From assembly GCA_037892935.1 (NCBI GenBank), contig JAYXKI010000008.1:1612001-1676000 (forward strand): a stretch of 64,000 nt of DNA. The letters run 5' to 3'. Shown here piece by piece: positions 1 to 64,000 of the stretch. Every line of letters begins with the position of its first letter. The first letter of the stretch is position 1. The notes below the pieces were generated by a model, which had not been told where the DNA came from, did no database searches, and was given only the letters and a program-made list of their open reading frames with translations. The position numbers and the translations under genes are program-made. The stretch comes from Phlebopus portentosus. Lineage: Eukaryota > Basidiomycota > Agaricomycetes > Boletales > Boletinellaceae.

Positions 1-96
1 GTGTCAAAATATGATGCGAGGGATTGAGGTGCAAAACGATGATAGAGGGGGACTGAGAGAATCGAAGGCTATATGTGGGATGATGGAACCGACTAT

Positions 97-2131
97 TATA
101 GACTATTAGACTCTCCTAGATAGGGACAAAGGCGGCAGCGGCGGCATTTGACCACAGGGAGGCGATGTCAAAGGTGTTGAGAGGAAAAAGGGGAGGTCCT
201 ACCAGATCTATAGACTACCTACAGGCTTTTAGAAGTGACACTCAGCTCAGATGCACAAGGATCTGGCCGTTAGGGGGATCCACTGTGCCTTCGAATAACT
301 CGCCGCAGCGATACGGGCCTTGACAGCTGAATAGGGACCGCCGAGTCCAACTGAACCGGCGAAGGGGTCGCAGTGGCGGACTGGGTGCAGCGCCGATGGA
401 GGTTCGCACCAGTGCAATTCCACCTGATAGTCGGGGAGTTGATGTGGGAATGACACAGAGAAGGTGGAGGTGGGAGAGTGTCGACACCACTTGAAAAGGG
501 AGGTAGTGTCGGCGGTGGAATGACACGGAGGCAGCAAGAAGCGGGGGACTGGATTCAGATGGAAGAGGGCACCAGCGCCGGCGGTAGCGACGAACACTAG
601 AAGAGTGACAGCTGCGTCGAGACGTCGAGGGAGTATCACAGATGCCCTGACCAAACAGCGGTGCAGAGACACGAAAGGGGGCTTCAGCCGTAAGGAGAAA
701 TCGAAGATCGCGGGACTGGATACTAGAAGAGTGACGGCTACGTCGGGGCGTTGAGGAAGAATCACAAACAATTTGAACCGAGCGACGGCGAGGAAACACA
801 AAAGGCGGCCTCAGGCGCGGGGAGAAATTGAAGATCGTGGGACTGGTTACTAGAAGAGTGATGGCTATGTCAGAGCATTGAGGAAGAATCACAAATGATT
901 TAAACTGAGCAGCGGCGAGGAAACATGAAAGGGGGCCTCAGGCGCGGGGAGAAATTGAAGATCGCGGGATTGATTACTAGAGGAGTGACAGCTGCATTGG
1001 GACGTTGAGGAGGAATCCCAAATGCTCAGAACTGACTGGCGGCGGAGGATCGAGAGAGGGGGACGGTGATGCAGATAAAAGTCGGAAATCCCTGGAGTGA
1101 TTACTAGAAGAGTGACAGCTGTGCAGAAGCGAGATGTCCAGGGTGGCGAATGAGTTCAGCGGCTTCTATCTTGTGAGATCAGGGGCCACGCTGTCAGGAT
1201 GGGATCAACGGGGGCATGTGACCGGGAGTTTGCCCGATCTGGCTGTCTGGTTCTCTGTATATACTGGTTTCTTAAAAGAGGCTTCTTTACTTGTGGTTGG
1301 TCTTTGGTAGCTGCATTCTAGAGTATATCTCTGCTGCTTTTTAAGATAGATACATGCTCTCTATATATACTATGAGTCCTTGATAAGAAATTTCACTAAA
1401 GCAGCAGGCGGCGAGGCATGACAGGCACGCCGTGATGGCGGGGGCTGCTGCCGAGATGTGCCGCCAAGCCACCAAGACCTAGGGGTGCCCCAATCGGAAT
1501 AGCGGAATGCTGGTACATCGTGTCGAACGTCGGGGCCATTCGGATCAGTCAGGGGGCGCTCTATATGGATCTGAAATGCCAAGGGGTTGAATAAAACTAA
1601 AAAGAGGAATATACGGACGGCCGCCGGGCGTGCTACCGCACTCGGTGTACAATGTGGGATGATAAGAATATGAAACAATCAATGAAATGGACCTGAGATT
1701 GGCTATCGTTCACCCAGCTGGCGTGGCGGCAGGCATACACCTCTGCAATGGCATGATATACATCCACCGCAGCGTGTCCAGCCGCCGTGCGAGCATTTCT
1801 GAAGCCCGGAATAACCGGATTCGGTGGCACCATTCTTAGGAGAGGCTGGAGAAGGGGAACCAGGGTTTGGTCAAAGTGGGGACAGGGTGATCATAAGATA
1901 GAAGCGAAGGCGTCACTGCCGGTTCACATGGTCGGCGGCGGCAGCAGCGTGGGTGCTGTTCCTAGGCCGCCGAAGGTCTGGCGGCCACTGAGCAGACTGT
2001 ATTATGGGTAATGGCGGCAAAGGCTGGTTTGCTGACAATAGTACGCGGGGTGTCCTGGGTATGGTATAGGGGAGTACAGCCCTTGCAGGCCTGTGCCGCT
2101 GGACCGATACAGGTTAGTGCGGCGCACTACA
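97..2131 (+). repeat. Family D LTR-like repeat, copy 1
   Basis: This 2035-bp insertion interrupts the family A LTR. It is recognised by alignment to the second copy spread over 8993-62793. The second copy starts TGTAGACTATC and ends GTGCACTACA, so ends are TG..CA with a 5-bp inverted TGTAG/CTACA; here the start has decayed to TATAG. TATA-like runs near 1255-1262 and 1361-1368 suit a promoter, so a solo LTR of an unseen element is the best reading. Flanks are CTAT and CCAT; intact family A LTRs read CCGT at this spot. Several ORFs of 60-216 codons cross it on the minus strand, but they resemble no protein and are broken differently in copy 2. Confidence 0.75.
595..1135 (+). repeat. Minisatellite of about 127 bp inside the family D repeat
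   Basis: Units begin with a TACTAGAAGAGTGA-like core at about 595, 721, 848, 975 and 1102, a spacing of 126-127 bp. The unit continues with a GTTGAGGAAGAATCACAAA-like stretch and a GAGGAAACA-like stretch. The second D copy shows the same array at about 35645, 35770, 35896 and 36023, so the array belongs to the repeat family and was not created after insertion. Confidence 0.75.
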
Positions 2132-3158
2132 CCATATCCGATCGAAACGATGCAGAATAGCGTCGGGCTGGACTTGAGGAAGTGGGGAGAGGAATGTCAG
2201 GAGAAAAGTGGCGATATGGTGTCCTTTCCCGACAACACTGGAGAGGAGAAGGTGTTGTGAGACCAAATGCAAGTGGCATGCAGAGTAACTGGGTTACGAG
2301 CAAAACTGGGCGAAATAGTTTGGAACGCGTATGGAAGTTTCGATTCAGGTGAGAGAAGTAAGAGAAGTCTTTATGTGACCACTGTGAACTATACAAACAT
2401 ACGAACGGCTCTGCTGCGAAGAGAGATCACCAAATAACTGTACAGAACACAAAATATCGTATATTAGACTATAGAGACGAGAGAGTCCACTACGAACAAG
2501 TTGAACTCAAGGTCGAGGGACTTTGAGACAATGTGAGAACTGCCTAGCTAAGCTCTCTCTCTACTATGAGAGTCGTGCTATATTTATACTAAACATCCAA
2601 GACTGAGCCTCCCATCGGTCAGAGAACATACGTCATAAAGAAAAGGGAATGCATATCACTATCTACAAAGGAGAGGAGTGCATATGAATGGTTTAAGGGA
2701 CACATAAGTCAAAAGAAACAATACTGAGCATGTCTGGAACGAGAGCATAATGGATTAAAGAGGACGCATATAGAAAGGTCAGAATATGAGTGAAACCTTC
2801 AGAACCGGGTCTCTTTGAGCAGAATGAAGCGGAACTTGGGGAAATGACTTGGAAGGGCTCTGGCTAGCCTGACAAAGTAAGTCTGTGATGTTTGACAAAG
2901 GAGAGGGACTGAGGACGAGGTTGCAGGGTCAAATCTCTTTGTCTGGAATGCGGATCCGAGATCCAGAGACTTGTGATCGATGCGTGCAAACTCGATGCCG
3001 TGATTCTCCTGCCTTGATGGCCGATCAAAGAATGGTGCACGTGCCATCTGGACTATGGCGTTCTTGCTAAGTCCACTCGTTTGAGCAAAACCAGTCGGAA
3101 CACCGCAGAACTGGTTGTAATGACTCCGTACATTCCCAAGCTTCAGACTTACTCTTCA

Positions 3159-4100
3159 GCGTGCATGCCTCGCAGCTTGTGGATGCCCTGTTCGACGAGG
3201 TGCAGGAGACCAGAGATTCGTCGAATGACTTGTCTCTCAGGATGATGGAGGTGAGTTTTAGCACTTTCTTTCAGGGACTTATAGTTGCTTATATTCTCTT
3301 AGGAGATGATGGCAGATCTGGCCATCGGAGGAAGGCTTTCTTTTGATATCGGCTTAGAGATGTTTGGCCAAATTGGCTCGATACTTGCAGAGATCAGTAG
3401 AAAGGATGGAGGCATTCTCAACGACAGCGGCAATGATGTGAGGCTTAGGGCCTTTGTGACTTGTTTTGACAATTATGGCAAACTCAAGCCATCTACTTTC
3501 CTTTCACATTTGGCTTCCTTATTAATCAGACTCGGGGATCTTACAGTGGAGGAGGGGAAGGAACTGGAAGCAATCCCTATAGTGATGGCACTTTTGAATG
3601 CCATATCAATGTAAACCAGTCCTTTGAAGGACTCCCTCAAAACTGTGGCAATGAGCTTACGGTCATGGTGCAAATACCAGGTATGGGCACTAGAGTGCTT
3701 CCTGCAGGCCTTCCCGCCTGTAGAAGGGTCCGCACAAATTGCGGTCCTTTACTTTTTTGTTAAAAAGAATCTGATTTGACAATTCAGTAACGATGCAGTG
3801 CATCTCTTGGAGATTGGGATGTCTTACTCTTCTATAGAATTTTTGATGGAGCAGATTGACATAAACACGGAGGATAAGGAAGTTTTGCACCAAATCTCCC
3901 ACAATATGGAGAAGATTCAGGATGAGTTCAAAGGTCTCAAGTTCGGGTATGGGTTGAAGGAGCTGAAGAAGGGGAAGGGGAAGGGGAAGGGGAAGGGGAA
4001 GGGGAAGGGGAAGGGGAAGGGGAAGGGGAAGGGGAAGGGGAAGGGGAAGGGGACAATATGTTTGTGTCAAAGAGGCTGGTCCACTAAGTACCTCGATCAA
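3159..4100 (+). pseudogene. 5'-truncated multi-exon gene of unknown function
   Basis: A split reading frame starts directly at the family A LTR boundary, so its 5' end is cut off by that insertion. Exons are proposed at 3159-3250, 3303-3610 and 3788-4100. The first intron (3251-3302, 52 bp, GTGAGT..TTAG) joins in frame at ...RMME/EMMADL. The second (3611-3787, GTAAAC..TTCAG) is long for this genome and less certain. A strong GTGAGT donor ends exon 3 at 4100. The product is mostly helical and acidic and ends in a Lys-Gly repeat encoded by a hexanucleotide array. No family is recognised. It may be the first part of the same gene as the frame at 4593-5850. Confidence 0.45.
3966..4052 (+). repeat. 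Hexanucleotide microsatellite (GGGGAA)n
   Basis: About 14 near-perfect GGGGAA units. Read in the frame of the surrounding exon they give alternating Lys-Gly; on the minus strand they give Pro-Leu. A repeat unit divisible by three leaves the reading frame open whatever its length, so the open frame here is weak evidence of coding. Confidence 0.95.
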
Positions 4101-4592
4101 GTGAGTTTGAAGCGCCACCAATTGAATGGAGCATAGGAGGGAGTGACAAAGTGTAGTAGAGGAGAAAGACAAAGAGAAGGCAAGGCCGAGTACAGAGGTG
4201 TTGAGTGTAGAGGAAGAGAGGGAAGCAAAGAAGAGGAGATGATTGTGTACTTTACTTTAGTCCAAGCTCTGTGTTCTCTGCTCCAAAAAGATTCAAAGAA
4301 AGCATGTGGTATTAGGCCACACTATATAATAGAGACTAGATCAGACGACCTAGATGTTAGTCAGCTGAGTCTTTATAAGATTCAGCTCATCTCCATATAT
4401 AAGGGAGCCAGGGATGAATGATCTCTAGTACCCACTTTGCCTCTTCCCACCATCATTGGTAACTCCTCCCCTTTCCTACACAGATCTCCCCCCACTTAAA
4501 CTCTGTCTGAGCAGTGTCATGCACTTCTCTCGAGCTACTATTAGGGGCTGTGAGTATCAGCTGTTATTGTTCAAAGCACTGAAAACAACTAA
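4101..4592. other. No convincing gene
   Basis: The stretch follows a splice donor and precedes the next coding-like frame. Short frames at 4143-4421 and 4456-4722 have no recognisable content. It may be a long or misread intron of the flanking decayed gene. Confidence 0.5.
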
Positions 4593-5850
4593 ATGCCTCC
4601 ACCTAGCCCTGAGTTCCAGAAGAATTCCCCAGCTGGAGAAAGTCAGCCTAGGTACATTTCCTCAGTTGAATGCTGTAGTATGCACACTCTCAAACTCTTT
4701 CAATCAGCATCTAAGATGGTAACTTCTGCAAAGTCTGTATCTCCAGATGCAGAAGCAGTGAAGAAGAAGCAGAAGGAGAAGGAGGAGAAGGTGTTTGCAG
4801 ACGGCATGCACAAATGTTTTACATCTATGCACGAGCAAATTGGATCTGGAGTTAAGGATACTGAAGAAAAATTTGCCGCCTTACATGAGGAATTGCAAAA
4901 ACAGAGAGAGTGTTTGAAGAAAGATGAGAGCTACCTCAATTCCATAGGATTCCCCTTTTTTTGGTATAATGGGAGGTTTGTTATGTTATGTTTAATAGGT
5001 ACTCCAGACAAAAGCAGATGAGGCAAATCCAGAACTTCTCAAGAGAGCGTTGACCATTGTGTATGACGCAGTCGCCGCTTATGTGGATAGTCTACAATCT
5101 GTGAACCAGCAGGTTCCTGGGGGTGTCGACTGGAGACTGGAGGAAGCAAAGACTTCCGACGGATGTATTAATGCCAAGATTCTCATGCAGAAGCTCTGGG
5201 AATTCCTCAAACTCGAGCACAATCCCATTCAGAGAACAGAATTGGCATGGTTATCACAGTGTTTCTGCCAAAAGCTGGTTGATTGGGCTAAACTTGCAGA
5301 AGATCAGCTCAAAAGTACCAAGGAGTGCGGCACCTTCAAGCCGGATATAGATCTGGCAGAGGATTGATTTCATCGCCTAAAGCGGGTGCTTCAATGCTTT
5401 CCAAACAATAATGGCTCAATTAAGATCCTATCCTTTCTGGTTTTCATGCCGGAGACCTCCGGTAGTGAGACTGAACATAAAGTGGTTGCGATGAAGGATC
5501 CACATGATTCCTATCAGTACTGAGGAGACACGCATGACTTTAAGGCGAGGTGTGACGACGAGCATGGCAATGAACTGATTAAAGTGGAGATGCATTTTCA
5601 GTCTTTTAGTCAATCTTCAGTGTTCACAATTCTGCAGGATCGGGTCAGGCGGGCCAAATCCGATGACCAGATATTGGACAACCAGAATTGTAGTTCTCTC
5701 ATTCTCACTCAAGCGAACACGGATGGTGATTTGGATGATGGTTCTGATGGTTCTGATGGTTCTGATGCCAAGACTTCTGACATGTATATGAGCGATGAGA
5801 GCGAATCCTCGACATCGCACAGTTCTTCACCGGAGGCGAGCTTTGTATAA
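4593..5850 (+). pseudogene. Decayed unknown gene, coiled-coil and acidic tail
   Basis: The first part (4593-4970) is Lys/Glu-rich and coiled-coil-like. The second part is one continuous frame from 4999 to 5850, interrupted by TGA at 5365-5367 and 5521-5523. Both stops are compatible with CGA to TGA changes. The frame ends in an Asp/Ser-rich tail that includes a GSD-repeat. The junction near 4971-4998 has GT and AG signals but does not join in frame, so either a base was lost or the splice sites differ. No family is recognised. The next gene (6158-8296) converges on it. Confidence 0.45.
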
Positions 5851-6157
5851 ATTCTTAAGGTATTTGGGCCTCCACACCATTTTTCATGGTCATAACTGAC
5901 ATGATCTAGGTTTGCTCCTTGCATTTGGGCCTTGAGTTCATGTAATTTTTAGAAATTGACTTGTTCTCATTTCATTATGGTGGTTCATTTGACATGCATA
6001 CCAGTTTTTTGATAGGAATTTCTGAGAACATTATTGATTTTGGATCATCTTCAGCCAGGAGTTTGTTCCCACTTCCTTTCTGTACCCTTATTTATTATAT
6101 GCATAACTGTATGTAACACATATCATGTTTACTATTGAATGTGATTGTCTTTGTCGT
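5851..6157. other. Spacer between two convergent decayed genes
   Basis: AT-richer DNA of about 300 bp between the 3' ends of the plus-strand frame ending at 5850 and the minus-strand frame ending at 6158. No gene is seen. Confidence 0.5.
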
Positions 6158-8296
6158 TCAGCCAATGTCCTCCTGGGCATAGAAAAGCATGGCGGATGCA
6201 AGCCTGTATGTGATGTGAACACCTGACTGTGACGCTATTGAAATCAATTTGTCGGTTGTCAACCTGAGTAGAATTGGGTTGATGCACGGATATCCATTAC
6301 ATTTCAGAACATCGGCCAGCACTGAGTAATTCATGTTGTCGTGCCCTCATTCCATATGATCATCACACATGTTCAGCCAAATCTCCACCAAAGGATAATC
6401 ACGAATTTTATTTCTCACGGATGGGGAGCCTTGAGTTCTGTTGTGGTGACCTTTGCGATGATATCCACTATGACGTGATGCAGAGTGTCTGTTCCAATAA
6501 CTGTGGTGCCTGTAGTCATCCTCGGATAACGAACTGCGATTGTGATAACTCCTTTCTGTGGAGCTTTCGGAGTCCACCCACCCTGATGATGACAAGAATC
6601 GATAGCGACATTTATGACCCCTCTTTCTGATAGATTGGCTCCTGCCACAATGACACTTCCCTCCACGTGATGGCCCACGGTACCTTCTGTCATCCCTTGG
6701 CCTGTCTCGTGCAGGCTGGGAGGTGGGCGATGGTGATGCATGGCGAGTCCTTCCAGCGCTGGAATTTTCTACACCTGGTTTGGTCTGTGGATCCCCATCC
6801 ACTTGTGCTTGACCAGTGCCAGCTTGGTTTGTAAGCCCCTGCTGCATGCCTATGGTGGTTGAACCTAAGGTGGTCTGCACAGTTCACTTTGATTTGTGGT
6901 AGTCGAGCAAGTTCAGCTGCTTGGGAACCTCCAAAGCTGTCATGCCCAGAGCTTTACTTAGCTACAAAAGCTCAGAAGCCTCCAGAATCACATAGATGAG
7001 AGTAAGACATGTACTAGGAGCCTTGCATGATCAAAATAATTCTTCATTGTATAATATATATGGGTACCATCAGCATGAATATAACAAACTTCCTCTGGAT
7101 GCATGCTGCACTGTAGGTTCTGCTTGATCTCCTTGATATGAGGCGTGAGCATTGCATTCAGGTCACCTTTTGTTGCTTTGGCTGCACTGGTTGGTTTGGT
7201 CGCATTCTGAAGTACACTTCCTGAGCATTTAGAACCCTTCTAAATGGAACGTAATTCACACATCAACACGTGAAAGAGAGAAAGGCAAACAATCACATTT
7301 ACCCGTTCATCATTCATGTTCATAAGTACAATTTCACCTGCACTATCAACCTTGCACTTCTTCTTCAGCTCCTCAAGATACTTCTTGAACCCTTGCACAA
7401 GCTCATCAAGATCTACATCGGATTTTAGATACTGTGGTTGAATCTTCATCCCAATCTTCTTAAACTATGGACCAGTGTAGCCTAGTGTAACCGAGGTGGG
7501 ATAGCACTGAAGAATACTTGCCACATTCTGACACACATCAATTATGCTGTGTTGAGGTTCAATGTTCATTTTGTGCAAAGCCTGCCCATTGTCAACCAGA
7601 ATGACAAGTGTTGATTGCATTTCTTTAGGAGCTTGCTGCTCCTCTTTTTCACGTTCGAGATTTTCTATGAAATGCACATAAGATACAACTGATGAGTCGC
7701 ATCTATACTCTTGGTCTGAATTGTCAGTGTAGTCTATTAAATCATTAGAGACTGACAAACTCCTATAATGGTCTACGCACCGGCTGCAAGCAATGGATTA
7801 TCAAAGTCCCAAGGATCACCAGTACCGACTCTGTTGGTATCTGACTCTTGACCTGGATCATCATTAGCCATTTGGGCAATATCAAGTTGTGATGGTTCTT
7901 CATCATAGGGCTCTTCATGTTGATATGTCAGGTCCTTGTCAGCAGCTCTCTGGCCCCTTGCTTTTATCGTGGTGGGCTCCGCTTCCATGTTTTTCTGTTA
8001 TGAAGTATGAGTGCAATACCAGAAGACAAGACTATCAGTACTATCATCTCTTCAACACCATTCTTGTTGACAGCAGGCTGCTCTGCCTTCCTTGGCTGGC
8101 CTTGTTTCCGTGGTCCTTCAGCAATGACATCTGCATTTTGAGAGTTCAAATAAGGGCCATTTGCTCACTGGGGCTCCAGGGCCATTGCTGCTTTTTTGGG
8201 AGAGGAGTTTCTTATGATGGCAGATGCCTGCTTCGTCCCAGCAGTCTTACGAGCTGCAGTCTTGTGAGCTGCAAGTTTTCTAGGGGTGGGACTCAT
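6158..8296 (-). pseudogene. Decayed multi-exon gene of unknown function with Arg/Ser-rich region and helical C-terminus
   Basis: Proposed exons, in order of transcription: 8042-8296, 7781-7994, 7303-7733, 7015-7239 and 6884-6961, then a region from about 6860 to 6158. Introns of 47, 47, 63 and 53 bp have GT..AG ends and join in frame. The product has a basic N-terminus, an acidic stretch, a conserved-looking middle section with two Cys/His pairs, an Arg/Ser/His-rich segment and a helical, SAM-like C-terminus ending YAQEDIG. In-frame stops sit at 8165-8167 (TGA), 7465-7467 (TAG) and 6347-6349 (TGA); two fit CGA to TGA. The arrangement resembles lineage-expanded basidiomycete proteins without assigned function; that comparison is from memory and unverified. 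The junction into the Arg/Ser segment is unresolved. Confidence 0.5.
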
Positions 8297-8370
8297 GATG
8301 GTAAGAGATAAAAAAAAAAGTGATGTGGCAATGAAGGTAGCTGCTTATAAACGTGTTCCCAGCTCACTTA

Positions 8371-8992
8371 CTAGCCCTCCAGAGATTGATGATCCAAAGT
8401 CTGCAAACATACACTATCTTCAGATTCAACGGCCTATACAAGCACATCATAGTGACAGTGGCGAAAGAAGGAATAACTATCCAAAGAATTAATGGAATAC
8501 ACCTGCCTGCAGAGTTGCTCAACAACTGAAGTGTCATCCTGAGGACCGGGACCCTGCCATTTTAACCTGGACTTGATTATGGAGAATGCAAGTTCAATAG
8601 GATTGTAGTCTGGTGAGTAAGGAGGAAGAAATTCAAGCCTGACACCCCTAAGCAAAGGGGTCAGTACATGCTGCAACTTGCATTGCTAGTGAGACAGACC
8701 GAGATTCGATGAGCTCCCAAATCTCGGGAGCCTTGTGTATTGGGCAGTTGTCCATTATGATGACTGATTGATTACCGGGGAAGGGATGCATTTTGTCCAA
8801 CAGGCTAGTGATGAATTCTGTGAACAATTTGGTATTGAATGCGCCCTGTATGATAGTGCAGTTGATTGTCCCATTGAGGCTGATAGCTGGCAAGACAGAG
8901 AAGCTAACAGAGTGAATCAGAAGCTTGTGATGCACCACAAGAGGCAGAATCACTGTTTCCCCCTATTGAAAAACTGCTTGAGACATGCATGG
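8371..8992 (-). pseudogene. Tc1/mariner-like transposase, 3' half of a gene split by the nested stack
   Basis: Exons 8954-8992 (end of a split exon), 8700-8903, 8503-8647 and 8371-8433 are separated by introns of 50, 52 and 69 bp. The second intron contains a TACTGAC branch-like site. The spliced product shows the DDE_3-type core: FSVLPAISLNG, then IIMDNCPIHK with the second catalytic Asp, then FLPPYSPDYNPIELAFS with the final Glu. Such enzymes cut and paste DNA transposons at TA sites. The upstream exons with the helix-turn-helix and first catalytic Asp are at 62798-63373. The exon is broken at the 4-bp duplication ATGG (8989-8992 and 62794-62797), so one gene is interrupted by about 53.8 kb. 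Confidence 0.85.
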
Positions 8993-9313
8993 TGTAGACT
9001 ATCAGACTCTCCTAGATAGGGACAAAGGTGGCGGCGGCAGCATTTGACCACAGGGAGGTGATATCAAAGGTGTCAAGAGGAAAAAGGGGAAGTCCTACCA
9101 GATCTACAGACTACCTACAGACTTTCAGAAGCGATGAAGAGTAAGTCTGAAGCTTGGGAACGTACGGAGTCGTTACGACCAGTTCCGCAGTGTTCCAACT
9201 GGTTTTGCTCGAATGAGTGGACTTAGCAAGAACGCCATAGTCCAGATGGCACGTGCACCGTTCTTTGATCGGCCATCAAGATGGGAGAATCACGGTATCA
9301 AGTTTGCACGTGT

Positions 9314-10932
9314 TGAAACTCCTGTGGACGTTCTGATGCCGGACAGGGAGTGTATAGTTCGAGGGGCTGCCCTAGAATACCTTCAAGTGGTCAGCAGAGA
9401 GTTACACCCGAGCTAAGGGCACGAAGAAATGGAGGGAAATAGGGATATACAATGGAAGGGCTTGAGGGATGTGAGGGAAGCGCTCGAGGAAGAATTCCGA
9501 GGGTGAACTTCTTCCGAGATCGATGGTGGCAGTGCAAAGGCTAAATTGACTCTCTGGCTCAGCTGCGAGCTCTAGACTAAAGCCGACTAACCCAAGGCAC
9601 AAGAACTAAATTAACTAAGCTACGCTAGTTAAACTACCAACCCGAACGTGACTAATTGACTGTGCTAACACACTGGTAAGCGACTGCAGCCGATCTCACT
9701 CGTAGTCTAAAGTGTCGGAACGCGGCGTAACGATTCGAAATGCGATTCGATGGACGAAGGACAATTGCTGAGTGTGTCGAAATGTGATGCGAGGGATGGA
9801 GGTGCGAAATGATGACGGAAGGGGACTGAGAGAATCTAAGGATATGTGTGGGACGATGAAACCGACCGTTTCAAATCGAAATGATGCGGAATAGCACCGG
9901 GCTGGTCTTGAGGAAGCAGAGAGTGGAAAGTCAAGAGGAAAGGGGTAATATGGTGTCCTTTCCCGATGACAATGGAGAGGAGAAGGTGTTGCGAGACCAA
10001 ATGCGAGCGGCACGCAGAGTAACTGGGTTATGAGTGAAACCGGGCGAAACGGATCGAAACACGTGAGGGGGTCTTGTTTCGGGTGAGAGGAGATAGAGAA
10101 GCCTTTATACGATGACGGCGAACTATACAAACGCACGAACGGCTCTACTGCAAAGAGAGATCACTGATCGACTGTACAGAACACGAAATGTCGTATATTA
10201 GACTATAGAGATGAGAGAGTCCACTACGAACAAGTAGACTAGAGGTTGAGAGGCTTAGAGACGATGTGAGAACTGCAAGCTAAGCTCCCACTAAGCTCCG
10301 ACTAAGCTCCCCTTCTACTACGAGAGTCATGCTATATTTATACTAAACGTCCAAGGCTGAGCCTCCCAGCGGTCAGAGAACCTATGTCATAAAGAAAAGG
10401 GAACGCATATCGCTATCTACAAAGGAGAGGAGCGCATATGAATGGTTTAAGGGACACATAGGTCAAAAGGAACAATACTAAGCATGTCTGGAACGAGAGC
10501 ATAATGGATTAAAGGGGACGCATATAGAAAGGTCAGAATACGTGCAAAACCTTCAGAACCGGGTCTCTTTGAGCGGAACGAAGCGGAACTCGGGGAAACG
10601 ACTCGGAAGGGCTCTGGATAGCCTGACAAAGTAAGTCTGCAATGTTTAACAAAGGAGAGGGACTGAGGACGAGGTTGCAGGGTCAAATCTCTTTGTCTGG
10701 AACGCGGATCCAAGGTCCGGAGACTTGTGATCGATGCGTGCAAACTCGATGCTGTGATTCTCCTGTCTTGATGGCCGATCAAAGAACGGTGCACATGCCA
10801 TCTGGACTATGGCGTTCTTGCTAAGTCTACTCGTTCGAGCGAAACCAGTCGAAACCGAGCGAAACCAGTCGGAACACCGCGGAACTGGTCGTAATGACTC
10901 CGTACGTTCCCAAGCTTCAGACTTACTCTTCA
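9314..10932 (-). repeat. 3' LTR of element L
   Basis: 1619 bp with TG..CA ends, lying at the left because the element is on the minus strand. The inner side is followed by the conserved stretch complementary to ACCCGGGAGA, the short purine run next to the 3' LTR. Confidence 0.9.
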
Positions 10933-10952
10933 TCTCCCGGGTTCATGAAATA

Positions 10953-10970
10953 GTGACCATCCGTGGTCAC
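10953..10970. promoter_or_regulatory. Conserved 18-bp palindrome next to the 3' LTR (element L)
   Basis: On the element's sense strand this reads GTGACCACGGATGGTCAC, a 7-bp inverted repeat around CGGA. In R the arms are GTGACCG/CGGTCAC. Pairing is preserved here although both arms changed by a CpG transition. It lies 20 bp from the LTR and 91 bp upstream of the antisense gene's ATG at 11061. Confidence 0.65.
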
Positions 10971-11060
10971 TCCCATCTCAATCTGACGCATGGGAGTTTC
11001 GAAGCATAACGCGTTGCGTCCAAATTTTCTTCTGCTGTCATCTCTTTTTCATTCTCCAAC

Positions 11061-13343
11061 ATGTTCACTTCCGAAGAAATCGTCACGTTCTTGGGACCTA
11101 TCAACTCCGATGATGACTGGAAGGCAGCGGTCGCAAAATTCGAGGCAGATGTCGCCTTGGCCAGGTCGGCAATGGATGAACTAGACCATGGCGTCTCGAC
11201 GGTAATTCTGCCGGATAAGACAAAACCGGTCGAATGGATCATGCCTACAGGTTCGATGACGGTTCGGTGGTTGATGAATCCGGTGATGGAATCTTTGATG
11301 GATGGGTGGAAGGCAACCATGGTGCATAAACCGCGCACTCTAATCAAGAATTTTTGTTAACGAAATTCGACAGGCACGGAAGGAAGCATTGGAGCAAGTC
11401 CGTCCCAAAGGAACGAAAGAAGTCTGGTCGGAGACAGCATACTCCAACTACTGCGACATGGACGCTCTCCTACGGACGCTGTACTACGATCGACGGGAAT
11501 TTTACGCCAGGATGGAGACCAAACGACGAGCTTTCTTCTGCAGATGCAGGGTTCCATTCCATCCAGCCTCGTTCGATTCGACTTGTGGGTTCTTCTTGGG
11601 CGAATCTTTCCCTCCAATGTTCCTGAAACCGTGCCCTGACATTGAAAAGGCTCTCGAGAACGTGAGAATGGAGAGCTCCAAGTTCCAACAAACGGCGAGG
11701 TTCACCGGCAACATGGACTACACGCGAGACGAAGCTGTCCGGAGTCACGTAGGTACTTCTTCTTGTCTATCATCTCCATCTAATCCTTCCTACAGCAAGC
11801 GTTCGAATATTGGGAGGATATCGAGCAACGACACCTTCGTGCAGGGCACATCCTTCGCATCGACAGGGTGAAATTGAGAACGGTCCGGCTCCTCTGGGAA
11901 TACTACGGCTATTCCATCCTTCGTCGTCGGCTCTATCAACTTGTTCGTGCTCAGGAATCCAAAATGCAACAACAACAACAGCAACAACAACGATCCCAAC
12001 AAGTGCTGTCTGAACCTTCTCAACCTCTTTCTCAACCGCAACAACAACAGCAGCAACAACCAATGTTGCCTGAACAATTTCCTCCACAACAACAACAACA
12101 GCAGCTACATCAAATGCTGCCTCAGGATGTCGATAGTCCAATGGAGGTTGATTCCGCTCCTCTTCAGGTCGAAACTGGCAAAATGATTGAGGACAGAGAG
12201 GTCGCAGAACTGGTCGAAATGCTCGAAACTGGAGCGGAACGTTTGGAAGGGGCTAGCCGTTCTACACCCTTAACCTCACTCGAACCTACAATGCTCGAGA
12301 TTGAGCTTCGCGAGAGTGAAAGATGAGAAGAAGAAGAACGCGCTGCTCAACGCGCCAAAATCTCCCGGATGGCTGCCAAAATCGAGGCCAACATGCGACG
12401 ACGGCTGGATGCAGGGACTCGCCGCGTTTGTGGTGTTCGGCAAGTGGTGGACTCGGACGAGGAGACTCCTGCGATTCAGGAAAGTCCTGAGAGTCCTCCT
12501 CCTGGTCATCGGGGAGAAGACTCCGTTGTCATGAGTCCAGGCGACGGCGGAATGGATATCGGTGATGTGGGAATGGAGGCGAATGAGCCGTTTGAGGCGG
12601 ACACAAACCTTGAAGAGATTCAGGCTCTCAATACCACGAGCAACAACAACAGCAACAATAGCGGTACTGCTGCTGTTCCGCGCGAAACTGTCGAAATGCA
12701 AGCGAGACGCGTTTCTCCAGCACGACGAGCGTCTTCTCAACCTGAGGCTGGTCCTTCTAGGATTCCGGCTAATGGTGGCAGTTCTGGAGGTGACGACAAC
12801 GATAATGACGACGATGATGACGATGACGATGGTGACGAACAATTGGGCGATGGGCGCATTCGTCATCGGGTTCCGTGTGACCAGTGCCAGAAGTGTGGCC
12901 GTGATTGCGTGGGTCTTCCACAGAGGACCTGCGCTCCGTGCTTGAAGCAGGTGAAGGGCTGTAGTCTAGCCACGAAGGGCAGGGCTGTAGCCGCAAAGCA
13001 TAAGGCAGCTCGGGAGGCGCACGATTGGGAAGCAAAACGCCAGAAAGTCACAGCTCTGGCAGCCAGATCAGTGGGTGGTCGCGTCGAGCATGAAGCTCTG
13101 CAGCGGGAGGTCGGGGAATCCGAGCTGCAGTTCATGCTGGCGCAGATGGATCACCGGGACAAGGTCCTGTCCCGGATGCTGAACGAATTCAGCGTCCTCG
13201 TAGTGCAGGCGCACACGGATTGTCATCTGCTGCTTGAGTTGGCTGGGGTGAAGACGGGGGAAGGTGAAGACGAGGAAGAGGAAGATAGAGGGGAAGTGGA
13301 GAGGGTTCGTCAGTCAAAGGGGAAAGGTAGGGCTCGGGAATAG
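11061..13343 (+). pseudogene. Antisense Zn2Cys6-like gene of element L, one premature stop
   Basis: Exons 11061-11321, 11374-11748 and 11796-13343 have the same lengths for exons 1 and 2 (261 and 375 bp) and introns (52 and 47 bp) as in R. The reading frame is opposite to gag-pol. Exon 3 encodes a polyQ region, an Asn run, an acidic Asp tract and then the six-cysteine cluster near 12880-12965, where an extra Cys replaces Arg between the second and third cysteines. A TGA at 12324-12326 replaces CGA of R and removes the cluster from the product. Element O has the same stop. Confidence 0.85.
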
Positions 13344-13789
13344 AGTATAATCATCGCGTATGCTCTATGTCCTGGTCGGACTTTTGTAAAATAGAAAAAG
13401 AAAAGGACAAAAGAAAAAGAAAAATAACTTGTACTGTACATAGTTGTTTTTATAGTTAATTTATACGATTTTGTTTCGGTTTTTGTGAATTTTCGTGTGA
13501 TCGAGCGAGACTGAGTGATGACTAGAAGAATAGATCAAAGACTTCAAGGAATAGGATGAAAGGAAACTGATACGAAGTGAATTGAGGTGTTTCGCCGTCG
13601 TTCCGCTGTTTTGAATGGCGAAACCGTGCGAAACTGCGTATTAAGTAAAAGTACACGCGTTAGATCCTATAGTGGATCACGCTAGCAGAGACAAAACTAT
13701 AGAAGGAGAATTGGAAGATTAGAATTGATCAGAGGAGAGAGAGAGAATCGGAAATAAGTAAGGAGCATATATGAAGGGAAATGAATGAT
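13344..13789. other. Spacer between antisense gene and pol 3' ends (element L)
   Basis: About 445 bp between two convergent reading frames. It is A/T-rich next to the antisense gene, followed by GCGAAAC/GCGGAAC-type short repeats. No gene is seen. Presumably it holds the transcript ends of both genes. Confidence 0.6.
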
Positions 13790-14537
13790 TTAATCGGAAT
13801 TTTGGGACTCATCGTCAGGGAATTTCTCTGGCAAATCTTCTATTTCGGGTATGTCATCGTCTTCATCTGATCCAATGAGCTTGGTCACCGGAACAGTCAA
13901 ATGTGAATGCGGGAAGTACAGAACCAGGCAAAACGCTGCTATTTGGAGTTTCGAAACCGCTCCATCGAGTTCGGCGATGATATACGAACCGCCTTGGGTG
14001 CGTTGAACTACCACGTAGGGGCCTAAATAGCGGGGTTTTGTTTTACAATTGAGTTCCATCTTGATACGTGTGTTTCGCAAGAGTACGAGGCTTCCTGGCT
14101 GAAAGTCGTAGTCCTTGATTCTATGCTTCTCCACCTCGGCGAACTGCTTTGCGTATGCATGCCTTGCATTCATGACGAGTTTCGCAAAGCGATCCAACTC
14201 TTCTGGACATTTCTGGAGTTGTTTCGCACGTATTACGATGAGTTCCGACATCGTAACCGGCGAATCGAGTGGCGGTGCCAGGTATGTTGCTTCTGCGAGG
14301 TCGAAAGGCAAAACTGCTTCGACTCCATGGGCCATGTAATACGGGGACATTCCTGTTGCTCTGTTGATCGTGATTCTTTCTGCCCAAAATACCGAGTCAG
14401 CGTGATCACTCCAACGCTTGTCATTACCGTCTGCAGCTTTAATCAAGGCTTCCTGTACGTCGAAATGTCTGCGTTCGACTAATCCATTTGCATGTGAGTT
14501 GTATGACGAAATCCGAATGTGGTTGATGTGATACCGC

Positions 14538-15879
14538 TGTAAGAAGCATCGACACGCTAGGTCCGAGATCGCACACGTGACACGTGTTCTGCGGTGATCA
14601 GCATCGTAACAGCGGAACTCAGTGCAGATCGATTTGATTCGAAGTGGAATGGACTACTGTAGCCTCTCGCACTCGACCGCTGCGTAGGAAGAACCTTTGG
14701 ACGCTCGAGCCACCCAGTCGAAAACTTACAAAGGCTGACTTAGCTAGCTCGTCTTACTAAACCCAGGCACGAAAGGTAAATTGAAGGATCCGCAATCGGC
14801 CCCCGACACCTCCCAAGTTTCGACCCGACGCGATGCACTCCGGCTTTTCCCCTTTTGAGTCCCATATGCGTTCATATTTTGTTTTGTTCCTTATGATTCT
14901 TATGCTCATTATTCCGTGTGCGCTCACATTTCGTATTATGCTCTATGGTCATTATCTCGCCACCTTCCAGATATGCTCACCTCGTACCTTGTTCCCGTGC
15001 GTTCCCTTATGATTTTCACTTCCGATTTCCTTTCGTTATGCTCCCTGACGCTCCGATGGCTCAGGTTCGGACCAAGTTATAAATAGGCGAGCAACTTGTA
15101 GTAGGAGCCCAGTTTTTAGCCCGGAGAGTCTTAGCAGAAAACAGTTTGGCTCGGGCTAGAACCCACTTCAGCTACGGTCGAGACCAATTCGACTTTTCCT
15201 GTACTCTCCTCGACTCTATCTCTCAAAAATACACGATAGTTCTGTCTCATACGCCTCGAGTCTCCTGCTCTGCAGTCGTACCCGAGCCCAGTGTGATCAG
15301 TTCAACCCGTGTTCAAAACAGAGACCCTCATCTCTCCTCCCTACGCCTCTACGCAAGGTCTCACTTGAGTCCCTTGCGTATTGCTTCGTTCCGCGTCGTA
15401 TCGCTCCGTTTTGTTTCGTAACCCACCGAAACCCGTCGTAACTCATCGTAACCCGTTATATCGTGTCGGATCCTCGAAAGGATCACCTTCGTATCGTCAG
15501 CGCTTAGGGGAAGTCCTTCTCTAAGCTTCGTCTCATCGTCTTCCGCCTCCAGGGTTCGAATCCATCGAGGGATTACCTGTGAGGACATCGATTACCTTCG
15601 CACCGCCACCGCCGATGCCCCTTGCTTCGACTTCTCCCGCCTTGCTTCTTCGCCTATCTCCTTTAATCCAACCCCCCCCCTCGCATACATCTAGCAGCCT
15701 TCAATCCCATTTCTCCTCCATCCCTTCCGGAACTGCTCTGGAACCCAGATCGACGCATCAGCGCTTCTCTAGTTTTCCCCCCAAAGTCACCCTTCTCTTT
15801 CCCACTCGTTTTAATCTTACCGAACAGCCCCCAAGAACTGTGACACTCCTCAGCTATCAGACAGTTCCTAGGAGTTTCA
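14538..15879 (+). repeat. 5' LTR of element B
   Basis: 1342 bp, TGTAAGAAGC at the start and GAGTTTCA at the end. The U3 part upstream of the TATA box is dense in ATG triplets. Downstream of it only one ATG is seen (15614), and that ATG is absent from the family B solo LTR at 31116. Confidence 0.93.
15078..15085 (+). promoter_or_regulatory. TATA box of element B 5' LTR
   Basis: TATAAATA, repeated at 23881-23888 in the 3' LTR and at 31656-31663 in the solo LTR. Family A has the same octamer. Position within the LTR suits a polymerase II promoter with a U3 of about 540 bp. Confidence 0.7.
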
Positions 15880-15881
15880 AG

Positions 15882-15901
15882 TGGAGCCCCCGGCGAGGGG
15901 G
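15882..15901 (+). other. Putative tRNA primer binding site of element B
   Basis: Two bases after the LTR the sequence reads TGGAGCCCCCGGCG. The TGG start is complementary to a tRNA CCA end. The matching tRNA could not be named by eye. Family A has a near-identical site, so both families probably share one primer. Confidence 0.65.
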
Positions 15902-18456
15902 GAAATTCACTGTTCGTCCAAAACGAGTAACCAAACTCCAGGTAGTACTCGGACTACCCGAAGCCAATCAGCCCGTATCCCCGTAGTTCACCAAGCCTTA
16001 CCCCAAGTCACACCTCGGACACCTAGGCAGAGGGCAAGCGCTAGAAGCACCACAGCATCGTTGCTAAGTTCTTCAGTAATTCAACCTTCACCTCTAACCG
16101 AGTCCAGTACCCTACCATCGTTCGAGCCGTCGGCCGAATCGTCTCCTTTTAGTTTCCAAGAAACCGATCTACCTACCAAATTCTCTGAGCAAGAATCCTC
16201 GTCGCCTGAGGATATCACTGTTCGACTCGATTACCCAGACCCCGCTAGGCTCAGACAGCCTCAAACCTCCAATCAAGCGATCCAAGTCGATCTGCTTGCG
16301 CAACAGTCGCAACCAAGCGGATTAACTCTCGCTCACCACCTCCAAGGACTGGGAAGTAACCTGCAGATCCTTAACCAACTTCAGACCAATTATCAGCAGT
16401 TGCAGCATATATCGAACCAGATGGCTGCAGTTAGACCACCTCTTCGAGGTGACAAGAGAGCACCAGTATTCGACGGTTCCGATCCGAAGGAACTGTTCCG
16501 CTTCTTCGACGACGTGGATGCGATCACAATAGATTCCAACTGGGATGCGTCGACTACCATCAGACGTGGGTACCTGTACTATGCGAAGACTGACGTTGCA
16601 GAAGTATGGGAGACCCTACCCGAAGTTTCTGCCGCCCCTGCGAGCGTCGGAGATTTCAAAACGGCTGTCAAGAAGCTTTATCCAAGTTTGGCAGACGGCA
16701 AGAGATACTCTAGGGGCGAATTGGAGCAGTTCATCGCCGAATGGGCCGAGAAAGGTATTCACACCAGAGATGAATTCGGCACTTATCATCGCAAGTTCCT
16801 ACGCAGAGCCAGGTATCTAGTTGCCAGCAACAAACTTACCAAGAACGACTCGAAATTCGCGTTTCTTCGAGGCATTTCGGGCCAGACTAGGAAGGATATC
16901 CTGCAAAGGCTCGAAATCAAGGACCCGGACCACGAGAGGGGCGACCCCTACGACATCGAGAAAGTAGCAAACGCAGCTATGTACATTCTTTCGGGATCCG
17001 CAGTCGATCAGATCAGATCCGACCCAATGAGCGGCGGAACGAGCGCAACGGTGGGCGCGTCGTCGGGAGGACATGGAATGACCGTCAAGAAGGAAGAAAC
17101 GGACTTGAGTAAAGTTTGGGAAACGCTGAAGGGTTTTCAGGTAACACTGGAATCGCTCACTAGAGGCCAGGGCCCTCGAATCGCAACAGGTCCGCAACCG
17201 GCCCCATTGGCTCGCACGCCCGGATGTGCATTCTGCAGCGATCCCGGCCACTTTATAAGGTCGTGCCCAAAGGTACTCGAGTATATCCAGGCCGGAAAGT
17301 GTCTACATGACTCGAACGGACGAGTAGTCATGCCAAACGGAGCCTTCGTATCAAGTAGGGTTTCGGGCCGGAACCTGATGGAGCGAATTGACAACTTGCT
17401 AAAGCCGAACCCGTCACATCCAGTCAACATCATCGAAGTCACCGAGCACCCGGAAACCCCGGCCGAGCCGATAGCATCAGCTATGCTTCAGGAAATCGGC
17501 AAGGATCAGACAGAAGAGACCGATTACGAAGTGGAACATTTAGAAATCTTGCTCAACGAGGCAAAGAAGAAAGCGGCGACTGGTAAAAGGCAGAAGTTCG
17601 ATGGAGTAGTCATTCCGACTAAGGTGGGACCGCCGGGAAGAGGGGCTTCGAAGGCACAGCAGTCGCCACCCCCTATTCCTAAGTCCCCGGCAGTTTCACG
17701 TTCGTCACCGCAGCGGGATGATATTAGAAAACCCTCGAACCCCCAACCCCAATACCGCTACATAGTCCCCGTTGAAGATTCTAACGCTGTCTCTAACGTG
17801 CTCACTCGGATGCTCGACATGAGCATTACGCTTAGCCAAAGGGAACTGTTATCGATCGCCCCCGAACTACGAAAGCAACTAAAGGAACTCACTACCGCAA
17901 AGAGATATAACGCTGCTGATGTGAATCTCGTCGAATCGCCGAGTTACGCCACGCAACCGTGCGGAACCACATCGCAACAACCTGAGGACTCGATTCTGTC
18001 CATCGGAACGTCGGGAGTGACCACGGAAGCAACTCTCCCCCTTCGTACGATTACAGCCGTAGTGGAGGACACGATGGAAGTGGAGTGCGTACTCGATCAA
18101 GGCGCAGCAGTGTGTCTGATTAGGGAAGACGTTTGGGAAAAACTTCAAGTGCCCCTATCACCAGACCAGAGCACGACCATCGAGATGGCGGACACAGCGA
18201 AGTCGGCCACCGTAGGATTAATCCCGAATGCCAAGTTTACGATAGCTGGGATTGATCTTTCCCTGCAAGTGCATGTCGTTCGTCAGGCACCGTTCCAGGC
18301 GCTACTCGGATGACCCTTCTTCGCAGTAACCGAATGCGAAACCAAGGATTATACCTTGGGAGACCAGCATATAACGCTATCAGACCCCAACGACAGAAAT
18401 CGACATAGTAAGGTCGCGACTGGAATTCGGAACGTGTTGCGCAACGTTGCGCAACA

Positions 18457-18463
18457 GGGTTTT
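18457..18463 (+). promoter_or_regulatory. Candidate -1 frameshift site between gag and pol (element B)
   Basis: G GGT TTT in the Gag frame, followed by the pol frame that is open without a stop from here through 21114. The identical heptamer occupies the same place in all three family A elements. It is preceded by two TTGCGCAA palindromes at 18439-18456. Confidence 0.6.
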
Positions 18464-21400
18464 CAGCAGATGTCGAGGAACTGATACTAAGACGTCAGCG
18501 AGACGTAGGCGATTATTCGTGTTCAAGCCTCAACAATACGTTTTCTATCTATTCTATTGATGTTTCCGACACTTTCACCTCACTATTTAGTAACCAGCTT
18601 CGGAAGCTGGTGAAAGACCCAATGCGTTTCGCTACTGACTATTCAAATCGACCTTATAGATCATGTATTCTAGAGAACCCGGACGATGACGACCCGGCGG
18701 TACTCATGTACAAACGCGTCGCTCAGAAAGTATGGCCCGTCCCCGGGGTACTACCAGAAGAATTTCGGATCGTCCGAAGGAGGCATCCGAACCCGCTCGA
18801 AGGACTGCCCGAAATACCAAAGAAACTGAAACCGTTTACGCCCATAGGCAGACTAACAAAGGAGCGGTTTGAAGCCCTCAGGATTGACGAGAATCAGTTC
18901 TTATGGCCCGAAGAAAGGCTGCTAGTTGCTAACCTACTTATGCTGCAGGAAGGAGCACTAGCGTGGACGGAAGCGGAACGGGGTAGTTTCGATGCGCAAT
19001 ACTTCGATCCGATTCGCATCCCAACGGTACCGCATGTACCGTGGGTACACAAGAACATACCTATTCCTCCAGGTATTCTCGAGCGTACTATCAACCTGAT
19101 TCGCGAGAAAATCAAGAATGGAGCCATTGAACCGTCTAACTCCTCGTACCGATCACGATGGTTTTGCCTAGTCAAGAAAGATGGAGTCTCCCTTCGATTT
19201 ATACTCGACCTGCAAGACATGAATGGTGTTTCCGTCCGAGACTCAGCCGTTCCGCCAAATATAGAAACCATTGCGGAGCATTGCGGCGGACGAAGTTGTT
19301 ATTCGAGCCTCGATTTCTATGTGGCTTTTGACCAGCGAGTTCTAGATGAACGCTCTCGAGATCTCACGACATTTCAGACTCCCTTGGGAACGTTCAGAAT
19401 GACGGTTCTCCCGATGGGATACACGAATTCCCTTCAGATTATGCACAATGACATCACTTTCATCCTACAAGACGAGATTCCGCACTGTACCGATCTGTAT
19501 GCAGACGATTCGCCCAGATTAGGTCCCAAAACGCGCTACGAACTCCCGGATGGCTCTTACGAAACCCTGCCAGAGAATCCAGGGATTAGGCGATTTATTT
19601 ACGAGCATATATGCGACGTAAATCAAATTTTGCAGCGAGTCAAGGCAGTGGGAGGGACGTACTCAGGAAAGAAAATGGAGATCGGCGTTGAGTCAATCGT
19701 ATTTCTCAGACACAAACTGACATATTATGGACGAGAGCCAGACGAATCGAAAGTCCAGAAGGTCAGTGACTGGCCGCCATGCCGATCGGTAACCGAAGTC
19801 AAAGGATTCCTCGGAACAGTGGGAGTCCTGCGAATTTTCATTAAGGATTTCACCAAGATAGCACGCCCCCTCAATCGACTCACTTGGAAGAACAACATTT
19901 TCGATTGGACAGACGAAGAACAGGAATCAATGGACGAGTTGAAGGAAGCGGTCATTAGGTGCCCAGCTCTATGTGCAATAGACTATCAATCGGAACTCAA
20001 AGTCATACTTGCGGTGGATTCATCGATTATCGGAGTAGGATGGTATTTGGGTCAAGAACACGTAGATGGACGAAGAAGGATTAATCGCTTCGGTTCCATA
20101 AACTGGAATGCCACGCAAGCAACATACTCCCAACCGAAAATCGAACTTTACGGACTATTTCATACGTTACACGCCATGCGACTATATCTCATCGGAGTGC
20201 GCAAGCTTGTCGTAGAAATGGACGCAGCATACATCAAAGGCATGATTAACAACCCGGACTTACAACCAAACGCTACGATCAACCGCTGGATCGCCGGGAT
20301 ACTTCTATTCGACTTCGAGATTCGTCACATCCCGGCGGCGGACTTCAAATGCACCAACGGACTTTCTCGACGACCCCCGGCACCCGAAGATCCACCTCCG
20401 GACGAAGGATATGAAGAGTGGATAGACGACACGTATGGATTCTACATTGAAAACCCGGTTACGACGTATTGCGCAGACTTACGTGCGTGCAACCAAGCGA
20501 AACGACTCCCATTGAGCCCTGGAAATGCGCGAGCAACTCTCGGATCAGTAGGATACCTCGAGAGATCGAACAGGAAACGTTGGGAGGGAAACGGCGACTC
20601 TGACTTCCCGAAGATGACTGACATCGCGTTGACCTTGTTTCCCAGTTCCGAGAAAGCTAACCCGAAAGACGCTCGCTTGGATGACGTCAAGAGCTTCTTG
20701 ATTGGCCAGAAGCGACCGGATCAGTTAGACGATCGTGGCTATGCAACACTGATCAGGTACGCGGCAAATTTTTTCGCTAGAGATGGACGTTTGTGGAAGA
20801 AAGTGCGGAACGGACGACACCAGGTCGTAATCGAACCGGAACGCAGATGGAACCTCGTAAAGCAAGCGCATGATGATCTAGGCCACAAGGGAGTATACTC
20901 TGTTCGAATTCGACTCCTGGAACGATTTTGGTGGCCTACCCTCGGTCCAGACGTCAAATACTACGTGCGCACCTGTCATGAGTGCCAAGTTCGCCAGACG
21001 AAGAACATTCTAATTCCCCCAGTCGTACCAACAATACCATCAATTTTCCAGCGCATACACATCGACACCAAGGTAATGCCAAAGTCTGGAGGATACCGGT
21101 ACATCGTACAAGCCTGATGCGCTTTATCTGGTTGCCCCAAATTTCGACTCTTGCGCGAAGAAACCGGCAAAGCGATAGCCCAGTTCATTTTCCAAGACCT
21201 CCTTTGCCGATACGGCGCTTGTCCCGAGCTCGTAACAGATAATGGGAAACCGTTCATCGCAGCACTCGATTACCTCAAGGATCGATATCACATCAATCAC
21301 ATATGCATCTCAGCATACAACTCTCGCGCTAATGGAATTGTAGAAAGACGCCACTACGATGTGCAGGAAGCCCTGATAAAGGCTGTAGACGGTAATGACA

Positions 21401-22050
21401 AACGATGGAGCGACCAAGCTTACTCAGTATTCTGGGCAGAAAGAATCACCATCCAGAAGGCGACCGGAATGTCCCCGTATTACATGGTACACGGAGTAGA
21501 GCCTATTCTACCTTTCGACCTCGCCGAAGCCACGTACTTAGCCCCCCCGGTCGATACACCTGTTCCGACTGCGGAACTCATCGCAACTCGCGCGAAGCAG
21601 CTCCAGAAGCGCCCTGAGGAACTGGATCGAATCGCCAGACTAGTTTCCGATGCCCAGCATGCATACGCGCGACAATTCGAAGAGATCAACAAGGCCAAAA
21701 TCAAAGACTACGATTTCCAGCCAGGATGACTCGTATTGTTGCGAAATACGCGCATCAAAATGGAACTTAATCGCAAGACGAAGCCCCGATACCTAGGACC
21801 CTACGTGGTAGTACGCAAAACAAAGGCCGGTTCATATGTCATTGCGGAACTCGACGGATCAGTCTTGAAGATCCGAGTAGCTGCGTTTCGCCTGATTCCT
21901 TACTTTCCTCGTTCGAATCTCTCTGTACCCGTTACTAAACTCGTAAACGCAGCAGATGACGAACTCGAGGATGATGCCAACCCCCCAATCGAACCAGAAG
22001 AAGACGATGTTTCCGACGCCCAGTCAGAATCTCAAAACCTCAACTTATAA
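18457..22050 (+). pseudogene. pol of element B: RT, RNase H, integrase; two premature stops
   Basis: Read in the -1 frame relative to gag. Domains in order: linker, reverse transcriptase with VLPMGYTNSLQ and YADD at the active site, RNase H-like domain (LAVDSSIIGVGWYLG), HHCC zinc finger with CHEC, integrase core with D, TDNG and VERR residues, then a C-terminal RYLGPYVVV (GPY/F) module. No chromodomain is visible. TGA at 21115-21117 falls in the integrase core and TGA at 21727-21729 near the C-terminal module. Both replace codons consistent with CGA. Pol would copy the RNA and insert the cDNA. Confidence 0.9.
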
Positions 22051-22599
22051 ACACCATTCAGTTCTGATACCCTCCATGCAAACCACTGACATTCTTCTTC
22101 TATTAGATCCTTTCAATTATTCGTTCCATTTCATTCCTCTCCCGATTTTCCTCTTGATTTTTCCTTCCTTCGAATTATTCACGCTCAACCACATTTAGAC
22201 CCTCGGAAAGTGTTCGCGCAAACCGAGATACGCGTTCAACCGCGTGTTCACCTTCATACGCTCAGTTGCGAATCGCAACCCGGCGTAGCGCTGCGCAAAA
22301 CAGCGCAACTAGCTTATTTCTCTCAGTCCTTTCGACTCAATAATCACCGCTTATTTTCTCTAATCTCTCATTTTCTCATATCTCAATCCTCATTCTTCCA
22401 TTATTCTTCGACCTCGCCTCATTTACCTTCACCCCAAACATCAAAAACCGCAAACAAAAATTCATAACATTCAAAAACGCACAAAAACTATATATATACA
22501 AAAGTTCAAATTATTTTTTCTTTTTCTTCTTTTTCTTTGTTTTTTTTTTATTCGTCCCATGAGGGGACACTAGACGAAAAAGCGTCGTTTTGACGCACT
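22051..22599. other. Spacer between pol and antisense gene (element B)
   Basis: About 550 bp between convergent genes. It contains TTGCGAA/TTCGCAA-like and GCGCAAC repeats around 22264-22310 and a T-rich stretch near 22500-22560. No gene is seen. Confidence 0.6.
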
Positions 22600-23206
22600 C
22601 TACCCCCTCTCCTCACCCCTTACCACCCTTCCTAGCACACTGGTCTCGGCCAGCATCTCCTCCGCTAGGTTGCGCAGTTGATCCGCAGCACGGAACAACA
22701 TGCGCGCGCGCCTCTCCAAGGCCGCCATCCGGAAATGGACGGCGCTCTCATCTGTCCTGGCGACCAACTCCTCGATGTCACTCACCTCGAGGACAGGCGC
22801 AACCGGCATCCTCAGCACCTGCGCCGTTGCGCGCTGACGAGCTTTGCGCGTCTTGCATTCCACCCGCTCATTCCGCAGGCGACGTGCAGCCCTCCCGTGC
22901 GTAGCCAGCTCGCATCGCTGCCTGGCCTTCGTGCGGCAGTAATCACAGGCCTGCCCAGGGAAACCCTCACAGACCCGGCCTGTCCTCGCACACCTCTCAC
23001 ACCCCTCATCATGCACGACCCAGCCACCAGCAGACGAATTGCTGCTGCTGCTGCTACTGCTGCTACCGTCCCCGCCATCGCCTTGGCTTCCCTCATCCTC
23101 TTCCATTCGTTCTGCACTCGGAGATTCGCTCGCAGCCGGAGGATTGTTGTTGCTGCTGTTGCTGTTGTTGCTGTTGTCGCTGTTGTTGTTGCTGTTGTTG
23201 GGACAT
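22600..23206 (-). pseudogene. Antisense Zn2Cys6-like gene of element B, probably frameshifted
   Basis: The best start is the ATG at 23206, giving a polyglutamine N-terminus. That frame ends soon after the Q run, and the conserved part continues in the next frame from about 23130 to the stop at 22600, so a one-base indel or a missed intron is likely. The conserved part has a Ser-rich acidic segment and then cysteines spaced C-x2-C-x6-C-x7-C-x2-C-x7-C, as in fungal binuclear zinc clusters, followed by a basic region and a helical tail. It lacks the 250-residue N-terminal region of family A's gene. A DNA-binding role is an inference. Confidence 0.7.
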
Positions 23207-23302
23207 GACGGAGAGAAGAGAGGATAGATGAACGGAACGCGTCGCGAACCGCGTTTTACGCGTCAAGAATCTAGAGATGCCAAGTCTAACCCTATTGGGA
23301 GT

Positions 23303-23320
23303 GTGACTGCGGACAGTCAC
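23303..23320. promoter_or_regulatory. Conserved 18-bp palindrome next to the 3' LTR (element B)
   Basis: GTGACTGCGGACAGTCAC: 7-bp arms around CGGA. Compared with family A, the sixth base of the left arm is T instead of C and its partner is A instead of G, so pairing is kept. It is 20 bp before the LTR and 97 bp upstream of the antisense ATG at 23206. Confidence 0.7.
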
Positions 23321-23340
23321 GATTTCAAGAAACCGGGAGA

Positions 23341-24683
23341 TGTAAGAAGCATCGACACGCTAGGTCCGAGATCGCACACGTGACACGTGTTCCGCGGTGA
23401 TCAGCATCATAACAGCGGAACTCAGTGCGGATCGATTCGATTCGAAGTGGAACGGACTACTGTAGCCTCTCGCACTCGACCGCTGCGTAGGAAGAACCTT
23501 TGGACGCTCGAGCCACCCAGTCGAAAACTTACAAAGGCTGACTTAGCTAGCTCGTCTTACTAAACCCAGGCACGAAAGGTAAATTGAAGGATCCGCAATC
23601 GGCCCCCGACACCTCCCAAGTTTCGACCCAATGCGATGCACTCCGGCTTTTCCCCTTTTGAGTCCCATATGCGTTCATATTTTGTTTTGTTCCTTATGAT
23701 TCTTATGCTCATTATTCCGTGTGCGCTCACATTTCGTATTATGCTCTATGGTCATTATCTCGCCACCTTCCAGATATGCTCACCTCGTACCTTGTTCCCG
23801 TGCGTTCCCTTATGATTTTCACTTCCGATTTCCTTTCGTTATGCTCCCTGACGCTCCGATGGCTCAGGTTCGGACCAAGTTATAAATAGGCGAGCAACTT
23901 GTAGTAGGAGCCCAGTTTTTAGCCCGGAGAGTCTTAGCAGAAAACAGTTTGGCTCGGGCTAGAACCCACTTCAGCTATGGTCGAGACCAATTCGACTTTT
24001 CCTGTACTCTCCTCGACTCTATCTCTCAAAAATACACGATAGTTCTGTCTCATACGCCTCGAGTCTCCTGCTCTGCAGTCGTACCCGAGCCCAGTGTGAT
24101 CAGTTCAACCCGTGTTCAAAACAGAGACCCTCATCTCTCCTCCCTACGCCTCTACGCAAGGTCTCACTTGAGTCCCTTGCGTATTGCTTCGTTCTGCGTC
24201 GTATCGCTCCGTTTTGTTTCGTAACCCACCGAAACCCGTCGTAACTCATCGTAACCCGTTATATTGTGTCGGATCCTCGAAAGGATCACCTTCGTATCAT
24301 CAGCGCTTAGGGGAAGTCCTTCTCTAAGCTTCGTCTCATCGTCTTCTGCCTCCAGGGTTTGAATCCATCGAGGGATTACCTGTGAGGACATCGATTACCT
24401 TCGCACCGCCACCGCCGATGCCCCTTGCTTCGACTTCTCCCGCCTTGCTTCTTCGCCTATCTCCTTTAATCCAACCCCCCCCCCTCGCATACATCCAGCA
24501 GCCTTCAATCCCATTTCTCCTCCATCCCTTCCGGAACTGCTCCGGAACCCAGATCGACGCATCAGCGCTTCTCTAGTTTTCCCCCCAAAGTCACCCTTCT
24601 CTTTCCCACTCGTTTTAATCTTACCGAACAGCCCCCAAGAACTGTGACACTCCTCAGCTATCAGACAGTTCCTAGGAGTTTCA
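23341..24683 (+). repeat. 3' LTR of element B
   Basis: 1343 bp, TG..CA ends, preceded by the purine run CCGGGAGA. It differs from the 5' LTR at a small number of positions noticed by eye, for example the C-run length near 24475. Confidence 0.93.
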
Positions 24684-24841
24684 CCGCGTCTTCAAGTAAT
24701 CTAGCGCGGCAACAAACGGTGTGCCGTTATTGGTAACGAGTTCGGGGCATGCTCCATATCGACACAAAAGGTTCTGGAAGATAAACTGGCCTACGGTCTT
24801 ACCAGTTTCTTCATGAAGAAGTCTAAATTCGGGATACGCGG

Positions 24842-25834
24842 TGAAACGTGTCTGCTGGCTCTGAAGGACAACTGACAGTCTGAAGGTCTGAGTTCGACCT
24901 CTGGGGGTCAACCAGATGTGTACAATGTAAGAGGGAGTGTCTAAAATGTGAGGAGTGTATGCTGGTGTCGAGGGGAATGGCTTAGAGAAGGGGGAAACAA
25001 AATACAAAAGGGTGCCGTGTCAGAAGTGTAAACTGAGCCACCTACTCTGAGGTCGAAAACTAGCTAGCTAAGTCGATGATGTAAAATAAGAGATCAAAAG
25101 TACTCGTCGACACGATCCTAACAGATCAAGAATCACAATGAACGGATAAGAAATGAGGGAGATACAGACTGAACAAGATATCGGAAAACTATCATAAAAT
25201 CGGAACTTGGCGAAATGAAGCGGAACTCTGCGGAACTCGTGGGTGAAAATACTCGAAGATGAAGAACAATGAGACGAATCGAACGAATGCTGGACCGAGG
25301 TGATCGGTGGAGAACTGATGGAGATATAGCAAAATCGACGATCTGCTGGGCTGGAGTATATGCACAACTGGTGCAACTGTCGGAACTGGACTGGAACTCG
25401 AGGGAACGGACTAAGACGAAGCTGGGAGACTAGGGAACTTGACTTGAGATGATATGAGTCGAAACTGGGGCGTTCTGGGGCTCCTCCTTTTCATTAGAGC
25501 GGCACAGGAGGCTTATATACAGTAGTGAGCCACCCATACAACAAAGGCTCGAAACATGATTCAGGGAGATAAATAAGAAAAGAAACCAAATAAAATGTAA
25601 ATATGGACATCCAACCAAGTCATCTGCATCACAGCCTGTCGTCTGAAAGGGGTAGACAATAGAGAGTGAGGCTGGATGGAGGGGAACAGAAGGCTGCTGA
25701 ACCGTAAATGCACAACCTACTGATCCACACTGCAGATCCTTCCACATATGGTCAAGGTCGATCGTTCTGATGATTGGCATGTCAGATCATCCAAATAGAG
25801 TAGATCCGAGCTCAAATCCGCAGGTATCTCTACA
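24842..25834 (-). repeat. Family C solo LTR
   Basis: 993-bp insertion in the integrase region of element L. Read on the minus strand it starts TGTAGAGATACC and ends ACGTTTCA. A TATATAAG promoter-like run lies at about 25512-25519. The 4-bp duplication GCGG is perfect (24838-24841 and 25835-25838). It is not alignable by eye to LTR families A, B or D beyond the terminal bases. Open frames across it (for example 25430-25780) have no recognisable protein content. Confidence 0.8.
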
Positions 25835-28358
25835 GCGGTTAATGAACAACGCGCATGCATGATATACCGGAATCCACTCGATTTCGTCATGACCTTCGAG
25901 TCAATATGGATGCGTTGAAACAGAGGGGCTACCTCCGGTACGTTTGGTGGGATAAGAATATTCTTTGTCTGGGGTATCTGGCACTCATGACAGGTGCGCA
26001 CGAAATACTTCACGTCCTGTCCTAAGGATGGCCACCAAAATCTCTCCAGCAGTCGCATTTGAGTGCAGAAAATTCCTTTGTGTCCTAGATCATCGTGAGC
26101 TTGCTTAACTAGGTCCCATCTGCGTTTCGCTTCTATTACGACTTGGTGCCAACCGTTCTGCGCCTTTCTCCACAGACGGCCTCCCTTCACGAAGAAGTCA
26201 GCTGCGTACCTGATTAGCTTCGCATAGCCACTATCGCTAAGATTGTCTGGGCGTGTGAGATGCGTGGTTAGCTTCGTGACATCATCTAAGTGGCTATCCT
26301 TCCTTCTCGTGGATTCCGTAGAAGGAAATAGGTTCTCTGTCGCTGTTTTGCTAGGTGTTCCGCTCTGTTGCACTACTTGGTATGTCGAAACCGGCTCTTC
26401 TATCGCAAAACTGTACATTTCGTCTACCCAGTCTTCGTACGTTTCATCCGGAGGGGGGTCTTCTTCAGCTGCTCTTCGTCTGGATAATCCATCGGTACAC
26501 CGGAAATCGGCTGCTGGGATGTGTCTGAGCTTGAAACTGAAGAGAAGGATACCTGCGATCCATCTGTTAATGGTCGCATTGGGCTGCAGGTCGGGATTGT
26601 TGATCATCCCCTTGATGTATGCTGCGTCCATTTCGACTACTAGATTCCGAACTCCGATGAGATACAGTCGCATCACGTGCAATGCTCGAAATAAGCCGTA
26701 TAACTTGATTTTTGGCTGTGAATATGATGCCTGGGTCTGATTCCAGTTAATAGAACCGAATTGATTGATCCTTCGCCTTCCATCCGAGTGCTCTTGTCCT
26801 AAATACCAACCAACTCCAATAATAGACGAGTCTACTGCCAGTATTACTTCGTTGTCTGACGTGTAGTCGATTGCGCACAGCACCGGGCAAATAATAACGG
26901 CTTGCTTTAGTTCGTCCATTGCGTTCTGTTCTTCGTCTGTCCATGCGAAAATCTGGTTCTTCCTTGTCATGCGGTACAACGGGCGAGCGAGTTTCAAATA
27001 ATCCTTGACAAAAATCTGAAGGACTCCTACCATTCCCAGAAATCCTCGGACTTCCATCAGTGTTCTACATGGCGGCCAATCTCGTATCTTCTGTACTTTC
27101 GAATCGTCTGGCTTGCGTCCCTGGTACGTCAACTTGTGTCCAACGAATACGGCTGACTCCACACACGGAACCAACTTCTTTCCTGAAAACGTTCCTCCTA
27201 CGGCCTTCATTCGCTGCAAAATTCTGTTCACATCGCATATATGCTCATACACAAAACGACGAATATCGGAGTTTCCCGGTATGGTCTCGTATGAACTGTC
27301 TGGTAGCTCGTATCGTGATTTCGGACCTAAACCGGGCGCATTGTCTGCGAAAGGGTTTGTAACGTGCGGAATCTCGTCCTGAAGGATAAAGGCCACGTCG
27401 TTATGCATAATCTGCAAGGAATTGGTGTATCCCATTGGTAGAACCGTCATTCGAAATGTTCCCAAGGGTGTCTGGAACATAGTAAGATCTCGAGATTATT
27501 TGTCCAGCTTTCTTTGGTCGAATGCCACGAATAAATCCAACTCCGTGTAACAAGCTCGTCCACCACTGCTCTCCATGATCGTTTCGACGTTCGGTGGTAC
27601 TGCCAAGTCCTTGACCATAACCGCATTAAGATCCTGCAAGTCAATGATGGATCGCAACGTTTCTTTGTCTTTCTTTACCAAGCAAAACCATCTAGATCGA
27701 TACGACGAATTCGACGGTTCAATAACCCCGTTGCGAATCTTCTCTCAAATAAGTTCGAGGGCCTTGTCATGAATTCCCGAGGGAATTGGAATGCTCTTGT
27801 GCTGCCACGGTATATGCAGTATCGTGGGAATGCGTATCGGGTCAAAATACGTCAGATCGAGTGTTCCGCATTCAGATTCGGTCCATGCTAATGCTTCTTC
27901 CTGCAACATAATTAGATTCTTCACTAATAACCTCTCCGCCGGCCACAGAAAGGTATTCTCGTCGATCTTCAGTGCTTCCATCCTTTCGGCGGTTACACAA
28001 CCCGTGGGTTCGAACGGCTTCGGTACAACTGGCATCTCGGGCATCCCTCTCAACGGATCCGGATGCTGCCTTCGTACGATCCTGTATTCTTCTGGAAGGA
28101 CTCCCAAGATCAGCCTGACTTTCTGCGCTACTCGTTTGTAAGCCATTACCGCCGCGTCTTCTTCTTCCGGGGTTTCTAAGACACATGAACGATAAGACCG
28201 TTCTTCTTTGTCAGTAGTATAGCAATTTTTGTTTAATAAATAAGGCAATCATTGGTTGAAAAGAGATGGGATCATGTGTGAAATAAATTCAAAATCATAA
28301 GAAAATACCTGAACCGGCAATTGGTTACTACCATTCTCGTCTCACCGATTTCTCTCAA

Positions 28359-30752
28359 TCAGTTCCTTGACGCTTGCGGAAAACCCTTTGGAAGTGGTCC
28401 TTGCGCGATCGTTCGAATTCCGGTGGCCACTTTGCTTTGCTTTCTGCGATCATTCGGGTCCGTTAAGGTGATATGTTGGTCACCTGACGTGTAATCCTTC
28501 ATTTTGCACTCCGTAATAGCGAAAAACGGTCTCCCCAACAAGGCCTGGAAGGGAGCGTTCGGAACGACTTGCACTTGGAGCGAAACGTCAATCCCGGCTA
28601 TTGTGAACTTCGCATTAGAGATCATGCCAATGGTAGATGACCTAGCTGCGTCTGCTGTCTTGAGGATCATTCCTTTGTCAGGGGATAGGGGTATCTGAAG
28701 CTTCTCCCATACGTCTTCGCAGAGCAGACACACTACGGCTCCCTGGTCGAGCACGCATTTGACTTCCAGAGTGTCTTCAATCAACGCGCTAACGGTCCTG
28801 AGGGGCATGGATGCCTCTGCGGCAACGCCTTGTCCACTGAGTGCCAGTATTTCTTCCGTCGAAAGCGTTTCGCCTGTTTTGACTTGTTCCGACGCGAAAC
28901 GCCCAACTTGTAATGTAAGTGAATCATCTACGACCTCACCGTATTTGACTTCAGCCGCGTTGTATCTCTTCGCCGTCGTCAGCTCCTTCATCTGTTTCCT
29001 AACGTCCGGGGCGATTGAGAGGAGTTCACGTTGGCTGATGGTGATAGGGGTATCGAGGGTATGAGTCAGAACGTTGGAGACTGCGCTCGAGTCTTCTATT
29101 GGTATGACGTATTTATACTGGGGTTGTGATTTCCTGGTAATGTTGTCCTGCTGCGGTGACTGGAGTGACCTTGTCGAGGGCCACACACCACTCGGTGGCG
29201 CGGGCTGCGGTTTCGCCTGCGCCTTCTTATGAGGCTGAACTCTATGGATCTCTACGCCATCGGGCTTCGTTCTTCGTCCACCAGCTGCCTTCTTCTTCGC
29301 CTCGTTAATCAAAATCTCCAAACGTTCGATGTCGTAGTTTTCCTGCTCGTCCTGATCTTCTTCGTCGTGACTATATGCATACGCTGGACCAGCTTGATGG
29401 CTATATGCGGGCGTGACCGACTCGACCATCCCTACTGTGTGTGTCGCTGGGGCTTTAGCATGAAAGCTATCGATTCGTTCTTTGAGATTGTTCCCCGGTA
29501 GCGACCTTGTAATGAGACCGCCGTTCGGCAACACAATCCTTCCATCCTGGCTCCTAACGCACTTTCCGGCTTGGATGTACTCGAGAACCTTCGTACACGA
29601 TCGAATATAGTGTCCTGCTTCGCCGCAGAAGTTGCAAACTGGGTTTCGCGGAGTTTTGCTGCGTTCCACCCCTGGTCGATGCGGAACGTTCCCCTTGCTC
29701 AGGGCGTCGAGCGTAACCTGAAAACTCTTCAACGTATCCATTACCTTGGCCAAATCCACTTCTTCCTTCTTCACGATACTTGTCGAAGCTTCTCTGGTAG
29801 CTGGGGGTGGAAAGTTACTGCCGAAACTGCCCACAATCTTTCCTCCCAGCACGAAATTTGAATGTTCGAGCACGTCCTTAATCTTGTAAGGCGTAGACGA
29901 ATCGTGGTCTGGTAGCTTGATCTCGATACGACGAATGAGCGCCTCTCTAAGGTCTCCTGTAATTCCCATCAGGAACATCTCGTCAGCTTGGGACTCCAAG
30001 ATCTTTCCGTTCGTTATAAGATACTTAGAGCGCCTGACGAATTCTCGATGATATTCGCCTAGGTCTTCTCGGTTCTTGATCCCTTTCTTCACCCGTTCTA
30101 CGACCAAATGCTCCAGTTCTCCCTTGGAGTAGCATTTCCCTGCCGTGAGACTCGGGTATAGAGCTATAATCTCTCTCTTCACCGTCTCCACATCAGGGTT
30201 CGGGTCATTAATCTCATCGGTAGTCTCCCAAAGTTCCGCGACGTCGGTCTTCGCATAGTACAAGAACTTTCGGACGTGATCTCTATCGTTCCACGTGGCC
30301 TGTCTTGCGATTTCTGCAACGTCTTTGAAGAACCTAGGGAGTTCCTTTGGTTCTGAGCCATCAAACGTTGGGGCACGTTTGTCCCCACGCGAGGGCGGTT
30401 GGTACGCCATTGCAGTTTGTCGATTTGTAAGTTGTTGTAATACGTTAGCGTTAGCAGACAGACGAGCTATTATCGCTGCATTGCTGGCTAAGATCTGTTG
30501 AGTTCCAGTAGGTAGTTGGTAATTGGTAGGTGGGCTAGCTGGTCTGTTCGGTGAGCCTGGGGTGGAAGCTGGCACGGATGAGAGGTTGGGGAGTTCTGAA
30601 TCGGCGATGGTAGATGGGGAATGATCTAGGGAATTGGTGTTGGAAGGAATGGTGCTAACGGATTGTCGCAAGGGTGTTTCGCTGTGTTCCGCATTTTCCG
30701 CAGTGGAACGTAAGTTGCGATTGACAATCCTTGGCCTTCGAGTCGGCGGCAA
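28359..30752 (-). CDS. Gag-protease of element L, reading frame open
   Basis: The 797-codon frame shared with O and R. The first ATG is at 30410, and the frame continues open towards the LTR without an ATG. It has the CCHC knuckle CNFCGEAGHYIRSC and the protease motif CVLDQGAVVC. It is uninterrupted despite heavy damage in the same element's pol. The -1 heptamer is complementary to 28380-28386. Whether it is expressed is unknown because its 5' LTR is broken by a family B solo LTR. Confidence 0.85.
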   Translation of the reverse strand: MPPTRRPRIVNRNLRSTAENAEHSETPLRQSVSTIPSNTNSLDHSPSTIADSELPNLSSVPASTPGSPNRPASPPTNYQLPTGTQQILASNAAIIARLSANANVLQQLTNRQTAMAYQPPSRGDKRAPTFDGSEPKELPRFFKDVAEIARQATWNDRDHVRKFLYYAKTDVAELWETTDEINDPNPDVETVKREIIALYPSLTAGKCYSKGELEHLVVERVKKGIKNREDLGEYHREFVRRSKYLITNGKILESQADEMFLMGITGDLREALIRRIEIKLPDHDSSTPYKIKDVLEHSNFVLGGKIVGSFGSNFPPPATREASTSIVKKEEVDLAKVMDTLKSFQVTLDALSKGNVPHRPGVERSKTPRNPVCNFCGEAGHYIRSCTKVLEYIQAGKCVRSQDGRIVLPNGGLITRSLPGNNLKERIDSFHAKAPATHTVGMVESVTPAYSHQAGPAYAYSHDEEDQDEQENYDIERLEILINEAKKKAAGGRRTKPDGVEIHRVQPHKKAQAKPQPAPPSGVWPSTRSLQSPQQDNITRKSQPQYKYVIPIEDSSAVSNVLTHTLDTPITISQRELLSIAPDVRKQMKELTTAKRYNAAEVKYGEVVDDSLTLQVGRFASEQVKTGETLSTEEILALSGQGVAAEASMPLRTVSALIEDTLEVKCVLDQGAVVCLLCEDVWEKLQIPLSPDKGMILKTADAARSSTIGMISNAKFTIAGIDVSLQVQVVPNAPFQALLGRPFFAITECKMKDYTSGDQHITLTDPNDRRKQSKVATGIRTIAQGPLPKGFPQASRN

Positions 30753-30849
30753 AACCTGATGTTCTACAGGGACTCGAGCGGATTGGCTACGTGTAACTCG
30801 TCTGCTAGACGAATTTGGCGGGGTATTCGTAATGGTTGGACAGTGAAAT

Positions 30850-30869
30850 CCCCCTCGCCGTGGGCTCCA
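30850..30869 (-). other. Putative primer binding site of element L
   Basis: On the minus strand it reads TGGAGCCCACGGCG two bases inside the 5' LTR, identical to R and O. Confidence 0.6.
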
Positions 30870-30871
30870 CT

Positions 30872-33836
30872 TGAAACTTCTGTGGACGTTCTGATGCCGG
30901 ACAGGGAGTGTATAGTTCGAGGGGCTGCCCTAGAATACCTTCAAGCGGTCAGCAGAGAGTTACACCCGAGCTAAGGGCATGAAGGAATGGAGGGAAATAG
31001 GGATATACAATGGAAGGGCTTGAGGGATGTGAGGGAAGCACTCGAGGAAGAATTCCGAGGGTGAACTTCTTCCGAGATCGACGGTGGTGGTGCAAAGGCT
31101 AAATCGACTCTCCGGTGTAAGAAGCATCGACACGCTAGGTCCGAGATCGCGCACGTGACACGTGTTCCGCGGTGATCAGCATCATAACAGCGGAACTCAG
31201 TGCGGATCGATTCGATTCAAAGTGGAACGGACTACTGTAGCCTCTCGCACTCGACCGCTGCGTAGGAAGAACCTTCGGATGCTCGAGCCACCCAGTCGAA
31301 AACTTACAAAGGCTGACTTAGCTAGCTCGTCTTACTAAACCCAGGCACGAGAGGTAAATTGAAGGATCTGCAATCGGCCCCCGACACCTCCCAAGTTTCG
31401 ACGCGACGCGACGCACTCCGGCTTTTCCCCTTTTGAGTCCCATATGCGTTCATATTTTGTTTTGTTCCTTATGATTCTTATGCTCAATATTCCGTGTGCG
31501 CTCACATGTCGTATTATGCTCTATGGTCATTATCTCGCCACCTTCCAGATATGCTCACCTCGTACCTTGTTCCCGTGCGTTCCCTTATGATTTTCACTTC
31601 CGATTTCCTTTCGTTATGCTCCCTGACGCTCCGATGGCTCAGGTTCGGACAAATATATAAATAGGCGAGCAACTTGTAGTAGGAGCCCAGTTTTAGCCCG
31701 GAGAGTTTTAGCAGAAAACAGTTTAGCTCGGGCTTGAACCCACTTCAGCTACAGTCGAGACCAATTCGACTCTTCCTGTACTCTCCTCGACTCTATCTCC
31801 CACAAATACACGATAGTTCTGTCTCATACGCCTCGAGTCTCCTGCTCTGCAGTCGTACCCGAGCCCAGTGTGATCAGTTCAACCCGTGTTGAAGTCAGAG
31901 ACCCTCATCTCTCCTCCCTACGCCTCTACGCAAGGTCTCACTTGAGTCCCTTGCGTATCGCTTCGTTCCGCGTCGTATAGCTCCGTTTCGCTTCGTAACC
32001 CACCGAAACTCGTCGTAACTCGTCGTAACCCGTTATATCGTGTCGGATCCTCGAAGGGATCACCTTCAAATCGTCAGCGCTTAGGGGAAGTCCTTCTCTA
32101 AGCTTCGTCCCATCGTCTTCCGCCTCCAGGGTTTGAATCCATCGAGGGATTACCTGTGAGGACATCGATTACCTTCGCACCGCCACCGCCAATCCCCCTT
32201 GCTTCGACTTCTCCCGCCTTGCTTCTTCGCCTATCTCCTTTAATCCAATCCCCCCCCCTCGCGTACATCCAGCAGCCTTCAATCCCATTTCTCCTCCATC
32301 CCTTCCGGAACCGCTCCGGAACCCAGATCGACGCATCAGCGCTTCTCTAGTTTTCCCCCCAAGAGTCACCCTTCTCTTTCCACTCGTTTTAATCTTACCG
32401 AACAGCCCCCAAGAACTGTGACACTCCTCAGCTATCAGACAGTGCACAGGAGTTTCACCGGCTCAGCTGCGAGCTCTGGACTAAAGCCGACTAACCCAAG
32501 GCACAAGAACTAAATTAACTAAGCTACGCTAGTCGAACCACCAACCTGAACGTGACTAATTGACTGTGCTAACACACTGGTAAGCGACTGCAGCCGATCT
32601 CACTCGTAGTCTAAAGTGTCGGAACGCGGCATAACAATTCGAAACGCAATTCGATGGATGAAGGACAATTGCTGAGTGTGTCGAAATGTGATGCGAGGGA
32701 TGGAGGTGCGAAACGATGACGGAAGGGGACTGAGAGAATCTAAGGATATGTGTGGGATGATGAAACCGACCGTTTCTGATTGAAATGATGCGGAATAGCA
32801 CCGGGCTGGTCTTGAGGAAGCAGAGAGTGGAAAGTCAAGAGGAAAGGGGTGATATGGTGTCCTTTCCTGACGACAATGGAGAGGAGAAGGTGTTGCGAGA
32901 CCAAATGTGAGCGGCACGCAGAGTAACTGGGTTACGAGCGAAACCGGGCGAAACGGATCGAAACACGTGAGGGGGTCTTGTTTCGGGTGAGAGGAGATAG
33001 AGAAGCCTTTATACGATGACAGCGAACTATACGAACGCACAAACGGCTCTACTGCGAAGAGAGATCACCGATCGACTGTACAGAACACGAAATGTCGTAT
33101 ATTAGACTATAGAGATGAGAGAGTCCACTACGAACAAGTAGACTAGAGGTCAAGAGGCTTAGAGATGATGTGAGAACTGCAAGCTAAGCTCCCACTAAGC
33201 TCCGACTAAGCTCCCCTTCTACTACGAGAGCCGTGCTATATTTATACTAAACGTCCAAGGCTGAGCCTCCCAGCGGTCAGAGAACCTACATCATAAAGAA
33301 AAGGGAACGCATATCGCTATCTACAAAGGAGAGGAGCGCATATGAATGGTTTAAGGGACACATAGGTCAAAAGAAACAATACTAAGCATGTCTGGAACGA
33401 GAGCATAATGGATTAAAGGGGACGCATATAGAAAGGTCAGAATACGTGCGAAACCTTCGGAACCGGGTCTCTTTGAGCAGAACGAAGTGGAACTCGGGGA
33501 AACAACTCGGAAGGGCTCTGGATAGCCTGACAAAGTAAGTCTGCGATGTTTAACAAAGGAGAGGGACTGAGGACGAGGTTGCAGGGTCAAATCTCTTTGT
33601 CTGGAACGCGGATCCAAGGTCTGGAGACTTGTGATCGATGCGTGCAAACTCGATGCCGTGATTCTCCCGTCTTGATGGCCGATCAAAGAACGGTGCACGT
33701 GCCATCTGGACTATGGCGTTCTTGCTAAGTCTACTCGTTCGAGCGAAACCAGTTGAAACTGAGCAAAACCAGTCGGAACACCGCGGAACTGGTCGTAACG
33801 ACTCCGTACGTTCCCAAGCTTCAGACTTACTCTTCA
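30872..33836 (-). repeat. 5' LTR of element L, split by a family B solo LTR
   Basis: Without the 1342-bp insertion and its 4-bp duplication it is 1619 bp, the same as the 3' LTR of this element. The pieces are 30872-31115 and 32462-33836. Confidence 0.9.
31116..32457 (+). repeat. Family B solo LTR
   Basis: 1342 bp, TGTAAGAAGC to GAGTTTCA, flanked by CCGG on both sides (31112-31115, 32458-32461). TATAAATA at 31656-31663. No ATG is seen from the TATA box to the LTR end. Confidence 0.92.
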
Positions 33837-36800
33837 GCATCAATCACAAGTCTCCGGATCTCGGATCCGCATTCTAGACAAAGAGATTTGACCCTGCAAC
33901 CTCATCCTCAGTCCCTCTCCTTTGTTAAACATCGCAGACTTACTTTGTCAGGCTAGCCAGAGCCCTTCCGAGTCGTTTCCCTGAGTTCCGCTTCGTTCCG
34001 CTCAAAGAGACCCGGTTCCGAAGGTTTCGCACATATTCTGACCTTTCTATATGCATCCCCTTTAATCCATTATGCTCTTGTTCCAGACATGCTCAGTATT
34101 GTTTCTTTTGACCTATGTGTCCCTTAAACCATTCATATGTGCTCCTCTCCTTTGTAGATAGCGATATGCGTTCCCTTTTCTTTATGACGTAGGTTCTCTG
34201 ACCGCTGGGAGGCTCAGTCTTGGACGTTTAGTATAAATATAGCACGACTCTCATAGTAGAAGAAGAGCTTAGTCGGAGCTGAGTTGCAGCTTAGCTAGGC
34301 AGTTCTCACATCATCTCAAAGTCCCTCAACCTCTAGTCTACTTGTTCGTAGTGGACTCTCTTATCTCTATAGTCTAATATACGATATTTTGTGTTCTGTA
34401 CAGTCGATCAGTGATCTCTCTTCATAGCAGAGCCGTTCGTACATTCGTATAGTTCGCTGTGATTGTACAAAGGCTCCTCTTACTTCTCTCACCCAAACCG
34501 AAACCTCCTTATGTGTTCCGAACTGTTTCGCCTGGTTTCGCTCGTAACCCAGTTACTCTATGTGCTGCTCGCATTTGGTCTCGCAACACCTTCTCCTCTC
34601 CATTGTCATCGGGAAAGGACACCATATCACCCCTTTCCTCTTAACATTCCACTCTCCACTTCCTCAAGTCCAGCCTAGCGCTATTCCACACCGTTTTGAT
34701 CAGATACTGTCAGTTCTATCATCTCACACATATCCTTCGATTCTCTCAGTCCCCTTCCATCATCATTTTGCACCTCCATCCCTCGCATCACATTTTGACA
34801 CACTCAGCAATTGTCCTTCATCCATTGTATTGCGTTTCGTACTATTACACCGCGTTCCGACACTTAAGACTACAAGTGAGATCGACTGCAGTCGCTTACC
34901 AGTGTGTTAGCACAGTTGATTAGTCACATTCGGGTTGGTGGTTTGACTAGCGTAGCTTAGTTAGTTTAGTTCTTGTGCCTTGGGTTAGTTGGCTTTAGTC
35001 CAGAGCTCGCAGCTGAGCCGGAGAGTCAATTTAGCCTTTGCACTGCCACTGTCAATCTTGGGAGAAGCCTACCCTCGGAATTCTTCCTCGAGCGCTTCCC
35101 TCATATTCCCCAGTTCTCACCAAAGCCCTTCCATTGAATATCCCTATTTCCCTCCATTCCTTCGTGCCCTTAGCTCAGGTGTAATTCTCTGCTGACCGCT
35201 TGAAGGTATTCTAGGGCAGCCCCTCGAACTATACACTCCCTGTCTGGCATCAGAACATCCACAGGAGTTTCAGCAACACTCAGCTCAGATGCACAAGGAT
35301 CCAGGCGTCAGGCAGATCCGCCATGCCGTCAAATAACTCGCTGTGGTGATATGAACCTTGGCGGCATCCGAAAGGATGAATAGGGACCGCTGAGTCCAAC
35401 TGAACTGGCGAAGGGGCCGAAGCAGCAGACTGTGTGCAGCGGCGATGGAGATTCACACCAGTGCAATTCTGGCTGGTAGTCGAGGAGGCGATGTGGGAAT
35501 GACATGGAGAAGGCGGAGGTGAGAGAATGTCAACACCACTTGAAAGGGAAGTGGTGTCAGCGGTGGAATGATGCGGAGGCGGTGAGATGTGAGAATCTGG
35601 ATTGAGATGGAGGGGAGGTGTCAGCGCCGGTGGTAGCAGTGGCCACGAGAAGAGTGACAGCTGCATTGAGATGTTGAGGAGATATCACAAATGGTCTGTG
35701 CCAAATGGCAGCGAATGATCATAAGAGAGGATGCCGATGCAGATAAAAGTCAAAAATCCCCGAAGTGATTACTAGAAGAGTGATGGCTGCATTGGGATGT
35801 TGGGGAAGAATCACAAATGGTCTGAACTGAGTGGCAGCAGAGGATCGAAAGAGGGGACGCCGATGCAGATAAAAGTCGAAAATCCCTGGAGCGATTACTA
35901 GAAGAGTGACAGCTGTGTCAGGACATTGAGGAAGAATCACAAACGGTTGAAGCTGAACAGCGGCGAGGAAGCACAAAAGGTGGCCTCAGGTGTGGGGAGA
36001 AATTGAAAATCCTAGGATTGATTACTAGAAGAGTGATGGCTACATAGAAGGGAGATGTCTGGGGCGGCGAGTGAGCTCAGCGGGTTCTCTTGCACTTTCA
36101 GGTATGTAAGGTTGGTCGGCAGCGTATTCTGTCATGACAGTGCCTACTCCTGTGAGATTGGGGGCCACGCCATCAGGACGGGATCAGCGGGGGCATGTGA
36201 CCGGAAATTCACCTGATCCAGCTGTCTGGTTCTTTGTATATACTGGCTTCTTGAAGGGGGCTCTTTACTTGTAGTTGGTCTTTTGTAGCTGTGTTCTAGA
36301 GTGTAAATCTGCTGCTTTTTAGGATAGATACATGCTCTCTATATATACTATGAGTCCTTGATAAGAAATATCACTAAAGCGATGAGTGGCGAGGTGTGAC
36401 AGGCATGCTGTGATGGCAGGGGCTGCTGCTGAGATGTGCTGCCAAGCCGCTAAGACCTAGAAGTGCCCCAATTGGAACAGCAGATGCTGGTATATTGTGT
36501 TGAGCGTCAGGACTGTTCAGATCGGTTAGGGCACACTCTATGTAGATCTGAAATGCCAAGGGATCGAATAAAACTAAAAGAGGGAATATATGGATGGCCG
36601 CCGAGTGCACTATCATGCTCAGCGTACAATGTGGGATGATAAGAATATGAAACATTCAACAAAATGGACCTTAGATAGGCTACCAATTACCCAGCTAGCA
36701 TAGCGGTGGGCATACACCTCCACAATGGTGCGATATACATCCGCCACAGTGTGTCTGGCTGCCATGCGAGCATTTCCAAAGCCCAGAATCACCAGATTTG

Positions 36801-36915
36801 GTGGAACCATTCTTGGAAGAGGCTGGAGAAGGGGAACCAGGGTTTGGTCGAAGGGGGGAAAGGGTGATCATAAGATAGAAGCAAAGGCGTCACCACCGGT
36901 TTATATGGTTGGCGG

Positions 36916-38543
36916 TGAAGAGTAAGTCTGAAGCTTGGGAACGTACGGAGTTGTTACGACCAGTTCCGCGGTGTTCCGACTGGTTTCGCTCGGTTTCGAC
37001 TGGTTTCGCTCGAACGAGTGAACTTAGCAAGAACGCCATAGTCCAGATGGCACGTGCACCGTTCTTTGATCGGCCATCAAGACGGGAGAATCACGGCATC
37101 GAGTTTGCACGCGTCGATCACAAGTCTCCGGACCTCGGATCCGCATTCCAGACAAAGAGATTTGACCCTGCAACCTCGTCCTCAGTCCCTCTCCTTTGTT
37201 AAACATCGCAGACTTACCTTGTCAGGCTAGCCAGAGCCCTTCCGAGTCGTTTCCCCGAGTTCCGCTTCGTTCCGCTCAAAGAGACCCGGTTCCGAAGGTT
37301 CCGCACATTTTCTGACCTTTCTATATGCGTCCCCTTTAATCCATTATGCTCTCGTTCCAGACATGCTTAGTATTGTTTCTTTTGACCTATGTGTCCCTTA
37401 AACCATTCCTATGTGCTCCTCTCCTTTGTAGATAGCGATATGCGTTCCCTTTTCTTTATGACGTAGGTTCTCTGACCGCTGGGAGGCTCAGTCTTGGACG
37501 TTTAGTATAAATATAGCACGGCTCTCGTAGTAGAGGGACAGCTTAGTCGGAGCTGAGTGGGAGCTTAGCTTACAGTTCTCACATCGTCTCAAAGCCTCTC
37601 GACCTCTAGTCTACTTGTTCGTAGTGGACTCTCTCGTCTCTATAGTCTAATATACGACATTTCGTGTTCTGTACAGTCGATCGGTGATCTCTCTTCGCAG
37701 TAGAGCCGTTCGTGCGTTCGTATAGTTTGCCATCATCGTATAAAGGCTTCTCTATCTCCTCTCACCCGAAACAAGACCCCCTCACGTGTTTCGATCCGTT
37801 TCGCCCGGTTTCGCTCGTAACTCAGTTACTCCGCGTGCCGCTCGCATTTGGTCTCGCAACACCTTCTCCTCTCCATTGTCATCGGGAAAGGACACCATAT
37901 CATCCCTTTCCTCTTGACTTTCCACTCTCCGCTTCCTCAAGACCAGCCCAGTGCTATTCCACATCGTTTCGATCGGAAACGGTCGGTTTCATCGTCCCAC
38001 ACATATCCTTCGATTCTCTCAGTCCCCTTCCGTCATCGTTTCGCACCTCCATTCCTCGCATCACATTTCGACACACTCAGCAATTGTCCTTCGTCCATCG
38101 AATCGCGTTTCGAATCGTTACGCCGTGTTCCGACACTTAAGACTACGAGTGAGATCGACTACAGTCGCTTACCAGTGTGTTAGCACAGTCGATTAGTCAT
38201 GTTCGGGTTGGTGGTTCGACTAGCGTAGCTTAGTTAGTTTAGTTCTTGTGCCTTGGGTTAGTCGGCTTTAGTCCAGAGCTCGCAGTTGAGCCGGAGAGTC
38301 GATTTAGCCTTTGCACCGCCACCGTCGATCTCGGGAGAAGCCTACCCTCGGAATTCCTCCTTGAGCGCTTCCCTCATATCCCCGGTTCTCTCCAAGCCCT
38401 TCTATTGTCTATCCCTATTTCCCTTCACTCCTTCGTGCCCTTAGCTCGGGTGTAATTCTCTGCTGACCGTTTGAAGGTATCCTAGGGCAGCCCCTCAAAC
38501 TATACACTCCCTGTCCGGCATCAGAACGTCCCCAGGAGTTTCA
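36916..38543 (+). repeat. 5' LTR of element O
   Basis: 1628 bp with TGAAGAGTAAG at the start and GAGTTTCA at the end. TATAAATA sits near 37505. An ATG has appeared near 38198, where R has ACG, a CpG transition. Confidence 0.93.
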
Positions 38544-38545
38544 AG

Positions 38546-38565
38546 TGGAGCCCACGGCGAGGGGG
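38546..38565 (+). other. Putative primer binding site of element O
   Basis: TGGAGCCCACGGCG two bases after the LTR, the same as R. Confidence 0.6.
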
Positions 38566-38662
38566 ATTTCACTGTCCAACCATTACGAATACCCCGCCAA
38601 ATTCGTCTAGCAGACGAGTTACACGTAGCCAATCCGCTCGAGTCCCTGTAGAACATCAGGTT

Positions 38663-41056
38663 TTGCCGCCGACTCGAAGGCCGAGGATTGTCAATCGCAA
38701 CTTACGTTCCGCTGCGGAAAATGCGGAACACAGCGAAACACCCTTGCGACAATCCGTTAGCGCCATTCCTTCCAACACCGATTCCCTAGATCATTCCCCA
38801 TCTACCATCGCCGATTCAGAACTCCCCAACCTCTCATCTGTGCCAGCTTCCACCCCAGGCTCGCCGAACAGACCAGCTAGCCCACCTACCAATTACCAAC
38901 TACCTACTGGAACTCAACAGATCTTAGCCAGCAACGCAGCGATAATAGCTCGTCTGTCTGCTAACGCTAACGTATTACAACAACTTACAAATCGACAAAC
39001 CGCAATGGCGTACCAACCGCCCTCGCGTGGGGACAAACGTGCCCCAACGTTTGACGGCTCAGAACCAAAGGAACTCCCTAGGTTCTTCGAAGACATTACA
39101 GAAATCGCAAGACAGGCCGCGTGGAACGATAGAGATCACGTCCGAAAGTTCTTGTACTATGCGAAGACCGACGTCGCAGAACTTTGGGAGACTACCGACG
39201 AGATTAACGACCCGAACCCTGATGTGGAGACGGTGAAGAGAGAGATTATAGCTCTATACCCGAGTCTCACGGCAGGGAAACGCTACTCCAAGGGAGAACT
39301 GGAGCATTTGGTCATAGAACGGGCGAAGAAAGGGATCAAGAACCGAGAGGACCTAGGCGAATATCATCGAGAATTCGTCAGGCGCTCTAAGTATCTTATA
39401 ACGAACGGAAAGATCTTGGAGTCCCAAGCTGACGAGATGTTCCTGATGGGAATTACAGGAGACCTTAGAGAGGCGCTCACTCGTCGTATCGAGATCAAGC
39501 TACCAGACCACGATTCGTCTACGCCTTACAAGATTAAGGACGTGCTCGAACATTCGAATTTCGTGCTGGGAGGAAAGATTGTGGGCAGTTTCGGCAGTAA
39601 CTTTCCACCCCCAGCTACCAGAGAAGCTTCGACAAGTATCGTAAAGAAGGAAGAAGTGGATTTGGCCAAGGTAATGGATACGTTGAAGAGTTTTCAGGTT
39701 ACGCTCGACGCCCTGAGCAAGGGGAACGTTCCGCATCGATCAGGGGCGGAACGCAGCGAAACTCCGCGAAACCCAGTTTGCAACTTCTGCGGCGAAGCAG
39801 GACACTATATTCGATCGTGTATGAAGGTTCTCGAGTACATCCAAGCCGGAAAGTGCGTTAGGAGCCAAGATGGAAGGATTGTGTTGCCGAACGGCGGTCT
39901 CATTACAAGGTCGCTACCGGGGAACAATCTCAAAGAACGAATCGATAGCTTTCACGCTAAAGCTCCGACAACGCACACAGTAGGAATGGTCGAGTCGGTC
40001 GCACCCGCATATAGCCATCAAGCTGGTCCAGCGTACGCATATAGTCACGACGAAGAAGATCAGGACGAGCAGGAAAACTACGACATTGAACGTTTGGAGA
40101 TTTTGATTAACGAGGCGAAGAAGAAGGCAGCTGGTGGACGAAGAACGAAGCCCGATGGTGTAGAGATCCCTAGAGTTCAGCCTCATAAGAAGGCGCAGGC
40201 GAAACCGCAGCCCGCGCCACCGAGTGGCACGCGGCCCTCGACAAGGTCACTCCAGTCACCGCAGCAGGACGACATTACCAGGAAATCACAACCCCAGTAT
40301 AAATACGTCATACCAATAGAAGACTCGAGCGCAGTCTCCAACGTTCTGACTCGTACCCTCGATACCCCTATCACCATCAGCCAACGTGAACTCCTCTCAA
40401 TCGCCCCAGACGTTAGGAAACAGATGAAGGAGCTGACGACGGCGAAGAGATACAACGCGGCTGAAGTCAAATACGGTGAGGACGTAGATGATTCACTTAC
40501 GTTACAAGTTGGGCGTTTCGCGTCGGAACAAGTCGAAACAGGCGAAACGCTTTCGACGGAGGAAATACTGGCACTCAGTGGACAAGGCGTTGCCACAGAG
40601 GCATCCATGCCCCTCAGGACCGTTAGCGCATTGATTGAAGACACTCTGGAAGTCGAATGTGTGCTCGACCAGGGAGCCGTAGTGTGTCTGCTCCACGAAG
40701 ACGTGTGGGAGAAGCTTCAGATACCCCTATCCCCTGACAAAGGAATGATCCTCAAGACAGCAGACGCAGCTAGGTCATCTACCATTGGCATGATCTCTAA
40801 TGCGAAGTTCACGATAGCCGGGATCGACGTTTCGCTCCAAGTGCAAGTCGTTCCGAACGCTCCCTTCCAGGCTTTGTTGGGGAGACCGTTTTTTGCTATT
40901 ACGGAGTGCGAAACGAAGGATTACACATCAGGTGACCAACATATCACCTTAACGGACCCGAACGATCGCAGAAAGCAAAGCAAAGTGGCCACCGGAATTC
41001 AAACGATCGCGCGAGGACCACTTCCAAAGGGTTTTCCGCAAGCGTCGAGGAACTGA
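38663..41056 (+). CDS. Gag-protease of element O, reading frame open
   Basis: 797 codons, as in R. First ATG at 39005 in a good context (GCAATGG). CCHC knuckle near residue 373, acidic linker, protease with CVLDQGAVVC. A His replaces Arg shortly after the protease motif (LLHEDV instead of LLREDV). The -1 heptamer is at 41029-41035 and the Gag stop at 41054-41056. Confidence 0.85.
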   Translation: MPPTRRPRIVNRNLRSAAENAEHSETPLRQSVSAIPSNTDSLDHSPSTIADSELPNLSSVPASTPGSPNRPASPPTNYQLPTGTQQILASNAAIIARLSANANVLQQLTNRQTAMAYQPPSRGDKRAPTFDGSEPKELPRFFEDITEIARQAAWNDRDHVRKFLYYAKTDVAELWETTDEINDPNPDVETVKREIIALYPSLTAGKRYSKGELEHLVIERAKKGIKNREDLGEYHREFVRRSKYLITNGKILESQADEMFLMGITGDLREALTRRIEIKLPDHDSSTPYKIKDVLEHSNFVLGGKIVGSFGSNFPPPATREASTSIVKKEEVDLAKVMDTLKSFQVTLDALSKGNVPHRSGAERSETPRNPVCNFCGEAGHYIRSCMKVLEYIQAGKCVRSQDGRIVLPNGGLITRSLPGNNLKERIDSFHAKAPTTHTVGMVESVAPAYSHQAGPAYAYSHDEEDQDEQENYDIERLEILINEAKKKAAGGRRTKPDGVEIPRVQPHKKAQAKPQPAPPSGTRPSTRSLQSPQQDDITRKSQPQYKYVIPIEDSSAVSNVLTRTLDTPITISQRELLSIAPDVRKQMKELTTAKRYNAAEVKYGEDVDDSLTLQVGRFASEQVETGETLSTEEILALSGQGVATEASMPLRTVSALIEDTLEVECVLDQGAVVCLLHEDVWEKLQIPLSPDKGMILKTADAARSSTIGMISNAKFTIAGIDVSLQVQVVPNAPFQALLGRPFFAITECETKDYTSGDQHITLTDPNDRRKQSKVATGIQTIARGPLPKGFPQASRN

Positions 41057-44000
41057 TTGAGAGAAATCGGCGAGACGAGAATGGTAGTAACCAATTGCCG
41101 GTTCAGGTATTTTCTTATGATTTCGAATTTATCTCACACATGATCCCATCTCTTTTCAACCAATGATTGCCTTATTTATTAAACAAAAATTGCTATACTA
41201 CTGACAAAGAAGAACGGTCATATCGTTCATGTGTTTTAGAAACCCCAGAAGAAGAAGACGCGGCAGTAATGGCTTACAAACGAGTAGCGCAGAAAGTCAG
41301 GCCGATCCCGGGAGTCCTTCCAGAAGAGTACCGGATCGTTCGAAGGCAGCATCCGGATCCGTTGAGAGGGATGCCCGAGATGCCAGTTGTACCGAAGCCA
41401 TTCGAACCCACGGGTCGTGTAACCGTCGAGAGGATGGAAGCGCTGAAGATCGACGAGAATACCTTTCTGTGGCCGGCGGAGAGGTTGTTAGTGAAGAATC
41501 TAATTATGTTGCAGGAAGAAGCATTAGCATGGACCGAATCAGAACGCGGAACACTCGATCCGACGTATTTCGACCCGATACGCATTCCCACGATACCGCA
41601 TATACCGTGGCAGCACAAGAGCATTCCGATTCCCCCGGGAATTCATGACAAGGCCCTCGAACTTATTCGAGAGAAGATTCGCAACGGGGTTATTGAACCG
41701 TCAAATTCGTCGTATCGATCTAGATGGTTTTGCTTGGTAAAGAAAGACAAGGAAACGTTACGATCCATTATCGACTTGCAGGATCTTAATGCGGTTACGG
41801 TCAAGGACTCGGCAGTACCACCGAACGTCGAAACGATCGCGGAGAGCAGTGGTGGACGAGCTTGTTACACGGAGTTGGATTTATTCGTGGCATTCGACCA
41901 AAGAAAGCTGGACGAACAATCTCGAGATCTTACTACGTTTCAGACACCCTTGGGAACATTTCGAATGATGGTTCTACCAATGGGATACACCAATTCCTTG
42001 CAGATTATGCATAACGATGTGGCCTTTATCCTTCAGGACGAGATTCCGCACGTTACGAACCCTTTCGCAGACGATGCGCTGAAACTCCTGTGGATGCTCT
42101 GATGCCGGACAGGGAGTGTATAGTTCGAGGGGCTGCCCTAGAATACCTTCAAACGGTCAGCAGAGAATTACACCCGAGCTAAGGGCACGAAGGAATGGAG
42201 GGAAATAGGGATATACAATGGAAGGGCTTGGTGAGAACCGGGGATATGAGGGAAGCGCTCGAGGAGGGATTCCGAGGGTAGGCTTCTCCCGAGATCGACG
42301 GTGGCGGTGCAAAGGCAAAATCGACTCTCCGGCTCAGCTGCGAGCTCTGGACTAAAGCCGACTAACCCAAGGCACAAGAACTAAACTAACTAGGCTACGC
42401 TAGTCGAACCACCAACCCGAACGTGACTAATCGACTGTGCTAACACACTGGTAAGCGACTGCAGCCGATCTCACTCGTAGTCTAAAGTGTCGGAACGCGG
42501 CGTAACGATTCGAAACGCGATTCGATGGACGAAGGACAATTGCTGAGTGTGTCGAAATGTGATGCGAGGGATGGAGGTGCGAAACGATGATGGAAGGGGA
42601 CTGAGAGAATCGAAGGATACGTGTGGGACGATGAAACCGAACGTTTCCGATCTAAACGATGCGGAATAGCACCGGGCTGGTCTTGAGGAAGCGGAGAGTG
42701 GAAAGTCAAGAGGAAAGGGGTGATATGGTGTCCTTTCCCGACGACAATGGAGAGGGGAAGGTGTTGCGAGACCGAATGCGAGTGGCACGCAGAGTAACTG
42801 GGTTACGAGCGAAACCGGGCGAAACGGTTCGGAACACGTAAGGGGGTTTCGGTTCGGGTGAGAGAAATAAGAGGAGCCTTTGTACGATCACAGCGAACTA
42901 TACGAACGTACGAACGGCTCTGCTGCGAAGAGAGATCACCGACCGACTGTATAGAACACGAAATATCGTATATTCGACTATAGAGACGAGAGAGTCCACT
43001 ACGAACAAGTAGACTAGAGGTCGAGGGACTTTGAGACGATGTGAGAACTGTAAGCTAAGCTCCCACTCAGCTCCGACTAAGCTCCCCCTCTACTACGAGA
43101 GTCGTGCTATATTTATACTAAACGTCCAAGACTGAGCCTCCCAGCGGTCAGAGAACCTACGTCATAAAGAAAAGGGAAAGCATATCGCTATCTACAAAGG
43201 AGAGGAGCGCATAGGAATGGTTTAAGGGACATATAGGTCAAAAGAAACAATACTAAGCATGTCTGGAACGAGAGCATAATGGATTAAAGGGGACGCATAT
43301 AGAAAGGTCAGAATATGTGCGGAACCTTCGGAACCGGGTCTCTTTGAGCGGAACGAAGCGGAACTCGGGGAAACGACTCGGAAGGGCTCTGGCTAGCCTG
43401 ACAAAGTAAGTCTGCGATGTTTAACAAAGGAGAGGGACTGAGGACGAGGTTGCAGGGTCAAATCTCTTTGTCTGGAATGCGGATCCGAGGTCCGGAGACT
43501 TGTGATCGACGCGTGCAAACTCGATGCCGTGATTCTCCCGTCTTGATGGCCGATCAAAGAACGGTGCACGTGCCATTTGGACTATGGCGTTCTTGCTAAG
43601 TTCACTCGTTCGAGCGAAACCAGTCGAAACCGAGCGAAACCAGTCGGAACACCGCGGAACTGGTCGTAACGACTCCGTACGTTCCCAAGCTTCAGACTTA
43701 CTCTTCAGCGCCCAGTTTAGGTCCGAAATTGCGATACGAGCTACCAGACGGTTCGTACGAGACCATACCGGGAAACTCCGAGATTTGTCGTTTCGTGTAT
43801 GAGCATATATGCGATGTGAACAGAATTTTGCAGCGAATGAAGGCCGTAGGAGGAACGTTTTCAGGAAAGAAGTTGGTTCCGTGTGTGGAGTCAGCCGTAT
43901 TCGTAGGACGCAAGTTGACGTACCAGGGACGCGAGCCAGACGATTCGAAAGTACAGAAGATACGAGATTGGCCGCCATGTAGAACGCTGACCGAAGTCAG

Positions 44001-46110
44001 AGGATTTCTGGGAACGGTAGGAGTCCTTCAGATTTTCGTCAGGGATTATTCGAAACTCGCTCGCCCGTTGTACCGCATGACAAGGAAGAACCAGATTTTC
44101 GCATGGACAGACGAAGAACAGAATGCAATGGACGAACTAAAGCAAGCCGTTATTCTTTGCCCCGCGCTGTGCGCAATCGACTACGCGTCGGATAACGAAG
44201 TAATATTGGCAGTAGACTCGTCTATTATTGGAGTTGGTTGGTATTTAGGACAAGAGCACTCGGATGGAAGGCGAAGGATCAATCGTTTCAGTTCTATTAA
44301 CTGGAATCAGACCCAGGCATCGTATTCACAGCCGAAAATCGAGTTATATGGCTTATTTCGAGCATTGCACGCGATGCGACTGTATCTCATCGGAGTCCGG
44401 AATCTAGTAGTCGAAATGGACGCAGCATACATCAAGGGGATGATCAACAATCCCGACCTGCAGCCCAATGCGACCATTAACAGATGGATCGCAGGTATCC
44501 TTCTCTTCAGTTTCAAGCTCAGACACATCCCAGCAGCCGATTTCCGATGTACCGATGGATTATCCAGACGAAGAGCAGCTGAAGAAGACCCCCCTCCTGA
44601 TGAAACGTACGAAGACTGGGTAGACGAAACATACGGATTTGCGATAGAAGAGCCAGTTTCGACATACCAAGTAGCGTAACAGAGCGGAACACCTAGCGAA
44701 ACAGCGACAGAGAACCTATTTCCTTCTACGGAATCCGCGAGAAGGAAGGATAGCCGCTTAGATGACGTCACAAAGCTAATCACGCATCTCACACGCCCAG
44801 ACAATCTTAGCAATAGTGGCTATGCGAAGCTAATCAGGTACGCAGCTGACTTCTTCGTGAAGGGAGGCCGTCTGTGGAGAAAGGTGCGGAACGGCCAGCA
44901 CCAAGTCGTAATAGAAGCGAAACGCAGATGGGACCTAGTTAAGCAAGCTCATGACGATCTAGGACACAAAGGAATTTTCTGCACCCAAATGCGACTGCTG
45001 GAGAGATTTTGGTGGCCGTCCTTAGGACAGGACGTGAAGTATTTCGTGCACACCTGTCATGAGTGCCAGATACGCCAGACGAAGAATATTCTTATCCCAC
45101 CGAACGTACCGGAGGTAGCCCCTCTGTTTCAACGCATCCATATTGACTCGAAGGTCATGCCGAAATCGAGTGGATTCCGGTATATCGTGCATGCGCGTTG
45201 TTCGTTAACCGCGTATCCCGAATTTAGACTTCTTCGTGAAGAAACTGGTAAGACCATAGGCCAGTTTATCTTCCAGAACCTTTTGTGTCGATATGGAGCA
45301 TGCCCCGAACTCGTTACCGATAACGGCACACCATTCGTTGCCGCGCTAGATTACTTGAAGACGCAGTATCACATCAACCACATTCGGATTTCGTCATACA
45401 ACTCACGCGCAAATGGATTAGTCGAACACAGACATTTCGACGTACAGGAAGCCTTGATTAAAGCTGCAGACGGTAATGACAAGCGTTGGAGTGATCACGC
45501 TGACTCGGTATTTTGGGCAGAAAGAATCACGATCAACAGAGCAACAGGAATGTCCCCGTATTACATGGCCCATGGAGTCGAAGCAGTTTTGCCTTTCGAC
45601 CTCGCAGAAGCAACATACCTAGCACCGCCGCTCGATTCGCCAATTACGACGTCGGAACTCATCATAATATGTGCGAAACAACTCCAGAAACGTCCAGAAG
45701 AGTTGGATCGCGTTGCGAAACTCGTCATGAATGCAAGGCATGCATACGCGAAGCAGTTCGCCGAGGTGGAGAAGCATAGAATCAAGGACTACGACTTTCA
45801 GCCAGGAAGCCTCGTACTCTTGCGAAACACGCGTATCAAGATGGAACTCAATCGTAAAATGAAACCCCGCTATTTAGGCCCCTACGTGGTAGTTCGACGC
45901 ACCCAAGGCGGTTCGTATATCGTCGCCGAACTCGATGGAGCGGTTTCGAAACTCCGAATAGCAGCGTTTCGCCTGGTTCCGTACTTCCCGCGTTCACATT
46001 TGACTGTTCCGGTGACCAAGCTCATTGGATTGGACGAAGATGATGACATACCCGAAATAGAAGATTCGCCAGAGAAATTCCCTGACAATGAGTCCCAAAA
46101 TTCCGATTAA
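41029..46110 (+). pseudogene. pol of element O, split by a solo LTR and carrying stops
   Basis: Pieces 41029-42079 and 43712-46110. The break falls right after the FADDA residues of the RT active site. TGA at 41164-41166 lies in the N-terminal linker, where R has CGA, and TAA at 44677-44679 between RNase H and integrase, where R has CAA. The rest, including the HHCC finger, integrase core and GPY/F module, is alignable throughout; in the integrase region a His replaces the Arg that follows the catalytic Glu. Confidence 0.9.
42080..43707 (-). repeat. Family A solo LTR inside pol of element O
   Basis: 1628 bp on the minus strand with TG..CA ends and perfect GCGC duplications (42076-42079 and 43708-43711). 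No internal sequence is left, so it is a solo LTR. Confidence 0.95.
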
Positions 46111-46555
46111 ATCATTCATTTTCCTTCATATATGCTCCTTACTTATTTCCGATTCTCTCTCTCTCCTCTGATCAATTCTAATCTTCCAATTCTCCTTCTA
46201 TAGTTTTGTCTCTGCTAGCGTGATCCACTATAGGATCTAACGCATGTACTTTACTTAATACGCAGTTCCGCACGGTTTCGCCGTTCAAAACAGCGGAACG
46301 ACGGCGAAACGCCTCAATTCACTTCGTATCAGTTTCCTTTCATCCTATTCCTTGAATTCTTTGATCTATTCTTCTAGCCTTCACTCAGTCTAGCTCGATC
46401 GCACGAAAATTCACAAAAACCGAAACAAAATCGTATAAATTAACTATAAAAACAACTATGTACAGTACAAGTTATTTTTCTTTTTCTTTTGTCCTTTTCT
46501 TTTTCTATTTTACAAAAGTCCGACCAGGACATAGAGCATACACGACGATTATACT
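46111..46555. other. Spacer between pol and antisense gene (element O)
   Basis: About 445 bp, alignable with 56572-57018 in R. T-rich next to the antisense gene's end. No gene is seen. Confidence 0.6.
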
Positions 46556-48758
46556 CTATTCCCGAGCCCTACCTTTCCCCTTCGACTGACGAACCCTCTC
46601 CACTTCCCCTCTATCTTCCTCTTCCTCGTCTTCACCTTCCCCCGTCTTCACCCCAGCCAACTCGAGCAGCAGACGACGATCCGCGTGCGCCTGCGCTACG
46701 AGGACGCTGAATTCGTTCAGCATCCGGGACAGGACCTTGTCCCGGTGATCCATCCGAGCCAGCACGAACTGCAGCTCGGATTCCCCGACCTCCCGCTGCA
46801 GAGCTTCATGCTTGACGCGACCACCCACCGATCTGGCCGCCAGAGCCGTGACTTTCTGGCGTTTTGCTTCCCGATCGCGTGCCTCCCGAGCTGCCTTACG
46901 CTTCGTGGCTACAGCCCTGCCCTTCGTGGCTAGACTACAGCCCTTCGCCTGCTTCAAGCACGGAGCGCAGGTCCTCTGCGGAAGACCCACGCAATCACGG
47001 CCACGCTTCTGGCACTGGTCGCATGGAACCCGATGACGAACGCGCCCATCGCTCAATCGTTCATCGTCGTCGTCGTCATCATCGTCGTCGTCGTCATCGT
47101 CGTCGTCGTCATTATCGTTGTCGTCACCACCAGAACCACCACCATTAGCCGGAATCCTAGAAGGACCAGCCTCAGGTTGAGAAGACGCTCGTCGTGCCGG
47201 AGAAACGCGTCTCGCTTGCGTTTCGACAGTTTCGCGTGGAACAGCAGCAGTACCGCTATTTTTGTTGTTGTTGTTGCTGTTGTTGTTGTTGCTCGCGGTA
47301 TTGAGAGCCTGAATCTCTTCAAGGCTTGCGTCCGCCTCAAACGGCTCATTCGCCTCCATTCCCACATCACCGATATCCATTCCTCCATTGCCTGGACTCA
47401 TGACAATGGAGTCTTCTCCCCGATGACCAGGAGGAGGACTCTCAGGACTTTCCTGAATCGCAGGAGTCTCCTCGTCCGAGTCCACCACTTGCTGAACACC
47501 ACGAACGCGGCGAGTCCCTGCATCCAGCCGTCGTCGCATGTTGGCCTCGATTTCGGCAGCCATCCGGGAGATTTCGGCGCATTGAGCAGCGCGTTCTTCT
47601 TCTTCTCATCTTTCACTCTCGCGAAGCTCAATCTCGAGCATTGTAGGTTCGAGTGAGGTTAAGGGTGTAGAACGGCTAGCCCCTTCCAAACGTTCCGCTC
47701 CGGTTTCGAGCGTTTCGACCGGTTCCGCAACCTCTCCGTCCTCAATCGTTTCGCCAGTTTCGACCTGAAGAGGAGCGGAATCAACTTCCATTGGACTATC
47801 GACGTCCTGAGGCAGCATTTGATGTTGCTGCTGTTGTTGTTGTTGTTGTTGCGTTTCGGATTCCTGAGCACAGACGAGTTGACAGAGCCGACGACGAAGG
47901 ATGGAATAGCCGTAGTATTCCCAGAGGAGCCGGACCGTTCTCAATTTCACCCTGTCGATGCGAAGGATGTGCCCTGCACGAAGGTGTCGTTGCTCGATAT
48001 CCTCCCAATATTCGAACGCTTGCTGTAGGAAGGATTAGATGGAGATGATAGACAAGAAGAAGTACCTATGTGACTCCGGACAGCTTCGTCTCGCGTGTAG
48101 TCCGTGTTGCCGGTGAACCTCGCCGTTTGTTGGAACTTGGAGCTCTCCATTCTCACGTTCTCGAGAGCCTTTTCGATGTCAGGGCGCGGTTTCGGGAACA
48201 TTGGAGGGAACGATTCGCCCAAGAAGAACCCACGAGTCGAATCGAACGAGGCAGGATGGAATGGAACCCTGTGTCTGCGGAAGAAAGCTCGTCGTTTGGT
48301 CTCCATCCTGGCGTAAAATTCCCGTCGATCGTAGTACAGCGTCCGTAGGAGAGCGTCCGTGTCGCAGTAGTTGGAGTACGCCGTCTCCGACCAGACTTCT
48401 TTCGTTCCTTTGGGACGGACTTGCTCCAACGCTTCCTTCCGTGCCTGTCGAATTTTCGTTAACAAAAATTCTTGATTAGAGTGCGCGGTTTACGCACCGT
48501 GGTTGCCTTCCACCCATCCATCAAAGATTCCATCACCGGATTCGTCAACCACCGAACCGTCATCAAACCTGTAGGCGCGATCCATTCGACCGGTTTTGTC
48601 TTATCCGGCAGAATTACCGTCGTGACGCCATGGTCTAGTTCATCCATTGCCGACCTGGCCAAGGCAATGTCTGCCTCAAATTTCGCGACCGCCGCCTTCC
48701 AGTCGTCATCGGAGTTGATGGGTCCCAAGAGTGCGATGATTTCTTCGGAAGTGAACAT
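46556..48758 (-). pseudogene. Antisense Zn2Cys6-like gene of element O
   Basis: Exons 48498-48758, 48070-48444 and 46556-48022. TGA at 47606-47608 is the same nonsense change as in element L. The donor of intron 2 (right end 48069) reads ATAGGT instead of GTAGGT, which should prevent splicing. The polyQ region is shorter than in R by about 40 residues, with the segment between Q runs missing, while the Asp tract is longer. The six-cysteine cluster near 46940-47030 is intact. Confidence 0.85.
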
Positions 48759-48848
48759 GTTGAAGAATGAAGAAGAGATGACAGCGGAAGAAAATTTGGA
48801 CGCGACGCATTATGCTTCGAAACTCCCACGCGTCGGATTGAGATGGGA

Positions 48849-48866
48849 GTGACCGCGGACGGTCAC
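48849..48866. promoter_or_regulatory. Conserved 18-bp palindrome next to the 3' LTR (element O)
   Basis: GTGACCGCGGACGGTCAC, identical to R, 20 bp before the LTR at 48887. Confidence 0.65.
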
Positions 48867-49007
48867 TATTTCATGAACCCGGGAGATGAAGAGTAAGTCT
48901 GAAGCTTGGGAACATACGGAGTCGTTACGACCAGTTCCGCGGTGTTCCGACTGGTTTCGCTCGGTTTCGACTGGTTTCGCTCGAACGAGTGAACTTAGCA
49001 AGAACGC

Positions 49008-50636
49008 TGAAGAGTAAGTCTGAAGCTTGGGAACGTACGGAGTCGTTACGACCAGTTCCGCGGTGTTCCGACTGGTTTCGCTCGGTTTTGACTGGTTTCG
49101 CTCGAACGAGTGAACTTAGCAAGAACGCCATAGTCCAGATGGCACGTGCACCGTTCTTTGATCGGCCATCAAGACGGGAGAATCACGGCATCGAGTTTGC
49201 ACGCGTCGATCACAAGTCTCCGGGCCTCGGATCCGCATTCCAGACAAAGAGATTTGACCCTGCAACCTCGTCCTCAGTCCCTCTCCTTTGTTAAACATCG
49301 CAGACTTACTTTGTCAGGCTAGCCAGAGCCCTTCCGAGTCGTTTCCCCGAGTTCCGCTTCGTTCCGCTCAAAGAGACCCGGTTCCGAAGGTTCCGCACAT
49401 ATTCTGACCTTTCTATATGCGTCCCCTTTAATCCATTATGCTCTCGTTCCAGACATGCTTAGTATTGTTTCTTTTGACCTATATGTCCCTTAAACCATTC
49501 CTATGCGCTCCTCTCCTTTGTAGATAGCGATATGCGTTCCCTTTTCTTTATGACGTAGGTTCTCTGACCGCTGGGAGGCTCAGTCTTGGACGTTTAGTAT
49601 AAATATAGCACGACTCTCGTAGTAGAGGGACAGCTTAGTCGGAGCTGAGTGGGAGCTTAGCTTGCAGTTCTCACATCGTCTCAAAGCCTCTCGACCTCTA
49701 GTCTACTTGTTCGTAGTGGACTCTCTCGTCCCTATAGTCTAATATACGACATTTCGTGTTCTGTACAGTCGATCGGTGGTCTCTCTTCGCATTAGAGCCG
49801 TTCGTGCATTCGTATAGTTCGCCGTCATCGTATAAAGGCTTCTCTATCTCCTCTCACCCGAAACAAGACCCCCTCACGTGTTTCGATCCGTTTCGCCCGG
49901 TTTCGCTCGTAACTCAGTTACTCCGCGTGCCGCTCGCATTTGGTCTCGCAACACCTTCTCCTCTCCATTGTCGTCGGGAAAGGACACCATATCATCCCTT
50001 TCCTCTTGACTTTCCACTCCCCGCTTCCTCAAGACCAGCCCGGTGCTATTCCGCATCGTTTCGATCGGAAACGGTCGGTTTCCTCGTCCCACACATATCC
50101 TTCGATTCTCTCAGTCCCCTTCCGTCATCGTTGTGCACCTCCATTCCTCGCATCACATTTCGACACACTCAGCAATTGTCCTTCGTCCATCGTATCGCGT
50201 TTCGAACCGTTACGCCGCGTTCCGACACTTAAGACTACGAGTGAGATCGACTGCAGTCGCTTACCAGTGTGTTAGCACAGTTGATTAGTCACGTTCGGGT
50301 TGGTGGTTCGACTAGCGTAGCTTAGTTAGTTTAGTTCTTGTGCTTTGGGTTAGTCGGCTTTAGTCCAGAGCTCGCAGTTGAGCCGGAGAGTCGATTTAGC
50401 CTTTGCACCGCCACCGTCGATCTCGGGAGAAGCCTACCCTCGGAATTCCTCCTCGAGCGCTTCCCTCATATCCCCGGTTCCCTCCAAGCCCTTCCATTGT
50501 CTATCCCTATTTCCCTCCACTCCTTCGTGCCCTTAGCTCGGGTGTAATTCTCTGCTGACTGTTTAAAGGTATTCTTGGGGCAGCCCCTCGAACTATACAC
50601 TCCCTGTCCGGCATCAGAACGTCCACAGGAGTTTCA
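49008..50636 (+). repeat. 5' LTR of element R
   Basis: 1629 bp, TGAAGAGTAAG to GAGTTTCA. U3 (about 590 bp) is rich in CGGAAC/CGAAAC-type short motifs and in ATG triplets; the rest has no ATG. Confidence 0.95.
49598..49605 (+). promoter_or_regulatory. TATA box of element R 5' LTR
   Basis: TATAAATA, with an identical copy at 60047-60054 in the 3' LTR. It probably sets the start of the gag-pol transcript a few tens of bases downstream. Confidence 0.7.
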
Positions 50637-51097
50637 AGTGGAGCCCACGGCGAGGGGGATTTCACTGTCCAACCATTACGAATACCCCGCCAAATTCGTC
50701 TAGCAGACGAGTTACACGTAGCCAATCCGCTCGAGTCCCTGTAGAACATCAGGTTTTGCCGCCGACTCGAAGGCCTAGGATTGTCAATCGCAACATACGT
50801 TCCGCTGCGGAAAACGCGGAACACAGCGAAACACCCTTGCGACAATCCGTTAGCGCCATTCCTTCCAACACCGATTCCCTAGATCATTCCCCATCTACCA
50901 TCGCCGATTCAGAACTCCCCAACCTCTCATCTGTGCCAGCTTCCACCCCAGGCTCGCCGAACAGACCAGCTAGCCCGCCTACCAATTACCAACTACCTAC
51001 CGGAACTCAACAGATCTTAGCCAGCAACGCAGCGATAATAGCTCGTCTGTCTGCTAACGCTAACGTATTACAACAACTTACAAATCGACAAACCGCA
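49606..51097 (+). promoter_or_regulatory. ATG-free 5' leader of element R
   Basis: Reading from the TATA box to the first gag ATG, no ATG triplet was found in about 1.49 kb. The region covers the rest of the LTR, the primer site and the first 114 codons of the open gag frame. The U3 just upstream contains many ATGs, so base composition alone does not explain the gap. Confidence 0.7.
50639..50658 (+). other. Putative tRNA primer binding site of element R
   Basis: TGGAGCCCACGGCGAGGGGG begins two bases after the LTR. TGG pairs with a tRNA CCA end. The tRNA is not identified. Confidence 0.65.
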
Positions 51098-53149
51098 ATG
51101 GCGTACCAACCGCCCTCGCGTGGGGACAAACGTGCCCCAGCGTTTGACGGCTCAGAACCAAAGGAACTCCCTAGGTTCTTCGAAGACGTTGCAGAAATCG
51201 CAAGACAGGCCGCGTGGAACGATAGAGATCACGTCCGAAAGTTCTTGTACTATGCGAAGACCGACGTCGCGGAACTTTGGGAGACTACCGACGAGATTAA
51301 TGACCCGAACCCTGATGTGGAGACGGTGAAGAGAGAGATTATAGCTCTATACCCGAGTCTCACGGCAGGGAAACGCTACTCCAAGGGAGAACTGGAGCAT
51401 TTGGTCGTAGAACGGGCGAAGAAAGGGATCAAGAACCGAGAAGACCTAGGCGAATATCATCGAGAATTCGTCAGGCGCTCTAAGTATCTTATAACGAACG
51501 GAAAGATCTTGGAGTCCCAAGCTGACGAGATGTTCCTGATGGGAATTACAGGAGACCTTAGAGAGGCGCTCATTCGTCGTATCGAGATCAAGCTACCAGA
51601 CCACGATTCATCTACGCCTTACAAGATTAAAGACGTTCTCGAGCATTCGAATTTCGTGCTGGGAGGAAAGATTGTGGGGAGTTTCGGCAGTAACTTTCCA
51701 CCCCCAGCTACCGGAGAAGCTTCGACAAGTATCGTAAAGAAGGAAGAAGTGGATTTGGCCAAGGTAATGGATACGTTGAAGAGTTTCCAGGTTACGCTCG
51801 ATGCCCTGAGCAAAGGGAACGTTCCGCATCGACCAGGGACGGAACGCAGCGAAACTCCGCGAAACCCAGTTTGCAACTTCTGCGGCGAAGCAGGACACTA
51901 TATTCGATCGTGTACGAAGGTTCTCGAGTACATCCAAGCCGGAAAGTGCGTTAGGAGCCCGGATGGAAGGATTGTGTTGCCGAACGGCGGTCTCATTACA
52001 AGGTCGCTACCGGGGAACAATCTCAAAGAACGAATCGATAGCTTTCACGCTAAAGCTCCGGCAACACACACAGTAGGAATGGTCGAGTCGGTCACGCCCG
52101 CATATAGCCATCAAGCTGGTCCAGCGTACGCATATAGTCACGACGAAGAAGATCAGGACGAGCAGGAAAACTACGACATCGAACGTTTGGAGATTTTGAT
52201 TAACGAGGCAAAGAAGAAGGCAGCTGGTGGACGAAGAACGAAGCCCGATGGCGTAGAGATCCCTAGAGTTCAGCCTCATAAGAAGGCGCAGGTGAAACCG
52301 CAGCCCGCGCCACTGAGTGGCGCGCGGCCCTCGACAAGGTCACTCCAGTCACCGCAGCAGGACGACATTACCAGGAAATCACAACCCCAGTATAAATACG
52401 TCGTACCAATAGAAGACTCGAGCGCAGTCTCCAACGTTCTGACTCGTACTCTCGATACCCCTATCACCATCAGCCAACGAGAACTCCTCTCAATCGCCCC
52501 GGACGTTAGGAAACAGATGAAGGAGCTGACGACGGCGAAGAGATACAACGCGGCTGAAGTCAAATATGGTGAGGTCGTGGATGATTCACTTACGTTACAA
52601 GTTGGGCGTTTCGCGTCGGAACAAGTCGAAACAGGCGAAACGCTTTCGACGGAAGAAATACTGGCGCTCAGTGGACAAGGCGTTGCCGCAGAGGCATCCA
52701 TGCCCCTCAGGACCGTTAGCGCGTTGATTGAAGACACTCTGGAAGTCGAATGCGTGCTCGACCAGGGAGCCGTAGTGTGTCTGCTCCGCGAAGACGTGTG
52801 GGAGAAGCTTCAGATACCCCTATCCCCTGACAAAGGAATGATCCTCGAGACAGCAGACGCAGCTAGGTCATCTACCATTGGCATGATCTCTAATGCGAAG
52901 TTCACGATAGCCGGGATCGACGTTTCGCTCCAAGTGCAAGTCGTTCCGAACGCTCCCTTCCAGGCTTTGTTGGGGAGACCGTTTTTCGCTATTACGGAGT
53001 GCGAAACGAAGGATTACACGTCAGGTGACCAACATATCACCTTAACGGACCCGAACGATCGCAGAAAGCAAAGCAAAGTGGCCACCGGAATTCGAACGAT
53101 CGCGCGAGGACCACTTCCAAAGGGTTTTCCGCAAGCGTCGAGGAACTGA
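50756..53149 (+). CDS. Gag-protease polyprotein of element R
   Basis: Forms the virus-like particle core, binds RNA and carries the maturation protease. The frame is open well upstream of 50756 but has no ATG before 51098 (codon 115, context GCAATGG). The start given is the beginning of the conserved open part, not a proven start. Order: Ser/Pro-rich leader, RGDKRAP block and Gag helical region, CCHC knuckle CNFCGEAGHYIRSC (51872-51913), acidic linker, aspartic protease with LDQGA where most families have DTG or DSG, and ALLGRPFF near its end. The frame ends in TGA at 53147-53149, 8 codons after the frameshift heptamer. No damage is seen. Confidence 0.88.
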   Translation: MPPTRRPRIVNRNIRSAAENAEHSETPLRQSVSAIPSNTDSLDHSPSTIADSELPNLSSVPASTPGSPNRPASPPTNYQLPTGTQQILASNAAIIARLSANANVLQQLTNRQTAMAYQPPSRGDKRAPAFDGSEPKELPRFFEDVAEIARQAAWNDRDHVRKFLYYAKTDVAELWETTDEINDPNPDVETVKREIIALYPSLTAGKRYSKGELEHLVVERAKKGIKNREDLGEYHREFVRRSKYLITNGKILESQADEMFLMGITGDLREALIRRIEIKLPDHDSSTPYKIKDVLEHSNFVLGGKIVGSFGSNFPPPATGEASTSIVKKEEVDLAKVMDTLKSFQVTLDALSKGNVPHRPGTERSETPRNPVCNFCGEAGHYIRSCTKVLEYIQAGKCVRSPDGRIVLPNGGLITRSLPGNNLKERIDSFHAKAPATHTVGMVESVTPAYSHQAGPAYAYSHDEEDQDEQENYDIERLEILINEAKKKAAGGRRTKPDGVEIPRVQPHKKAQVKPQPAPLSGARPSTRSLQSPQQDDITRKSQPQYKYVVPIEDSSAVSNVLTRTLDTPITISQRELLSIAPDVRKQMKELTTAKRYNAAEVKYGEVVDDSLTLQVGRFASEQVETGETLSTEEILALSGQGVAAEASMPLRTVSALIEDTLEVECVLDQGAVVCLLREDVWEKLQIPLSPDKGMILETADAARSSTIGMISNAKFTIAGIDVSLQVQVVPNAPFQALLGRPFFAITECETKDYTSGDQHITLTDPNDRRKQSKVATGIRTIARGPLPKGFPQASRN
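53122..53128 (+). promoter_or_regulatory. Candidate -1 frameshift heptamer G GGT TTT (element R)
   Basis: In the Gag frame GGT is codon 790 and TTT codon 791, giving the X XXY YYZ arrangement of -1 slippery sites. The pol frame is open from this point. The heptamer is conserved in L, O and B although flanking sequence differs between families. Confidence 0.6.
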
Positions 53150-56100
53150 TTGAGAGAAATCGGCGAGACGAGAATGGTAGTAACCAATTGCCGGTTCAGG
53201 TATTTTCTTATGATTTCGAATTTATCTCACACATGATCCCATCTCTTTTCAACCAACGATTGCCTTATTTATTAAACAAAAATTGCTATACTACTGACAA
53301 AGAAGAACGGTCATATCGTTCATGTGTTTTAGAAACCCCAGAAGAAGAAGACGCGGCAGTAATGGCTTACAAACGAGTAGCGCAGAAAGTCAGGCCGATC
53401 CCGGGAGTCCTTCCAGAAGAGTACAGGATCGTTCGAAGGCAGCATCCGGATCCGTTGAGAGGGATGCCCGAGATGCCAGTTGTACCGAAGCCGTTCGAAC
53501 CCACGGGTCGTGTGACCGCCGAAAGGATGGAAGCGCTGAAGATCGACGAGAATACCTTTCTGTGGCCGGCGGAGAGGTTGTTAGTGAAGAATCTAATTAT
53601 GTTGCAGGGAGAAGCGTTAGCATGGACCGAATCCGAACGCGGAACTCTCGATCTGACGTATTTCGACCCGATACGCATTCCCACGATACCGCATATACCG
53701 TGGCAGCACAAGAGCATTCCAATTCCCCCGGGAATTCATGACAAGGCCCTCGAGCTTATTCGAGAGAAGATTCGCAACGGGGTTATTGAACCGTCGAATT
53801 CGTCGTATCGATCTAGATGGTTTTGCTTGGTAAAGAAAGACAAGGAAACGTTACGATCCATTATCGACTTGCAGGATCTTAATGTGGTTACGGTCAAGGA
53901 TTCGGCAGTACCACCGAACGTCGAAACGATCGCGGAGAGCAGTGGAGGACGAGCTTGTTACACGGAGTTGGATTTATTCGTTGCATTCGACCAAAGGAAG
54001 CTTGACAAACACTCACGAGATCTTACTACGTTCCAGACACCCTTGGGAACATTTCGAATGACGGTTCTACCAATGGGATACACCAATTCATTGCAGATTA
54101 TGCATAACGACGTGGCCTTTATCCTTCAGGACGAGATTCCGCACGTTACGAACCCTTTCGCAGACGATGCGCCCGGTTTAGGTCCGAAATCGCGATACGA
54201 GTTACCAGACGGTTCGTACGAGACCATACCGGGAAACTCCGAGATTCGTCGTTTCGTGTATGAGCATATATGCGATGTGAACAGGATTTTGCAGCGAATG
54301 AAGGCGGTAGGTGGAACGTTTTCAGGGAAGAAGTTGGTGCCGTGTGTGGAGTCAGCGGTATTCGTTGGACACAAGTTAACGTACCAGGGACGCGAGCCAG
54401 ACGATTTGAAAGTGCAGAAGATACGAGATTGGCCGCCATGTAGAACGCTGACGGAAGTCAGAGGATTTCTGGGAACGGTAGGAGTCCTTCGAATTTTCGT
54501 CAAGGATTATTCGAAACTCGCTCGCCCGTTGTACCGCATGACAAGGAAGAACCAGATTTTCGCGTGGACAGACGAAGAACAGAACGCAATGGACGAACTA
54601 AAGCAAGCCGTTATTATTTGCCCGGCGCTGTGCGCAATCGACTACGCGTCAGACAACGAAGTAATATTGGCGGTAGACTCGTCTATTATTGGAGTTGGTT
54701 GGTATTTAGGACAAGAGCACTCGGATGGAAGGCGAAGGATCAATCGTTTCGGCTCTATTAACTGGAATCAGACCCAGGCATCGTATTCACAGCCGAAAAT
54801 TGAGTTATACGGCTTATTTCGAGCATTGCACGCGATGCGACTGTATCTCATCGGAGTCCGGAATCTAGTAGTCGAAATGGACGCAGCATACATCAAGGGG
54901 ATGATCAACAATCCCGACCTGCAGCCCAATGCGACCATTAACAGATGGATCGCAGGTATCCTTCTCTTCAGTTTCAAGCTCAGACACATCCCAGCAGCCG
55001 ATTTCCGATGTACCGATGGATTATCCAGACGAAGAGCAGCCGAAGAAGACCCCCCTCCTGATGAAACGTACGAAGACTGGGTAGACGAAACGTACGGATT
55101 TGCGATAGAAGAGCCGGTTTCGACATACCAAGTAGCGCAACAGAGCGGAACACCTAGCGAAACAGCGACAGAGAACCTATTTCCTTCTACGGAATCCGCG
55201 AGAAGGAAGGATAGCCGCTTAGATGACGTCACGAAGCTAATCACGCATCTCACACGCCCAGACAATCTTAGCGATAGTGGCTATGCGAAGCTAATCAGGT
55301 ACGCAGCTGACTTCTTCGTGAAGGGAGGCCGTCTGTGGAGAAAGGCGCGGAACGGCCGGCACCAAGTCGTAATAGAAGCGAAACGCAGATGGGACCTAGT
55401 TAAGCAAGCTCATGACGATCTAGGACACAAAGGAATTTTCTGCACCCGAATGCGACTGCTGGAGAGATTTTGGTGGCCGTCCTTAGGACAGGACGTGAAG
55501 TATTTCGTGCGCACCTGTCATGAGTGCCAGATACGCCAGACGAAGAATATTCTTATCCCACCGAACGTACCGGAGGTAGCCCCTCTGTTTCAACGCATCC
55601 ATATTGACTCGAAGGTCATGCCGAAATCGAGTGGATTCCGGTATATCGTGCATGCGCGTTGTTCGTTAACCGCGTATCCCGAATTTAGACTTCTTCGTGA
55701 AGAAACTGGTAAGACCGTAGGCCAGTTTATCTTCCAGAACCTTTTGTGTCGATATGGAGCATGCCCCGAACTCGTTACCGATAACGGCACACCATTCGTT
55801 GCCGCGCTAGATTACTTGAAGACGCGGTATCACATCAACCACATTCGGATTTCGTCATACAACTCACGCGCAAATGGATTAGTCGAACGCAGACATTTCG
55901 ACGTACAGGAAGCCTTGATTAAAGCTGCAGACGGTAATGACAAGCGTTGGAGTGATCACGCTGACTCGGTATTTTGGGCAGAAAGAATCACGATCAACAG
56001 AGCAACAGGAATGTCCCCGTATTACATGGCCCATGGAGTCGAAGCAGTTTTGCCTTTCGACCTCGCAGAAGCAACATACCTGGCACCACCGCTCGATTCG

Positions 56101-56571
56101 CCAGTTACGACGTCGGAACTCATCGTAATACGTGCGAAACAACTCCAGAAACGTCCAGAAGAGTTGGATCGCGTTGCGAAACTCGTCATGAATGCAAGGC
56201 ATGCATACGCGAAGCAGTTCACCGAGGTGGAGAAGCATAGAATCAAGGACTACGACTTTCAGCCAGGAAGCCTCGTACTCTTGCGAAACACGCGTATCAA
56301 GATGGAACTCAATCGTAAAACGAAACCCCGCTATTTAGGCCCCTACGTGGTAGTTCGACGCACTCAAGGCGGTTCGTATATCGTCGCCGAACTTGATGGA
56401 GCGGTTTCGAAACTCCGAATAGCAGCGTTTCGCCTGCTTCCGTACTTCCCGCGATCGCATTTGACCGTTCCGGTGACCAAGCTCATTGGATCGGACGAAG
56501 ATGACGACATACCCGAAATAGAAGATTCGCCAGAGAAATTCCCTGACGATGAGTCCCAAAATTCCGATTAA
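53122..56571 (+). CDS. Pol polyprotein of element R: RT, RNase H, integrase
   Basis: Expressed by -1 frameshifting from gag. An ATG-only start would be 53233. Domains: linker with a conserved PEEEDAAVMAYKRVAQ block; reverse transcriptase (ELDLFVAFDQ, VLPMGYTNSLQ, active site FADD at 54157-54168); RNase H-like domain (VILAVDSSIIGVGWYLG, ending GLSRR); HHCC finger; integrase core with IDSK, TDNG and VERR acidic residues; GPY/F module (RYLGPYVVV near 56331); acidic tail. There is no chromodomain, so target choice must come from another part of the integrase or a partner. Frame is intact over its full length. Confidence 0.93.
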   Translation, partial: GFSASVEELIERNRRDENGSNQLPVQVFSYDFEFISHMIPSLFNQRLPYLLNKNCYTTDKEERSYRSCVLETPEEEDAAVMAYKRVAQKVRPIPGVLPEEYRIVRRQHPDPLRGMPEMPVVPKPFEPTGRVTAERMEALKIDENTFLWPAERLLVKNLIMLQGEALAWTESERGTLDLTYFDPIRIPTIPHIPWQHKSIPIPPGIHDKALELIREKIRNGVIEPSNSSYRSRWFCLVKKDKETLRSIIDLQDLNVVTVKDSAVPPNVETIAESSGGRACYTELDLFVAFDQRKLDKHSRDLTTFQTPLGTFRMTVLPMGYTNSLQIMHNDVAFILQDEIPHVTNPFADDAPGLGPKSRYELPDGSYETIPGNSEIRRFVYEHICDVNRILQRMKAVGGTFSGKKLVPCVESAVFVGHKLTYQGREPDDLKVQKIRDWPPCRTLTEVRGFLGTVGVLRIFVKDYSKLARPLYRMTRKNQIFAWTDEEQNAMDELKQAVIICPALCAIDYASDNEVILAVDSSIIGVGWYLGQEHSDGRRRINRFGSINWNQTQASYSQPKIELYGLFRALHAMRLYLIGVRNLVVEMDAAYIKGMINNPDLQPNATINRWIAGILLFSFKLRHIPAADFRCTDGLSRRRAAEEDPPPDETYEDWVDETYGFAIEEPVSTYQVAQQSGTPSETATENLFPSTESARRKDSRLDDVTKLITHLTRPDNLSDSGYAKLIRYAADFFVKGGRLWRKARNGRHQVVIEAKRRWDLVKQAHDDLGHKGIFCTRMRLLERFWWPSLGQDVKYFVRTCHECQIRQTKNILIPPNVPEVAPLFQRIHIDSKVMPKSSGFRYIVHARCSLTAYPEFRLLREETGKTVGQFIFQNLLCRYGACPELVTDNGTPFVAALDYLKTRYHINHIRISSYNSRANGLVERRHFDVQEALIKAADGNDKRWSDHADSVFWAERITINRATGMSPYYMAHGVEAVLPFDLAEATYLAPPLDSPVTTSELIVIRAKQLQKRPEELDRVAKLVMNARHAYAKQFTEVEKHRIKDYDFQPGSLVLLRNTRIKMELNRKTKPRYLGPYVVVRRTQGGSYIVAELDGAVSKLRIAAFRLLPYFPRSHLTVPVTKLIGSDEDDDIPEIEDSPEKFPDDESQNSD

Positions 56572-57018
56572 ATCATTCATTCCCTTCATATATGCTCCTG
56601 ACTTAATTCCGATTCTCTCTCTCTCCTCTGATCAATTCTAATCTTCCAATTCTCCTTCTATAGTTTCGTCTCTGCTAGCGTGATCCACTATAGGATCTGA
56701 CGCGTGTACTTTTACTTAATACGCAGTTCCGCACGGTTTCGCCGTTCAAAGCAGCGGAACGACGGCGAAACGCCTCAATTCACTTCGTATCAGTTTCCTT
56801 TCATCCTATTTCTTGAATTCTTTGATCTATTCTTCTAGCCCTCACTCAGTCTCGCTCGATCGCACGAAAATTCACAAAAACCGAAACAAAATCGTATAAA
56901 TTAACTATAAAAAAACAACTATGTACAGTACAAGTTATTTTTCTTTTTCTTTTGTCCTTTTCTTTTTCTATTTTACAAAAGTCCGACCAGGACATAGAGC
57001 ATACGCGATGATTATACT
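56572..57018. other. Spacer between pol and antisense gene (element R)
   Basis: About 447 bp between two convergent genes. It has a cluster of GCGGAAC and GCGAAAC motifs at 56724-56775 and a T-rich tract near 56936-56985 that could serve the end of the pol transcript. No gene is seen. Confidence 0.6.
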
Positions 57019-59328
57019 CTATTCCCGAGCCCTACCTTTCCCCTTCGATTGACGAACCCTCTCCACTTCCCCTCTATCTTCCTCTTCCTCGTCCTCACCT
57101 TCCCCCGTCTTCACCCCAGCCAACTCGAGCAGCAGACGACGATCCGCGTGCGCCTGCGCTACGAGGACGCTGAATTCGTTCAGCATCCGGGACAGGACCT
57201 TGTCCCGGTGATCCATCCGCGCCAGCACGAACTGCAGCTCGGATTCCCCGACCTCCCGCTGCAGAGCTTCATGCTCGACGCGACCACCCACCGATCTGGC
57301 CGCCAGAGCCGTGACTTTCCGGCGTTTTGCTTCCCGATCGCGCGCCTCCCGAGCTGCCTTACGCTTTGCGGCTACAGCCCTGCCCTTCGTGGCTAGACTA
57401 CAGCCCTTTGCCTGCTTCAAGCACGGAGCGCAGGTCCTCTGCGGAAGACCCACGCAATCACGGCCACGCTTCTGGCACTGGTCGCACGGAACCCGATGAC
57501 GAACGCGCCCATCGCCCAATCGTTCGTCACCATCGTCGTCATCGTCGTCGTCGTCGTCGCCGTCATTATCGTTGTCGTCACCACCAGAACCACCACCATT
57601 AGCCGGAATCCTAGAAGGACCAGCCTCAGGTTGAGAAGACGCTCGTCGTACCGGAGAAACGCGTCTCGCTCGCGTTTCGACAGTTTCGCGCGGAACAGCA
57701 GCAGTACCGCTATTGTTGTTGTTGTTGCTGTTGTTGTTGTTGCTCGCGGTATTGAGAGCCTGAATCTCTTCAAGGCTTGCGTCCGCCTCAAACGGCTCAT
57801 TCGCCTCCATTCCCACATCACCGATATCCATTCCGCCGTCGCCTGGACTCATGACAACGGAGTCTTCTCCCCGATGACCAGGAGGAGGACTCTCAGGACT
57901 TTCCTGAATCGCAGGAGTCTCCTCGTCCGAGTCCACCACTTGCCGAACACCACGAACGAGGCGAGTCCCTGCATCCAGTCGTCGTCGCATGTTGGCCTCG
58001 ATTTCGGCAGCCATCCGGGAGATTTCGGCGCGTTGAGCAGCGCGTTCTTCTTCTTCTCGTCTTTCACTCTCGCGAAGCTCAATCTCGAGCATTGTAGGTT
58101 CGAGTGAGGTTAAGGGTGTAGAACGGCTAGCCCCTTCCAAACGTTCCGCTCCGGTTTCGAGCGTTTCGACCGGTTCCGCGACCTCTCCATCCTCAATCGT
58201 TTCGCCAGTTTCGACCTGAAGAGGAGCGGAATCAACTTCCATTGGACTATCGACGTCCTGAGGCAGCATTTGATGTTGCTGCTGTTGTTGTTGTTGCGGA
58301 GGAAATTGTTCAGGCAACATTGGTTGTTGCTGCTGTTGTTGTTGCGGTTGAGGAAGAGGTCGGGAAGGTTCAGACAGCACTTGTTGGGATCGTTGTTGTT
58401 GCTGTGGTTGTTGTTGTTGTTGCGTTTCGGATTCCTGAGCACGAACGAGTTGATAGAGCCGACGACGAAGGATGGAATAGCCGTAGTATTCCCAGAGGAG
58501 CCGGACCGTTCTCAATTTCACCCTGTCGATGCGAAGGATGTGCCCTGCACGAAGGTGTCGTTGCTCGATATCCTCCCAATATTCGAACGCTTGCTGTAGG
58601 AAGGATTAGATGGAGATGATAGACAAGAAGAAGTACCTACGTGACTCCGGACAGCTTCGTCTCGCGTGTAGTCCGTGTTGCCGGTGAACCTCGCCGTTTG
58701 TTGGAACTTGGAGCTCTCCATTCTCACGTTCTCGAGAGCCTTTTCGATGTCAGGGCGCGGTTTCGGGAACATAGGAGGGAACGATTCGCCCAAGAAGAAC
58801 CCACGAGTCGAATCGAACGAGGCAGGATGGAATGGAACCCTGCGTCTGCGGAAGAAAGCTCGTCGTTTGGTCTCCATCCTGGCGTAAAATTCCCGTCGAT
58901 CGTAGTACAGCGTCCGTAGGAGAGCGTCCGTGTCGCAGTAGTTGGAGTACGCCGTCTCCGACCAGACTTCTTTCGTTCCTTTGGGACGGACTTGCTCCAA
59001 TGCTTCCTTCCGTGCCTGTCGAATTTCGTTAACAAAAATTCTTGATTAGAGTGCGCGGTTTACGCACCGTGGTTGCCTTCCACCCATCCATCAAAGATTC
59101 CATCACCGGATTCGTCAACCACCGAACCGTCATCGAACCTGTAGGCGCGATCCATTCGACCGGTTTTGTCTTATCCGGCAGAATTACCGTCGCGACGCCA
59201 TGGTCTAGTTCATCCATTGCCGACCTGGCCAAGGCGACGTCTGCCTCGAATTTCGCGACCGCCGCCTTCCAGTCGTCATCGGAGTTGATGGGTCCCAAGA
59301 GCGCGACGATTTCTTCGGAAGTGAACAT
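57019..59328 (-). CDS. Antisense accessory gene of element R: polyQ, acidic, Zn2Cys6-like protein
   Basis: Exons 59068-59328, 58641-59015 and 57019-58593, phase 0 throughout, encode 736 residues. Introns are 52 and 47 bp with GTGCGT and GTAGGT donors and CAG acceptors. Residues 1-250 form a conserved helical region of unknown fold. Then come glutamine runs (about 270-320), a Pro/Glu/Ser-rich stretch, an Asn run, an Asp tract (about 550-570), and cysteines at about 582-610 spaced C-x2-C-x6-C-x7-C-x2-C-x6-C. This matches the fungal binuclear zinc cluster pattern. A basic segment and a helical tail follow. It converges on pol. A DNA-binding regulator of the element or its host is inferred, not shown. 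Intact in R, broken in L and O. Confidence 0.85.
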
Positions 59329-59418
59329 GTTGAAGAATGAAGAAGAGATGACAGCGGAAGAAAATTTGGACGCGACGCGTTATGCTTCGAAACTCCCACG
59401 CGTCGGATTGAGATGGGA

Positions 59419-59436
59419 GTGACCGCGGACGGTCAC
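59419..59436. promoter_or_regulatory. Conserved 18-bp palindrome next to the 3' LTR (element R)
   Basis: GTGACCGCGGACGGTCAC: 7-bp arms around CGGA, containing CCG and CGG triplets as an inverted pair. It lies 91 bp upstream of the antisense ATG (59328) and 20 bp before the 3' LTR. It could act as an operator for the antisense gene or as an RNA hairpin in the sense transcript. Confidence 0.7.
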
Positions 59437-59456
59437 TATTTCATGAACCCGGGAGA

Positions 59457-61085
59457 TGAAGAGTAAGTCTGAAGCTTGGGAACGTACGGAGTCGTTACGA
59501 CCAGTTCCGCGGTGTTCCGACTGGTTTCGCTCGGTTTCGACTGGTTTCGCTCGAACGAGTGAACTTAGCAAGAACGCCATAGTCCAGATGGCACGTGCAC
59601 CGTTCTTTGATCGGCCATCAAGACGGGAGAATCACGGCATCGAGTTTGCACGCGTTGATCACAAGTCTCCGGGCCTCGGATCCGCATTCCAGACAAAGAG
59701 ATTTGACCCTGCAACCTCGTCCTCAGTCCCTCTCCTTTGTTAAACATCGCAGACTTACTTTGTCAGGCTAGCCAGAGCCCTTCCGAGTCGTTTCCCCGAG
59801 TTCCGCTTCGTTCCGCTCAAAGAGACCCGGTTCCGAAGGTTCCGCACATATTCTGACCTTTCTATATGCGTCCCCTTTAATCCATTATGCTCTCGTTCCA
59901 GACATGCTTAGTATTGTTTCTTTTGACCTATATGTCCCTTAAACCATTCCTATGCGCTCCTCTCCTTTGTAGATAGCGATATGCGTTCCCTTTTCTTTAT
60001 GACGTAGGTTCTCTGACCGCTGGGAGGCTCAGTCTTGGACGTTTAGTATAAATATAGCACGACTCTCGTAGTAGAGGGACAGCTTAGTCGGAGCTGAGTG
60101 GGAGCTTAGCTTGCAGTTCTCACATCGTCTCAAAGCCTCTCGACCTCTAGTCTACTTGTTCGTAGTGGACTCTCTCGTCCCTATAGTCTAATATACGACA
60201 TTTCGTGTTCTGTACAGTCGATCGGTGGTCTCTCTTCGCAGTAGAGCCGTTCGTGCGTTCGTATAGTTCGCCGTCATCGTATAAAGGCTTCTCTATCTCC
60301 TCTCACCCGAAACAAGACCCCCTCACGTGTTTCGATCCGTTTCGCCCGGTTTCGCTCGTAACTCAGTTACTCCGCGTGCCGCTCGCATTTGGTCTCGCAA
60401 CACCTTCTCCTCTCCATTGTCGTCGGGAAAGGACACCATATCATCCCTTTCCTCTTGACTTTCCACTCCCCGCTTCCTCAAGACCAGCCCGGTGCTATTC
60501 CGCATCGTTTCGATCGGAAACGGTCGGTTTCCTCGTCCCACACATATCCTTCGATTCTCTCAGTCCCCTTCCGTCATCGTTGTGCACCTCCATTCCTCGC
60601 ATCACATTTCGACACACTCAGCAATTGTCCTTCGTCCATCGTATCGCGTTTCGAACCGTTACGCCGCGTTCCGACACTTAAGACTACGAGTGAGATCGAC
60701 TGCAGTCGCTTACCAGTGTGTTAGCACAGTTGATTAGTCACGTTCGGGTTGGTGGTTCGACTAGCGTAGCTTAGTTAGTTTAGTTCTTGTGCTTTGGGTT
60801 AGTCGGCTTTAGTCCAGAGCTCGCAGTTGAGCCGGAGAGTCGATTTAGCCTTTGCACCGCCACCGTCGATCTCGGGAGAAGCCTACCCTCGGAATTCCTC
60901 CTCGAGCGCTTCCCTCATATCCCCGGTTCCCTCCAAGCCCTTCCATTGTCTATCCCTATTTCCCTCCACTCCTTCGTGCCCTTAGCTCGGGTGTAATTCT
61001 CTGCTGACTGTTTAAAGGTATTCTTGGGGCAGCCCCTCGAACTATACACTCCCTGTCCGGCATCAGAACGTCCACAGGAGTTTCA
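59457..61085 (+). repeat. 3' LTR of element R
   Basis: 1629 bp, preceded by CCCGGGAGA as the short purine run for plus-strand priming. Nearly identical to the 5' LTR. Confidence 0.95.
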
Positions 61086-62797
61086 ACGCCATAGTCCAGA
61101 TGGCACGTGCACCGTTCTTTGATCGGCCATCAAGATGGGAGAATCACGGCATCGAGTTTGCATGCGTCGATCACAAGTCTCCGGACCTCGGATCCGCATT
61201 CCAGACAAAGAGATTTGACCCTGCAACCTCGTCCTCAGTCCCTCTCCTTTGTTAAACATCGCAGACTTACCTTGTCAGGCTAGCCAGAGCCCTTCCGAGT
61301 CGTTTCCCCGAGTTCCGCTTCGTTCCGCTCAAAGAGACCCGGTTCCGAAGGTTCCGCACATTTTCTGACCTTTCTATATGCGTCCCCTTTAATCCATTAT
61401 GCTCTCGTTCCAGACATGCTTAGTATTGTTTCTTTTGACCTATGTGTCCCTTAAACCATTCCTATGCGCTCCTCTCCTTTGTAGATAGCGATATGTGTTC
61501 CCTTTTCTTTATGACATAGGTTCTCTGACCGCTGGGAGGCTCAGTCTTGGACGTTTAGTATAAATATAGCACGGCTCTCGTAGTAGAGGGACAGCTTAGT
61601 CGGAGCTGAGTGGGAGCTTAGCTTACAGTTCTCACATCGTCTCAAAGCCTCTCGACCTCTAGTCTACTTGTTCGTAGTGGACTCTCTCGTCTCTATAGTC
61701 TAATATATGACATTTCGTGTTCTGTACAGTCGATCGGTGATCTCTCTTCGCAGTAGAGCCGTTCGTGCGTTCATATAGTTTGCCGTCATCGTATAAAGGC
61801 TTCTCTATCTCCTCTCACCCGAAACAAGACCCCCTCACGTGTTTCGATCCGTTTCGCCCGGTTTCGCTCGTAACTCAGTTACTCCGCGTGCCGCTCGCAT
61901 TTGGTCTCGCAACACCTTCTCCTCTCCATTGTCGTCGGGAAAGGACACCATATCACCCCTTTCCTCTTGACTTTCCACTCTCCGCTTCCTCAAGACCAGC
62001 CCGGTGCTATTCCGCATCGTTTCGATCGGAAACGGTCGGTTTCATCGTCCCACACATATCCTTCGATTCTCTCAGTCCCCTTCCATCATCGTTTCGCACC
62101 TCCATTCCTCGCATCACATTTCGACACACTCAGCAATTGTCCTTCGTCCATCGAATCGCGTTTCGAATCGTTACGCCGCGTTCCGACACTTAAGACTACG
62201 AGTGAGATCGACTACAGTCGCTTACCAGTGTGTTAGCACAGTCGATTAGTCACGTTCGGGTTGGTGGTTCGACTAGCGTAGCTTAGTTAGTTTAGTTCTT
62301 GTGCCTTGGGTTAGTCAGCTTTAGTCCAGAGCTCGCAGTTGAGCCGGAGAGTCGATTTAGCCTTTGCACCGCCACCGTCGATCTCGGGAGAAGCCTACCC
62401 TCGGAATTCCTCCTCGAGCGCTTCCCTCATATCCCCGGTTCTCTCCAAGCCCTTCTATTGTCTATCCCTATTTCCCTTCACTCCTTCGTGCCCTTAGCTC
62501 GGGTGTAATTCTCTGCTGACCATTTGAAGGTATCCTAGGGCAGCCCCTTGAACTATACACTCCCTGTCCGGCATCAGAACGTCCCCAGGAGTTTCAGCGG
62601 CAGCAGCAGCATGGGTGCTGTTCCTAGGCCGCCGAAGGTCCAGCAGCTGCTGAGCAGGCTGTATTATAAGTAATGGCGGTGAAGGCTGGTTTGCTGACAA
62701 TAGTACGTGGGGTGTCCTGGGTATGGCATAGGGGAATACAGCCCTTACAGGCCTGTGCCACTGGACCGGTACAGGTTAGTGCAGTGCACTACAATGG

Positions 62798-63373
62798 TGA
62801 CCCTCAAGGGCCCAAGCAGTGTTGCAAAGAAAAGCCCGCTGATTGCAAGCACTCTTATCGACAAATACCAGCTGTTCTGCTGTGTATTGAGAGGTGATAC
62901 GTGTGATGTACTGCTCATGCAGAGTTTCATTCCGCTCGAGAGCCCTTTTCGATAACTAGACCACGACAATTTCAGTTCGCATAGACTGCATAGGGAAGCA
63001 AAGCAACAGAGACAGCCACCTTCTTAAGTGTGAAACCGGTGTGCAGCAAGGACCTGCGTATAGTCGCATCCAAAGCCTCCTTCTCCCATCTTTCCTAGAG
63101 CAGTAGCCTCAACTCGTCGATGTAACGGTCATTGAGATTGCTTAGTGACCTGAAAAGGAACTACATAGTGTGAACCAACAGCTACCAGGACAGGTTACAA
63201 CATGTGCATACCTTGGTGTGGATATAATCAAGCACTCGAGGCCTTCCACAAAAACCAAGTTCATGTGCAGCAACAGTCCCGTTGCGCTTGAACTCTTGTA
63301 TTATCCGGAAAACTGTTGTCTTGGGTATGTCAGTCAAGGCTGCGATCTGAGAGGTGCTGAGTTTCTTGTTCAT
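62798..63373 (-). pseudogene. Tc1/mariner-like transposase, 5' half of the split gene
   Basis: Exons 63212-63373, 63020-63160 and 62798-62955 (continuing at 8992) with introns of 51 and 64 bp. Exon 1 encodes a helix-turn-helix (STSQIAALTDIPKTTVFRII). Exon 2 encodes a second DNA-binding region (NDRYIDELRLLL) and is stopped by TAG at 63095-63097. Exon 3 ends with LVFVDKSACN, which holds the first catalytic Asp, followed by the tryptophan motif TAWALEGH. The frame is open further upstream of 63373 for some codons, so the real start may lie up to about 63400. The stop and the insertion make it inactive. Confidence 0.8.
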
Positions 63374-64000
63374 AGTGATGATGCATTCCCATAAATCATT
63401 GGACAGTCATCTGCCATGTCACTGGGGTTGCATGAATGAATGCTCAACATAAGCTGTAGAGATGGTGACTGTGAAGATAGTGATGGCTCAAGATCAAGTG
63501 GCGACTCGACATGTGAGTTAACCCTTCATCCTCACATGCATCACTGCTCCTATCTCTTTGCTGTGGTGCCTCATCTCTTGTAATGGTCCATCCCCAGCAA
63601 CTGGGGGTTCCCTTATGCCTGTGGGTGATGAGGAATTGGTGAGAATGAGGAGGGAATTGTGGACAAGTGATGAGAGCTGCTGTGCAGGGAGATACTGCGT
63701 ACGAAAGACTACCATCATGTACATACACTTGTGTTTCTCTGAGAGATGTTTCTGTGGCCCTGGTGGGCATGCTCGGTTTGGTTGTAGCAGGAGTGCATGA
63801 TGGCTGAGCTGACCTTGTTCGCCCTCACCCAGATATGATTTTGGGTGACATTTCAGCAGAGGATGGTCACCGAGGTGGTTTCAAGTCTGATTAGTAGATA
63901 GTACATATAATGTAGCCACACTCAAGCCTAACTCAGCTCAGCTACTATCTTGGCTGAAAGTGCCTATGCTGCTGTCTTTTTAGCAGAAACAATCAGATTT
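63374..64000. other. Flanking DNA with no recognised gene
   Basis: This follows the transposase 5' end. Frames of 68-108 codons on both strands (63444-63770, 63558-63800) overlap each other and show no family. The terminal repeat of the Tc1-like element should lie here but was not identified by eye. Confidence 0.4.

Follow-up and report, generated by a model that had tools for sequence, protein, structure and literature searches.

LTR families of Phlebopus portentosus appear to insert almost only at 4-bp targets centred on CG

Nested LTR insertions and their coding regions

The window is the whole stretch analysed here, 64,000 nt of Phlebopus portentosus DNA (assembly GCA_037892935.1, contig JAYXKI010000008.1, 1,612,001-1,676,000, forward strand). 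It contains insertions of four LTR families, A, B, C and D, whose LTRs have TG...CA ends and target duplications, and the flanks of these families were collected from the window and from other loci of the genome. The LTR family search in 10-kb loci returned A, B, C, D and a 118-bp LTR-like repeat (L026), together with a few further candidates with one supporting match each.

Family D copy 1 (97-2131, minus strand) lies within an A LTR between CTAT (93-96) and CCAT (2132-2135), and GCGT (3159-3162) is the one-sided flank of an A LTR on the minus strand whose last base is 3158. D copy 2 (8993-62793, minus strand) has ATGG on both sides (8989-8992 and 62794-62797) and is split by A insertions at 9135-35272 and 36916-62596. 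The first of these, a plus-strand A LTR, is flanked by GCGA (9131-9134) and by GCAA (35273-35276), a decayed GCGA, and holds a nested minus-strand A element (9314-33836) between GTGT (9310-9313) and GCAT (33837-33840), a site that reads GCGT in unbroken LTRs. The nested element is itself host to B and C copies: a full-length B element of 10,146 bp (14538-24683, plus strand) between CCGC (14534-14537 and 24684-24687), with 15 LTR-LTR differences in 1342 aligned positions, all transitions; a C solo LTR of 993 bp (24842-25834, minus strand) between GCGG (24838-24841 and 25835-25838); and a B solo LTR (31116-32457, plus strand), sitting in an A LTR, between CCGG (31112-31115 and 32458-32461). The A element at 36916-62596 (plus strand) is flanked by GCGG (36912-36915 and 62597-62600) and contains nested A copies, namely a solo LTR within A coding DNA (42080-43707, minus strand) between GCGC (42076-42079 and 43708-43711), and a full-length element of 12,078 bp (49008-61085, plus strand) between ACGC (49004-49007 and 61086-61089), with 4 LTR-LTR differences in 1629 positions. 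Every junction listed in an earlier, sequence-only reading of this DNA is present, with NCGN on both sides in six of its eight pairs and damage in the other two, and its flanks for the two D copies, including the intact CCGT at the site of copy 1, were confirmed on re-reading.

The full-length A element has a gag-protease ORF (50567-53149, plus strand), in which DUF4100 and an aspartyl protease score over the cut-off and a zinc knuckle below it, and a pol ORF (53029-56571, plus strand) with reverse transcriptase, RNase H and an integrase zinc domain. The pol ORF of B (18412-21117) likewise has RT, RT_RNaseH and Integrase_H2C2. In both families the order is RVT_1, RT_RNaseH and then Integrase_H2C2, which is the Ty3/Gypsy order, with RVT_1 over its cut-off in A and at 25.8 against a cut-off of 29.6 in B. 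Their predicted domains show A and B to be Ty3-type LTR retrotransposons, and D is provisionally grouped with LTR retrotransposons from its LTR ends and target duplications.

The A integrase (55336-56568, plus strand) has an H2C2 zinc domain (Integrase_H2C2, 1.1e-17), D-D-E residues (D91, D149 and E184, invariant in 15 sequences) that align with those of PFV, and a C-terminal domain that shows good conservation across A and B. This C-terminal domain matched SH3_Tf2-1 at E 0.041, below that model's cut-off, and its strands are predicted in a weak structure model. A Chromo domain search of the A integrase gave no match at E 0.1, with family E (L014) as positive control (PF00385, 1.4e-12); because the C-terminus lacks a Chromo match, the A integrase falls outside the chromoviruses as so defined. 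The Pfam rve core model had no match to the A integrase, and its best PDB sequence match was the PFV integrase (phmmer, 1.5e-15). PFV was also best by Foldseek E-value, with a TM-score of 0.30, but the model (mean pLDDT 59) is too weak as a basis for residue-level claims. Relatives of the A protein were sought in viral contigs, and none were found; proteins of the Agaricales Leucocoprinus, Candolleomyces and Pleurotus are listed among close relatives.

A central CG in the 4-bp duplication

Flanks with the same 12 bases from the same family and end were counted once, one false A match (6 mismatches) was removed, and the ends at loci L001, L002, L003, L005 and L008 were left out of the counts, four of these being places present elsewhere; the fifth, L005, is one place otherwise uncounted, with the 3' flank CCAG. 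From loci spread over the genome, 146 distinct outer LTR flanks of A, B and C were scored, and 121 of them have CG as the middle two bases of the 4-bp duplication (offsets 2-3; 121/147 in the fuller count with L005), against 2.1-5.5% CG at offsets 4-15. The binomial log10 P is -116, a value calculated over the 146 flanks, although flanks from the same insertion are not independent of each other. Counted per insertion, CG was found on at least one side in 75 of 87, where about 6 would be expected (0.0657 x 87). The sequence-only reading had attributed this shared cut to A, B and C; the sharing holds, but the number of families does not, since D obeys as well, with CG in 20/20 flanks (19 distinct) elsewhere in the genome.

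The same reading had warned that the CpG-rich background must be corrected for, and had asked for a comparison of the CpG rate at the duplication centre with local background. Indeed, CG makes up 0.0657 (6.6%) of the dinucleotides in the window, with a CpG o/e of 1.05, so that CG might be met in such host repeats by chance. The positional profile given above refutes this: after correction CG at the centre still stands far above background, and we regard chance as having practically no weight. The profile also bears on the idea that a host CpG-binding protein (CXXC, MBD or maintenance methyltransferase) tethers the complex and that the integrase itself is unspecific. Host-factor tethering is established for Ty1, Ty3 and the lentiviruses and so has precedents, but it yields a neighbourhood and not a register, whereas CG here is concentrated at offsets 2-3 and scarce beyond them, which makes tethering a very unlikely explanation.

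Both flanks were available for 64 insertions, each flank being paired to whichever partner up to 27 kb away matched it best at no more than 2 mismatches, a procedure that is biased toward identity and in which the partner of the B element at window position 14538 was re-assigned by hand. The 4-mers were identical in 48/64, and a match over 5 bp occurred in 0/64, so that a 5-bp duplication is rejected. Pairing by distance only gave identical 4-mers in 45/64, three of them duplicates, with some of the 19 unlike pairs being mispaired nested copies. If CG came from the element ends, either carried in or added at joining, it would likewise flank the element left and right with constant spacing; yet the first and last bases of the 4-mer differ from one insertion to the next while agreeing on the two sides in those same 48 cases. 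The empty sites refute such an origin, which we consider scarcely credible. An unbroken paralogous target, carrying one copy of the site, was found for 40 insertions; in 35 of these one or more of the unbroken copies read CG, and in 5 they read only TG, CA or TA. Thus, CG was there before insertion.

In the window, unbroken copies of the damaged GCGA/GCAA site (9131, 35273) read GCGA in 5/7 hits and GTGA in 2/7, those of the damaged GTGT/GCAT site (9310, 33837) read GCGT in 29/36 and GCAT in 7/36, the target of the B solo LTR at 31116-32457 reads CCGG in 31/33 and CTGG in 2/33, and that of D copy 1 reads CCGT in 23 hits, ACGT in 4 and CTGT in 3, all these being hit counts in which overlapping loci may score one place twice. 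An empty site was also looked for at D copy 2, and none was found.

The target motif is symmetric. Among 140 CG half-sites, T has a frequency of 10% at outward position 1 and A of 10% at outward position 4, each against 34% in control CGs. Beyond the central CG the bases vary, and the half-site approximates V-C-G-B, with weak preferences further out that extend to about offset 8.

In Copia, 0/20 flanks had CG at offsets 1-12, or 0/19 targets when L147, which resembles an internal polypurine flank, is set aside. Since these flanks hold 0.7% CG, the Copia control excludes a genome-wide junction artefact but is not a strong contrast. The chromodomain Ty3 family E had CG in 0/6 independent flanks, with 4-mer centres TA, TG, TG, TC, CC and TC; the first three could be decayed CG, and the last three could not have arisen by CpG transitions. 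Taken together, families A-D appear to insert almost only at NCGN and to duplicate exactly those 4 bp.

CpG decay and the exceptions

Relative to a reference copy, changes in the LTRs are 5.5 times as frequent at CpG sites as elsewhere (1866/8405 vs 4380/107822; the count covers 96 flanks, with some LTRs counted from both ends), and 1724/1866 of the changed sites have become TG, CA or TA. For the 126 flanks left after 20/146 were excluded because their LTR sequence was too short, the CpG decay of each LTR predicts 28.5 +/- 3.7 non-CG flanks, and 24/126 were observed. The mean share of CpGs changed in the LTR itself was 51% at TG/CA flanks (n=22) vs 17% at CG flanks (n=102). As these LTRs are heavily decayed and the expected number fits, TG and CA are mostly rejected as genuine alternative targets, and CpG decay is the main source of the non-CG exceptions.

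Non-CG flanks numbered 0/23 in the class with less than 2% decay and 4/15 in the 2-5% class, all four from two B insertions with little-decayed LTRs and no CG, one with ATGT on both sides (C9:691976) and one with GGTT/CATC (C1:2070745). Because of these two insertions, the CG rule is not absolute, and the young, concordant ATGT case may be a genuine non-CG target.

Methylation is the presumed cause of the decay, probably through deamination of 5-methylcytosine. The frequency and direction of the changes make methylation of these repeats likely, and one could suppose that the integration complex recognises methylated CpG, steering insertions to methylated repeats. However, CpG decay comes after insertion and does not inform on the state of the target at insertion, and the host DNA beside the insertions is mixed (CpG o/e 1.19 and 1.26 at L023; 0.43 and 0.76 at L016), so that this explanation is unlikely. 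A broader proposal, in which a fungal Ty3 intasome reads CpG and also senses methylation, with host methylation and CpG decay setting the landing sites, seems rather doubtful to us.

A proposed reader of CG and known systems

We propose, with a probability of roughly 0.8, that the integration complex of families A-D joins LTR ends 4 bp apart at CG-centred sites and that the CG is most likely recognised by the integrase. The two LTR ends would be joined on opposite strands with CG as the central two base pairs. In a 4-bp intasome this central step has to kink, which favours pyrimidine-purine steps, and the A-D lineage may have narrowed this preference to CG through contacts with the bases, perhaps made by the C-terminal domain. 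After insertion, both CG copies mutate like other repeat CpGs, giving most of the TG and CA exceptions. That the integrase recognises CpG had been suggested in the sequence-only reading, and this is the simplest cause, given how precisely the CG is placed relative to both joining points. The residue adjoining the second catalytic Asp, which we take to be the PFV alpha-2 contact, was rejected as the CG determinant because it differs between A (T) and B (K).

Most integrases are known to have only weak local sequence preference, and a strict CpG target would be specificity of a rare kind, and one open to testing. With several families almost wholly under one dinucleotide rule and the Ty3 family E of the same genome outside it, comparison could be used to look for the determinant, and target sites would become predictable genome-wide. 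Element targeting would also be linked to CpG methylation and decay, such that a host losing CpGs loses landing sites. In annotation, a 4-bp NCGN duplication would mark true ends, and swapped duplications would expose recombination between copies.

CG-containing or NCGN targets have published precedents. The integrase of ZAM, a Drosophila Gypsy-group element, has the target CGCGCg with a second binding site nearby (PMC2527525), and ZAM duplications are 4 bp in 3/3 (PMC3276498). ZAM resembles A-D in its Ty3/Gypsy integrase (evident in A and B), its CG-containing palindromic target and its 4-bp duplication. It differs in having a 6-bp motif, whereas A-D have a nearly fixed CG in the middle and only weak preference around it; a fixed CGCGCg is not the target of A-D, in which the bases outside the central CG vary. 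Ginger1 DNA transposons, reported from animals (PMC2836005), have a Gypsy-type integrase with GPY/F and 4-bp duplications that are CCGG in 75% and CCGT/ACGG in 24%, all NCGN as in A-D. Unlike A-D, which have direct LTRs and, in A and B, a reverse transcriptase, Ginger1 has terminal inverted repeats, and A-D also use GCGN, NCGC, ACGT and TCGN. The sequence-only reading had put the usual duplication of Ty3-type elements at about 5 bp, which needs qualifying, since PMC3276498 gives Drosophila Gypsy-group families a modal duplication of 4 bp, with palindromic motifs that extend beyond it and are similar within clades; the cores named there are ATAT and TATA, unlike the CG of A-D. The duplications made by PFV are 4 bp long, with a preference for flexible YR steps in the middle (PMC4422553). 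PFV and gammaretroviral intasomes share with A-D the 4-bp stagger, the symmetric motif and the YR centre; their preference is statistical, whereas CG in A-D is nearly obligatory. The CG rule of A-D is best read as the pyrimidine-purine preference of 4-bp intasomes taken to an extreme.

Target duplications of families A, B and C

The window (C8:1612001-1676000) comes from an assembly of 38.4 Mb in 23 contigs and consists of nested LTR retrotransposons. The sequence-only reading had described 4-bp target duplications centred on CG (NCGN) at eight junction pairs in it, and each of its junction readings was reproduced in the window sequence. Six of the eight pairs have NCGN on both sides; the other two show damage, and for these the unbroken copies (paralogous targets without the insertion) mostly read GCGA and GCGT. 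The proteins of families A and B are a DUF4100 gag-protease and an RT-RNase H-integrase; their named relatives, among the best 120 of 639, belong to the Agaricales genera Leucocoprinus, Candolleomyces and Pleurotus, which makes a mushroom-forming fungus the most likely host. Family C has LTRs of 993 bp, and its full copies measure about 4.05 kb, which leaves no room for a normal pol, so C is probably mobilised by a relative. In the stretch of A that separates pol from the 3' LTR, an antisense open frame of 528 aa (window 57019-58605, minus strand) had TFIIA as its sole match, below threshold.

Genome-wide, LTR-end patterns matched 188 5' ends of A (100 listed), 85 5' ends of B and 35 3' ends of C. 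Part of these matches, picked blind to their flanks, was read: contig 1 supplied 20 loci of 10 kb each, and smaller pieces came from elsewhere. Adding the window and three search loci brought the total to 188 scored LTR ends, of which 33 were internal (recognised by primer site or polypurine tract) and 155 outer; removal of one false match and of repeats left 146 distinct flanks. The 4-mer adjoining the element was centred on CG in 121 of the 146 (A 53/59, B 51/64, C 17/23), on TG or CA in 21 and on another dinucleotide in 4, versus a CG frequency of 2.1-5.5% at offsets 4-15 from the element. Counting the flank CCAG of locus L005, which the duplicate filter removed, gives 121/147. The absence of CG at offsets 1-2 and 3-4 is largely forced by CG at offsets 2-3. 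By insertion, 75 of 87 had CG on at least one side.

Identical 4-mers were found in 48 of the 64 distinct insertions with both flanks when best-matching partners were used (45/64 when paired by distance only), and none matched over 5, which sets the duplication length at 4 bp. In the DNA examined, an unbroken paralogous target was found for 40 insertions; 35 of these targets have CG in at least one unbroken copy, and the other five show only TG, CA or TA. Since unbroken targets carry CG, the CG is part of the target and is doubled by insertion. Taken together, the results confirm the CpG-centred duplications of A, B and C and extend them beyond the window.

The CG contexts of the window and the 10-kb loci (30,259 in all) served as the comparison set. 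Relative to it, insertion sites were depleted of T before CG (10% versus 34%) and of A after CG (10% versus 34%), and bases at offsets 6 to 8 were weakly preferred. Such a motif, symmetric about the duplication, is what integrase complexes typically give.

Flanks without CG and possibly rearranged copies

Decay, the share of an LTR's CpG sites that are changed, was scored in the 126 of 146 flanks with sufficient LTR sequence. If the CpG of a duplication decays like those of its own LTR, 28.5 ± 3.7 non-CG flanks are expected, and 24 were observed. Non-CG flanks numbered 0/23 at decay under 2%, 4/15 at 2-5% and 13/27 above 40%. The frequency of change at CpG sites in the LTRs was 5.5 times that at other sites, and the changes were chiefly to TG, CA or TA, as would be expected if the repeats are methylated. 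Twelve insertions had no CG on any known side, and in ten of them at least a quarter of the LTR CpGs are changed. The remaining two, both B copies with little-decayed LTRs, account for all four non-CG flanks of the 2-5% class: one at C9:691976, with ATGT on both sides, perhaps a genuine TG target, and one at C1:2070745, whose two sides (GGTT/CATC) are unlike each other.

Some flanks may record other events. Two C elements in opposite orientation (C12:167100-171600 and C12:207600-212100) carry CCGG/ACGT and ACGT/CCGG, and these swapped duplications point to an inversion of about 40 kb through recombination between them. The 5' flanks of one A and two B copies are almost identical and lie where a 118-bp LTR-like repeat has its left border (L026:5679-5796 and 9496-9613; C6:93310; C6:1491305; C1:3936126); either the site was hit repeatedly or the copies are in part segmental. 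B solo LTRs at C7:106444, C12:869767, C15:226112 and C16:104607 have identical flanks, and equal 339-aa integrase fragments lie 11-31 kb from them on these four contigs, which suggests a large segmental duplication. Another repeat family forms an inverted repeat (L012:5956-7317 and 7552-8923) with 1.37-kb arms 88.7% alike, and related pieces occur in loci L020, L021, L022 and L027.

Other LTR families of the genome

Family D, whose measured copies have LTRs 1.75 to 2.0 kb long, gave 113 matches; many copies among the matches listed are paired about 12.8 kb apart. Twenty flanks, selected as outer 5' ends by strand and spacing, were all NCGN (19/19 distinct, one flank being common to two). Three further copies with both flanks read CCGC/CCGC (L024), CTAT/CCAT at a site that is CCGT, and ATGG/ATGG.

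The Ty3 control family E, whose integrase has a Chromo domain (none was detected in the A integrase), gave six independent flanks in the DNA examined. Their centres were TA, TG, TG, TC, CC and TC, thus CG in 0/6, although three of the six could be decayed CG. A Copia family had CG at 0/19 junctions, but in CpG-poor surroundings. The CG rule is therefore probably not shared by every LTR element of this genome, the E sample being small (n=6). The Copia flanks read have 0.7% CG. The 132 LTR starts of this Copia family (100 listed) form, among the matches listed, tight clusters, about one per contig (C6:270-323k, C12:1165-1203k, C8:928-979k, C16:382-403k, C9:1712-1736k and others), which are possibly centromeres; the C8 cluster is separate from the window's nest.

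The integrase and known CG-containing targets

The best explanation of these results is that the integrase itself reads the target CpG. Recognition of methylated CpG, and nesting as a consequence of CpG targeting, are further hypotheses of the sequence-only reading. The A integrase has a zinc domain, D-D-E residues invariant in 15 sequences and a sub-threshold SH3 match in its C-terminal domain; the Pfam rve core model did not match it. Among PDB entries, PFV integrase matches it best in sequence (1.5e-15) and also tops the Foldseek list for its model (E 4.9e-12, though at TM-score 0.30; model mean pLDDT 59). Excerpts of PMC4422553 describe a kinked central step and a preference for YR steps in PFV and other 4-bp viruses, and a local site preference of PFV and HIV-1 that is largely chromatin-independent. 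Since CG is one YR step, a base-reading contact added to a PFV-like 4-bp scaffold would yield the CG rule. The residue following the catalytic Asp-Asn-Gly corresponds to the alpha-2 target contact of PFV. Because it varies (T in family A, K in family B, A in a third), CG must be read through a different contact, for which the first candidate would be the C-terminal domain, which is well conserved between the translations of A and B.

For LTR elements of fungi, no core restricted to CG was found in the titles and abstract openings of the open-licence PubMed Central papers that the searches listed, nor in excerpts of PMC9674265, PMC3411680 and PMC12810828. As far as the excerpts go, 4-bp palindromic duplications are made by Drosophila Gypsy-group families (PMC3276498), and CG-containing integrase targets themselves are already known: the ZAM integrase targets CGCGCg (PMC2527525), and Ginger1 transposons, which have Gypsy-type integrases, duplicate CCGG or CCGT/ACGG (PMC2836005).
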